A stretch of DNA of 64,000 nucleotides from positions 3,875,973 to 3,939,972 of the forward strand of contig WBVU01000003.1 of the NCBI GenBank assembly GCA_009192285.1. Direction: 5' to 3'. Positions 1 through 64,000 of this stretch are shown one piece after another. Origin of the DNA: Morchella semilibera (lineage: Eukaryota > Ascomycota > Pezizomycetes > Pezizales > Morchellaceae). The notes under the pieces were generated by a model. The model was not told where the DNA came from and searched no databases. It saw only the letters and a program-made list of their open reading frames with translations. The position numbers and the translations under genes are program-made. Numbering within the stretch: position 1 is the first letter of the stretch; every line of letters begins with the position of its first letter.

Positions 1-54
1 CAACGACCGTTTAACATTCCGGATCGCTCATATGCGTTCTCGCATTCGCTTTTG

Positions 55-120
55 CCTTCGCTTTCGTTTTCGTTCCCGTTCCCATTTTCGTACCCGTACC
101 CGTACCCGTTCCCGTTTCTT
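55..120. repeat. imperfect pyrimidine-rich hexamer repeat
   Basis: A run of variants of TTCGTT, TTCCCG and TACCCG, repeated about ten times with drift, gives a strongly C/T-biased strand. It is probably a degenerate microsatellite. It encodes nothing recognisable. Confidence 0.75.
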
Positions 121-1475
121 TTAAAAACCTTACTTTTCTCTGTTCTTTCATTTATGCTCTGCAGAACGCTTATAGACTAGGAAGTTAATTCAATCTTGGG
201 GGTGGCCATGGTGGTGTTGTTTGTGCATGATGCTGCAGCAGATAGCACCGATACGATACGATAGAGCGATATGGAGAGTGCAGGTGTGTTTATCTATCCT
301 AGAGTCAAAGAGTCAAAGGAGTAGACTATCATATCTGTTCCCCACCAATCCAATTCCACCGCCCCCCTCATCCTCCCCTCCCCCAGATCCCCAGATCATG
401 CACTCATCACTGAGTAATTAACCAAGTTCTCCGAAACGATATTCGGGCCTCCACTCCAAATGAAACGAATCCACGTCCGCGCCGAATGAACCAAGCGAGA
501 CAAGGCCAAACAGCACTCATCGTGGGTACCAATACATGCCATACTGCACTTTCCTACCCAGAATATCTCTCTGCCCAGATAATAGAGTTGGCACATGTAC
601 TTGTACTTACATACAATACGGAACATGAAACATCATCATTATTCTGGAGGAAACCCTAACGTGTCTGTGTTCTCCACGTTGGAAATGTTACACAGCTCTC
701 TTTCTCTCTGCAACCACACACCCAAACAACCCACACACAAAACCAACAACCAACCCAACAGGATGGGTTCGTCCCGCAGCTAAGCCTTTTCACCGGCTGG
801 CCCAATAGAAATTTTAGGGTGTCAATGTTGCACAATACCAACAACAGCACAGTGAGCTTGAGGGAATGGAGGGGGCGAGCATTCATGGGGGCCAACTTAG
901 TAGTATTACAGTGAGCACATCGATCATGGGAAATTAACTGAGAGGGCGGGGTATGGTGTCGACGCTTAACTACCAGGCACGGGAGCTAGGTTGGCGGGCG
1001 TGATCATCAGTGAGAAACAGTGTGGCTAGCCGTTGTTCGTGTCCTAGCCTCATCAGTGCCAATGGTGATGATTGTAATTAATCTTCAGCTAGGCCGGCGG
1101 GGTGGTGGGCGTTACTGTTTTACGTGGTGTACCCAGCATGAACCAGCAGAATTAAGATTGAGTCGCTCGCTGCGGCACGGGCTGGCGCTGGTACCGGACC
1201 GGCCGGCGCGGCGAGTAGAGTGGGTAGATAGGCCGGCTACATTGGTGTTTACTTTGTTTGCTGCAGATATTAGTAGGTACATATTATGAATGGAAGTAAA
1301 CAGTAGTTGGAGTAAGGAGCATGGTTTCCTAAATTCAAGGTGGGTAGCGATTCCGAGGCCTAGGATGGACCCGGAGTCGTACACAGACGTATGTATGCAC
1401 CTATGGCTACGGGTGTTTCGAGGTTTAGGATCCGCCTGTTCAGGCCTGCATTCTATATTACTTGCTACATACGTT

Positions 1476-1492
1476 GGGGGGGGGGGGGGGGG
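1476..1492. repeat. long G homopolymer
   Basis: About seventeen G bases in a row, followed by a further G/A-rich stretch to about 1520. Such runs are common assembly and polymerase trouble spots and are likely to vary in length between strains. Confidence 0.85.
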
Positions 1493-3953
1493 AGGGGACT
1501 GGGGAGAGGGGGGGCTGGGAGTCTGTTCGGATCCCAGCAGACAGTTTTCGTAGCAGCGGCTTTCTGGGGTCAGGCCTACATCTATGGATTAACCTTATGG
1601 TTTAGGAGTAGAGAAGTTGGTTCTGGATAACTGGTGTAGAAGTAGGAGGAGCCATCCGCTACATACACCTACAGCCTTGCACTTACAGCGCAATGCAGTT
1701 GATTCCAAATCTCTTTTAGTAATCTACTCTACCACCCCTTAGTAGTAATATCCACTACTGCTATTTCATAAGATAAATATTCAAGGTTAGCTTAGTCATT
1801 TCCCCTGGACAATGGCCATACCGGGCGCATCCAGACTCACATAAAAAAAACACAACGAACTGTCATTGATACCTGTAGGGTTAGGTTTCTGAACCAACTT
1901 CCCCCCTGAAGCCACTTCTGTCCCCGAGACACCCTTCTCTAAAACCTGCCTCTCCCGTCACCATCCTCATCCTCATCATCCTCATCCTTCCCACGCCCAA
2001 AAACCCGGAAATACCATAACGAAACCCTAACCCTGCCTGAAAGCCCAAGCATGAGTGGTCCCGGACACCCGCTCCGGGGCCAACCTAAACGACCCGTATA
2101 AAGCGCCTATCCCTCCCTTCCTTCCTCCCTTCCTCACCCTCTCCCGCCCTATCGTATGGTAAAGTGTACAGTGCAGGCCCGCTATGGCACGAGAAGCTCG
2201 ACTTATCAGAGCATACTGTATAATCTATTGATCTGTCTTACATAGGTACATGTAGTACTTGCCACCCAGCTACATAGCAGCAGCAGCTAATAGCACCACG
2301 CCACTAAGCCATGCAAAAAAACAATAATGACGACACGGCCTGAGCAGCCCTGCTGAAACGAAAAAAAGAAAGAAAAAAAGGCCTTGGGCTGCGCTGCCGC
2401 AAGAAGCACATTTTGCACCGTATGAGAGACCTTCCCGCCAGGCTTACGTATGTGATGCGATATGGTGTGCCTGTGCCTGCTGGTCAATGTCAGCCCTCCC
2501 CCACCCCACCAAGCGCGCGCCAATCGAACCGGGGGGCGTTATTACGTACTGTAGGAAAAGTTCTATGGGCCAACGGGGGGGTTTCAGATCGTCCCGTGGG
2601 TGCGTTGTATGCAGGTGTAGATTTGGGAAGGGGGGGGCGATCTCCCGTGTTTCTGGCGCGTTGGATGGGGTTGGTGGGTAGGTTTTTGCGATTTGTGGGA
2701 ACGATGGTGATGATGATGTGTAGATGTTGTAATTTGGGGGGGGCTTGGAATTTTTAGATGTGGGGATTAATGGGGGGGGGGGGGTTGGTGGATTGGGAAT
2801 TATTATTTGACATTGCGTTTGTGGGTGTGCTGCATGGTGTATCACTCGGCTTTCGTGTGGGGTAGTGGGTTTTCCATCATTACTGGTCGTCAGTCCCGAT
2901 GTTGGGAGGGTTGCACTGCTTTGAGCTTGTGTAAGCACTTTTACTTAAACCTTTCAAAAAAAAAGAATCTATAAATTCGAGTCCGCATATGCTAAATAGA
3001 ATCACCAAATATCACTCGGAGCCAACCAGGCCTGTGCATCCCAACTCCAATTACGGTAACTACCGTTATCAGAATCACAATTGCAAATCTCACAATCACA
3101 ACGCGCACGCCCGCAGCAAGCCAAACAGAACAGCAGAATTGCTCAAATAGTAGAATCATATCATAAGGCCCAAAAGCCCGATCCGATGTATTTCATACCA
3201 CATATATATATGCATCCTCCGCTGCACATCAGCCCCCCCTTCTCTGTAGCGCTACTTGTACGTATACATGTAGTATACTACACCCCTCTCCAAATCCAAC
3301 TCGTAATAAAGGACGTCTACCAGCGTAAAACAAAATGTATATGCATCCAGAACAAAAAGGGGGAAAAAAAAGAAAAAAAGGCCGACCATGGCATGCAGGC
3401 GATAAGCTCACCCACCGGGCTCTTCGCTCGATAAAGTAAACAGACCATACACATAGAATGTATCTAGAGATTGGGACTCCACACCAGGAGCCAATCAAAG
3501 AAGAGGTTTAAAAAAGTTAGTAAACGTGTTGTCCATCCAGCTCAGCCCAGACGGATCCGAAGGAGGGGATAGAACAGAACATAAAGAGAGGAATACGATC
3601 ACAAACGTTACCGCCAGATGGAAAAACTAAAACCGTAGGTACCAAAATGCCAAATGCAAAAAAAAAGAAAAGAAAAAAACGCCCCAGCCCCCAAGAATGA
3701 AGAAATCAGTACAATGAACCAGAAGAAGCCCGCTCGCTCGCTCAAAAAAAAAAGGAAGGAAAAAATCAGAAAATCAGGAACGCCAATGAAACAAAACAAA
3801 AACCGCACCAGCGCACAAGAATACAAAAAATTACATCAAAACACTGTCATGTGAGAAACGAAAAAAACATGAAAAAGGGTTATGCAACAAAAACACAAGG
3901 TCGCGGTCAGCATAATACTCATAAGTGGCATCAATGACCCGGACTCATCCGCC

Positions 3954-4754
3954 TTATGTCCGTCGACTCCGCCCACTCTTTACTTTCTTCCCCTCGCCCA
4001 CGCCTGCCTCGGCCTCCGTCTTTGGTACCGGTGGTAGGTCAAGTCTATACCGCCTGACACTACCATTATCCTCGCCCTCCCAAAATACTCGCTTCCGTCC
4101 TCCCAATCCACATAACCATCTCCTCCATCCTTTCATCTCCTTATCCGCCTCCTCATATTCCCTTCGTCTCGCCTCGTCGCCTTTCCAGTCGATCGTCACT
4201 GCACCCAGCCCTACAACCGGTGCTCCAAACACAACTTCCGGCCTCACATGCGCCCTTGGCGGTGCCTCCACGCCCGGTAGTCTGTAATGATCGTCAGAGG
4301 TTGTCGGTGAGGTGACGTAGATGCTCGACTGACGTCGAGAGGGTGGCGGAGGATATTTCTGGTATCGTGTTGAGGACCTTCGAGTCACTGTACTTGTGGC
4401 CGCTGTTGATGCTGAGCGCCCAGAGCGTTCGGAGCGTCCTGAATGTTGGGTGGATGCTGATCCGCTGGAGACGCTTTCCCGTCGCTCGCGACCGCCTCTT
4501 TCGCAGGTGGGTGACACGAGGATACCACTATCGGAACGTATGACTGGGTTGAACTCGCACACGTTGTTATGGGTGTCGGGAGCTACGGTCGACCAAAACG
4601 TTGTGTTTGAACTGGTCTTTTCGGAAAGGTTCGAGGTGAGTTGGAGATGAGGCCGGGGTCGGGGTGCGGGGGAGAGACCCGTTAATTCGGGGGTTGCGCT
4701 GGGAGTAATGGACATGTAAGAGAGGGGTGAGTCCTGGCGGAAGGATGTGTACAT
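3954..4754 (-). CDS. hypothetical Ser/Arg-rich protein
   Basis: An uninterrupted 266-codon frame from an ATG. The N-terminal half is rich in Ser, Thr and Pro, with a clear Ser/Arg repeat stretch around residues 85-130 that looks disordered. The C-terminal third is charged and more ordered, with a patch rich in Trp, Gly and Arg near residues 205-220, and ends in a basic tail. I recognise no family. No membrane segment or signal peptide is visible. In favour of its being real are its length, biased but non-repetitive composition, and an ATG followed by a plausible start. A long gene-free stretch lies upstream. It is probably lineage-specific. Confidence 0.6.
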   Translation of the reverse strand: MYTSFRQDSPLSYMSITPSATPELTGLSPAPRPRPHLQLTSNLSEKTSSNTTFWSTVAPDTHNNVCEFNPVIRSDSGILVSPTCERGGRERRESVSSGSASTQHSGRSERSGRSASTAATSTVTRRSSTRYQKYPPPPSRRQSSIYVTSPTTSDDHYRLPGVEAPPRAHVRPEVVFGAPVVGLGAVTIDWKGDEARRREYEEADKEMKGWRRWLCGLGGRKRVFWEGEDNGSVRRYRLDLPPVPKTEAEAGVGEGKKVKSGRSRRT

Positions 4755-5131
4755 TTTGTATGTTAATGGAGTGGGTATAATTGCACTCTTGGCCAGTTGT
4801 GAAGAGTACAGATTTATATGAGGAATTAAACGTTAGAGTGAGAGACGTGGAAGTAATTTATTACAGGCAGTGTTTATTTTATTTTCCCTGCCAGATGGTA
4901 AAACAATGATAGTAATTATAGTAACGGATAAAGATAGTGGTAACGGCAATAGGTAGCAATAGTATTATTAGGTAGCCGTAATAGTAGTAGTATGTATTTA
5001 GGTAGTGGTGGTAGTGCTAGCAAGTAGTGGTGGATGTCGACTCCAGCTGAAACCAAACCGAACCGAAAATCGTATCGCAAGGCGAAGCAGAGCTGAGAGG
5101 GTGGAATAATTGAAAAGCACTGTATCGTCAC

Positions 5132-5173
<42 letters not shown>
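5132..5173. repeat. (GTA)n microsatellite
   Basis: About fourteen perfect GTA units, with scattered GTA/GTAGTGGTG units on both sides (about 4975-5215) that suggest an older, decayed array. Confidence 0.9.
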
Positions 5174-5440
5174 TTTTGGTAGTGGTTATGTCTGCTATAG
5201 CAGAGGTAGTGGTGGTGTTGGAGTTCGTCTAACGTTTAGGCCTTAACGTTTAACGTTTGTCAGGTAATAGAAAAAAAATTCTGCGAGGGGGGTTCGTCGC
5301 TATCGATTCATTCGTTTGTGATTAATGTGGTTGATAGGCTAAGTGTCGTCCTTCCCTTGGCCAGCTTTCAACTTTTTGATTTGCTTCGTTGGTTTTTTTT
5401 TTCTTGCTATGTCGTGTCAAACCTCAAGCAAGGAAGAAGG

Positions 5441-5466
5441 AAGCAAGCAAGCAAGCAAGCAAGCAA
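5441..5466. repeat. (AAGC)n microsatellite
   Basis: About six and a half AAGC tetramers in a purine-rich stretch that continues to about 5560. Confidence 0.9.
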
Positions 5467-6002
5467 AGAAAAGAAAGGAAACGTGGGGAGGGAGTGAGGG
5501 GAGGGGGGGAGGGAAAAGAAAGAAGCAGAGACGGAACTTGAAGAGAAAGAGAGAGGGAGGTTTCGACGTTCAGTTATGTTATATTTGATTCAAGCGGGCC
5601 TGCTACTGCATGCATGTCCTTTTTCTCTTCTCTTCCCCCCCCCCTCCTCCTCCCCTGCAAAGCATGTATGTAGGCAGGGCAAATTCTCCACTCTAGTTGG
5701 TAGTAGAGCACCGGCGGGATGTACATTACTACACACATGTAGGAACCGTTACAGGCAGAGAGCCATATGTGATAGGTGCTCCTCTATTCTGGAATAGGTA
5801 CGCAGAAGCGCGGGACCATGTCGGGTGATTTACGGGTCCACTAGAGCGTGTTTGGAGAGGCGCTCTTGGGGCGCTCCCCCCCCCCTTCCCAATGTGAATG
5901 GACTTCCTTCCTCTTCCCGTGGGCGGAAATGCCCGTGAAGATGTATTGGTGGGAAAGAGAGATGAAGCAAAGACCCGAGAACATGCACTGGCAGCCCGGG
6001 TC

Positions 6003-6047
6003 CTTGTTCTTCCTCTTCTTCTTCTTCCTCTTCCTCTTCTTTCTTTG
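6003..6047. repeat. pyrimidine (TTC/CTT) tract
   Basis: An almost pure C/T run on the plus strand, and another at about 6200-6265. Such tracts are common in fungal promoters, but no gene start lies close on the plus strand. Confidence 0.7.
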
Positions 6048-7933
6048 AAGAGAAGGAAGATGTTTCCAACCATTCTGTATCAGATCAGATCTTTGCCTTG
6101 GAAGGCATGTCTACAATGCGTGTCTGTGGTGCAAGCTTAGGTGTCTGGTACACAGCTCTTTGATGTGCGCATGCGAAGAGCAGTACTTACATGGATAGGT
6201 TCCTCCCCCCTCCCCCTCCCCCTCCTCCTCCTCTTCTTCCTCTTCTCCTTCTTCTTCTTTTCCCTTTCTTCTAGCTCCTACACATTCCGAATCTACACAT
6301 GCATCATCACCTCCTCTCGGAGGAGAGAGCATAATCTACTCTCTTCCTTTCTACTATTTGTGGCCATCTGTATGCACGGTATGGCGCAGTGCTCGCTCGT
6401 GATGTGCATGCCCCTAGAGATGTATGTAGGTAGCCCAGGGGTCAACCACACCTAACCAAGCAACGAGCACGGACCATTGCCAAAGCACGAGGACGAAACG
6501 AAATAAGCCAAGTTCAAACGGAACCAAAACACCAGACGCCCAGCCAGTGGTGGGGTAGACTACCGAAACTAACCAGCTAGCTGCGATCTAGCTAACTAGG
6601 TGCTCCTGTGCTGTCTGCCTCTCCTTCATATCTCTTGTCGCGACGTGTATACTCAATGATTTCTGTCAAGATAGGAGGTACGTATTGCTGTTGTCAACCG
6701 ATATTCAACAACAGATAGACAGACGAATAGAGAGTAGATGCTCTACCTAGCCGCCATAGTTTTATCACCACTCGCCCAAATCTGAATTTAAATTCAAGTT
6801 CTCGATTCCTCCTCCCTCCTCCCACGGTTACACATCCGTACCACTCAACCCGGAGTAGTATACACACTAATGTAACCTTATCACATGCAATGCGGGGAAC
6901 GTCACTCTCGTCCAGGCCTTTCTTTTCCTCAAACAAAAGATCAGAGGGAGGGGTTATTTTGGGTGTTTCGTTATCCCTTTTTTTTTTTTCAAGTGATGGT
7001 TTACTTCACCGCAAGCCACCAGAAAGCCACTCATGCCGTAGTTCTAAGCCACAGAATGAATGCGCTCATTGACAAATATCTTCGTCATGACCAGCTCCGC
7101 CGCAATCATTATGTTGCTCAATTACCGGATCGAACACCGTTCCCGTGTTTTTTCGAAGATCGATCTGCACTTTAACCCACCGCTTCATCCTTCAAGAAAC
7201 AAAAACAAGCAAACCTGCCTAGGTTGACAGGTAAAGCATGTGAAATTTGAAGGCTGTTGGGTAGCACTATTTACTTCAGGCTGGTAAGCACGCCGTAGGT
7301 ACACGAGGATTTAGAGGGTGACCTGTTTGGCTGAGAATGATGTGCCGGCAGGATATTCCCTGGAATAGTGAAGGGTAAATTATGGTATGGAACGTGATAG
7401 CCGAGATGTCAACGCATGTAGGAATTAGGGTATGCTCTAGAATACTTTAGCTGCAGATATGTATGCACCAAGGCCATTTTTTTCTTCCTTTCGCGTGAAG
7501 TCAGCCAAGAATTGCTTTCAAAAGATACCTTCATCATTTCAACTTTACTCTCTTCACCATCATCACTCGCAGTTGTCACTCCTCCAATCTCCCGCCTCCT
7601 TCAACGGCTCGGCAAACCGGCCCGGGCGGAGAAACTATCTTTAGTTAGCCCCCGAAACAAATATGGCTTAGCGTCACTATGGGCTCAGGGTTGGGGGTGG
7701 GGAAATGGTGAGAGCTCTGACCTCCGAACCCTTCTAGAAGGCCGGGTAAAGCTTTAAGCTCGCTTCTAATTTTTCGATGTTTACGGATGGATGGACGGGG
7801 ATGGACGGGGATGTGCCCGATTCTGCGTTTTTTTCCCTTTCTTTTTTTGTGGGTGTCCACTGTCACTGTCTGTCAGTGTGTGGCCGATGCGTGGGGGGAG
7901 TGGGTAAATTGACGATAGTGCTACCCCGAGCAG

Positions 7934-9109
7934 TTAATTGATAGAGTATTCCATTTGCGCGTTGTAAAATGAAGTTTCTGCAGTACTACAGCAGAAATTA
8001 TGTATGGGGAAAATTTCAAGACAAGGGATGTGATCAAAATATCGAAAAAAGACCGCTTCGAGAACGCCCAGAGCCATACCTATTACGAAATACCCCAGAT
8101 AGTAGTGGCTGGTCCTCGGAAGCCTCCTTCCCCTGTCGCCCCAACAATTATTTAGTTGCTTTTCGCTATTTTGGGTCATGTGTAATGGTAATTGCATATA
8201 TATTTGCTGTTCGGGCTAGTGGGGGTTTTCCCGATATTGGCATCGAAATAGCGATATCTGTAGCTGGGGGGCTTCTGGGCGTTAGCGCGGAAATGTCAAT
8301 TGCGATCTATTATATAGACTAGCGAGATTTGGAGGTTTGAAGGCACTAATATATCTACATTGTATATTGTTGTATATTGTGTATAAATGTATGTTTATAA
8401 GAGTTGAGTTAAGGGATATTATGAGATAAAGCGGGTCGGTAGTCCCCAATTGCATGGTAAACCGGCTATTATCTCGGAGAAATAGGGGTGCGCAATGGAA
8501 CAAAAGGAAACTCGCTGCAAGGAGCAAGTTTCGGCCATATCGTGCACAAACATAACGATCGGGGTATGAATGCACTACGAGTGTGACTTGCACACCGGTT
8601 GGAATCGAAAAAAAAATGTTGGATAGAAGATATTGTAGCAGTGCATTTCCCAAAGGATATAATTGCCGAATTAATATAATTTGTGTTAGATTCTGTGGTG
8701 CTGTCACGTTAGTTCGTCCTGGCTGAACCCATGTTTCATCGCCGCGATATAGACGGTAGAAGGAGGTGCAACAACGAAAATGGATGAGGCGATATGGTAC
8801 ATACTGTTTTTTCTTATGTAGAACAATCTGTGAAATACGCTCCCATGATTCAATTTCGAGCCTTCGAAATTCGAACGTCATTTGGTTGAGCAGACAGATA
8901 TATCTCATAGCAACCTCTGCGTTTAGGGCAGAGAACGCACCCGGGTAGCGAGAGTTCGGTGTTGCAGAGATGAAGATAAAGCGTATCCAATTCTTTTGTT
9001 GAAGATACATCAATGTAGTGATTCTGAGTACGTATGAGTTGAGGTTCAGGACGAGATAACATGTGATGACGTGGCTGTCGGGAATCAGCAGCTGCAGTGG
9101 TGTCCTCAA
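7934..9109. other. unassigned open frames, doubtful
   Basis: Two overlapping open stretches are the only long ones here: 275 codons on the minus strand (8282-9109) and 117 codons on the plus strand (7969-8322). The minus frame is hydrophobic in parts, with Leu/Ile-rich segments near residues 140-205, but I recognise no family and see no good start context. The plus frame has one strong hydrophobic segment near residues 60-105. Either could be a decayed gene or chance openness. I would not annotate a product. Confidence 0.25.
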
Positions 9110-9967
9110 GGGCTCAACTACTTACATGTACTTTATGCTTTGCCCAGTAGGTCGTAACCACAAGCGTTAACGCATGTATGCTCAAAGTAAATCGGTCCTC
9201 CTCAACCTACATACACTCACTGTTGAAGGAAACTACCGCATAAGTTGGAACAGGGGCAAGAACGCGGAGGGGAACTTGATGCTTGATTGACTGAGGTACC
9301 TTTATCTATCCTATTTACCTATCCATATATCTCTAGAAGAACTAGACATCAATGGTTTGATTCTCACGCTTCTCTTTGTACTGATGTACATTCTAGTGAA
9401 TCCCCTAGGCTCAAAAGTTACGTTTCAATACCCGAGTGAGAAATTGTGAAGATTGACAACTTGAAGTGGTGATATTCGGTCTGTATGACACCTATACAGA
9501 AAGTATGGGTTTTATTTATAGTAAAACTGGTCTGTACTTAGAGGTATAGTGCCTGACTCGCAAGGGGACTGATTAATTGGGGTTAGATTTCGTATTTTAA
9601 AGGAGACTGACATGGAGCATACTTAACTAAGGCAGATAGTATCGAGACCATTGTCACATTTTGAGAACCGGTGTATTCAAATAGTGTGGCATTGACACTG
9701 CTAACAGAGAGCTAACCCTAGCCTAGTCTGCTACTTAAGAATTTATGCGAGTGATTATTCATGATCGTGGTTCAAGATAATAGATAAGAGCCAATCAATG
9801 CTGGTAAATACATGTGTTTGTTTTGATCGCCCCAGAGCGTCAACCGGTATCGATATGAGGAGAAGAGAGCTAGAGTGGAATTTTAAACTAATCTACAGTT
9901 CATGCGATGTTACTCATTATTTGCACATTGCGTTAAACATCCCTTCCTCTAGCTTTGGCCTCTCTTT
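9110..9967. other. intergenic, AT-rich
   Basis: No gene seen. It carries one TACATGTA (9123-9130) and two copies of CGAGTGA-N6-RTGA on the plus strand (9433-9449 and 9748-9764). The next gene ends at 9968 on the minus strand, so this is downstream of its 3' end. Confidence 0.5.
9433..9764 (+). repeat. two CGAGTGA-N6-RTGA elements
   Basis: Copies at 9433-9449 (GTGA as second box) and 9748-9764 (ATGA), direct orientation, 315 bp apart, downstream of the methyltransferase gene. Confidence 0.75.
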
Positions 9968-11214
9968 CTAAAGACTGCAAAAGAACCCACCACCAACCAG
10001 TCGATCTCCTACAGACGGTCTACATACTAATACGTCCTCCGTCTCACCCTCGGCAATTGGCGGTATCTCTTTCGGCTGCAATTGTGCGTCTGCCTCTGCG
10101 TCCGCTTCTACGACTGCATCTGGGTCTACGTGGACTAAAGACTCACTCTCCGCAAGTGCATCTTCCGCCTCTGCCCCGACCTTAACCTCTTCGCCCTCCA
10201 CATCAACCTTTCCCCGCTCCTTCGCTCTTACAGTTGTCCACTTGACGTTCCACGTCCTCAGGCCCGCTCCTATGCCCATACCGTGCGGCGAGAACTCAAC
10301 TACCATCTCTTTCGATAACGGAATCCCCGACTTCTTGATAACTTTCAAACAATCCGCGATCTGGGTTACACTAGGGCAGAATACACCCAATACACCATCT
10401 GGGAGAAGTCCATCCGACATCGCCTGTAGATACTCCTCTGTTCCGGGTAGGTCCAGGATGGCGTGCGACAGGAACGGGCCCGGGGATTCCCCTCCTCGGC
10501 ACGCTTCGCGAGCTGGTCCCTGACCCATTGAGCGGGATTACCGACATAAAAGTCTACATTCTTTCTATACAGGCCTCTGCGGAAGCCGGAAACAACCTTC
10601 TCAGCGTGTGCTGAGTGACGCGCAGAGATATCGATGGTATGGATTATCGCACCGCGCGGTCCGCCAGGCGGATTTGCGGCGTGGACGGCACGGCAGAGTT
10701 GCAGCGTCAGTGAACCATGTCCTGTGCCTGCTTCAAAGATCTCAATGGGCGGATTTGGCGCACTGTCGACATGAATATCTAGGAGATTTACGATTGTTGC
10801 GGCGTCGTGGGGATAGACCTACTTCACAGCTTGTATGTTAGTTTACGCTTTGCGTAGGGAGCTGAAGAAGAAGGGATCCGTACGGGAAGTGACAAGGCGG
10901 CGGACGTTGGTAACATATTCGTCGATTGTGGGGAAGGTGACGCAATACCCAACGCCTTTGACGGTGGAGACAATGTCGCGCGTGTTGGCTCCAATGATGG
11001 CGTCGTGTGCGATGCGCCCACTAGGGGTCTCAATTTTCTTGCCAGGCTTAAGAGGTTGCGAGAGAATTGTAGAACTAGTCCTGCCAGCTATGCGTCGTAG
11101 GTGGACGATGTCGCCCTCTGCGAAGGTCTGGTGGTTTGAGGAGATTAGTCGACGTAAAGAGGGGACTGTATAGCGGGTCCATGTCGGACCGTGTCGGAGA
11201 GTGGTAGTGAACAT
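9968..11214 (-). CDS. tRNA m1A58 methyltransferase-like (TRMT61/GCD14 family), frame-disrupted
   Basis: The protein reads as a SAM-dependent tRNA (adenine-58-N1) methyltransferase, probably the mitochondrial TRMT61B-like form rather than the nuclear Trm61. The first exon (ATG at 11214) has a basic N-terminus and a small beta domain with FAEGDIV and IIGANTRDIV. A second block (about 10817-10490) carries VYPHDAATIVNLLDIH and the SAM-binding EIFEAGTGHGSLTL, then HTIDIS. A third block (about 10490-9968) carries SHAILDLP and an acidic tail. Two junctions do not join cleanly. Near 10816-10843 the only obvious intron (CTAAC present) is about 28 nt and gives the wrong phase. Near 10485 the frame shifts by one base in a G/C-rich run. 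Either there is a sequence error there, a 47-nt intron removing conserved residues, or the gene is broken. Confidence 0.7.
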
Positions 11215-13236
11215 TGCTAATGGGAACGGACTGCACGCAACTTTTGTCTTTGGTGGGGTTTTCTAATCGTGAGAATTTCTTTTTGGTTGCTACACGCTTG
11301 GCTGCATGAGGAATTGGTGAAAAAAAAAAAGCTTGTTTTTAAGCCGCCAAAATCTGACTTATATTCATTGAGGTTTTTAATAGTTGAGATGTATGTCTGG
11401 GTCCTTTTTGGGGCTATTTAGAGCCATCATACTTGTTACTAAAGATACGAAAACTCCTCCCCGGGCACTGTATATCGCAATAGTTACTTTAATACGGTAG
11501 AGTAGATATACTACCAGAATAGGAACCCTATCCATTGGGAGTACTCTGAGCTGAGCTCCTGTGATAGTTGGTGGTTCGAATTTAATGTGGTATTATTGCA
11601 TACATGCACGCATTCAAAATCTTATGTGTACAATGGTCCAGTCTTCTTGGTAGGTACTGTAGTAGTTTAATTAGTCGAGTGAGCGAATTCAAAGTAGGAT
11701 TACGGCACAAACGGGGGTCAGAGGGGACAGGGCAAAAGTGTCATACCTTATATCAGGGATACAATACTCGGTATTGGCGCGGTAAAGGTTCTCCAAGTGT
11801 GGGTGTACAACTCGAGCTATCTCGGGTTAGTTAAAGTCCATTTTTATGCATAGATCTAGAAACACATAAATCGTGAGTTTTGAGATAAGCGAAATTTGGA
11901 GCCCGGATACTTGTTGTGCCTTGGAGTGTTGATTGATGGATTCGATATGTGTACGTGTGTTATGTTTGATAAGGGGAGGGAAACTTTGCTACCCGAGGTT
12001 TGTGCTTAGTTGATGCGAACATCGCTACTCCTCCTCCCAACGTCATACATCCTGCTATGATGTCTCCAAACACACCCACTCTTGTTTTCTGCCTCAGGCC
12101 GATCATCGTTCTAGTATCCTCCCGAAAACCGTTTCAGGCATCAGGAGTATCACGAGGCATTCAGCATATCTTCTTATCCCGACATTTAATTAACGGAATT
12201 TAAATGTATAGTATCTACACATGATGTAAATCTTTCCATTATCCCACGTATGCTAATATCAAATTTAACTAATACTTTTAGCTTCCGAATAAAGGAAACC
12301 TGAAACAACTGGGAATCAATATATTCACCAATGAAGTACCTGTGGTGTGGGTCTGAAATTATAACCTGCATATATGTAGTTCCTTAAGACCATTGTCGGA
12401 AACATGCCCATGATTTGCGGCCGATTGGCATCAAATTTACCACAGGACATCACTATTTCCATTAGTACGTGCTAATGTACTTAGTACGCGCAGGCTTTGG
12501 TTGTATGTTAATCGACACGTGCACACACTAGCCCTTGTTAGCTTGCGCCCGACATGTTAGCCAGATTGCTATCAGAGTTTCAGGGGGATCCGCAGGGGAG
12601 ACATCTTCGACTTTCCTCATCCCTCAAGGTTTGAGTTTTGTTAGTTTGTGCGCAATTTACAGGCAGCTTCCCTCCCGCCCCCCCGCCCCCACCCCTCACT
12701 GACCATCAGGTTTTTTGACTGGCAAAAGAGGAGAAAGGGTGCTTTCCAAAAAGCACCTGCTCCTAGGCGTTATTTTAAGAAGAAAAATGTACAAACAAGG
12801 ATAATCATGCTCCACCCCGCGACAGAACAAGAAAGACAAGACCGGGGGTCTCTATTACCTAGAAGTAAGTAGTAGTATAAAGAGATAAGAGAGATGGAAT
12901 GTTCCAGCTAAAATGACCCGATGTGCTCCAGACAAACAAAAACAGGTAGCTTCCGTGAAAGCTTGAAAACAATTATTGTCGTTATCTATCGACCCCGAAA
13001 AGTCTGCTTCACGTCTCCCTGTCATTCAACAACACAGTCTCCGTCACCACATACACACTTATGGTCCATTTAGGTCAGGCCAAAAAGGAAACAATAAAAA
13101 AAAGAAACCATAAAAAATGCTCATTAAAAGTTTCCAACATTCACGCTATTGTGATATTAATAAATAGCAACCCATTATCTACAAGCAACTATCGAGATAG
13201 TAGCAGTCGATAATGCTACTAAATGTTTAAAGACGT
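11215..13236. other. intergenic
   Basis: No supported gene. Upstream of the methyltransferase start (11215 onward) the DNA is A/T-rich with an A run near 11320. Nearest the wall-protein gene the sequence is its 3' flank. An isolated CGAGTGA without its second box occurs near 11678. Confidence 0.5.
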
Positions 13237-13747
13237 TTACAGGAGGTAAGCAGCGGCACCGATCAAACCGGCAAGAGCACCAGCAGCAACGGTGGCCCTG
13301 TTGGCAGATCCCTCGAATACAGGACTGCTGGGGGTAGCACTGACAGTGGCGAGAGGGACAGTGGTGGCGTTGCCGTGAGCAGAAGTGCTAGGCTTAGAAG
13401 TGGCCAAGACGGTTCCGTTGGTGTAGGCGGGGGCAGAAGTTGTGAGGGCTCCGGAGGAAGAGCTAATTATGGTACGGGTGCAAGGGCAGTTACTGATGGT
13501 TAAAGTGGTGGGCTAGGTTGAATCAATTAGTTTCAATGTTCGGACAGAACTAGGTCGAAGCCTCTATACATACCTCAGTGACGGTGTATGTCTTGTTTCC
13601 CTCGACGACCTCAGTAGGGAGAGGGCAGTAAGTGGTATACTGAGTGACAACCTGAGTGATGGTATGCTCGGTGGCAGTACCATTTTTGACATGAGCAGAA
13701 ACGGCAACTGCGGAGAGGGCAATAGTGAAGACGGTTGAGAAACGCAT
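13237..13747 (-). CDS. small GPI-anchored cell-wall protein
   Basis: Two exons (13574-13747 and 13237-13512) give a 149-residue protein. The 61-nt intron has a GTATGT donor and an ACCTAG acceptor, and joining keeps the frame. The N-terminus is a typical signal peptide (MRFSTVFTIALSAVAVSA, cleavage about residue 18). The body is Ser/Thr-rich with N-glycosylation sites and the wall-protein patterns TTYCPLPT, NKTYTVTEPTTLTI and NCPC. The C-terminus has a small-residue omega region (near GSANR) followed by a hydrophobic tail ending AAAYLL, as expected for GPI attachment. It resembles the fungal Sed1/flocculin-like and ccg-type small wall proteins. These are often abundant and stress- or development-regulated, but the sequence does not show that here. 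Function is likely structural in the cell wall. Confidence 0.9.
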
Positions 13748-16700
13748 TTTGGCTGAGTTGGGTTTTGTGGGGTGGGTATATTATTGGTGGTAGGGGTTTC
13801 AGGTATTAAAACGAATGAATTCACTTAAAGCGAGGACTATATCGAGCACAAAAAGCGAGAGTATAGAAGCGATTGTGGGTGGTGAAGGAAGGGGATTCTT
13901 GGTAGAAGGAGAATCAGTGGGGTTTTATACAATCGTAAAGGGGTGGGAAACTATCCTCGAGAAACTGGGGGGATAATATGAACAGGCGCCAGTTGACAGG
14001 GGCCTACTATAGAGTAAAATACAGTAACAAGGATTACGAATTCCGGAAAAGGTACATGTAGGCAAGTGGAAATGGATTTTCTATAAAGGACTTTGACGGC
14101 TTCTTTTTGGGAGAGTACTCTAAAGGCCTTAGAGTGAAATTACGGAAAAGGAAGGATAGTTAATTGACTATGTGCATCACCATACTACAAAGCAGGCCGG
14201 TTTAGTTCCATGTGCGTTGGTTGGATGAGCAGGCATAGACAGATGCCCATCCTGCAAGAAGATATCATCATCTCTCGCCTGGCGCAGGTACAAAAGAAAA
14301 AGATTACAAGGAAAAACCCCCAGGATAGACAAATGATTGGCACACGCCACTAAGCTAGTATCCTGACAAGGCACTTATCTGCACATCTAGGTAAGTAGAT
14401 TCATACAGGTGCGCAACAGACATCACCGTCCGAACAAATCTAAACAGCGATATCGATCCCGGCTGTTAACAAGAGTACTATACAGGCACTACTGCAAGCT
14501 GAATCATCCAATGGATAAGTGATAATGACATCCACCGCTTCAGCCATAAAAACGGGCGTCGGATTGACAGTTGGACGCCTCAAAGCATGGCAGTTACCTG
14601 TGCTCAGGTCCCCCACAAAGCTATTCGAGCCGCACAACATTACATGTAGCACTATGTAGGTGGTCCGTTTCCCCCGGAACCAACACAGTTTGATCTGCGC
14701 TGTTATCCACCCCTTGCAGGACGTGCAGGCTTTTGTGTTACTGCAAAACGTCTCCTTCAAAGTTCCTTTTGGCTACTCTCGCGTATATTACGACATACTG
14801 GATGGAATTGGGATTTTAGTCGCTCTACATACTAGTCAAAAATACAGGTTCAAATCCTCTTGCTTCCTAGAAAGCCCCTGAGAGCCCTATACTTTCTTCC
14901 TCGCAGAGCTTTGGATCACCATGAGACATGCATAGATCTTACGTCCAAGCGAAAAGAAATTTCCGTTTATCTACACAAAGTTTCTCCGGATCCTCGTTTC
15001 ACACCCGCCTTGGTCAGACTCCATGTTCAAAGTGCATAAGGTCATCTGAATTTCGTAACCTGTTTTGTGCTCACTCATATGGATCTCACCCGCTATGGTA
15101 TCGGTTGGGTTCGCCATCTAGATCAATGATCAACCGGGGATGTTATGGGAAGAATTGCTCAAGCTGAAATTAAATAACCGAAATTGCGTTTATGTTTTTT
15201 CCCCAGGGTACATATGTAGCGTCTTTCGCGCAGAATTGGAGGCCTGCTAACTAATAACTCTTAGACAAGGATCGAACGCGGAGTACCTGATTCTTTGTGG
15301 GGGTTGATATTTACGGTGATGGTCTATCTGTGTCCCCGGTCCATCTAGGAAGGCCAGCGGGTACGGGTACGTATAGCTAAGTCGGGACAAACCCCGGGGG
15401 AATCATCCCAGGACCATCTCCGCACCGGAATCATAAATAGGTATTTCTGTAGTACTAATGAGTGATTACCTGTATTTATTACACGTGTTTGCGGCTCACA
15501 TCCGAAAGTACTGTATATGCTCTGCTTGCTCTAATCGATACCCTTAATTTAGAAGCCCAGCTTACCAAAGAGTGTCTCATGCTTATAGATCATTCTAGTA
15601 TCTAAATAATTTCCAGCTCTCTACGGCAATTTTTATTGACGCCCGTCATAATCATTAGACTGACGGCGTCGAGTGATCCTGAGTGCATACATTCATCGGG
15701 TCTCAAACCGTCAATCCCGTCTGTCTAGCGAGAGAGGGCGCTTACACAAGAGATCGAATCGGTCAAACACATTCGGGTCAAATCCCACTCAGGTACTCCT
15801 ATTTATATAATCCTGATGTTTTTTTTTCTCTCGCCACGTTCTAATAAAAGTTCAACATATACATACTTGTATATATGTGGTCTGTCATGTCATACGGTAC
15901 ATCAAACTTTAACAAAAATATTTTGTGACCGATCCTTCCAACATCAATCTGGACAGCGTTTCAAATAGGCTATTATTGCACTGATGGCATTGATTGATCC
16001 GGAGAGATGAATTCCTTTGTACGTCCTTCCTTGCGTTAGGGATTTTTGAGAAGGGAAAAATGCCCCCGTATTCAATGATGGGAGACGGGTATCCCGAGTC
16101 GTACACTCGTACATTATGGTGTTTACAGGATATTCAACTCACCCGCTCGTATCCTATCTCTATATCAATGTGATTTGCGGTAAGAAAAAGAATAAATGAT
16201 CGCCGTTGAGTTTCCAACTTGGGCAAGGAGTGAACGTTCAGTGGCTGAGAACTAAAGTTGTCTCTAACGAGTTGATGGTTATCTACCAGCGAATTGTACC
16301 GAACCCCCGACATCAACGGGGATAAAGCAAATATGTGCGTTCAGCTGCTGTGAAATTTGGATCTCTCATTTGAGGTCGTGTATCATGCCAGTACTCTGAT
16401 CATTTGTTTTAATGAATAGAACCTCTCTAGTGATTTGGTATGTACACTGACGATTGATCTGGGGCCCTATTAGAACACGGGCGATTCCTTTGGTTCTGGT
16501 TCTGTTGCTTGTGGAACGGTGTTGCGATAAGAGTGCGTGTGGGGTGTTGGTTGACATTAAGCTAGAAGGGTGAGAACTGGTCCAGAGCTCAGCTCGAACA
16601 CGACAGCTCACTCGGAGGATGATAAGATTAAACGTGTGCTACCGGTCCGTGATATGGTTCGCCCTGAGGGGATTTTTCCAGTCAAAAACAAAGAAAAAAA

Positions 16701-16970
16701 ACTCCCACATAACTTATTTGGAAGTGAGGATACCCGGGTTTGAGACTTTAGAATTTTTTAAAAAACCGCACCAGCTTTAAACCGATATTTTAATTGTTTT
16801 TCGTTCGCCGTGCGCCTAAATACGCCTACATATATATGTGATTTTCGCTGCAAGTATCGTAAAATAATATCTGGCAAGACCTCACAATAAAAACATAAAA
16901 AAAGCAGGAGAAAAAAATAATAATAATGTGGGAAATACTCGTAGGCACAATATTCCACATATTCCCCCCC
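13748..16970. other. intergenic
   Basis: The first part is the promoter side of the wall-protein gene. The rest shows only short frames with no recognisable content. TACATGTA occurs at 14053 and 14641. A tRNA B-box-like GGTTCAAATCC occurs near 14847, but no matching A box or acceptor stem is present. Confidence 0.45.
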
Positions 16971-18630
16971 TTATCTCTTCGTCTCCTCCCTACTCAGCCA
17001 ACTCTGAACGCCGCAGAAAGCATAGCAGGCTTCTACCCGCTCTTTGGGATCCAAGAGGTCCCAAAATCGAGTTTTCTGAATCTTAAGTTTATCCCAATCC
17101 TTCCCCTCCTTTGTCTGGAAGAATTCGTGTTTGAAATCTGGCATCCTTCCAGTCTCAAGGTATCTCAGATAAGGCTGTGAAACAGAAATATGAGAGATTG
17201 AGACGTGATGGTGGAGAGAAGTCATAATAAATATCTATTGACAAAGGTGGCGAGTTAGACGGATTCATCATATGGAAGTAGGGAGTAACACAAAGCATAC
17301 ATCATCACGATATTTTTCTCCTTTGCCTACGGCTCTATATCGAATTTTTTTTTCCGTTTTGCCTTCTTTACCGGGACGAGGACCCTTTCTTCTGTCTTGG
17401 GCCATGCTAAGTGTAGCAGCAATTTCTCGGGCAATTCCTATAACATCATCGGCCAACACTGAGTCATCATCATCGCCATCATCATCGCCATCATCACCAT
17501 CACCATCACCATCATCACCATCACCGTCACCACCATCCTTCCTCACCATCTTTTCGTCATCAATGTCCATTTTATCAACTCCTAATTGCTTGACTTCAAG
17601 AATATCTATTCTTCGAGCAGCAGCTGCCGCCGCCTTCTTCTTCTTCCTAGCTGCCTCATAAGCTGCGGTTCGGAATCTTGTCTCATGGCGGACCTGCATT
17701 CCCATCACAGGCCCTTCGACAAGCCCAGCACGAGCTTCAGCAGGAAGTTTAGGGGTAAGATAGATGTAGTTCGTCAAATGTACCAAGAATTTGGATTTCT
17801 GGAAGCAAACTATCGGGGGAGCCCTTGGAGCACTTTGTATGAGCCAACTGCATTAGCAGAGTCCCCTTTTGTGGAATTAAGAACTGGGGTCAATACTAAA
17901 CCCGCACACCATATCCCCAACATATGGGCTCAATGAAATTCTTCACAAGCTCTTCCCTGAACTTCTCCGGCATTGAAAATTTTTCTGGCTTCTTGTCACC
18001 CCCCTTGTCTTCGTCACCCCCGCTAACATCCCCACCAGATTCTCCCGATTCTCCACTAGCTCTTCCCTTTTTCTCTACACCACCTTCGACCTCTTCCTCT
18101 GCTTTCCGTTTCCCAGTCCCTTGCTCGGATTTTTCTTCGTTATCGCTTTGAGCCAAAGAAACATCAGACGAAACGGGAGACGTTGGATAGTACGGCTTTA
18201 GCAGTTCCATTGCTTGAAAGAAACGATACATGTGACCCAATCTAATCGTCTTATTTTTCCTTGACAAGACATCAAACGCATCATTATTGGCTATTAGGAG
18301 CTCTTTCTTCCTCTCTGAGAACGTCTTATCATCCTCTGCTGGAAACCAATCACCTTCGGGCAACATCTTCTCGATAGGAATATCATACTCGACTGAAACA
18401 CCGAGGGCGTCGAGGTGTCCGGTAGTAACGTCAGTAGCTTTCTTTATTTTCTGGATGTACGAATAAAAAGATTTATATTCGTCTGGTGGGGTGAAAGATG
18501 TTACAGACGCATCAGGCGCGGAAGTGTAACGTGGGAAGACTTTAGGACCCTTGAAAGGCGCCGGAGGTTTGACAGCCCCGGCCGCTCCAGTCTGAGGTTG
18601 GGTGACAATGGTCGCCCAGCTGGTAAACAT
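16971..18630 (-). CDS. hypothetical protein with acidic Asp/Gly tract
   Basis: Probably three exons: 17908-18630, 17301-17798 and 16971-17174, giving about 474 residues. The 126-nt last intron (GTATGC to CACAG) keeps phase clearly. The first intron boundary is my best fit (GTGCGG to TTCCAG), but other acceptors within 60 nt are possible. The start is the ATG at 18630. Upstream codons are open only from a non-ATG codon. The N-terminal 100 residues look ordered and carry GDWFP near residue 95. The middle has a Lys/Glu-rich and Ser/Gly-rich disordered region, then an Ala/Lys helix, then an Asp/Gly run encoded by ATC/CAT repeats. The last 70 residues are ordered and rich in aromatic and charged residues. 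I recognise no family. Confidence 0.7.
17462..17546. repeat. CAT/ATC trinucleotide tract inside a coding exon
   Basis: Near-perfect CAT, CAC and CATCAC units. On the minus strand it encodes an Asp/Gly run of about 28 residues in the hypothetical acidic protein. Length polymorphism between strains would stay in frame. Confidence 0.85.
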
Positions 18631-21339
18631 CTTGTTGGAACGGTTGGGTCTGGGTGCTGGGGGAGAACGACCGAATATGTCTGCCCGTCTACAAAGACTT
18701 AGTAGAAGGGAGAGGAGGAGCACTGAAGCTCAAGGCTCGGAGGGAGAGTAACTGCGGAGGTTGTGGCCACGTTATTGTGCAGAAGCACAAGAGTGGGTAC
18801 GGGTCCGAGGCTAGTAGCTGCTCGTTGATCTTTCTGTTCTCTTGGTTCACACCGCAATGCAGGAATCATGCATTCAGAAGGAAACGGCTTCCCTGGATAT
18901 TGGCGCGATATTGCTTCGATCGCCGGCCTAAACGACTACTACTCTACGTAAAGTGCAAAATACACTCACCTAATAGTACTGCACAATGCCCTATCGTGAG
19001 ATCGTATCTTAATCTACAGTCGATGGGAGTGAAATGAGGTCGATGATACATGCAAAAGTTGATGGAGCCTTAAACTCTACCCGTTTCTCGCACACTCATT
19101 TTTTAGTGGGGAGGGGGAGGACCGGGAGCACTTTGGTGCGGGTGGAGCGTGCGTCGAATCAGAAGTGATGCGGCTCGGTTAGCAAGCGTTCACAAGCGCG
19201 ATGTGTGGCTCGCGCATGGAGCCCTAAGCCGCATCCAACCCCATAGGATGCTGAAGCCGAGGGAATATTGCAAGACAAGGCCATATAGATACATGATTAC
19301 ATATATTATCGTGGTGGATTCAAGGCTATAAATTACTCATAGGCATTATTTGATTCTTTCCCCTGGGTGCGGGAGAGTGGATTATGGAGTGATTGTGAAA
19401 AGGTTCCCCGATTGCTTCAAATACCTCTCACTAGCTACGAGATCTCCAATGCCCACGAACTGAGACTTCTCATGACACATAAAAACAGAAGCTGATTTCA
19501 ACTTAGTCCTCTATGGATTTAACAAAGCGCACGCTCTTCGAACCATAAAGCAGACGGGTCGGGGATCCGGATACAATACTACATGTATATACCTCTGAGC
19601 CAACCAAGACCCAAACTCCTACTGGGTTAGCATGCCTTAAATGTATGTACTTGGCAGATGGGAAGCAGAAATAATGGATTACAAATTTTTTTATACTAGA
19701 GGAGTCGTTATTGGGGTAGGTTCCAAACAAGGTGTCATATGGTAGGCTCTTCTTATCGAGTGGTAGCGGTCCAACGTGTTTGTCTTTTAGATGCCGATTC
19801 GAGATTCTGAGTAAGATAACACATCTAGAGACCACTGGCGGGATTTTTTCCACGCCGTTGTGAATCGGGAATTGCGTGCTTTTGCGGCCTCTATTAGCAG
19901 TTGTCGCGGTACCCCGGATGTTAGAGGTATCAGGCGACAAAAAACAACAGCAGGCAAAAAAAAAATAAAAAAATAAAGGCTGCGTAAATGCCGTTCCGCT
20001 AATAAGTTAAAATCGTGGAGCGAGTATTAGGACCTGCTTCAATTTCGTTTTTGCCTAAACCTTCCTACTCTAGGAGCCTTCACATATTCAACCCAAGGGT
20101 CATGGAAGTGGCAATGCAATGAATACCTTACTCTGGAGATATCCTGCAGGGCATTGGGCTTTTTCAAAACCGCACGCATTTAGAGATGCCGCTAATAGAT
20201 AGAAAGTATAGCATGATTAGGGTTCGAGCCATCCGGGTTTAATAAGTCTGCTTGGTGGTACTTGGTGTTACCCATCATGTTTTCAATATGCCCAACAAAT
20301 GGCTGTTGTACCTATCAAAGACCAAACGACGTTGTCTTCAATCACAGCTTGTCACTCGAATCTGGAAATTAGCAGCACTTCTAGCTTAAGCTTCATTGAC
20401 CTAACCGCTAGATGGGCCCGATAGGGTTGCGCATGTGTACCTTACAGAACTGATTCGGGGCTGAAATCAGGTTTTCATACGCTGGGAAACACCATCACAT
20501 CCCCACGTCACACGCCGTACACCACCGACGTGGTCGTGCTCCCCCAGAGGCCTGGCTCTTCTCTTCGTTTGATCTACTGAGCATGATTCGTCCCGACCAC
20601 AATTTTTTGTCAGCCGACGAAGTAATAATTATTTCCCCATAAAAAATACAAACTGGGTTAACAGCCTCTCCAAAATACGTGGGCCACCCCACCCACCCAC
20701 CCATCGGTTAAGTTTTCAGTCCTGGTCGTGTCGCAGTGGAACACGTTTGTCCTTGGTATTGGAACCAATACGCCCTGGGGAAGTATTAAGTCGATTATGG
20801 GATTATCGTGATGGTCCCCATTGGCAAGAATTGTTCCATGGGCTTACTCTATCGGTGTAAAGAGGGCACACCGCCCTGTGCTTTGGCGGTAGGTTGCAAA
20901 GCTTCCGTCTAATACGGCGCACGGGACTACTAGTGCGAAAATCGCAAACTACCTACGAGCTGAATAAATCCAAAAAAACAGGAAAAAAAAAAAAAGTCGG
21001 GTGGGGTGTGTGCCATTGCTCTAGAATATAGAGTGGGCAGGCTCCCACAGAAATCAATACTCTACACAATCATCACTCTCTATCAGTTGGCCGTTTCTTC
21101 GACCTGCAAAAAAAGCCAGTCTTTAGTACGTCTTTATTTTCTTTCAGGAATCGCAGGTCGGTTTTACTTCCAAAAAAAAAAAAAAAAAAAACTCAACTTA
21201 ATATATCTCCTAATACGGTTGGTCACCCCTCTCGACTTTCTTACAAGATCGGTTTCATGTTCTCTCTGTCACGCTCCCCCCTGCCTAAAAACATGGTTTC
21301 TGGGCAAATTTATAACGTTTACAGCCACTTATTACCACA
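18631..21339. other. intergenic
   Basis: No supported gene. The longest frame (19503-19940, minus) lacks family features and a good start. One TACATGTA lies at 19580. A full CGAGTGA-N6-RTGA element lies at 20342-20358 (minus strand). The last part, ending in an A run (21173-21190) and CT-rich sequence, is the promoter side of the phosphatase gene. Confidence 0.45.
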
Positions 21340-21979
21340 ATGTCTCGCGAAACTCTGCAATTCCACCGCAAGCTTATTGCCAAAGACCACACACTTCCGT
21401 GCGTCCGCTACCGTTCCATGAACCAGATTCTCCCCAATCTCTTCCTTGGCGAGTAAGTACCTCTCTCTTTAAAAAAAAAAAAGAAAAAAGAAAGGAGATA
21501 ATTCAAAACTAACCCGACATCTAGTTGCAAGGCTATTCTCGACCCCGTATCCATCATAAATAACAATATCAGCCATGTGCTTTCCCTAAGACTCACCCCT
21601 ACACACATCCGCTCGTTGGTGGGTGTAACGCATTGCCAAATATATATCGATGACTCCGAGGACCAGTGGCTCCTTGATGGCCTGAATGCCGCGATAGAAT
21701 TCATTGAGCATGCGATGAATAGGGGGGGAACCGTTTTGGTGCACTGCCAGGAGGGACGGAGTAGAAGTGCTTCCGTCGTCATCGCTTTTGGTCAGTTGTT
21801 CTAGAGGTATAAAAGGGAGGCCAAGTGCTAACGGAAACACTATGCCCATAGTTATGAAGCATTTCCAAGTATCATATGAGGAGGCATGGTCATACGTCCG
21901 AAAACAGCGGCCGGTTGCGAGCCCAAACCCAGGGTTTGTGGAACAGCTAAAGATCTGGGAATACCGAGGCTACTTGTAG
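21340..21979 (+). CDS. small dual-specificity protein phosphatase
   Basis: Three exons (21340-21452, 21525-21790, 21852-21979) give 168 residues. The phases join exactly, and both introns end in TAG, the second with a CTAAC branch site. The protein begins with a short arm, then NQILPNLFLGD, the usual entry to a DUSP domain. The signature HCQEGRSRS supplies the loop with nucleophile Cys112 and Arg118, and Asp81 in IDDSED is the likely general acid. The C-terminal helix pattern EEAWSYVRKQRP and NPGF are also standard. At 168 residues it is a bare catalytic domain without targeting extensions, like small atypical DUSPs. It should dephosphorylate phospho-Tyr/Ser/Thr or a related phosphosubstrate. 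The substrate cannot be told from sequence. Confidence 0.9.
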
Positions 21980-22645
21980 TCGCGCAATACAGAATCTATG
22001 TTTTAGGGATATATATAAAGGGTTTGAGTGATCTGATCTGGGGAGACTTTTACCGGTAAAAGCTTCTTTGGCCTGCAGGCAGGAAGTTAGTTCCGCACAC
22101 TCATTTGTATCATATTTTCTTTTGTAGAAGGAGTTACTTGATCCGTTCATTGGAAAAGCTGGCGTTTTCAGGGAACAGAAATATATGTTATCATTTCAAA
22201 AACCTTGACAGGACCATTAGTGTAACTCGAGTGACTCCTTGTGACGGATAGCCAAGCTTCTGATAAATGACATCACGCAGGGATGTAGCACATGATTGTA
22301 CTACGAGGAGGGAATATGTTTAATGCGGTAATAGCATTTACGAGCCTATTCAAGCCGGTTGTGAACATTATCAATGTGTGACACTTCATAAACACGATCC
22401 ATGAATGTAAGGAAATAATTAACAAAAACGAACGTGTGATCATTTGACATTCTACCACCAAATCTCGCGAGAAATAAGAGGGGTGTGCATGCAGCAGGCC
22501 ATCCAAAACCCGTAAAGATCCAAGACCCCATCGCAAAATGAATATCGAACTGGGCAAAAACAGAGGAGGAGGGGTATAAAACAAAACAAAAACAAAAAAC
22601 ATATAGGGAATGAGTGACTATCCCGTGAATATAATTTCCTATATT
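21980..22645. other. convergent intergenic space
   Basis: Lies between the 3' ends of the phosphatase and the acyltransferase. It contains one full CGAGTGA-N6-RTGA element on the plus strand (22228-22244), so in this case the element is not near any gene start. No other feature is seen. Confidence 0.55.
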
Positions 22646-25041
22646 CTAAACCATGAGATACATCGTACAGATGAGTGATGGTCCGATAAATAGTCCTGAA
22701 AAAATACCGTCTAATGTTAGAACAGGGTTTCGCTTTTTCTGCGCCGAGCATTAGACTGGAGGAGGTGACTAACCTATCCAGAACAAAGTATTTCCCAAAG
22801 TCTTTCTATCCCGCATTAATTTAGTGCGCGCAAAAGCACTCAATGGTAACTGTAGCATACTGCTAACCCTGTACATGGAAAATACCGTGAGATATTATTC
22901 CGAGGAGATGGAGAAATATAGGGACAATCTTACATCAAATAGCCTCTAACTTTCTTGAAAATTGCCCACATGACCAACTCGTGGAAGACAGCGGAGATGA
23001 GAAAGGTGATCAAAGCAGCGGTCTTTTTGGAAACATGAAATGATGATATACTAGAGTGATAGACATGTCGTCGGAGAAAGTTGTGGACAGGTTTGTTCCA
23101 GTCTCGGGCATACTTGGACAATTTGTTAGAAATAATAACAAGGGTAACAGAAGTAAAACTTACCACGTCCCAGCCAGTGCTGTTCCACCAATCGCCGTAG
23201 AAACCGCGATCAGAAAACAAGGTGAGCTCACCCAGGATATTTAGGATCAATTCCCAAATTATATACCAAGACATCTGAACTACATGTCAGTACTTCAGCT
23301 TTGATGAGTAATGAGACTTTACATACGAGATACTCCACGAGGAATGGGAAGAGTAAATCAGCGAATACCCAGGGTATTTCTTTTAATCTTTCTTCGACCG
23401 GCCAAGAACTCATGGCGTTAGCTTTCATGACCACAGGCCACATATAATGCTGAGAAACCAAAACCATGATCCCCAAAACGCCAAAGACAGCGAAGACCTT
23501 TTCAGCAACGTAGTGCCAATTTACCGAGTCTTGTCGGGGGTATTCGAGCTCATATACAACACTGCAATTGATTAGTTGTAGACCTTGAGTATTAATGATT
23601 TGAGGTTATTCGGAAACTTACGTGGGGAAATGAAGGTATTCCAAATAGTTCCACCATGTGAGATTATTTGGATAATGTACTGGCCTCCCTCCGCTAACTC
23701 TCGAGGTTAACTCTGCATCACAACTTTCAATTTCGTTGGCTAGAGTTTTTTCAAAATCTTCAAGTTGTTCAGAATCCATCTCTTCGGTTTCCGCATTCAA
23801 CACTTGATTGATACCATCGTAACTAACACTGCCAAGTCCGAGTCCGGAGTCAACTGAGGTTCCGGATCCAGATCGATAGTGATGTCGCTGTGCAGGAATT
23901 TTTTCAAGTACAGAAGCGTGCAGAGAGTGAAGCTCCTGTAATTTCCCTCGTAGCAAGTTGCGGCGGTTAAAGATCCCGGAGAGATGCCCGTTATAGAAGG
24001 CATAAGAGTGCTGCTTCATCATCATAACATGGGCGTGTAAAACGATATATACCTGGTACAAATATTAGCGGGGATGAATGCTGGAGTAAATTTTATTACA
24101 AACCGTTTGAATCCACGACCACTCCTTATAGAGGGTGTATTGGATGATAGCCCACATGAAGAAGCCTTGCCATAATGTCTGCAAGATCCAACCAGCTCTA
24201 TCCCATTTTATATATCCTTTGTTGATTGCTTTCTGTAATGGTACGCACCACAGGCTAGTTCCGTAAAATGCGACAGCGTCAGTCAAAAGACAGTCAATTA
24301 ACTTATTCGGCATAAACATTATCGATAAGATATCGATTCCGAATATCCTCCCCTCATTTCGATAAGAGGTTGCAGCATCCTTCACTATCAACATACCAAT
24401 ACTCATCCTAAATAAAATTATTAAACAACTATGCAGGGTATTAGGGTTAGGGTATATTATACCAGAATAGGATGTAGAAACCAGAAAAGGGAGACCCCGA
24501 AGCATCAGGGTTTTGGCGGTCGAATGTGGTAAATCGTTTTGTGAAGACTAACTATTTGTTCGGTTAGTACTTGTGCGTCATATGTCCGGAGCAACCGTAA
24601 ATTCAAGTGGTGTAACCATACATCTGTGAACTTTGCCCTTCTCTTTTTTCCATCTGCGCCTGCAGCAGAACGAGATTGTGATAGCAGCTCTCGCAGATCA
24701 TCATCCATCCTAAGCAGGTAGCTTCCCCTCCCTCCATTTTTCACCTTTTCCAAGTGGACTGGAATCGAAGCCCTTCTATGCTCATCATGCCCTTTGTTAT
24801 CATTTATTGGGGCCTCCACAAGCTTCTCGTTCCCCAAGGCTTGGCCACCGCCGAGCTTCCCTGGCGGTGACATTATCTCTGGTGTGTGTTCATGATGGTG
24901 GTGATCGCTAATACTGGTTGATGTCAAGTGACCAAGTAGGCCAGCCTCGGATTCGCTAGAGGTTGTCCCAAGTGAATCGATTGAAGACGAGGACGACATT
25001 CTCCCATCCTCACGGAATCTTTGCGTGTGAATATGGGCCAT
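22646..25041 (-). CDS. ARE2: sterol O-acyltransferase (ARE/ACAT type, MBOAT family)
   Basis: Nine exons (24622-25041, 24463-24551, 24104-24407, 23622-24052, 23327-23561, 23164-23274, 22934-23112, 22774-22868, 22646-22695) join without frame error to 637 residues. It is an ER membrane enzyme that esterifies sterol with fatty acyl-CoA for storage in lipid droplets. The first 140 residues are Ser-rich, polar and probably cytosolic. KFTD and the sequence across the first two junctions (FTTFDR, SGFYILFW) match this family, as does MMMKQHSYAFYNG. FYGDWWN is at residues 518-524 and the catalytic His is at about 574 in FHELVMW. Many hydrophobic segments follow the multi-span MBOAT plan. A poorly conserved acidic insert of about 110 residues (near 310-400) is typical of fungal forms. 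The pattern favours the sterol enzyme over DGAT1, though the two are related. The symbol is by analogy with yeast. Confidence 0.92.
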
Positions 25042-26042
25042 AACTGCTGCGATGTTATATGTTTTATTTGTTTTTGTGGAAGTGTGGGCCTGGAGGGGAC
25101 ACCGACGCAGGGTCTCTTCTCTTAAGTACTATTTGTCATATGGTCATGTTCCACCTATATAACCTGTACTTTTTGAGAAGGAAGGCAGAATGGTGCAGTG
25201 ACATGATGTCCTAAGGCAAGGATATTCGGCTTATTTGAGCGGGGAAGTACCTTGTGATTGGAAATGGTGGGGGGGTTGAAAATTCGAGTGAAAATGAGTA
25301 ATTTCTCTGCATTCCTCAACTTCACGGAAACGGATTCTCGGGCCTCCGAAGGGTGTTCCGGAGTATTTCATGCATGAAGGCTTCGGTTTTTTTTACAGCG
25401 GGTAGACGGGGCCGTCGTGCGACTAATAACTGAAATGGCGTAGGCCAAGAAATGAGGCTCTCTCATGATTATTAAGCAGCAAAAGGCTTGTCCTTGTGTA
25501 GAATAGTTAGGGTTAGGGGATGGTGTAGACCCTACCTCATGGAGTCTGACCCAATGCTACAACAATGTCAGGGGGTTTGACTCGACTAGAGAATATCATA
25601 AAGCCAATTAATGTGAAATTTGTATCTAGTAAGCATAATTACTAAGCCAAAAGTGAACTTCCGGCCTGGATCGGGTTTAACATAGTGGGGCATCTCATCA
25701 TCAAGCCTTAGGTCAAGATGCACCATGCGGGGCCTTCCCAGCATGAAGCTAAACACAAAGCTACGGCTCCGTCCGTCTACACCCGCAATTCACCAAGGGG
25801 CGGCGTCCTGACGGATGAAATTTTAACGGCAAATGGCATGGTATTACTCTGGACGTTTGTAAGGTGACACTTTACTATTATAGACCAAGAGGACCGGAGT
25901 TTACGGAGAATCTCGAAGTTTCCATTAGTTCCGCGGGTACATATAAATATCGGGGATCTGCTATGCAATGGTAATTCGTCAGATTCTACTATTTCCTTTA
26001 TAGTACACCTGAACACCACAGAGGAAAAAAAGAAGCTGAATA
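25042..26042. other. divergent promoter region
   Basis: Shared upstream space between the acyltransferase (minus) and the hydrolase (plus). It holds a telomere-box-like TTAGGGTTAGGG near 25508 and a CGAGTGA near 25285 without its second box. No gene is seen. Confidence 0.5.
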
Positions 26043-27084
26043 ATGGCTTCCAATCGTCCAGGAGAATGTTGTATTAGAGGCGTTGTCCACGAGGGAAAGC
26101 CTTCTGGAGGTTAGTGCTCAAATAGCAGGAATGGCAAAGTTACAATGAGAAACTAATGCAAGGATAGAGGAGAAGGAATTTGCTGGAGGTTAGTGACAAC
26201 GAAGCCAAAATATATTGACTAAAAATAACAAAGACAATAGTTAATACCTATTTTGCCTACCCCGAATCAAAGAGCGCTGACAAAGCAATTATCCTGCTTA
26301 CTGATATTATGGGAATCTACATTAACTCTCAACTTATTGCCGATCAATTCGCCGCCAACGGATACTTAGTTGTGATGCCTGAAATCCTGGATAACGACCC
26401 AGTCCCTCTCCCGGAGAACCGCCCTGAGTCGTTCAGCCTGCAGGATTGGTTGGAGAAGCCAAACCACAAGCCCGGGTTTGTGCAGCAAATCGTTGACAAA
26501 GTGCTTGCCGAGATAAAAAAGCAGTTCAGTATGTGCCAGAGTGACAAAAGATGCCTGGGCTTCTATTGATGTGCGATATGATATATAGATCCCAAGAAGA
26601 TTGGAGCTGTTGGGTACTGCTTTGGTGCTAAATACGTCACCAGATTGCTCGATGGCCGCATTGATGCTGGTACTCTACCGTCAATATTTGTCAAATCAGT
26701 AATCAAAAACTAAACCTTGCCTCTAAAAACAGGATATAACGCGCATCCATCGTTCGTAACCATTGAAGAAGTTGCTGCTATCAAGAAGCCCCTCTCAATC
26801 GCCGCAGCCCGTATGGCCCTCCCATAAAATTCCACTGCGAAGTGCTGTGCTAACAATCGAGCCCCCCCGAAAAAACAGAAACCGACAGTATCTTCACTAC
26901 AGAGCTACGTCACGAATCTGAGGCGAAGTTGATTGAGATTGGTGCAACTTTCCAGATCAACTTGTACGGTGGCGTTGAGCACGGGTTTGCTGCGAGGGGT
27001 GACATGAAGAACCCTATCCAAAAGTTCGCAAAAGAACAGGCATTCATGCAGGCTGTTGCTTGGTTTAATGAGTATTTGAACTAA
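26043..27084 (+). CDS. dienelactone hydrolase family protein
   Basis: Six exons (26043-26109, 26168-26188, 26241-26528, 26589-26669, 26733-26810, 26879-27084) give 246 residues, the normal length for the family. The second exon is only 21 nt, but it is needed to link HEGKPSG to the family's strand ending in VNTYFAYP. The fold is alpha/beta hydrolase. The catalytic triad is Cys136 in GYCFGAKY, Asp181 in QTDSIF and His213 in VEHGF. Introns are 52-68 nt. Members hydrolyse small lactones or esters. The true substrate in fungi is usually unknown, and the nearest yeast relative is the AIM2-type protein. There is no signal peptide, so it is probably cytosolic. It is divergently arranged with the sterol acyltransferase, but no functional link is evident. 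Confidence 0.9.
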
Positions 27085-28209
27085 GAAGGTGGATAGAGTA
27101 TATGTATATTAGTGAGTGGAGGAGAGTATCCCACTGTATATAATCTGGGGGGCGACCCAGAAGGACATTTTAGAGGGAAATTTCGCCTTTCCCGATGTCA
27201 TCACTGTATTTGTCATAGAATTAAATATCATATGCATGGTTACAGTGTCGAGATCTGATTAGTAGAGTCCACGTAGTACAACCTTAATAATTATGTGGGT
27301 TACATGAGAATTTTGAAATTCGCATATTTATTTCGTGCGTCTTCCAAGTACTTAGAACTACATTTACATGTATGTATTGTAAACTTTTACGGCAGCCCAT
27401 GCATAATAATAATAATCAACTCTGCCACACCTTTCCTGCCGGTTCTATATTTAGCAACCGTGGCCGAAACGGTGACAAGGCTCATACGGCACACCGACGA
27501 CAACTTGTCTTCAAGTATTCTTAAAAGCCTGTAAGTCTTCAAACCTTAGACAGTGAGAATCCTCAACAGCATCATACTGGAAAAATTTATCGTACACATT
27601 AAGTATGTAGGATACATGCTCATTGTCATGATAACGACGTACCGGCGCTCTTCCCCACATATTACATGTGGGGGTCTCCTCTCATGGGTTAACTACCGAT
27701 TAAAAGAGGAAAATATATCTTCTTACTCATGGCAAGTGGGTATCCACACGTAATAAAGAATGGAGAATAATATGATTTTACCCCCCCCCCCCCCAAACTC
27801 GCTCGGTACGTGTTATTCACGACATGCTCTACCGGGGTTACAAACGCTCCTCGCCCTTACCGGAAGGGTGCGGGTCAGCGGGGAAGGTGCCAAACTACAT
27901 GTACTTGAAGGCCTCAATGGAACATACACTGATGAGGAGAATTCATACGACTCAAGATGCGGAAGTGCGTCTTTAGAGGAAATACACAGACAAGAAACAA
28001 CTGGATTTGTTTTGCTCTAAACTCTCGTTCGGGCTCGTAGAGCCTAGCCATAGAGAACTATATTGTACCCCTGAAGATTTAGCCCTATTCACGTAAGGTA
28101 AGTACTTTGCCTTAAAGCTGAGGTGAACACCTGGTATGTTTATTACTTACTAACAACAGTTCTGTTAGTACTGAAGCCGCCATACGGATAGCTTTTTGGA
28201 TCCGACCAT
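27085..28209. other. intergenic
   Basis: No supported gene. Contains TACATGTA at 27365 and 27896 and a C run at about 27780-27794. The last part is the promoter of the membrane-protein gene. Confidence 0.5.
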
Positions 28210-29607
28210 ATGGCCAGTCACAACTCATGGCCAAACTTTGCAGAGTTGTCCCTGAAAGACGAACACCTATCACGAGTCCCTAGCTACCACACAGACGACT
28301 TCTGGCCCACGCAGAAGAAAAAGCATCCCGTACATTTACGGCCTCGGACACTCCCCAAGCGCCATGTTAGCGTTCGTAGATCGAGGGCAGGATGGATGTT
28401 CTTTCCTGCATTCCTCTTATCGGCCGCGCTTCCTATTGCTTGGCTCATAGTATGGTTTACCACAACCGACGATGAGAAGACCTGCCGTCTCGACGAAAAT
28501 AGCGCCCCAATATTCGGAATTAATTACTCGATCGGTGTTTTGTCTTTTGCGGCGGCCAAGTGGGTGGATGTTGCTTTCGACGTTGTGGTAGGGCATGGTG
28601 GACAGGCGCTGCTGTGCTGGGTGTCGTATAGAGCGATACTGGACTCGCTCTCGCAGATGATGGAGGCTGATGAGGTGTCTTATGAGTTGTTTATCACGCT
28701 CACTATGAACGGAAGTACGTTTCTTACGCTGTTGGCTATATTGAAGCGTATAGCGACTAGATGGGAACACCGCGGGAGGATGACATTGATCTTCCTGGCG
28801 ACGGCCTATGTGTTGATATTTCCCACACTGATGGCTGCGATGACGGGATATAGCACCCGCGCTGAAGGCTGGTTCATCCTCAACGACGGGAATCTCGTTA
28901 CCCATGATACGTTTCTTCATGAGATGCAGAATGCGCAAATCATCCTCGACGGGTCCCGCATCGGCATGGAAGATAATGCAACTTTCACCCTCGAGAAATG
29001 GGAGGAAATTTCCAGTCTAAACCACACTGAATGTAAGCACCCTATATTCTCTCTTCTCTTTATCCACTAAAACTTAGATCATGTAGATGAAGGAGTTGGC
29101 CATGAGTATCGCATCGGAGATGTCGTCTACCGTGTCGGTTTCGAGCCACTTCATACGCAGTTTGGCTACCGATTCCGCGGTGAAGCCTACGATATGGCCT
29201 TCACCAGCAACCCAAACCGGCACCGGTGCATCGCCACCGAAAAGTACCAGTACGGTGTCTCTACGGTGATATTCCGGGGCACCATTGTGCTACAGATCTT
29301 ATGGACCTATGCCATCTATGCTCTGTGGGTACACGCAAATAGGAAGGGGCAGCTGTGCAGCGCGGGAAGGAAGTTGGGGCCTTTTAGGGCTGTCGCGGAC
29401 CTGGCCGGGGCGATGAAGGTGGACTTGGGTGAGAATGCGAGTGCGTATCCGGATAAGGTGCTTGAGAAAGAATGTGAGCGGTCAAAGCCGGGGCTCAAGT
29501 ATTATGTGGAAGCTTATGGGGACGGGACATGGCATGTCGGCTTGTCGTCGGGCAGGCCAAAAGACGAGATTTTGATTCTGGAAGATGATAGGCGATTATA
29601 CAGATAG
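28210..29607 (+). CDS. conserved-looking integral membrane protein, unknown function
   Basis: Two exons (28210-29032 and 29078-29607) with a 45-nt intron (GTAAGC to CTTAG) give 450 residues. The N-terminal 70 residues are polar and basic. Strong membrane segments lie at about residues 71-90 (FFPAFLLSAALPIAWLIVWF), 105-125, 195-215 (LIFLATAYVLIFPTLMAAM) and 355-375 (IVLQILWTYAIYALWVH). A region of about 120 residues between the last two spans contains N-glycosylation sites and probably faces the lumen or cell exterior. The C-terminal 75 residues are soluble and charged. I recognise the general style of uncharacterised Pezizomycotina membrane proteins but no named family, transporter motif or enzyme motif. 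Confidence 0.8.
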
Positions 29608-30816
29608 GGGACACACTTACGTACTTTTCTTCCGGATCCCCTCTTTTAAAAAATCGACATACATATATGTAATGGGTGGGTGTTTATCTTTTTTCTTTTT
29701 TCTTTCTTTCTGTGAGTTAGGTACATGTAGGATGGGATTTTAGCGTTTAGATGGTGCTACATGTATACATGTAGCGGTCGTGGATGGTGCAGTGTACTTT
29801 TCGATAAATTATCCAAATCGAAAAACAAAACATACATGTAGTTCCAACAAGAGAGGCCTACATGTATTGTATGATCATAATCAATCACTCGCCAATTCTG
29901 GACGCGGACTTGGCATTCACTAAGAACCCACCACACAACTCCGACATAATTCCTTGAACCCCCCACTGGACAGAAATCCTTTCCACACACCTCTTAGAGA
30001 GGCTGCAGGTGGATTAGAAGTAGACAATCCTATAGTCTAGATGTATCTATGCCTGGGCCTTGCCCCCAACCATACGGAACACGCGGTTTGACTACATGTA
30101 GCTTGCAGTGCAAATCACTGGTAGAGCCGCATGGAATATGCCTTCACAGAATGCAGTAAGGAAGCACTGCAGCAACCATATAGCGGTAGTAGCATGTGCG
30201 TACTCGTGCTGGGTTTCTAAGTTCATAGAGTATCACTCGGGCTCAACTGCTCTTATGGAATAGAAGACACGGCGATATACATACTTTTTTTTTTTTACAT
30301 GGGGGGAGGAATGTTGCGTTGGTGTACGTACTGATACTCTTAATGATATCATATATGGACAAGTCAATCAAACGAACCAATCACACATTATCACTCGCGC
30401 GCTCAATCACCCGTGGTCACTCGCCTCAATTTTCCCAGGAATAATAAAAAAAAAACCCTCCACGTTTTATAGTCCACATTTTACAACCCGCCCACACGCC
30501 AACTAACCAAGAAAAATAAAAGTAAAAAGAAAAGAGCAGAAACCCAACCCAATAAGCACACGAATCCACCAAGATCTGAAAGCAACAAACAAGCTAAGCC
30601 AAGATACAATATATATGTTTAACAGCTTATATAAATGTAGGAAGAAGATCACAGAAAAAGAAATGAGGCTTGCACCTATAGAATAAGAGACATAATAAAC
30701 AGAAAGAGAAGAAAAAAACACCGGGACCAGCAAGCCATGCAACCACAATAAATAAACGAATCAAAACAGAAACAACTAGTCCTACACCTCCCCTCGGATA
30801 GGCGCAAAATCCCAGA
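29608..30816. other. intergenic, dense in short dispersed motifs
   Basis: This convergent space lies between the 3' ends of two genes. It holds six TACATGTA copies (29722, 29758, 29766, about 29833, about 29859, 30093) and four CGAGTGA-N6-RTGA elements on the minus strand (about 29875, 30223, 30381, 30407). No coding gene is seen. It is the densest patch of both motifs in the window. Confidence 0.6.
30223..30423 (-). repeat. cluster of three CGAGTGA-N6-RTGA elements
   Basis: Three exact copies, 30223-30239, 30381-30397 and 30407-30423, all in the minus orientation. The last two are 26 bp apart and sit in a longer similarity: both have a Y-rich lead and a GATTG after the second box. The second box is ATGA in the first and GTGA in the others. 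Confidence 0.8.
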
Positions 30817-33800
30817 CTAATGACACACACCCCTGACCCCCTCTATCATCAGCCCTGTGACCACGCCTCGCGCCACACCCCTCTCCTGCAGCGCATCAAA
30901 CACCACGCCCCAGCACTCCCTACTCGCACCCGCGCCCATAAGTCCCTTTAGAGCCTCTGGCATCCCACGCTCACCAACAAGTCTCCTGGCCTTCTCCCGT
31001 AGCTCTGCCTTCTCGTACTCAGACATTTCGACGACAGGCGGCCACGCCGCGCGCTCCTCCTTTGTCGGAAACCCGTTTTTGGTGATCTTTCTGACGTGTG
31101 CTGCGATCGCGGCGTCGGCTATGTTGGCGTCGATGACAGTCTCTTGTATGAGTACGCGGATGCTTTCTAGTGTGGCGTTTCCGGGTCGTAGAAGGATGTT
31201 TTTGGCGACGTTGAGCAGGGAGCGGCGGAAGAGCCAGGCGGAGGAGAGCGTGTAAAGCTCGCTGATAATGGCGAAAAAAATCTCGACAGCAAAGATCGTC
31301 TCGGATTCTGTTAGCGGGTCCGAGGTAGGTTTGGGCTTTGATGATGTAGCTGGGACAGGCGGTGTAGACGGGGCAGGCGGAGTGGGAGGGGCGGGATCCA
31401 TCGGTGGTGGGGTCGTAGATATCAAGGGCGGAGAAGGTGGGACCGGTGAAAGTGGCGGTGCTTGAGTAGGGACTAGGAAGGCTGCAGCAGCAGACGCAGC
31501 ACGAGTTCGGGAGGTTGTCATCTCTGGCTCGGGCCTGAGCAGTGAAGACGCTGCACTCCCAGAGCGGGTCCGGACAGGGGCAGCATCACTCTCATAGTCG
31601 TCTGGCATATCGCTGGGTGGTGGGGGCAATGAGACGAAACCAGGACCATCACCACCCACAGATGGTATCTCGAGTTGTATGTACCCATCCCTCTCTGTCT
31701 TCTGCACATGACCCATACCCATCAAGCTGCTCCTTCTTGCCGGGAAGCTTTGCCTATTGTTCACCTTTGCCACCGGCTCCTCTTCTTCCGGCTTTACTGG
31801 AGCCTCGTTCTCACTCTGCAATGATGTGTCACTCCGTCCTAGCTGTCGTAGACTCGAAGCGTCAAGTGTCTGCCGTCTATTTTCACCATTCAGAGCACGC
31901 TTCATGAAAACGCCGCCAAACAAGCTCTTCCCACCCTCTGCCGCTCCCTGCGGTGCCTTCGTGAGCGCATCCAGCATCCCACCACCCATCTTTGCAAATG
32001 CCTGCGGATTCGGCCAATTCTTCCCAAGCCCTCCAAAAGCCCCAACCGGGGGAGGTGGCTTATTACTGGCTTCGCTATCTTTCTCGAGGAACCGCTTCAT
32101 GCCCTCACTTTCCGCGAGCATCTTCTCCTTTAGCGCATTGTTTATATATCGCTCCAGCTGGTTGCGAAGCGCCTCCTTTGTACCACCGCGCCAATTGGGG
32201 AGCTCCGAGTGTAAGTGCGTGAATGATTCAAGGCCGCTGATGTAAGAAATCCTGCGTAGAACTTCGTGAAGAGTTTCAAAGTCTGTATATTTCCTTGTTA
32301 AGATCCACCCAGGCACACTCGAGATACTGGGCTCAATCTGGATAAGATACACGGCAGATGTGGGTTTTGACCGGAGCGGCCTATCGGCAGGGGCGGTGAA
32401 AGCCCCACCAGAGAATGGGTCAAAAACTTTCGTCTCGGATGGAGGAGTGAGGTCTGATATAGTGACATGTGCTCTGTAGAGAGGGTCAAGCGGCTGAACG
32501 GGCGACGATGGAGTTGGACTCGGAGAGAGTAGCTGGTCGAACGATGTGAATGTTCCGGGTTCAGCAGATGGTGAAATTGGTTCCTCTACGATCGTGGGCG
32601 GGCGAGAGTTTCCATTGTCAGAGGAAGAGCGTATAGAGGCATTGTCACTATTGAGATTATTTGAGCTGCCGTTCGAACTTGCATTTCCACTCGTGTCCCC
32701 ATTTGCATCTCTTCCTGGGCCAAACTCTCCAGATACACGCTTTGCCTCTTCCTCGGCAATCATCGCATTGAGCTCCTGTGCCTCCCGCATTGCACGCTCC
32801 ATCTCTTCTTCCGCGCGTGAAATTCTCTTTGCTTTCTGCGCCTCTGCCACAGCTGAAACACGGGTGTCATTGACTGCTAGGGTTGCCTCCCCAATATCAA
32901 TCTTTTGCAGGATCTCTGGCTGAGTTTCCTTCTCAAGTAGGTAGACAATGGTACTATTTATCCACTCCGCAGATGAAAACTTGTCCACAAGCTTCTCGAG
33001 CACCACACCCGCAATGATCTCCGTCAGGAATACCTTGATCGGGTCGCATGATGTTACATCTGCGGGGACAAAGGTCGTGACAATGTCGTCTGCGGCCATC
33101 TTGAGTTTTCTCTTCTGTTCTCTGCGGTCAACGAGCTGAGCAAGGGCACTGGAAGGGTGTTCTTCGACATAGGTCGCGATTGAGGTTTGCGCGGTCTGGG
33201 ATAACTCCCGGAAAAACACGATGAATGTGTTTGACGTGCTAACAAGGAAAAGAAGGAAGGTGTCTTTTGCACACTTTTGGGAAAGGTGGGAGTGTATGTT
33301 GTAGAGTGTCTGGGTAATTGTCTGCCGACATAACGTTGGAAAATTCTCGTCTGTGGGAAGAATTGGAGAGTACCACCATCTGTAGAAGAGTCAGCCCTAT
33401 ACTCATCACCAAAAAGAGGGAAATGGCAATTGTAGCAGACCTCACATAATCCCTCGTTACCGCATCTGCCAAATCCGTGAATGCTGCTCCCGTCTCTGGT
33501 GGGAGACTCGAGAAATCTACAACCCGCCGTGACTTTGTAGATCTCTTTTAACGCACACGCAAGTCAGCCATGACCCGCACCCTTCTTAAAAAACCAGCCT
33601 GTCCGCACACACCTTAAGGCTGCTCAAAGACTTTTCGCTCCCATTCTCACTTCCCGGGGGAGGGGCAACCAGCGCACCGTCCCCCTTCACTTCTAACATC
33701 CGTTTATCCAACCGACCCAGCCAATCCAGCATATCTACTCGATGTTCCTGTTTCCCGGCCGCCCTCATATTCTCCAAACTCGCGTGGAGCACCACGCCGC

Positions 33801-34173
33801 CAACCACACCGACAATCAGTAAACCGAAGCTCCCAAATACCACGTAAAGCACAAAGGTAGTTCCTAGCATCACTCCGCCGAGTGTCTCTGGCGTGGCATG
33901 TTGTAGGAAGTCGATGATGTGTGTTGCGGCCTCTGCGATTGATGCTGAGCTGGTGATACTTGAAGCTGTTTCTGAAGCTTCCTCTCCTTTCTTCACTTCT
34001 GTTGTTGTTGTTATTTCTGTTGCTACTCTTGGCTCCTCATCTTCCTCTTTGCCCGGGGGTGAGCGACTTTTAGGGGCATCTTCGAGCTGTGGTGTTAGTG
34101 GAGGTGTACTTGGAATTTCTGTTGGTGTAGATGGGAAATCAGTTGGCGTAGGCGTTGGGTCTACAGGTTCCAT
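30817..34173 (-). CDS. PXA/PX/Nexin-C domain sorting nexin
   Basis: Three exons (33613-34173, 33441-33544, 30817-33379) join in frame to 1075 residues. The N-terminal 90 residues are Pro/Thr-rich. A glycine-rich hydrophobic hairpin at about 95-135 should anchor the protein in a membrane. A PXA domain starts around 222 with RWWYSP (the Arg codon spans the second junction) and runs to about 370. A charged coiled coil (about 405-435) and an Asn/Ser-rich linker follow. A PX domain lies at about 525-655, with RKYTDFETLHEVL and a helix RNQLERYINNAL. After a Pro-rich linker a Nexin-C domain fills about 910-1070. This order is that of Mdm1/SNX13-14-like tethers but without a visible RGS domain. It is likely phosphoinositide-binding at an ER or endosome/vacuole contact. 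Its fission yeast relatives are also poorly characterised. Confidence 0.9.
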
Positions 34174-35206
34174 ATTTTTTTTTTGGTTTAAACGGTGATA
34201 GGGGTGGATGGTTGAGGTTGTTGAGGTTGAGGTTGAGGTTGGGATTATGAAGGAATGACACCTAAGGTAGGAGAGGCAAGTTGTTACTTAGGATAGAGTG
34301 AGAAAGAGAGGGAGAAGGAGAGAGAGAGAGAGAGCAGAGTAAGAATGCCCAGCCTCGCCTAATCAATGCTTGCTACTAAACTAGAGTAGCTAACTGACTA
34401 ACTAACGAGTAGCTGAGGGGTTTGATCGTAGCCAGGGCCTAGGACAAGCAGCAGCAGCAGCAGAAGGAGGAGGGGGAAAGAAGTATCCAGCCAGTCTACA
34501 GACAGCACAGCTAACTATCAGACTGAAGCTTATGCTTAACTTAATTAGAGTGACGGAGATTACAGCCTTGTAATTAGAGTGTATGTGTGTATGTAGTTGG
34601 CTGGTTGTGTATTGTATTGCGTTGAGTAACTCAGGAGAAGTGAAATTGAAAGCAATTAGAATGTACCTACTTTCTCGTTCCCGATTGAACGGTGTCAAAA
34701 CTTATCGCAAGCTGTCCCCTGCAGATCCATTTTGACGGGGGGCGCAGGCACTAGAGTGGCAAATGAATGGGGGAAAGCGCCTCAGCTGGCCGGGAGGGTG
34801 CACGGCCTTAATAATAAGGAAGTCTTACCGAGCGAATAATATTGGGAGGAAAGAATAGCTAACTACATAGGTCATGTAGTATGTATGGCATATTAATCAT
34901 TGGGTCATCATTGACTGGCAGAGAGAGCGGACAAACTACATCTTCTATCATCGTGTCAGAACATTATTTGGTTATGCACATCACATTCCTTATGTCGCTA
35001 CTTGGTATGTTGCCGTTTATTTACTCCATTGCTGATTAACCCTAACCCTGCATATATCACAATGTTCACAACAATAGACAATCAGAATCCACCAATCACA
35101 CAGAAATTGCCAAGGGTAGGTCCTCAATCCCTATGTGTAGTTGTAGTCAATCCGTCTATAACACTGTTTTTACCAACCATCATAATGCACCCAACATCCT
35201 TCAGAT
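34174..35206. other. intergenic, upstream of sorting nexin
   Basis: Contains a GA-dinucleotide run (about 34313-34334), GTTGAG repeats just upstream of the nexin start (34211-34240), a CAG/CTG run near 34447 and the telomere-box-like AACCCTAACCC at 35038. No gene is seen. Confidence 0.5.
34313..34334. repeat. (GA)n dinucleotide run
   Basis: GA/GAGAG units upstream of the sorting nexin, within a purine-rich stretch from about 34290. Confidence 0.8.
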
Positions 35207-35937
35207 TTACCTGCCCTTTAACCTCTGTAGCTGGATCTCATCTGCACCCAGCTCCACTGCCAACTGGTAGTAATTCCGTCCGTTATTGTCAAGTACTGTT
35301 CGGTCAGCACCCTTCTCCAGAAGCATCTGTATCACATCCTCGCGCTGGTTCTGCACGGCGACATGCAGCCCCGTCTGCCCCGTCTCAAAGTCCCGCACAT
35401 TCAGTAGCTCTTCGTCCATCTCGATCATTTCCAAAACGCTCTCCACATCACCTATATACCATTATTAGCCCTTTAATTAACCACCCCCACCGAGCCTGCC
35501 TTCTTAAGACTCACCTTCTGCACAGAACTCCAAAAAGGCCCTGACCTTCTTCAATTCCGGATTATCGTCATAGAATTGCTCCTCGTCGAGATGCGCACCG
35601 AGGTCAAGCCTAGTCTGGGTGCCGCCCTCGTTGCGGTAGGTTACGAGGAGTTTACCAGTCGCGGGGTCAAGCGTAGAGGTACTACAGGATGGGCATTGGC
35701 TTCGTGTGTGGGGACTGTTGCTGTATTCCTCTGCAAAGCAAGACCTGCAGGAGCTCCGGTCAGTAGGTTGTTGGAGGGTGAACCGAGGGAAGAGAAGTAC
35801 CAGTGATAGTGGTGGCCGCAAGGGAGCTCAATATCGTCGATTATGCCGGCGTTTTGGTCGGAGGTGTCTTCATCTTCAACCGAGATAATGAGTGGCTCGG
35901 TGCAGGATGTGCAAAGGGCGGAGGAAGAGGAAGCCAT
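35207..35937 (-). CDS. RING-like zinc finger protein with ankyrin repeats
   Basis: Three exons (35801-35937, 35515-35744, 35207-35451) give 203 residues with consistent phases. Residues 9-75 carry a RING pattern: CTSC, then about thirty residues, CGHHYHW, SCF about three residues later, and CPSC. The C-x2-C, C-x-H-x3-H-x2-C and C-x2-C spacing suits two zinc ions. The C-terminal half has at least two ankyrin repeats (GQTGLHVAVQNQREDVIQML and the following LDNNGRNYYQLAVELG). The middle contains a short beta-rich segment with an acidic linker. A RING plus ankyrin layout suggests a small E3 ubiquitin ligase with its own binding module. The first zinc half is widely separated, so activity is inferred. 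An 18-base G run lies about 35 bp upstream of the start. Confidence 0.85.
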
Positions 35938-35971
35938 TTTAGGTAATATGATTATTGCGGGAAAGGACCTT

Positions 35972-35989
35972 GGGGGGGGGGGGGGGGGG
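35972..35989. repeat. long G homopolymer in a promoter
   Basis: About eighteen G bases, beginning 35 bp upstream of the RING-ankyrin start codon. Length changes here could affect transcription or translation of that gene and the F-box neighbour only indirectly. Confidence 0.85.
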
Positions 35990-36172
35990 TTGTACTTGTG
36001 CTTTATTGGTGGGGTAGTAAATTCGTACCGGTATCTAAAGTGTATAGGTCGGTCAAATGATTTTTTTTTTAGCGGTTGCAACATGAAACGGCCCATTATG
36101 TAAGTGGATCATAAATAGTCACTCGTCTGCTTTTAAAACTTTCTATGTATTTTAACGAAAGCACTACAGTCA

Positions 36173-37897
36173 TCACAATTGCCCTCTCTCACTTGGCATC
36201 CAAGCTCCACCCATGGTCTTCTCGAAACACCAATCACCGATCCTCTCCCCCGGCGATTTCCACCAATCCTTCCTTACCTCACCCTCTAGCTGTCCTAAAA
36301 ACATTCTCTCCAATCTCTCCAACACATCCGTATACACACTCGCAATCTTCCGCATCCTCTCTACATGCCGTGCCTCCCATGCCTCTTCCAGTTGTTGTGG
36401 AAAGCCATCAAAATAATGGCGGTGAATATAGTACCTCTCAGGAATCTCTCCAGGGATCGGATTCTGGTACGTGTCTCTTGTGAATACCAGCACTTGTAAC
36501 TTCTGAAGTCCGCGGAATGCAGATACCATAGCCTCGTGGGGAGCCACCCAGTCGTGGATATCCCCGCTTTGCGTACCAGCAGAGAGCCAGAGATGCGTCA
36601 ATGATTTGACGCAGCCTATGCTTTCTAGGGAGCGTGTGTCAATCGTTTTAGAGTCCCAGACGAGGTGCAGGTTTGTCAGATGCCGAAAATCTGCGAGGGT
36701 TGGGAGGAGATTGGCTAGGATCAAGGGATCATTGGGGTATGATGCAGTGAGTACTCGCAGCTGTGGGTTGGTGCTAATAAAGGCAGTATCTGAAGACGTG
36801 AGGCAACCGGGTGTATGATAGTCTTGCAAAGCTTCTATATGCCCTCGGCGGGATAAGTATTCTGACGCGGAAGGTGAACCTACAACGAGAGTGCGAAGCC
36901 GTGGGTGCGGGATATTTTCTGATATAAGAGCCTCCAAAAGTCCAAAATCAAGCTCTGTGTCCTTCAATGCCAAGCTACGAAGCTCTGGAAATCGTAAAGG
37001 AAGCTCGGATTCGGTAGCATCAAAACTCGTTACTTCCCCATTTACCCATTCCAGCTCTTCTAATGTCGGAGCCGCAGCCTTCAATATGCTCATACACAGC
37101 GGTGCCGTACTGATGTTGTCACAGCCCTTTGCCCTTCGAATATCCATTACTAATCTCCTCAACTTCCACCTCTGTTTCCCCTCTAACACGAACTCTCGAT
37201 CCACATATACCCCAGCCAACTCTAGCTCCCTTACTCCGGAAGCCGCGATAGCATTCAACAGCTCCGGCGTAACACATACCTTGTCCTCCCACCTCAGCAC
37301 CTCCAGGTTTGGCAACGCATACATCAGCAGATAGCACAGTTCCTTCACATAAACGTCAAAGTAATTCTTTGCCATCAATTCAATCACTCGGCTTCTCGAC
37401 ACCTCTGGTCTGAACATTGACGGTATACCATCTGACTTCCACAACGCCACAAAGAACGACTGCACTAGTAGGGCAGAGGCTATAGTCAATTTCCTCACAC
37501 AGGCACCCAGCGAGGGACTCGACACTGAAAGATTTTCCATTCGAGCCTTAGACTCACTAACGAGCACTTCCCGTATGCCCAAAGATGCAGGCGTCGTATA
37601 GGCCAGATATATACTGGGAAACTGTCGTGATCGCGCCAGTTGCCGGAAAGCGGTATTTACGAGCGCTAGTGAAGCTAGATCAGCGACAGACAGGAGCTCT
37701 GTGATATGACCCAGCAGTTCTGGTGGCAATTGAAAAATTAATGGTCCTGTATCAGATCCCTCACAAACTTGGGAGAACCAGAAAGGGTTGGTCGGCTTTC
37801 CATTATAGGCGCCACAGAGTTTCTTTGAATAGAGAGCTTGGTCGACGACAAATGTGGTTATGTCCAAGGCATGCTTGAGGGCGTGGGAAGATGACAT
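36173..37897 (-). CDS. F-box protein
   Basis: A single intronless frame of 574 residues from an ATG. The F-box is at about residues 56-95: FQLPPELLGHITELLSVADLASLALVNTAFRQLA. The long remainder is rich in Leu at intervals that suggest irregular leucine-rich repeats (for example LRSLALKDTELDFGLLEALI and LRVLTASYPNDPLILANLLPTL), as in many fungal F-box proteins of the SCF ubiquitin ligase. The C-terminus has a Trp-rich helical stretch. The F-box should bind Skp1 and the remainder should choose a target, which is unknown. Its start lies 3' to a minus-strand element-poor region. One element (36109-36125, minus) lies between it and the RING gene. Confidence 0.88.
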   Translation of the reverse strand: MSSSHALKHALDITTFVVDQALYSKKLCGAYNGKPTNPFWFSQVCEGSDTGPLIFQLPPELLGHITELLSVADLASLALVNTAFRQLARSRQFPSIYLAYTTPASLGIREVLVSESKARMENLSVSSPSLGACVRKLTIASALLVQSFFVALWKSDGIPSMFRPEVSRSRVIELMAKNYFDVYVKELCYLLMYALPNLEVLRWEDKVCVTPELLNAIAASGVRELELAGVYVDREFVLEGKQRWKLRRLVMDIRRAKGCDNISTAPLCMSILKAAAPTLEELEWVNGEVTSFDATESELPLRFPELRSLALKDTELDFGLLEALISENIPHPRLRTLVVGSPSASEYLSRRGHIEALQDYHTPGCLTSSDTAFISTNPQLRVLTASYPNDPLILANLLPTLADFRHLTNLHLVWDSKTIDTRSLESIGCVKSLTHLWLSAGTQSGDIHDWVAPHEAMVSAFRGLQKLQVLVFTRDTYQNPIPGEIPERYYIHRHYFDGFPQQLEEAWEARHVERMRKIASVYTDVLERLERMFLGQLEGEVRKDWWKSPGERIGDWCFEKTMGGAWMPSERGQL

Positions 37898-39666
37898 TGT
37901 GAATTGACTGACTAGTTATGGGTGGTGGTTAAAGACGGCGAGTTGGTCGTCTTCATATACCGTTTTGTGTCCCAGTGCGCACTTTCCCCTCTTGCTGATA
38001 TGTGGCCCTGTAAAACAGAGAGAGCTTGTGGTATTTGTTATGCAGCACCCTGCATAATACCTTGGCGCTTCATGGATCTGCGCACTTTGATAGGGGTGCT
38101 TCTGTGGAGAGGAAGATTTTTTCTTCCTGCATATGGCCATGAATCGGTATTGCCTATGTACACTAGGAAAGCATCGCTAATAAGAAATAATTTGATTGGA
38201 GTCGAAGGTTGATTTTGCCTCCACTAATGAACGGGGGCCCCACTGAGTTGATAGGCAATAGGGAGCACCTGCAGGCATAGCATGGAGTGCTTATCACGCT
38301 GCTGCTGCTGGCTGCTGCTGCACAGTGGAAACAGCTAAACATTGCGTAAATATAGAGCTGACACGCCTTATTTCTCAAGCCCATGTATAGTTAAAAGCTT
38401 ATATGCTTATCTATGATTTATCCGTTGTCAACATCTGCCATGCCCCACAGTGCAATTTTTGCCACAATCCTCAGTGTTCATATATCCCAGATCTCAACTT
38501 AAGTTTAACCCCGCCTATATTTACGCTTTCCAGCTACTATAATCAAGCACTTAATTGGTGGGAAACAGATCAACGATTTACTCAACCCTGTCACTTCAAG
38601 ATCTTGCATCGTCTACTCTTAACAGCGCGGAGCCAAGCTCACGAGCCTATTTTTCCCGTTTGTTGATCAGCTATGTACCGGCCATCCACGCACGGATATA
38701 TATTATGATCGTCCCCGCTCTAGACATCACGTAAAATTCTCCATAGAGAGCCTATAGAATAGCAAGCCGGGTTTAACTAGTTGACTACTTTCTTCATATT
38801 ACTCTACTGAGCGTATTACCTCTGGCTCGTGTGTTAATTCATGGTTCCCTTGCTTTAGGATCAGGAGTGTGGGTCGGGACAAAGGGTGGCTGTCGACTTT
38901 GGCTCTTGGATAGAATAGCTGGTAGGTTGGTACGTATGGTGTTGGGTTCACCACCGGTGTTGAATATGCTTTGTATAGATTAGAAGATACGGATACGAAA
39001 TAGAGGAAGCACTGGCTTAACTGGGGCATGCTAAATCATAAGTTATCACTCGTACAGAGTGCTGAGACTTTGATCCCCCAGGGAAACATGACTTGAATTT
39101 CAATTCTCATATCCTATTCTGGCACGCTCAGATATTAAGACCTGTAATACATGTAGTTCAAGGACAGTATCTAGATGTTGTTAGGCGCATGTAAGTTAGA
39201 TTGGGCTACAAGACGAGTTCCTTGATCAAGATAAACTATAAAGACCCATATGCTAATAAAAAACACATGGGTTTGATAATAATAATTTCATTATTTTTTT
39301 TTCTAAGATACTAACTCGTATGATGGTGAACCATCAGACATGCGGAGAGATCTCCTAAAATCTTATGACGCCATGTTAAGTCGATCTTTAACAGCCCTTT
39401 CCCTCTTTTTACCATCGCATAAGTCCGTTACAAAGAATAACTAGAAATATTCCAAACAACGGAATCAAAGAAGGAGTGAAAATCACGGTAAAAGACCAAA
39501 AAAATACAAGAAATGATATCCGATCTTTTATAACCCTTTTTAATTTCACCCTATATTCTTCTCAACTATTTGGAGCGAATTCGGGTATCATGTAACCGAA
39601 GTTACTAACTTTTAATTATAATAATGATGATAATGTAGCCTAAATTTAATCATGTGGTTAGCGATA
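37898..39666. other. intergenic, upstream of F-box gene
   Basis: No supported gene. TACATGTA at 39148 and one full CGAGTGA-N6-RTGA at 39036-39052 (minus). A CTG/CTGCTG run lies near 38300. Short frames have no family content. Confidence 0.5.
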
Positions 39667-39718
39667 TCAAAAGAACATATCTAAAAGAGTGGCTGTATTA
39701 TACCAAAACGGCCAAAAT

Positions 39719-41787
39719 TTAAGCCCAGCTAGACAAAAGTCAAACGAACAGTTAGCTGGAGAATTGGATAGAGTTATAAAAGTATGATCATACCAGCGGC
39801 TGGCAAAGAAGTCACTGAATCTGGATTCTCCATTCTCGGGGGCTGGAGTGGCAGGCTGTTCGGCGGAACTACCACCTGACAATGGATTACCATCACTATC
39901 AATGATTTCATCTATATTAAAAAAATGTTAGTCAAACAATTTTGATACAATCAAAATAATTCCCTGGACTTACGAGCATAGCAACAGCGGCTTCCATAAG
40001 TGCATCCTCCGTGCAACCAAGCCATACAGGTCTTGGTCTTCCACTGTCCATGACGGGGAACGATGCGGAGTTCCTTCTTCCCATGAGCGAACTGGCAAGA
40101 ACGGCCATAGCGGCATTCGCCAATTTCATTCCAGTTACGGCACATCTCGGTCTTGTAGAGAGCATTGGTCTTCTTGTTCAAGTGACGTGGTGGAAGACTG
40201 GCAGGATTATCGCCAGCAGATCTGGTAGGGACCATAACCACTGCCCCCTGTTGAACAGCCTGGGCAATACGGGCAGTACGACGGTCATTTTCGTCATACA
40301 TCCCATCTAAGTGTGAATGCTGCTGAGGGTTAAACCGACGAGGGGCAGCACCAGCAGACTGGTCATAGACTGGCTCAAGAGGCTTCTCGGCGGTCTTAAT
40401 CAAAGGGTGCGGAATGCGTTAGAAAAAAATATCTGAGATCGTTTACGTATCATAGATGAAGTTACCGGATACATCATCCTTCCATAGCTACCGCTATTGG
40501 GACGCAAATCAACTTTTCTGGTAGGTGCATCCTGCAGCTCATAGCTTCTACATGGGGGCTTGTTAGTGGTCAGAAAATCTAGTGGGGAGTATGGGGTTGT
40601 GGGTATATTACGCAATGATTTCATTATAGGCCCTCACTCTATCTGTAGGGTGAAACTCGTTGTTTTCACGATAAACGAAGCTACGGCCTCTAGCATCCTG
40701 ATCACTTCCAATAGGAGAGGAACCGGCAGCTGAGGGTGAAGGGCTTCCCACCATTTCTGGATACACAGCGAAGTTCTGAGGGCCTGTAGAGCGGTAGTAG
40801 TCAATGTCTTCACAGCGAGCAGGAGTAGCATAGATGGATCCTGGCTCGGACTGCGGTTGTTGCAGTTGGCCGTGTGTAAACATTTCGTAATTGATGTTGA
40901 CTGGGTAATCGTGGGTGCCACAGTTGACTCCAATCTCGCGTTCCTGGACGTAGGGACCGTTTTGGAGATAAAGCTCCTCGCGAGCCTTGATAGAAAGACG
41001 ATTCTCGAACATCTGTCTATAGTGAGCAACAGAGTATAGCTCGGTTTCGGCTGGCACACGAATAGCGTAAAGTCCTGGAATATCAACGTTGCGCACTAAA
41101 CAAGCAACACGTCCATAAAATTCGATGGGCTTGTCGTGAAAAAAGAACTCGATTAACTCTCCTTCAGGGAGGTAGAAAGGCTTTCCTTGGCCTGGGGGGC
41201 GACCATCGTAAACTAATTTGTGGCAGAAGGTAAGTAAACGGGAAGGAAAACAAGTGGGGGGAAAAAGCGGGGGAAAAAAGTGGGAAAAGTTTATGAGGGA
41301 TCAGCATACTATTAACTTTTGGGCTTGCAGAAGATTCAATTAAAAGAGTCTTAGGCGAGGAATTAAGACTCGGTTTAATGGATGTGGTCGAGTGATTAAT
41401 CATGGCTTTAAACTATTGCATCGATTAGTGTTAGTAGGATTATACACAGAGATTATCCAACTAGCAAATAGCAGCTGCTGAAATGGTATATAAAATTCAT
41501 TATAGGGGAGATTCGATGAAGGCAGCGATGCCATAGATTAATGCATTGGAACAACCAAACCGAACGCAATTCCTGAACCGAAACACATGGATAGCAGTGG
41601 GGAAACGCAAGAAAGATCTACTAAACCAGGAAAATCTTGTGTATACATGTAGTTGTGAAAAGACGAGAAAAATGAAAATGAACGTTAATGGATGGATTCT
41701 TACCTTATCCTGCTTTGTAGGTTCAAGTTCGAGAAAAACGGTTTTTTCACGGGGTGAAAGGTCAAAGAAGCTTTGCTTTTCAGGCAT
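39719..41787 (-). CDS. tandem CCCH zinc-finger protein (TTP-like mRNA-binding)
   Basis: Exons are likely 41704-41787, then an unresolved junction, then 40612-41212, 40466-40547, 39974-40394, 39794-39911 and a short last exon 39719-39728. The tandem fingers are YKTEMC-x8-C-x5-C-x3-H and WKTKTC-x7-C-x5-C-x3-H. The final His of the second finger is made by splicing (C plus AT). TTP-like proteins bind AU-rich 3' UTRs and destabilise mRNA. Upstream of the fingers there is a well-formed domain (residues around [10 protein letters not shown] to RVPAETEL) of unknown function. The first exon ([15 protein letters not shown]...) ends in phase 0, but the next exon needs one extra base, so a small exon is probably missing in 41213-41703. 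If the last intron (39729-39793) is retained, the tail is 34 residues longer, ending at 39667. Confidence 0.8.
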
Positions 41788-43295
41788 GCTGAAACAGTCG
41801 TTTGTTTTGTTTTGTTTTTCCTTTTTTTTCCTTTTTTTTTTTGAAAAAAGGTGGGGTTGAAGATAAGGGAAGATTGGAGCTAGAGAAAACGGAAGGGGGC
41901 TTATCAACCAAAGAGACGGTAGAATATGAAAATTTAGATTATAACGTGATGAAATTGAGATGGGAAGAGTAACGATGGGGAGAAGGAGTAGGAAAGATGG
42001 AAAGTGGAAAAGTGGGTGGGAAGTGGTGGCTATTTAACTTTTCCGTGTCTACCCTACATATCACTCGGTATTTACTAAAGGTGACCAGTGCGGCAGGTTG
42101 TGTGGATATGGTCATACGGTATTTGAGTGCCTATTTTATTAGCCTAGGTGAAAGTTTAATTTTCGTATGCCCATACAGGGCACGCCGCATTAAGAATTGT
42201 ATTTGACTGGCTCATTCTGGTATTCTGTAAAGCATACCACGAGATATAGCACTTCTCAAATCTTCTTCATATTGATACATGCATCTCCTGGATTATGAGG
42301 GGAGTGTAGAGCAGTAGTTAGACCCCATATACCGAGATACAATAGATACATGTAACACTCAGTTGGGTGTGGTCTCGAGGCCCGCATGACCGTAGAGAGT
42401 AGGCCAGTGGACCGTATACCTGCCCGCCATTCGATATACATGTACCCTGTCAACATCTCCTGTATGTACCGCAGCCTATATGAGTACATCTATCCTCAAT
42501 TAAGCTACTAATGAATATAGCTTGTACTTCGTCTTTGGCGGCGGCACCCATGTACATGTTAACTCTGCTGAGGATGAGTTCTACCCTCAAAAAGAGACTT
42601 TGGGTTTGTTTAAAGTGAACTTTCGAATCAGCCTTTCCACCCTCCTCACTGACTAACCTGACCACTCTTAACCCCGGAACGAAGTCACCCCTATAGATAC
42701 AATAACTCCGTCATGAATCATGATCACACCCCTACCCTTCTATGCTATGAAAAATCTCGCCTGCTATACTTATATTTATTTCACTTTGCTCATGAGAATG
42801 TCGTGGCGGGTTTGGAATCCTTTCAGTTCCTTCTGACCTCTTACTAAATAAGGATAGGCTGCTGAAAGGATTTAAAATTGTACAGAATACTGACTGTATT
42901 AGCGGAATAAATTCTTTTATATTATAACGATACAGGGTGGAACTTATTAGCCCTTTTATAACAATAATTACCTTGGCAACTAAAGTGGTAGTTTATTAGA
43001 CCTTACTACGATTATTACAGCTAGGATATATCTTTCTAGGCCCGTATAATACCTCCAATAAAAGCAAAGGTTTACTACGAGTGATAAGTTATGACTACGG
43101 TATCAGATATTATATACCTTTTATGAATCTATGTGATGGAAAATTTTAGCGAGTGATACATTATGACTCTTGGCACATGGGTTAGCCGTGGTTGACAAAC
43201 ACCCATCATTTTGTTTGATAACATCATGTTTACGGTACATGAAAATATACTACAAAGAGTCACCCAACAAGATAGGAATAGGTAAAGCGAACCAC
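41788..43295. other. intergenic with paired dispersed elements
   Basis: No gene is seen. TACATGTA at 42347 and 42437, an isolated ATCACTCG at 42060, and a pair of full elements on the plus strand near 43078-43166. The first 200 bp is the promoter side of the zinc-finger gene. Confidence 0.5.
43078..43166 (+). repeat. direct pair of CGAGTGA-N6-RTGA elements
   Basis: Two exact copies, 43078-43094 and 43150-43166, in direct orientation 72 bp apart. The similarity extends past the element: GAGTGATAAGTTATGACT and GAGTGATACATTATGACT differ at only two of eighteen bases. A third copy at 39036 (minus) shares this longer form (GAGTGATAACTTATGA). Confidence 0.85.
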
Positions 43296-44966
43296 CTAGG
43301 TGTTCCATGGAAGTGGAAAGCTACAAACCCATTCCTTAACTTCCTTCCGGAGATCTTGCACGTCTCCAACCGCACTTCCATCTCCAACTACCTTAAAGAA
43401 TTCTCTGAGGAGCTTCCTCCCACCAACTCCCTCATCAATCTTCTTCGCAATTCCCACCGCTCGATCTACAATCACTGCAACCTTTTCGAAGTCTTCTTCG
43501 GCGAAGCCTCTAGTTGTCATTGCTGGTGATCCCAATCTCAAACCACCAGGTTTGAGCGCTGAAATGTCACCAGGCACAGTGTTCTTGTTGGCAGCAACGT
43601 TGACGAGTTCTAGGATACGTTCAACACGGGCCCCATCAATGCCCTTTGGTTTGAGGTCGATAAGAACGAGATGGTTGTCGGTGCCACCGGAGACAACTTC
43701 GTAACCCACCGCTTGAAGTTTATTACTCAGCGCTTTCGCGTTCCTAAGGACTTGCTTTTGATAGGCCGCAAACTCGGGGGTAGTAGCCTGCTTAAGTGCC
43801 ACCGCAAGTGCTGTAATCGTGTGGTTATGAGGGCCTCCCTGGTGTCCCGGGAATACAGACGCATTAATGGGGTTTTCGAGGTCGTACATTATTTTCTCGC
43901 CTTTCTTATTGGTCGAGCGGACACCTTTTCGATAGAATATCATCGCGCCTCTGGGACCACGCAGTGATTTGTGACTAGTTGTGGTAACGATGTCGGAATC
44001 CAAAAATGGAGAGTCGGTCACTTCAGCTGCCACAAGACCAGAGATATGTGCCATATCTGAGAGAAGATAGGCGCCGTATTTGGTCGCTATAGTCTTCATC
44101 CTTTTGTAGTCTATGATACGGGAGTACGCCGACGCGCCGGCGATGATAATCTTTGGACGATAGAGTTCTGCTAGCTTTTCCAGGTTTTCGTAGTCGATAA
44201 GACCAGTCTTTGGATCAAGACGATAAGGAAGGGTCTCGAAGTACTCGGAAATTTTGGAGATCTTCTTAGAAGGAGTCTGGTATCCATGTGAGAGGTGGCC
44301 ACCATGGGGAAGGTCGAGTCCCATAATGCGTTCATGGGGACGAAGGAGGGCAGAGTATGCATAGAGGTTTGCCGGAGCCCCAGAAAGCGCTGTATTTTTT
44401 GTTAGACAGCCGAAAAGACGATTTTTTAAAACTTAAATGTGAAGCTTCCTCACCTTGAACATTAACGCCCCATTCTTCTGGATTCAGCCTGAAGGCTTCT
44501 AAAGCACGTTGTTGACACAGCCTCTCAGCCTCATCAATAAATTCATTCCCGCCATAGTATCTATCACCAGGATATCCTTCCGAGTACTTGTTTTGCATGG
44601 GAGACCCGAGAGCCTCAAGAACTGATTGTGAGGTAAAGTTCTCTGAGGGGATTAAATTGATAAAATCTCTTTGACGGAGTTTTTCCTGCTCGAAATTAGA
44701 CTTCTGGTTCGATGCCTAATCGACATCGAGGTACTAACCTTCTCAAGAATATTCGATATAGCAGGATCCGAGTCTGCTAGGGTGGCTCTTAGGAGCTATG
44801 AAGAAACATGAGCCATTGACATACTAACATAATTAAGGGCTACACTAACCTGGTCCTGAGAAGCACTAAGGTTTCCAGCACGGCGAGGAATTGATGTAGA
44901 GAATCCGGCAGAGGCATTCCTACTCAGCGCAACAGCCTGGCGACGGAGCAATGAACGAGCGAGCAT
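43296..44966 (-). CDS. SHM1: serine hydroxymethyltransferase, mitochondrial
   Basis: Four exons (44850-44966, 44739-44795, 44454-44688, 43296-44389) give exactly 500 residues. It is a PLP enzyme that interconverts serine and glycine with tetrahydrofolate. The first 33 residues are Arg/Ser/Ala-rich without acidic residues, a good mitochondrial presequence, so this is the mitochondrial isoform. Family motifs are [43 protein letters not shown] and [13 protein letters not shown] with the PLP-binding Lys at about 277. The final exon is long and intronless. The ATG at 44966 is the likely start, since a slightly longer frame needs a non-ATG codon. Symbol by analogy with yeast Shm1. Confidence 0.94.
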
Positions 44967-47710
44967 ATCTACAGTGCTCAATGAATAAAGGTTGGTTATC
45001 GTTGAAAGTGGAAATCGGGTGAGTCAATTGTAGGCTCTGATTCTTTATGTAGGTAGATACGTCGGCTGGCGGGGAACCGTCGGGGAACAGCTAGTCGTGT
45101 TCTCGGTATTACGTACTTAGCTGTCTACCGATTTCTCTTGACTAATTTGAACTATTCTGGACCCTGTAGGATTCACGCTAACCCGAGGTAGGGTAACTCC
45201 ATTGTAAATAATGTAATTACATGTAACTCTATAGCTATCAATGTCGTATCGATAAGATTATATATGATGGACGCGTGCGCCTTTCAAAACATGAACTCCT
45301 GATATTGTCCTTCCTTACTTCTATCCCCAAGGACTAGGGTTAACATCTTAGATCTTCCTGACGTGGCCTTAGCAATTTTTACACCACTGCACCACCGCAC
45401 CAATAGACTTGACTGGCTACATGTAATAGAGAATCAGCACATACATGTACCCGTATATGTAAGAAGGGTCACAATGGGTTCTGTTAATAAAGATATACGG
45501 TAATATAAGCGGTATGAGCTGGATGGGGTACGTGTAATTGGTGCGGCCCCGTTGAGAACGGTTGATATAGGTATATGTAAGTACCTTACCTGCTCACGTA
45601 TCATGAAGGAGGGGCTCACTGTTTCGGTTTCTAAATTCCGGATCCGCGCGCATCTATGTATGCGTTCCGGCTCTGCCCTCAATGGGACAAATGGGTGTGA
45701 TGCACACGACAAGATTCTCCAACTTTTTTTTTTCTCCACGGACCATATGTATGCGTGCATAGGCGCTCCTGCAGGTACAAGAGCTGTCTCGCCAGAAACT
45801 TAACTTTAAGCCGCCTCCAGGTATAACCAGACCACTATTAAGCCGGGTAATCCCGTCATCTGCACCCAATATTACTTTACAAGCGCGATAAGGTTCCCCC
45901 AGACGCGGGGGCGACGACCTTGTAGCAAGCAAACTGGGGATAGGGCCTTCGCTTATAGAACATGCGTTTTTACGGAAGCTTCCTAAATGATAAAGGACTC
46001 GGCCCGGTGGAGATTCCTTTTTAATGTTTCCCATCCCCTGGTCTATCCAAGTACTAGCTACAAAGTAAAAATAAGCAAGCTAAGGTCACCTCAGCCGTAC
46101 TTTATGAATCTTGGTGACTAGATCTTTCTACCGAAAAGTAGCAGACCCGGTAGGCCTAAAATAAAATGTAGTAATGGGCGGCGTAGATTGTACAGTGCCG
46201 TAGCAATATGTAGGCAATACATGCATGCTTGGAAAGTAACCACTGTACCACCAGAGCACAGAATTTCAGAATTTCAGTAAGCCGAGGGTCACATTCTAGC
46301 AAGTACGTCCCTACACTACAGAAGCCAGCACAAACCGTTTGTATCTTGTGGAGTACAAGCGGGCAATATAGCGGGCAACGCTCGCTGGCTGCGCCTGCTC
46401 GGGGTGATGTTGATCAAGATGTAAACATGGTGGGTGGATGCAAATCCTATCGTGAATCCGGTTTCGCATAAATGCCTACCCTCGCTTGCTCCACAAGACG
46501 CGTGGAAATGATAAAGTGCACTAAGATGATCCTTACGTCGTTGTGTGCATAGGCGGCTGTTTCAGCTTCCTGCGTGACAGATTTGTGTGTGTGAACCGTG
46601 TGGAGGAAATAAGACATGGGAGAAACCTTCTGGCTAAGATCAGTTGCCGTGGCGAATAGTCTGATTGATACAGGGGTGACCAAAAAAACAACAGGCGGCG
46701 AAGGCGGGGGGGAGGATATTTGGGAAACTAGACGAAGGCTGCTGCAGTAAGATTTGAGCAAGAAACCTGTCCTGTCTGTGTGTTAGTGGTGCTTTGTTCT
46801 TGTTTGTGCATTTCCTCTCCGTCCTCTCCAACACCCCCCCCCTTCCCTCTTTCTCTGTTATTGTTATTGTTATTGTTTCCTTCTGTCAATCTATCGCACA
46901 GGTACGTAACTAGACTCCACTTATACTACATGTATTTACATGTACTTATTCTCCTAGCTGCTTCTCCCCCATGCATTACCTATTCTTCTGTCTCTGATCG
47001 GTCGCTAACGGTCAACCTGCTGTAGTCTCCCCCGACGCCCCTCCTCAATTGAACCTCCTTTAGGTTCATCGAGAGCACATCAGCAACAGCAATAGCAACG
47101 ACACTCTGTTACATATTTACATCTCATAGAGTGCGTTAACCTGCATGCTGCTGCTGCACTAGACTAAACTGTAACGACCAATACCGGAACGAATAACGAG
47201 ATTCACGAACCAAAAAAAAATCCTTAAAATAGACACGGACACTCAGTTCCGAAATCATTACATTTTTCTGTCTGCGTGTGTGTGAAACAGAATTGAGGCA
47301 GGGTGTGAACAGACTTACATACCTACAGCGAAGCTTTCTGTAGTGTGGCTCCAGTTACCTCCTCCGAATCTACGTTCCCTCTTCTCAACATCCATTCAAC
47401 CACTTCTTGTACCTAGAAGAGTTGTTTGTCCAATTCCGCCCCTGATAAGGAAGAAATCCCCGGTGTGGAGCGCAGAAAAAAAAAAAAAAAAAACAAGGCC
47501 ATTCTATCGACACTTCAGTTCTTCCGGACGATTATATCACTATTGCTATTATTATATTTCTAAAGCCATTCTATAATCGGAATTTCGCCTGTCTACACTT
47601 CCACCCAAGGCACCAGAAGAACCATAATACCGCTACTAAAACCAACCGGATCGTAAGCTTCCCCACCTTTTTTAGCCTTGGTCCAAGCTTGGGCCTGATA
47701 CTCCACAATC
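44967..47710. other. intergenic, long, motif-rich
   Basis: No supported gene in about 2.7 kb between two divergently transcribed genes, SHM1 and the NIPA transporter. TACATGTA occurs at 45218, 45418, 45442, 46927 and 46937. An 18-base A run lies at 47476-47493. CT-rich tracts near 46815-46885 and short dinucleotide runs are present. Part is the promoter region of each gene. Confidence 0.5.
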
Positions 47711-50338
47711 ATGTCGGAAACGATACCATACCTGTTAGCCCGTGCAACGACAGAGGCGGCGGCAGCAACATCCACAACAGCTGCTGCAGGCCACGGCGGG
47801 CTATCTTCAGCGGGGCGACCACCAGTGTACACCATCCCTTTCAAGCACCTTCCAAGCATAAACTAACACCTGACAACAGCTACAAAGCCGTCGGAGTTTC
47901 GCTCGCGGTCGCATCGGGAGTCTTTATCGGATGTTCATTTGTGCTCAAGAAGAAGGGCCTATTGGCCGCAAACTTAAAGGATGGAAAAGAGGCGGGAGAG
48001 GGGTATGGATACCTTAAAAATGGGTGGTGGTGGAGTGGGATGATCTTGAGTGTGTTTCATTCTATCTCTCCGGAGCGAGAAAGGTTCTAGGTTACTGATA
48101 TGGTCGTGATAGTGATTATTGGAGAAATTTGTAATTTCTGTGCCTATGCTTTTGTTGAGGCTATCCTAGTCACACCTTTAGGCGCTCTTGTAGGATCACT
48201 TCTTTCCCACCATGTACAGTTTTTTTTGAAAAAAATGTTTTTACTAACTCTTTGGGGTTTCAGTCTGTCGTGATAACTGCCATTCTTTCGTCCATGTTTC
48301 TAAATGAACGACTTTCGTTTGTTGGTAAAATAGGCTGTTTTATGTGTATAGTGGGTTCTGTAGTAATTGTCATAAATGCACCCGAACAATCTTCCGTATC
48401 GACAATCCAGGACATGAAAGGATTCATTCTCTCGCCGGGATTTTTGTCGTATGCAGGTGTTGTTATAGTGGGATGTGTGGGTATTGTAATATGGATTGCA
48501 CCAAAGTACGGTCAAAAGAGCATGATGGTATATATCAGTGTCTGCTCATTAATAGGAGGCCTCAGGTATGTCGCACTTAAGTGAGGGGAGAGTATGTGCT
48601 GACAAAATTAAAATGATGCAGTGTTGTTGCAACACAAGGCCTTGGTGCCGCAGTAGTGACACAGATCTCAGGAACACCACAATTCAATCAATGGTTCCTT
48701 TACGTCCTGTTTGTGTTTATCATCATAACACTGGTTGTAGAGATTGTTTATTTGAACGTACGCAGTTTTGCCTTACCATTAGAAGTTCTGCTTACTGAGT
48801 TTTTATAGAAAGCATTGAATATCTTCAATGCCGCGCTCGTAACGCCGACTTACTACGTTTTCTTTACCAGCTCCACAATTGTAACAAGTGCAGTCCTGTT
48901 CCGTGGCTTTAATGGAACCCCTAGCTCCATTGCCACTGTTGTAATGGGATTCCTCCAAATCTGCGCCGGCGTTGTACTCCTTCAACTCTCTAAGAGTGCG
49001 AAGAATGTTCCTGATACTGAAATCTTTCGGGGAGACCTCGACCAAGTCCGCACAGTTGCCGAGCAGTCAGAACCTGAGTCAGAACCAAAAGCGGATGCAA
49101 TTCGTGGTACCGCTGCAATCATTCGTCGCATTTCCGTTGCGAGACAGAAAATGGAACAAGAGGAAGCGAAAAGGATCCGGGAAGAAATGTTAAGAGAAAG
49201 AGATTTGCTAACTGTACCATCCCACGATGGAGAAACATATGAATGGGACGGTGTGCAAAGGAGGGTTACCTGGAGTGGTAGCTCAGGTGATGGGCCAAGA
49301 AGAAGGAACACCACCAGTGGACCACATCCCCCACTAGGAATGAGCAGGATGCCTGATGTGGAGGAGGGGACGGAAGGGGAGCTTACTCCTGTTACGATGA
49401 ATAGGAGGAGGAGTATGAGTGTTGATGAAGCTATGAGACGGCAAATCTACGACATCGAAGCTGAAACGGGGGAAATTCACCCGCAAAGCTTTGTAGGAAG
49501 GGTCAGAAATTTATTCATTCCTCGTCCACGAAGCAAATCAAGCCTCAGGGACGAGACGGATGTTGTAATAGCTGTTACTTCACCTCATAGAGACATCACG
49601 GATCGTGGCTTTCAACCGTCTTCTCAAGGTCGTTCCTACGGTGACCTACCCGTACCAGTACTGTCATTGAGGGATTTCTCAGGCGATCACGAGCATCAAG
49701 CCGGCTCCAAGTCATCGCCGCAGATGACTGTAACACCTTCTGAAGGGGAGTTTTCTTCCCGTGACTTTGCATCAGGATCACCTCCGCCGCTGAAACATGG
49801 GGTAAAAAGAATTGTTGATGCTGGGAACGAGTACACCGCTATTCCCCCGCGAGCCCCGCGCTCTGCACCGGGACATATGAATAGCCCTGGGCTACGACCG
49901 ATGCTTACGCCGACAACCCCACAAACCCCACATAGCGCTCATAGTACCGAGTCAGGTTTGCGACCAGATAGTGCAGATAATACGTCGCGGAGACAATTTA
50001 GTTTTCAATCCGTGTTTGGAAAGCATTCGCGCTCTCACTCTCGGGATAGTCACGGCGAGGGAGCCTCTGATGTCCCACTTCCGATTCCTCATGCTCACTC
50101 GCACTTACCACATCCTCATTTCCCGGCTAGGCTGCATGGGCTACGCAGAAAGAGCATAAGTGGTATCCAGGACAAAGGTGCACCCAGGACGGAAGAGGAA
50201 AGCCTAGGTTTGGTCAAAGGCGATAGTAGAGCGAGTACATTAGATTATGAGAAAGAGATAGGGAGGTATGTGGATCAGTCGAGCGATGACTCAGAGGAGG
50301 AAAGAGAACGGATCGAGAGGCTACACAGAAAAGAATGA
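47711..50338 (+). CDS. NIPA-family magnesium transporter with long cytoplasmic tail
   Basis: Six exons (47711-47826, 47880-48049, 48113-48189, 48264-48565, 48622-48757, 48809-50338) join in frame to 776 residues. Residues 40-350 form the multi-span DUF803/NIPA domain: VASGVFIGCSFVLKKKG, NGWWWSGM, EAILVTPLGAL, and further segments LSFVGKIGCFMCIVG and TPTYYVFFTSSTIVTSAVLFRGF. These proteins are seen as Mg2+ transporters in plasma membrane or endosomes. The first 35 residues are Ala/Thr-rich. The C-terminal 420 residues are polar and look disordered, with coiled-coil-like and Arg/Ser-rich stretches and a PHSH-type His-rich patch near the end. They probably carry regulation by phosphorylation. 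Phase is kept at all five introns, of 51-74 nt. The first donor (GTACAC) is weak. Confidence 0.88.
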
Positions 50339-51249
50339 GGCGGTGGTGACGATGGCAGCAGAGGGCGCATGTGAGGTGACAAAAAATGTTTGGGTATCCT
50401 AGTCCTTTGTATTTTTTTCCCTTCCTATTTCACACGGATTCATTTCTACTTTTATATATTGGGTGCGGGTGCGAGCATGAGTGTCATGATATTCAATTAC
50501 GACTTGCATAATTTGTTTTCTGGTCAATTTGCAATAGGTTGATAGGTGGGATTTCTTTTGTCTAGATAAATGGGAACATGGATGGGAGAGTTCGGGGGTC
50601 ATATCACATATTCTTTCCGTTTTATCTCATACTTGGATACTACTTGGTTTCGTTTTAGTCCCCTTGCTGTGATCCTCTGCTCTACTTTCTTTCCCCATAC
50701 ATATATATATCCCCCACAACCGCGTGCGCATGATGGAAATATTAATTAGAGCTCAAGGGCCGGGTCCCATTAATTTTCTTTAGAGTGAGAGGGGAAATAT
50801 CTTGATTGATTGAGTGATTGACTTAAATTTGTATGTATTTGGAAAGTAGATTTTAATAACTACATCATATTGCATGTATATACATATAACTAAAACCGCC
50901 AAGTAGAGTTAGCTAAGCTGTACATACAAGTACGTACATACGTATGTATATATACATGCAGTTACCAGATAATATTTCTGTTCTCCGGTAAACTTGGAGT
51001 AAACCTGTCGAGAAACAGACTTTTGGTTCTTAGTAGCAATTGACTAACTAAATACTAGATTAGTGTTGACTGTGCATGTGGTGTAGACTAGGGCTTGGGG
51101 TCCTTGGTGGTAGCGCAACCTACCCCACTAGCTGCTATGATCCAGTTTTTACAAGAGAAATATAGACTACAATATACGTATGTGTATGGGTGGGTTGCGG
51201 TGTTATTTAGTCTGAACTAGAGAGGTACTAGAATGAAGGGGGGTATCTC
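50339..51249. other. intergenic, convergent
   Basis: Lies between the transporter's 3' end and the 3' end of the minus-strand membrane-protein locus. AT-rich with no supported gene and no copies of the main dispersed elements. TACATAC-like strings are common. Confidence 0.5.
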
Positions 51250-53203
51250 TTAAAGAGAGAATTCCTTTCTTACTCTCTGGTGAATTTTATATTCTAAATA
51301 CATTCGGTACCCAAATAAAATTGTAATGGTTACCCAAAAAAGTCCGCGAATACTCCAAATCAAGGCCGCAGCTAAAACCAGCGCCAGAGAACTCGTGATG
51401 CCTAATGTCCAAACCACCTCCTTGCCCTCCGAAGTTTCATAATACGTAGACCCAATCCTAGCCCTGTTTCTACTAATTATTGCGTATACACAGCTCCATA
51501 GAACATGAGGCCAACTAGAATTAGTACTACTTGCGTAGTTACGAAGTTTGGTAATAGCGAAGAAAGACATCCCAGCTAAATAAGTAGCTAGAATCGCGAA
51601 CATTATACCAAGGAGTTTAATCACCACAAGTGAAATGCATAGGGCAATCATAAAGAACTCTAGAATAATATCTCGCAAACCTGAGGCCACCACCAAGGCA
51701 AAGTAACGAACTAGGTGGCCGAATATAAGCGGTAAAATGATGGTGGCAAAGGTGAGAGGTATTGCAAATGCCCAATACATTTTGATGGTAAGTTTTGGAT
51801 CCTCCTTTTCATCTATGGCTTTAAAATTCATTCCGTAAAAAGTCTTTATTTGCCCATATAAATTAGAGGGTAATCTTCGGTCGAGTACCCGGGGATGCTC
51901 ACGTACTGCAATGAAAAAAAGAGGTATAAATATTAATGCAATTGGTGATCTAGTAAAGGAATGGCCATTGTCAGCAACAGTTGAAAGATTGATGAGATGG
52001 ATTATATAGGTTAATACTATTGTATATAGTTACATTTACTTACAATGAGTCTGATAGAGTTTACCTCTTTTCTCAATTCCTCCGACTTCTGTTTTCAAAA
52101 ATCGATATCGTTCTCTTCGTCAACCCATGGAAGGTCAACAAATAAATGTGTCTTTGATATAGTCCTAAAACTTTCTATCGCGGCGTCCAATACCAAGGGC
52201 ATCTCATTGAGGTATTCCTCTACATGAATAAGATATTCAACTTTGACCCTAGAAGGATGCTTTAACCCTTCATACTTCTAGGAAGAGTAGCCTTGTTAAT
52301 AAAGGCCGCCCTGAAGGAATAGTGAGTTGGGTGGTTAATTAGAAGTACTATTACCGTATTACGTATCTCTCTGGCTATGTTTGCCAAAAATTTCACACTA
52401 TCGTGGATTATTTGCAAAAGCAGGTACTTCAATACAGAAAGCAGGGGCGAGGGATTTTACAAAGAGGCCTTTGTCAATATATTTCCCATTCGAGCGGAAT
52501 AGTTCGTCAAGGCCTCTTTATTATTGAAATACAAGGAAGGCCTTCGGCCCGAGTTGTGCGCCGGAAGGAAGATAGACAGTCACCGAGCTAAAAATTAGCA
52601 TATGCATTGAAAGAGAGAAACAGGTGGCGGCGGCAGTTCTTACCACTACATGCATCCGAAGGTAGCCTGATCCTTGTCGTGAGAAAGAAGTAATGGTCTT
52701 CTCTATAATTATCCGATTCTACTGCCAGAAAATCGGAAGGCTTTACTTCCCATTTCGCGATGAGAAGCGCCAATAATAGCTTCTTAGGAAGGCAAAGCGC
52801 CCTGAGTTCTCTTAATTTCTTGGTATTTAACGATATCGACCCTCTCTTATCCCGATTATCAAGTAACCCTAGGACGAAAGACTTTCTTGGGCCACCCCCC
52901 AACTCACTGCTTCCAGTTCAAATTTGTATTTGACAAGAATTCCTTTTTACTGGAGAGCTCGGTTTTGAGTTTTAATAACGCGGGACTATCCTTATCTTCC
53001 CCATGATTTAATTCCACAAATTGTTCCAGCAAATCTGGTATCGAAGAAATATCGTATATTTCACTAGAGCTAGAAGCAGTTGGCAGTGGCCGTAAGCTTG
53101 TCAGGCTGCTTGTTAGGTTGCCATGTTCTAGATCTGTTGCTTCTGTATCTATGCCATTTGGAGGCGTAGTAGTGGACGCTCGTATGATTGACGAAACGGA
53201 CAT
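51250..53203 (-). pseudogene. damaged or unresolved membrane-protein gene
   Basis: Several good coding blocks lie in line on the minus strand but do not join. The ATG at 53203 starts about 100 Ser/Thr-rich then acidic residues ending NWKQ. A perfect donor (GTGAGT) follows, but the nearest acceptors give the wrong phase. A block of about 88 residues (SFVLGLLDN...DACSG) comes next, ending at a GTAAGA donor. A block with LDELFRSNGKYIDKG lies near 52490. A block VEYLIHVEEYL...VDEENDIDF ends at an in-frame TGA near 52097, at a place where Trp would fit. The C-terminal block (from REHPRVLDRRLPSNLYG) has four or five membrane spans and ends at 51250. Either I have missed small exons, or the gene carries a nonsense change and one or two frameshifts. 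The family is not recognised. Confidence 0.5.
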
Positions 53204-54394
53204 AATGGGGTATGACGAGGTCTCTAGGTACCTAGTTAGACTACTAGTGGGAAAGCGAGTCTTTAAAACCTATTGAAGATCTACATCTGTTCCTTGCCAA
53301 GGTTGTAGGAAAAATCGAGCCAAGATACAGCAGATCTCGCAGAGTTAAAGATCGAAATTAGCAGTACTATATCTGGGTAGATTATACTCTACCTTTAAAG
53401 GATGAATACGAGACCCATATATTTCACAAAGTCGTATCAGCACGCTTAGTTGCTTGTTCCCGGTAATAACAACATAAGTACATGTAGTGTACACCCACGG
53501 ACGTGCTGGGATAACTGTAAATACATGTAGGTAAATTATGCATATACTCGGGGGTAGGGAAAGAACCACAAAATGTAATAGGGTTATCTGTATGGCAGAG
53601 CTCCGCCACTCCATACAGATAATTCTTGTATTGTCACCTGGTTTTTATTCCTGTACGCAAGTATTTATCGAATTTAAGGCCGTGAGATGACCGAAAAGTG
53701 GTGATTTCTAAACAATGTCCATGTCCCCATGTAGGTACTCTAGGCTACGAGTCTCTACAACAAATGTGGGTGGTTTCCTAGAGCCGCCAAGCCTGGAAAC
53801 TTCGTCATCCGCTCCGCCCCACTAAGAGGGCTAATGTGTAAAGCGGCAAGCGGACCCAAAGATGCAATAGATGAACATGTGTTGAGAAATCGTAGTTTTT
53901 TGTGTCAGTAAATCAGTACAGAATCTCAATATCAAAGATGGGCATGAAACTTACCATAAAATGGTTCTGTAAGTTCGAACCCTGGAAGAGGGATGTGGCT
54001 AGGGGAAATAAGATGAGCGGCGAAACGGCGGTGACACGATTAGGAGGGGCTAACAAAACGTCACCGAGCTGCCCTGTCCAACCCAACCTGTTGTAGGACA
54101 AGAAAACAATCCCTTTAACACCTTCAACTCCGCCCATCACGACGCAACGTACTCAGTTTAGAAGCCGCGCAAGCTTGCTAGGTGTTCTTCGCTTCGTCCG
54201 CGTAAGTCTTCCTTTGTATTCTGTCCTGATAAAGTTGGGCTTTCTCTCAGCTATCGCATCCCATTCATTCCACCCGTATTCTTCTGGACGCGACCTGACT
54301 CCATCCCCTCATCAGTACCCCGCCTCCCCTATTGACACAACAAACAACACACATTCCGCGATACCCAACAGCTTTCTAGAGAAAGGCACCGGAA
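53204..54394. other. divergent promoter region, unknown gene and fimbrin
   Basis: Upstream of two divergent genes. TACATGTA at 53479 and 53522. Near fimbrin the sequence becomes CT-rich (54290-54330) and carries ACAACAAACAACACAC just before the gene, a typical fungal start-proximal pattern. No gene is seen. Confidence 0.5.
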
Positions 54395-56533
54395 ATGAAT
54401 GTTTTCAAGCTAGCCAGGAAATATCCCGATCTCGGGCAGGAGGGAGTAATGAAACTCCAGGATACATTCCTTCGTACGGATACCGAAGAAAGAGGTTACC
54501 TCGATGAGGCAACTGCAATCAAGGCTGCCCAAGACCTCGAGAGGAAACCTTATGATGTTGTCAGAGCTACATTGAAGCAAGTGGAGCTGGACAGTAGCAG
54601 GAGGGTTGAACTTGATGATTTTGTGGATGTAAGTAGTTTTACCTTGCCAGCACTTCAAAGTTAAGTTTCTAACATTATTTTGCAGCTCATCGCCAAACTT
54701 CGCATTAGTGACTCAGCGAAACCTGCAGGTCCTCAGGTTTCCCATGCCAGAACTGGATCTAAAGGTGGTGGGCAGATCAAGATGGGAGGCTCAACTGGAT
54801 CTTCAACTCATACAATCAATGAAGATGAGCGATCTGAGTTTACACGGCACATAAATGCTGTTTTGGCTGGGGACCCGGACATTGGAGACCGTTTGCCTTT
54901 TGACACTGATACATTCCAGGTTTGTAGAGATTGTTACCCTTTTATGATGGTTATAACTAATTAGGCGTGCAGATGTTCGATGAGTGTAAAGATGGTCTTG
55001 TGCTTGCCAAGCTTATCAACGACTCCGTCCCTGACACGATTGATGAGCGTGTTCTCAACCGTACCAATTCACGTACCAAAAAGCTTAATCAGTTTCACAT
55101 GACTGAGAACAACAATATTGTAATCAACTCTGCCAAGGCTATTGGATGCTCTGTTGTCAATATTGGTTCCGGTGATATCATTGAAGTGAAGGAGCATTTG
55201 ATTCTCGGGTTGATCTGGCAAGTTATCAGAAGAGGTCTCTTGGGAAAGATCGATATCAAATTGCACCCGGAGCTTTATAGGTTGCTGGAAGAGGATGAGA
55301 CTCTTGAGCAATTCTTGAGACTGCCACCAGAGCAGATTCTTCTGAGATGGTTTAACTACCATCTTAAGGCAGCAAAATGGGAGAGAAGGTATGAATTCCA
55401 GACGTTCCTATATTTCTTTTCAAGATCAGCCTTAGATTAACGGATGTTCGATATTACAGGGTCACAAACTTCAGCAAGGACGTTTCAGATGCCGAAAACT
55501 ACACAGTTCTCCTTAACCAGCTTGCTCCGGAGGAATGCTCGCGAGGCCCCTTACAAACCCGTGACCTCCTACAGCGTGCTGAACAAGTACTTGAGAATGC
55601 CGACAAACTTGGCTGCCGAAAGTTCCTAACACCGAAATCCCTTGTTGCTGGTAATCCTAAGCTTAACTTGGCTTTTGTGGCCCATCTATTTAACACTCAC
55701 CCTGGTCTTGATGCTATTACTGAGGAGGAAATGCTCGAGGTTGAAGATTTTGATGCTGAGGGTGAACGTGAAGCACGTGTCTTTACTTTATGGCTAAACT
55801 CTCTTGACGTTCAGCCTGCGGTTAACTCACTTTTTGACGACCTCCGGGATGGAACTATTCTCCTTCAAGCCTATGATAAAGTTATCCCAGGCTCAGTCAA
55901 CTGGCGCCATGTGAACAAAGCCCCAGCACACGGCGGTGAACTTATGCGGTTCAAGGCTGTCGAGAATACCAACTATGCTGTGGAACTTGGCAAGAGCAAC
56001 CGATTCTCGCTTGTAGGAATACAGGGCGCCGATATCACAGATGGGCAGCGAACGTTGACACTTGCAATCACCTGGCAGCTTATGAGACGCGATATTACCC
56101 GCACGCTGCACGGCCTTGCACAAAAGGTCGGCGTTAGTGAGATCACAGATGCCTATATGCTCAAGTGGGCCAACGATATGGTGCGTAAGGGTGGTAAAGC
56201 TGGCAACATCAGGAGCTTCAAGGACCCAAGCATGGGAACTGGTGTTTTCTTGCTTGATGTTCTGAATGGAATGAAGAGTAATTATGTCGACTACTCGCTT
56301 GTCACGGACGGAAGGACCGACGAAAATGCATACTTGAACGCCAAGCTGAGTATCTCTATTGCAAGAAAGATGGGCGCAACTATCTGGTATTTATATATAT
56401 TCCCTTTTATTATAGTAGAAAGCAGCCCTAACATTTCATAAACAGGCTTGTTCCCGAGGACATAGTTGCTGTTCGTTCGAGGTTGATTGTCACTTTCTTG
56501 GGTAGTTTGATGGCTACTTACGAAACCCTCTAA
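54395..56533 (+). CDS. SAC6: fimbrin (plastin), actin-bundling protein
   Basis: Five exons (54395-54628, 54686-54919, 54973-55388, 55460-56386, 56446-56533) join in frame to 632 residues, the normal fimbrin length. Residues 1-80 form the EF-hand-like head (TFLRTDTEERGYLDEATAIKAA). Four calponin-homology domains follow in two pairs: CH1 from about 115 (ERSEFTRHINAVLAGD), CH2 from about 260 (ILLRWFNYHLKAAKW), CH3 from about 390 (FTLWLNSLDVQPAVNSLFDDLRDG) and CH4 from about 515 (MLKWANDMVRKGGK). The protein bundles actin filaments at endocytic patches and cables. The ATG used begins MNVFKLARKYPDL, matching the conserved N-terminus, so no upstream start is needed. No anomalies were found. Confidence 0.95.
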
Positions 56534-58184
56534 ACACCTAATATTTACTTTTACTTGCCTTCAACTTGTTGTCTAAGAATTTGCCTTTTCTCTAGACAAA
56601 TCTTGAATAGTGGTTTTGTTTATATTGCTTATTGTGATTGGACCGGCTTATTCTTTTCGCTATTACCAAAAAAACACTTACCCATTTTATTTCGAAATAT
56701 CTACTTATTGGAGCGGTTGTATCTGCCTATCTATCTCGCTTAGTGCGCGTATGGATATCAGAAGCTGTATGTAAAATTGAGGACCCCAAGTAAATACCAG
56801 TGACCTCATTAGTCATCTTATCCAGTCACGACTCCCTTATTAATATTACAAAGATTCCTAGCGGCGCCAACGGAGGAGTCCGGGCAGGAAGCGCAACCGA
56901 GTGATATTGTGTGAAGACCTTGACAAAACAGTACTAGTTTCCTCATACGGACTAGTGAAAAATATGGAGAATGGGGTGGAATACATGTGTGTTAAGCAGT
57001 CTATACAGTGCTCTCCGGTCCGATGAACAGCCAACCACGCTCTAGTGCCCACTCTACCATCAGTCCACCACCCCGTAGATACCCGGAAACCGAAATTGCT
57101 CTATCGATTAGGGATGTCATGAATGAGGGTGATCGCGTGAGGCGGAATGGTTCGGGTTTTGTGGTAATAGTGAAAAGGTGTAGAGCAAGATTGTCCCTGG
57201 GGGGGGGGGGTAGATCGGGCAGAGCCTCCGAGTGATGTGGTGTTCGAGCGAAGTGAGCAATTTGTTAGCTTTCGAATTTCGAGGACCTAATAATTAGTTC
57301 GCAAGCAGCCCCCCCTCCCCCCCGGTGTAATTATGGGTACAGGCGATACCGTTCAACACAGGCTCCCTGGTTTTCACCACTTGCTCGACGTCTCTAGGAC
57401 TCTGAGCCGTATCTGGATTGCCGCATACCAATTCATACTCCCCGCTTGCCCCGGTCTGCAACCTCTGTGTCCATGTTGATAGAACTGTATGCATCTTCAA
57501 GTAACTAGGTACTATCAACTTAAGCCTGTGTGAGTAACAGAGTCCTGTCATGACAATACCATGGAGCTGATGAATGTTGATTAGCTGTGTATGATAGTTA
57601 TGCCTTGAGATATGGGTAAGAAACAGTCGGCTCCAGGGACTTATAATAGGATAAGGAATCGACGGCGTGTAATCGAGTACATACCCATTTTAGAAGCAAT
57701 GGCCCGTGCGGGGGATACAACAGCCGGCCGAGCTCACGTACACACGTCAGGATCAAGCTATGGTTCTCAAGTGCCCTATCGGCGGACCTCAGCCAACTTC
57801 AAAGCCTTCGGACTGACAAAACTCACGCAGTACAATATGACAGCTCCATAAAGACGAGGGAGAAGGCCACCTAATATTAATGCAATGATTATAACAAAGC
57901 CTATAATCTAATGACATGTCCCACATAAGAATGGTAGGCTATTCTATGGATGATACTCCGCTACTTTCAATTATCTTGACAAAGTTCCTCCCAAACACCC
58001 GCTATCACTCGATATGCTTCTACACAAACGAGAGATGGTTGGTGTGGCAAGTACTAGCACTACCTCGTGGCCATGTGATACCTTCCGTAAAAGTGGAACG
58101 GAAGGTTTAAAGATTACTAAAAACTAGGATAGAGAAGTATGTCAAAGTAGAAAGTATTCAAGATCGTGAACCATAAGAGAACGG
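56534..58184. other. intergenic
   Basis: Lies 3' of fimbrin and 3' of the regulator gene. One full CGAGTGA-N6-RTGA element at 56898-56914 (plus), a near match at 58003 and an isolated CGAGTGA at 57230. G and C runs near 57200 and 57310. Frames here are short and unconvincing. Confidence 0.5.
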
Positions 58185-60390
58185 TCAAGCAACACGCTTC
58201 AAAAACGCCTCGAGCGTTTTCGGAGAATAACGTGAACGTTTGTTACCTGACCAGCAGATTCCTTCCCGCCCACTATCCATTTCGGTTTGCCTTCCTCTCT
58301 TTTTTGGAGGACATGCGTTCTCCTCAAAGGGGGATGCATCGGTTGTTTTTGAACTAGAGCTCAATATAGGCGTTCCTATCGTCCTAGGGCTCAAACCCGA
58401 GTGAATTTGAGATACGTTGGTACTTGCGTCGAAGTAGCATTTATATTCAGGTGAGGAAAATCTATCGCTGCAGCCTTGGTTGTACACGTATGGCTTCCCA
58501 ATCATATCTAGAAGGCCATTGGTGATTTCTGAGTCTCTAGGCAGTGGTGTGCCACATAGGACATTCTGGTCCAAGCTTTGGAAAGAGGTTGCCGACTGCC
58601 TCCCGTCGAATGAGGGGTTTAATACTCTATCTAAAGGCGAATAAATCTTATCCCTCTCTTCAACCGCCTCTCTGAAAGGAGCTAAAAGCTTCAGGTAGCA
58701 CCGAGATACCTCATCTACTTCTGCAGAAGCTTCGATAGCGACAATACATTTCGCTGCGTCAAATAGATCGTTCTGGTAGCTTATTCGTGGTTCCCCAACC
58801 ATCTTCTTACGCGCAGCAGAGAAGAGCAAGATGACGCTTGCGTTAAATGAAGAGCATCTGTACTCGTTAGATTAAAGTTCTACTAGGAGTGAGCTGAGGT
58901 GGGGGGTCAAACACTGATAGCCAGCACTTTTTGAATAGACCGCCGCCCCATTCAGAGTAAAGGAGTGCAAGAACCCCAGCGGTTTGCTTCGCAGCCGAAA
59001 TGCATGCACTAACGTAAGGCATGGAATCCTTTAGTGTGCCATCTAAAGAGTTGCCCTTTCCACTCAAGACACCAACCATGACTCTTCGTGTCAAAAGAAT
59101 GATAGTCGCAAGGTACATAATGTGGATCGTGAATACTGTCGTCCTCTCCCCTGAACTCACATCGGGGCCAAGCATACTTGCAAGCCTCATTGAGTCAGGG
59201 AGATTATCGAACCAACCCTCTAACTCCAACATGAACCCCCGTACGACCGAAAGGCTCACGACCGAAGGAGCGAATACGTCCTTAAGTATTTTGGCATTTA
59301 ATATCCCGATCTTAAGAAGTTCGGTTTGAATGGCATTGCGCTTAACAGGACCTTGATTATCAAGGGCTTCTTCCTACAAAATATAAATCAGTACAGACAA
59401 AAGCGGGGCAGACGTTTACGGATTGTACCGATTCAGAAAGATCGACACTGTTGCATTTAAGACTGTAAACTGGGATACGACCTAAGGATGCGGCTATCCA
59501 GCTGAAAAAAAGGCTGTCAGAAGGCTCTTTAAGGTCGAGATTAGAGAAACCCAAACCTTTCGAAAAATACCAAGGTTCTCCATAACCCTCTAAGACCCAC
59601 CCAGCACTTGAGTGATATGTCATCAGGCTTCTTCGTGTATTGGAGGCCTCTCGAATATCCAATCTGCAGGGCATTCCCTACTCGCTTGCTTTAGAAAAAG
59701 ATCATTTGTCACCCCTGTTTGTGAGAACCAACCAATATAGCTATAGCTTGATATACGCTTCTCGGACATCAAAAATAATGAGCACATTCCAAGTATCCTC
59801 ATCCCTCTCAAGTCATCCTCCTCCAAACAATCGTCTAAATGTGCCTTGGTGGTATTGAAATAGCCATGTATGGTCTCGGTAGGAACCCGTCCCTCCCATT
59901 GGGACCCTACTGCAGCTGCAGCAAAGAGCTCGCATAGGTCTGACGAGGAAGAGCTTCCGGAGTAAATCTTTTTTAGCAGCTCTCTTACCTCATCCTCATA
60001 AACGAAGTGTAAGTGCATAGAGGCCGATTGTATTCGAAGCAATCCTTCAATGGCCATCAACGTTGTCTCGTAAGGTGGCAGGCTGCCTTGGGTAAAGATC
60101 TTGAAAGGTCGAGTCGATTGCCACTTGAACTCATTGTTGGACCTTGGCCGGAAAGTCTCTGGAAGAAGCCCCACTAGCTCTTTGGATAAAGAGAACTCGG
60201 AGGATTCTGTCAGTGGGTTTTGAGTTTCGGGTGTCGCTGTACTGATCATATTGGATCCTGAAGTGTTTGAGCAAAGTTCGGGATCATCTAAGCTTTTTGA
60301 AGGTGAGGTTTTCAGCAGTGATCCCTTCTGCACTAGGGCCTGTGGAGGTTCATCACAGATCCGAAGAATTGAGGTAGGGACTTTGACCAT
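58185..60390 (-). CDS. fungal-specific transcription-factor-domain protein without a visible zinc cluster
   Basis: Likely four exons (59733-60390, about 59420-59649, 58913-59373, 58185-58857) give about 673 residues. The first acceptor is my best fit, the others are clean. The middle part reads like the fungal transcription factor middle homology region: LHFVYEDEVRELL, CSLFLMSEKRISSYSYIG, FSWIAASLGRI, and the helix-rich MSLSVVRGFMLELEGWFDNLPDSM. A helix bundle to the C-terminus carries LLFSAARKKMVG, then a Ser/Pro-rich basic tail with KKRGRQ, a likely nuclear signal. The family usually begins with a Zn2Cys6 finger. Here the first 90 residues are Ser/Thr/Pro-rich with no Cys cluster, and no finger-like sequence lies in the 200 bp upstream. 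It may be a finger-less regulator or the finger lies in a missed upstream exon. Confidence 0.75.
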
Positions 60391-61914
60391 CTTAGTGGGA
60401 TGGGCCCTTGGGATCCTTAGGTTTCCGCTAACCAGAATGTGGGGCAGGGCAGAGAATTATAGCGGGATACTTGTAGGTAAGGTACCTGTATCTAGATCCA
60501 AGACTTAAGATCCAGACTAAAAATTTGGGTAAATTTCTATCTTCCGCGGACAAGAGAAAAGGCTGAGTTGGAGTAGATAGATGCAGTGCGAAGATTAGCT
60601 GTAACATGTCAAAAATCACCCAATATTTCAGCGGTGAAATTCAATGATGTCACTCTGACACTTGAAGCAACTAGGCTGAGATTTAGGTGCCCTTTTGGCA
60701 CAGGGCAAATCGACTGGATGAGGGTTTTTTTTCCTTTGGCCCAGATAGGGTCAGCAGCGAGAACCCCCGACCCGCCAGCGAGATTGTCCAATCACAACTC
60801 CATGAACATTAGGTGAATCTCTCCAGCCGTCCTTAAAAATGTGTACTATCAGTGGTTTTAACACTGAACGGGGTAGTTCTCGACATCTCGCTGGGGACAG
60901 AGACTTTTCTTAGTCGGTTGCAACTTTTTTATGAGTATTTTTCCTTTCATGCATTGCACGTACATATGATGAAAGCTGCAACATCTTCGTCGGGGTTGTG
61001 ACAGGCGGTATGTGTGCATGTAAAGTATACATGTACTCTAAGAGTCCCGGGGGCATGCTTGGTACTACCGGCTACTAGACCAGATTCATGTAATTGATAC
61101 TAAAGAGAACCACATCCCTGACCTTTAAACTGTCTGTCCAGACTTGGGAGCTTGTCAAGTGTTGCAGCGGTGGTCGTTTACTGCATACATTGGCAACAGA
61201 ACACTATTTCAACCCAAATAGAGCACATACACACCGCGCACCCAAAGATCCTGACTCTACATGTAAATACATTAAGTACATGCACAAATCCCTTAAGAGA
61301 TAAGCTGAGGATTACAATACATGTATGTATGTCTCACAGAGACCGTTTCCAATCGCGTGTGTTAGACAAGCGGTCTTCTATTGGTTCTTTAACCACATTC
61401 ACAGGGATTACAGACCCCATTTGAGACAATTTACTATAGCTATCAAACTTACATCCCTACATGATGTAAGAAACTCCCTTCAACAGCCTTATTCCTAGCT
61501 AGCCTTGAGATTCTCAAAACCTCCACGTATCCGCCAATAGCGACTCTATATAATATTTGCAGTTAATTGCAACGGCCAAAACCCCGGAGGTAGGCACAAT
61601 ATACGTGATTAGTATTCAGGAATATCGGTAGAACAGCTGATAAATGGACTCTCCGGTATTACATACATTCTAACGACAAGTATCTTCTATGGTATAGCTA
61701 TGTAATGTTAAATCGCGAGGTCATCAGCAGAGGTTAGTTAAGCGACGAGCTTGCAGGTATCTACCGTGTATATTCGTGCTCATGTAATATCACTCGCACA
61801 TCCGAGAGGCATCTGTGGCCTATGTAGTCAGCCGCATCCACCATCCTGAGCACTTCAAGAAACAGAAACCCCCACCATTCCATATCACCACACCCTACCC
61901 GTCACCTCATCCTC
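60391..61914. other. intergenic between two divergent genes
   Basis: Upstream space of the regulator (minus) and the orphan ORF (plus). TACATGTA at 61028, 61258 and 61318. One full CGAGTGA-N6-RTGA element at 61780-61796 (minus), about 120 bp upstream of the orphan start. No gene is seen. Confidence 0.5.
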
Positions 61915-62589
61915 ATGAATACACCCGACCAATCTTTCATCCTTGACGTCGATTATGCCCCACCCAAGTACATCGAGGGAGTTGGGGTCTTCCGCAACGG
62001 CGCGAGTCATGAAAAGTACCAACCCTATATATTTCAAAGCTCTGTGTTGGTCCCGGGGAATCATTGCTGCTTCCCAACCCCTGGCCTGGGTCTCCGGCTC
62101 CGAATATACTGTCCGTTTGATTCGCCATTGGAATCTTCCCCTTACTCACATGCATGTCCCGTGAAATCGCTTACCTTCTCATCCGAGGGGCCCGAAGGTC
62201 GTCCTGTAGTACCAGGAGATGAGAAGTTGAGAGGCGGGCCACTCGTGATTTTCAGAAAGGACTACAAGCCGCTACAGCCAAAACAAGTGGAGGTTCTCTG
62301 GAGATATCTCCGCCACTTTAAGCATGGAACAGACCCAATTCACAATGGTTATGGACTTGGGTCCTATCACACATTTTCAGCCAATGGGGCCCTCCGACAA
62401 CCACCACCAAACAGAAAAAGAGGAGTTATGGATGTCATTCAGGGAGAAGCGTGGCATTATGAGGAGCTAACAAGGGCGTACTTTACGGTCAACAACTTTC
62501 ATGCGTTCTTCCATGTTATTAGGCATCGGCGGTTATGTGGAGGGGATGAGAGCTGGAGGGGTGTGAACTCGCTTTACGATGGTGAGTAG
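61915..62589 (+). CDS. orphan hypothetical protein
   Basis: A single frame of 224 codons from an ATG in a CT-rich, intron-free context (61860-61910 is a pyrimidine and A/C-rich leader). The composition is balanced, with several Trp, His and Tyr residues and clear ordered segments (VEVLWRYLRHFKHGTD, FTVNNFHAFFHVIRHR). I recognise no family and no motif. No signal peptide or membrane span is visible. The last codons (DGE then TAG) overlap a perfect GTGAGT donor, so the frame could continue by splicing, but I found no acceptor that gives a convincing next exon. Probably real and lineage-specific, or a decayed part of a larger gene. Confidence 0.55.
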   Translation: MNTPDQSFILDVDYAPPKYIEGVGVFRNGASHEKYQPYIFQSSVLVPGNHCCFPTPGLGLRLRIYCPFDSPLESSPYSHACPVKSLTFSSEGPEGRPVVPGDEKLRGGPLVIFRKDYKPLQPKQVEVLWRYLRHFKHGTDPIHNGYGLGSYHTFSANGALRQPPPNRKRGVMDVIQGEAWHYEELTRAYFTVNNFHAFFHVIRHRRLCGGDESWRGVNSLYDGE

Positions 62590-63660
62590 AATCAATACAG
62601 AAAAAGGTCTCACTACGGTCAAATAGGTTGTGCAACACGGCTATGGATATTTTTTTCCAAATCTTCGGGAAGGGAGGGGGGGCGGGGGAGGGGGCTATTG
62701 ACTTATGACGGTCACTTGTCACTTATTCAAACGTCATTCCTAGCACAGTATTGATCTGTATTTCTTAATTCAGACATCTTTCCCCTTCGGTCAGAGAGAT
62801 CTACTGCCAAACTTCTCAATGTGTACCTACGAAACACAACCCCGAGTATTTTTATCCGAAAGGTCATTAGCATCATGTCGTCCAGTCGCATTGTGGTAAT
62901 TCATCGACAGATTGATAATGCCACGTCAAATTTAGACCCGTTGTTGCATACATACGGCGTGCACGTATAAGTGGGGGCATTGGAAGAAGTGGAAATCTCA
63001 AGGATGGGGGTTTCATGGAACACGTGTGCCCGAGTGATTTGCTGTGATTACAGAATTTCATTGTGACATCTACCTTACGTTATCAAAATTTGTCAATCAG
63101 CTGATTAACACTGAGTTTTTTTTTTTTGTTCAGTGGGTTCGACTTTCCTTTTGAATCCAGCCTGGGCAAACCGGGCTTTACCCAAGTGCACTGTAAGGAT
63201 TCACTGCAAAAGTAATCCCTGACCTGAATCATTCATTGCACGCCATTCCCACATATCCTCGGTTAGAAACCCGTGTCTAACAGACCGGTGTCGGGTATGG
63301 TTCCCTGTAGCCGTTCTAGGGACCATTGGAAGCGGCAGTCGGAAAGCCCAATCTTGTGGAACAGAGCCATGGATAGGAGATATTGCAAATGTGAATTATT
63401 CACCAGGTCCCCAGCTTCACCGCCGCTCGCAGCCTTTCAATGCCCCCTCCGAGAAATCCGAGTGAGAACTCATGATTAACACGCTCATCAATTGCGGTGT
63501 AGCTATGATGATATCTTGCTCCTTATCCTTCGTTCAAGCAAAATGTCTAGCCAGTTCGTCGAGTCCTATCCAGTATATACCTAATTCTTAAAACAAAAAC
63601 AAAGAAGTATATGAAAAGGGAAAGACTCCACGATAAACATCTCTACCTTGTCTATGACCT
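62590..63660. other. intergenic
   Basis: No gene is seen. Two full CGAGTGA-N6-RTGA elements on the plus strand (63031-63047 and 63459-63475). The second box is GTGA in the first and ATGA in the second. Confidence 0.5.
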
Positions 63661-64000
63661 TTACTCGTCGATCCTGACGCTGCTCCACTGCCTTCCTCCC
63701 AGGTTACCTGTCGCCTTTTTCATGACTCGTTGTCTTGATAGAAGCTGTGAGATGATAAAATGGTTTACGTCTTCGTCACCCCAATAACTAAGATGGCTCG
63801 CAATGCTTGCAATCAAGCTTATATCAAACACTCCCCTGTCCCGCTCCTCGATTAGGCACTCTGCTCATCAAAGCCCAAGTTTAGGTAGGAAAACTCACTC
63901 TTGAATTGCAAAGTCGATCCTCCCGGTCGCATTCAATGCCCTCACTTTGGCCTCCTCTCCCTTCAACTGAGCTGCCTTCTCCTCAGCCTCTAGCCTCTCC
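63661..64000 (-). CDS. 3' end of DDHD-type phospholipase A1-like gene (partial)
   Basis: Two exons are visible: 63899-64000 (cut by the window edge) and 63661-63835, with a 63-nt GTGAGT to GACAG intron that keeps phase. The visible part is about 92 residues. It starts in a Lys/Glu-rich helix, then LNATGRIDFAIQEG, SHLSYWGDEDVNHFIISQLL and a basic tail. The GRIDF...QE and H-x-SYW-x-x-EDV pattern is that of the C-terminal part of the DDHD domain of intracellular PA-preferring phospholipases A1. The active-site Ser and the DDHD residues would lie outside the window, to the right. The assignment rests on a short end, so it is moderate. Confidence 0.6.

Follow-up and report, generated by a model that had tools for sequence, protein, structure and literature searches.

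What does a strict 17-base word do between the genes of the ascomycete Morchella semilibera, where it recurs with a constancy that chance does not provide? The question is raised by a 64,000-nucleotide stretch of contig WBVU01000003.1 (hereafter the window), in which the seven bases CGAGTGA are followed, exactly six bases further on, by RTGA at 17 places. These include 3002..3018 (-), 9433..9449 (+), 9748..9764 (+), 20342..20358 (-), 22228..22244 (+), 39036..39052 (-), 63031..63047 (+), and 63459..63475 (+), the others being given below with the predicted genes beside them. All 17 had been listed in a sequence-only reading of the window, and every start and strand proved exact, whereas 100 shuffles averaged 0.03 matches and never gave more than 2. 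The same reading had counted about 30 copies of CGAGTGA on both strands where some 8 were expected; our count is 30 against 5.5. When RTGA was sought at spacings 0–30 within the window, spacing 6 gave the 17 matches and each other spacing between 0 and 2.

The observation is correct and extends far beyond the window. A genome-wide scan for a preferred spacing, which the sequence-only reading had proposed, returned a sharp and lone peak at six bases, with 8,470 exact copies in the whole 56.8-Mb genome vs. 44 for a reversed-letter control, or approximately 190 times chance. This corresponds to a mean density of one site per 6.7 kb. Spacings 0–5 together gave 669 matches (control 325) and spacings 7–20 gave 2,032 (control 554), the matches listed for the latter including spacing-6 sites that are followed by another RTGA as well as copies of an unrelated dispersed repeat.

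Strictness and Fine Structure of the Word

Aligned copies extend the consensus to CGAGTGA(T>C)A-NN-YY-RTGA(T>C)Y, with an information content of about 24 bits and base preferences both within the six-base gap and directly after the word, the fixed bases being set by the search pattern. Forms with one mismatch number 5,227 genome-wide (control 1,469), among which 1,558 differ at the last base and 890 carry T in place of the initial C. Appreciable variation is thus confined to these two outermost bases, the remaining fixed positions being nearly invariant. The window itself holds five near-cognate sites ending in RTGB, that is, with a last base other than A, where 0.17 would be expected: 2832..2848 (-), 15670..15686 (+), 16598..16614 (-), 41389..41405 (+), and 57995..58011 (-). 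Written as CGA-GTGATA-NNYY-RTGATY, the consensus is compatible with two modules that would lie on successive helical turns. The word shows no association with the palindrome TACATGTA.

Position Relative to Genes

On ab initio gene models, none of 36 sites lies inside a predicted coding exon or intron, whereas 33.3% of random positions fall in exons and 4.3% in introns (38% in all); the exon depletion expected from the window holds on these models. Within the window 16 of the 17 full sites do not touch any predicted gene. The remaining one, 36109..36125 (-), lies just past the stop of the open frame of an F-box gene (36173–37915, - strand), and is touched by the gene model, which runs to 36119 although the open frame already stops at 36173. 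Of the 30 CGAGTGA words, these models place four in predicted coding sequence, at 36119 (part of the full site just described), 37384, 50095, and 58398, a small difference from the two given in the sequence-only reading.

Four of the sites share the space between the convergent predicted genes 28210–29607 (+) and 30817–34173 (-), namely 29875..29891, 30223..30239, 30381..30397, and 30407..30423, all on the minus strand and the last two in tandem, 26 bases from start to start. Beyond the 3' end of a serine hydroxymethyltransferase gene (- strand, ending at 43296) lies 43078..43094 (+), with a further copy 72 bases away on the same strand at 43150..43166, while 56898..56914 (+) follows the 3' end of a calponin-homology-domain gene (predicted at 54395–56533, +), and 61780..61796 (-) is upstream of a predicted plus-strand gene at 61915. 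Among 69 sites in the wider sample the nearest gene end is a 3' end for 33 and a 5' end for 15, with 21 more than 1.5 kb from any. Orientation toward the gene is balanced, with 16 sense and 17 antisense sites at 3' ends and 7 and 8, respectively, at 5' ends. The 15 sites of the 5' group scatter from 127 to 1,307 bases without clustering at start codons. Copies face either way and occur beside 5' and 3' ends alike, which is at odds with a simple oriented promoter element, as had been argued from the window.

A preference of the sites for 3' ends is unproven. The window and 14 further stretches gave 21 vs. 5 in favor of 3' ends (p = 0.003), or 13 vs. 4 with clusters merged (p = 0.05), but the other 33 sites did not repeat it (12 vs. 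10), and at the loci of those 33 sites random mid-locus positions are themselves nearer to 3' ends in 64% of cases. All 69 sites together give p = 0.014 (33 vs. 15), and an earlier, cruder exon predictor had given 28 vs. 10. The noncoding DNA flanking the sites is ordinary in G+C content (0.442–0.468 vs. 0.449). In the direction of the motif, GC skew tends toward positive values in the preceding DNA and negative values in the following DNA (e.g., in noncoding DNA at +100 to +250, −0.090 ± 0.034). The signal is weak, reaching about two to three standard errors in a single one of the ten bins that flank the motif.

Close Pairs of Sites

Sites lie close together five to nine times more often than chance predicts, and do so at preferred distances. 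Tandem close pairs number 235 where about 27 are expected, and tail-to-tail pairs 71 where the same arithmetic gives about 14. None of the 98 tandem pairs tabulated is separated by 16–17 bases and 18 are separated by exactly 18, while one spacing is common to ten of the 49 tail-to-tail pairs tabulated; the letters of three of these ten were inspected and their spacers are unrelated. Plain tandem duplication accounts for part of the tandem excess (e.g., at C1:5477752), and a simple Fourier sum gave no evident helical period in the tandem distances. Neighboring sites have the same orientation in 99 of 186 cases, and in 26 of 34 where they are 1–2 kb apart, the latter being one bin of eight that was singled out afterwards.

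Competing Explanations

Dispersal of the word by a transposable element is largely refuted, and we now hold it to be very improbable. The sequence-only reading had named descent from one transposon family, visible as flanking homology, as a possible source of all the copies. They are not traceable to one: no homology was seen between the flanks of 72 sampled copies, which agree at most at 44% over 80 bases, with none of 2,556 pairs above 50%. There is a repeat family that carries the word, and two loci (L001 and L003) have in common a 164-base repeat adjoining their sites; this family was, however, the only one found, and its 32 places make up under 1% of the 8,470 copies. It is because the flanks are unrelated and the copy number of the carrier family is low that a transposon origin is rejected. 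The combination of strictness, abundance, and unrelated flanks also recalls the DNA uptake sequences of bacteria, which share all three properties, and the word might likewise spread or persist by biased copying or repair while having no local function, in which case the 890 C1>T variants could be decayed copies. Such molecular drive seems quite improbable to us, as the preferred pair distances point to a bound protein and, in fungi, no comparable process of uptake or copying is known to us. Barely credible is an element acting in RNA, as a signal for processing, stability, or 3'-end formation: 33 of 69 sites are indeed found downstream of a predicted 3' end at no more than 1.5 kb, but the sense and antisense copies there are equal in number, for which reason we reject it.

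A conventional transcription factor might use the word as an enhancer-like site, effective far from its targets and whichever way it points, to control a regulon of very large size, and both the intergenic position of the sites and their indifference to orientation fit this. Transcription factors also commonly pair cooperatively at fixed distances, as the preferred distances here might reflect. We nevertheless regard this as doubtful, given that the sites nearest 5' ends do not gather at start codons, that 8,470 exact copies are very many for one regulon, and that degenerate sites form only a small tail. A role in replication is unlikely, in which the word would license origins or, with a Sap1-like protein bound to it, form a polar fork barrier, the asymmetry of the site letting it act from one side. 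Origins are usually sparser than one per 6.7 kb, the skew is weak, and neighboring sites are co-oriented in little over half of cases, although more consistently at 1–2 kb. On the other side stand the asymmetry of the site, its intergenic position, the tendency in GC skew, and the example of fission yeast Sap1, which joins nucleosome depletion with fork blocking in the available text of one study (PMC5371812).

A Putative General Regulatory Factor Site

The explanation that we favor, with a probability of about one half, is that the word is the recognition site of one abundant putative DNA-binding protein, or tight complex, resembling the general regulatory factors. Judging by the consensus, this protein would read CGA and the half-site GTGAT and then a second half-site, RTGAT, ten bases on, so that both would face the same side of the helix. 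A tight and long-lived binder of this kind could keep intergenic DNA free of nucleosomes, and each bound site may then form a fixed boundary or a roadblock that separates one transcription unit from the next. General regulatory factors have thousands of sequence-specific intergenic sites, and such sites are found here (8,470 copies, none of 36 examined lying within predicted exons or introns). They also have a promoter focus, which is not seen, a 5' end being nearest for 15 of 69 sites. This non-promoter placement speaks against a general regulatory factor, as do the ordinary G+C content around the sites and the share of duplication in the tandem excess. A bolder version, possible but tentative, is a lineage-specific element that partitions the genome, with some 8,000 near-invariant non-promoter sites at which a putative two-module protein, in tandem or tail-to-tail assemblies, would separate transcription units, block forks, or anchor chromosomes.

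Relation to Known Systems

The general regulatory factor sites that are best known are promoter elements. Those of Abf1 and Reb1 (TTACCCK, in budding yeast) are, as here, intergenic sites of abundant factors, but the word differs from them in lacking promoter clustering in our sample. Compared by site only, the CENP-B box is also 17 bp, bipartite, and asymmetric, a likeness that extends to its pogo-derived fission yeast relatives, but its sequence differs and the word occurs as dispersed single sites rather than satellite repeats. Sap1 docks on repeats over successive helical turns, much as two half-sites lie one turn apart here, whereas its site sequence is unlike the word. In Schizosaccharomyces pombe it is described, in the available parts of two papers, as one of the main determinants of nucleosome-depleted regions and, when bound in certain arrangements, as a polar fork barrier (PMC5371812, PMC4046669). 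Abf1 has a bipartite site, with the core CGTNNNNNRNGAB and a SELEX site ending in ATGAT in the text available to us (PMC12305957), and this ending resembles the second half-site; the consensus here nonetheless fails to match the core, as it begins with CGA in CGAGTGA rather than CGT and has a different gap. A search of the genome for ABF1-family proteins gave no match, and 14 control genomes likewise gave none. In the accessible portion of a comparative study, general regulatory factors are linked to promoter nucleosome-free regions and the set of factors differs between yeast lineages, the three most distant of the yeasts compared lacking Abf1 (PMC2897762).

Our literature searches found no such 17-base element. 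Exact strings of the word retrieved unrelated papers only; CGAGTGAT combined with motif, fungi, and promoter retrieved no such element, judged by titles and the beginnings of abstracts; and degenerate forms retrieved, by their titles, no work on fungal genome motifs. Further searches turned up comparison systems only. The available parts of PMC11481914, on palindromic Isw2 motifs, and of PMC10985990 do not describe it. Related fungal contigs, sought with one protein in prokaryote and viral collections, did not appear there.

Significance

DNA-binding factors that organize fungal chromatin have been described for budding and fission yeasts, as seen in the available parts of the literature (PMC2897762, PMC12305957, PMC5371812, PMC4046669). 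A strict and abundant word would offer a direct handle on a putative chromatin factor in another fungal genome. It could serve as bait in affinity purification and as a set of anchor points in chromatin mapping, and its thousands of copies would be natural replicates for studying what a two-module site does. Should a boundary or fork-barrier role be borne out, the site would reveal an insulator-like system in a fungal group for which, to our knowledge, none is described, and a protein that partitions the genome in this manner would be a fungal counterpart of insulator proteins in role, not in descent.

Abundance and Spacing of the Element

The 17-bp word CGAGTGA-N6-RTGA is far more abundant than chance allows, and spacing 6 is strongly favored. 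All 17 sites listed in the sequence-only reading are exact (shuffled windows hold a mean of 0.03 and a maximum of 2), and the reported excess of CGAGTGA is real, with 30 copies in the window vs. 5.5 expected. Spacing 6 gives 17 matches here, while every other spacing from 0 to 30 gives two or fewer. The peak, which had been proposed as a genome-wide test, persists across the 56.76 Mb and 23 contigs of the assembly, in which the window occupies C19:3875973-3939972: 8,470 exact matches (4,226 + 4,244 on the two strands) vs. 669 for spacings 0-5 pooled and 2,032 for spacings 7-20 pooled. The pattern read backwards, our control, occurs 44 times at spacing 6, an excess of ~190 times, and 325 and 554 times at the shorter and longer spacings. 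Some of the listed matches at spacings 7-20 are spacing-6 sites followed by another RTGA, and others belong to a dispersed repeat unrelated to the element. The genome is fungal, since it has 70 matches to PF04082 (fungal-specific transcription factor domain) and 14 control genomes have none. The count of 8,470 is slightly inflated because the assembly contains some sequence in duplicate: contigs C9 and C10 are near-equal in size, and the stretches compared between them (L039/L040) are identical over 9,842 bases. Contigs C12 and C13 are also near-equal, with stretches (L042/L043) aligning in part at 94-99%, which suggests that both pairs are duplicated or haplotype contigs.

Strictness and Fine Structure

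Allowing up to one mismatch yields 13,697 matches genome-wide vs. 1,513 for the control, of which 5,227 vs. 1,469 are one-mismatch variants. Changes confined to the last base (1,558 vs. 139) and C-to-T at the first (890 vs. 125) stand out; the remaining single changes pooled number only about 2,780 vs. about 1,200 in controls, which leaves both boxes nearly invariant at their inner positions. Directly read sequence of 234 kb (the window plus 17 stretches, one a duplicate and two 42-45% N) held 38 exact and 15 one-mismatch sites. Base preferences were taken from 72 distinct copies (74 in a second tally). Position 8 is nearly always a pyrimidine, with G rare and A absent; position 9 prefers A, positions 12 and 13 are mostly pyrimidines, position 18 prefers T and position 19 is mostly a pyrimidine, with no clear conservation beyond positions 1-19 among the 72. 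These letters permit the reading CGA-GTGATA-NNYY-RTGATY, in which two putative RTGAT half-sites stand at a ten-base distance and an added CGA precedes the first.

Repeats and Arrangement Along Contigs

Descent of all copies from one transposon family would have left related flanks, however, flank identity among the 72 copies reaches at most 44% over 80 bases and none of 2,556 pairs exceeds 50%. A dispersed repeat family does carry the element, at only 32 places in the genome with up to three mismatches allowed (one at C1:1932482-1932508); five of its copies start TGAGTGA, a C-to-T change at a CpG. Stretches L001 and L003 also have in common a 164-base repeat adjoining their sites. Five other sampled stretches (L034, L036, L042, L043, and L046) share repeats and hold no sites, a pattern that would fit avoidance of repeat-rich DNA by the element; against this, L035, L041, and L045 also lack sites, and L042 and L043 are partly N.

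Along C1:25795-1094000, 187 sites lie at a mean gap of 5.7 kb. Neighbors are co-oriented in 99 of 186 cases; of the eight bins of gap size, one (1-2 kb) has 26 of its 34 pairs co-oriented. A 138-kb desert (C1:635606-773910), possibly a centromere or repeat block, lacks exact sites on both strands, against an expectation of about 24. Close pairs are in excess. With the last base free there are 235 tandem pairs vs. about 27 expected under random placement, and among 98 tabulated start-to-start distances none is 16-17, 18 are exactly 18 and 10 are 19. Some of these pairs are plain tandem duplications, as at C1:5477752 (23-base period). Short arrays of whole sites occur at C1:25795-25847 (18-base period) and C1:5477752-5477836 (23-base period). 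Tail-to-tail pairs number 71 vs. about 14 by the same arithmetic, and 10 of 49 tabulated share an 11-base RTG-to-CAY gap (Poisson tail times 29 spacings, 3e-4). Spacers are unrelated in the three of these ten with letters shown; some of the other seven may have a common origin.

A second word, the palindrome TACATGTA, occurs 28 times in the window vs. 1.1 expected (e.g., at 29722, 29758, 29766, 29833, 29859, 30093, 45418, and 61258). Its flanks are unrelated, and 62 of 63 copies in the window and 14 stretches lie outside predicted coding sequence. It seems to be another abundant intergenic site; a test for association with the 17-bp element found none.

Position Relative to Genes

Genes were predicted by a small unsupervised finder trained on the sampled sequence itself (about 30% coding; 140 introns with a median length of 65 bases). 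Its only validation is agreement with those reading frames in the window that have Pfam support. The suggested depletion from exons is borne out on these models: in the window and 14 stretches none of 36 distinct site centers (17 from the window, a non-random choice) falls within the predicted coding exons or introns, vs. 33.3% and 4.3% of random positions, and none of the 27 clusters into which they merge lies in a predicted gene. Of 69 sites, 33 lie nearest a predicted 3' gene end and 15 nearest a 5' end, and 21 have no gene end within 1.5 kb; sense and antisense are balanced, in line with the occurrence in both orientations noted before. A 3' rule was considered and dropped: the excess is borne by the window and 14 stretches (21 vs. 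5; clusters 13 vs. 4, p = 0.05), vs. 12 to 10 at the remaining 33 sites, in short loci where gene ends are often cut off. Therefore, we claim only that the element is, relative to predicted genes, intergenic and indifferent to orientation. Five window genes have Pfam support (PXA/PX/Nexin_C, F-box, serine hydroxymethyltransferase, NIPA-type transporter, and calponin-homology); four of them are followed by a site less than 1 kb past the stop, and none is preceded by one in the 1 kb ahead of the start.

Possible Role

The word is strict and asymmetric, built of two parts and intergenic; its flanks are unrelated, and its close pairs favor certain geometries. A two-module DNA-reading protein, or a tandem dimer, could dock on one helix face over two turns, and proteins on neighboring sites would touch. 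Because the sites show no promoter focus, a role as boundary, roadblock or replication element is favored over plain activation. Most economically, the putative binder would act as a general regulatory factor does, leaving slowly and forming a barrier by which intergenic DNA would stay open and units separated. Sap1 is described as a protein linked both to the depletion of nucleosomes and to the blocking of forks (PMC5371812; PMC4046669). We found no description of the element in the open-licence literature, and its novelty is provisional because the search was limited to such papers. General regulatory factors are reported to be exchanged between yeast lineages, Abf1 being missing from the more distant yeasts studied there (PMC2897762), and it is thus plausible that an as yet unnamed factor fills this role in this fungus.
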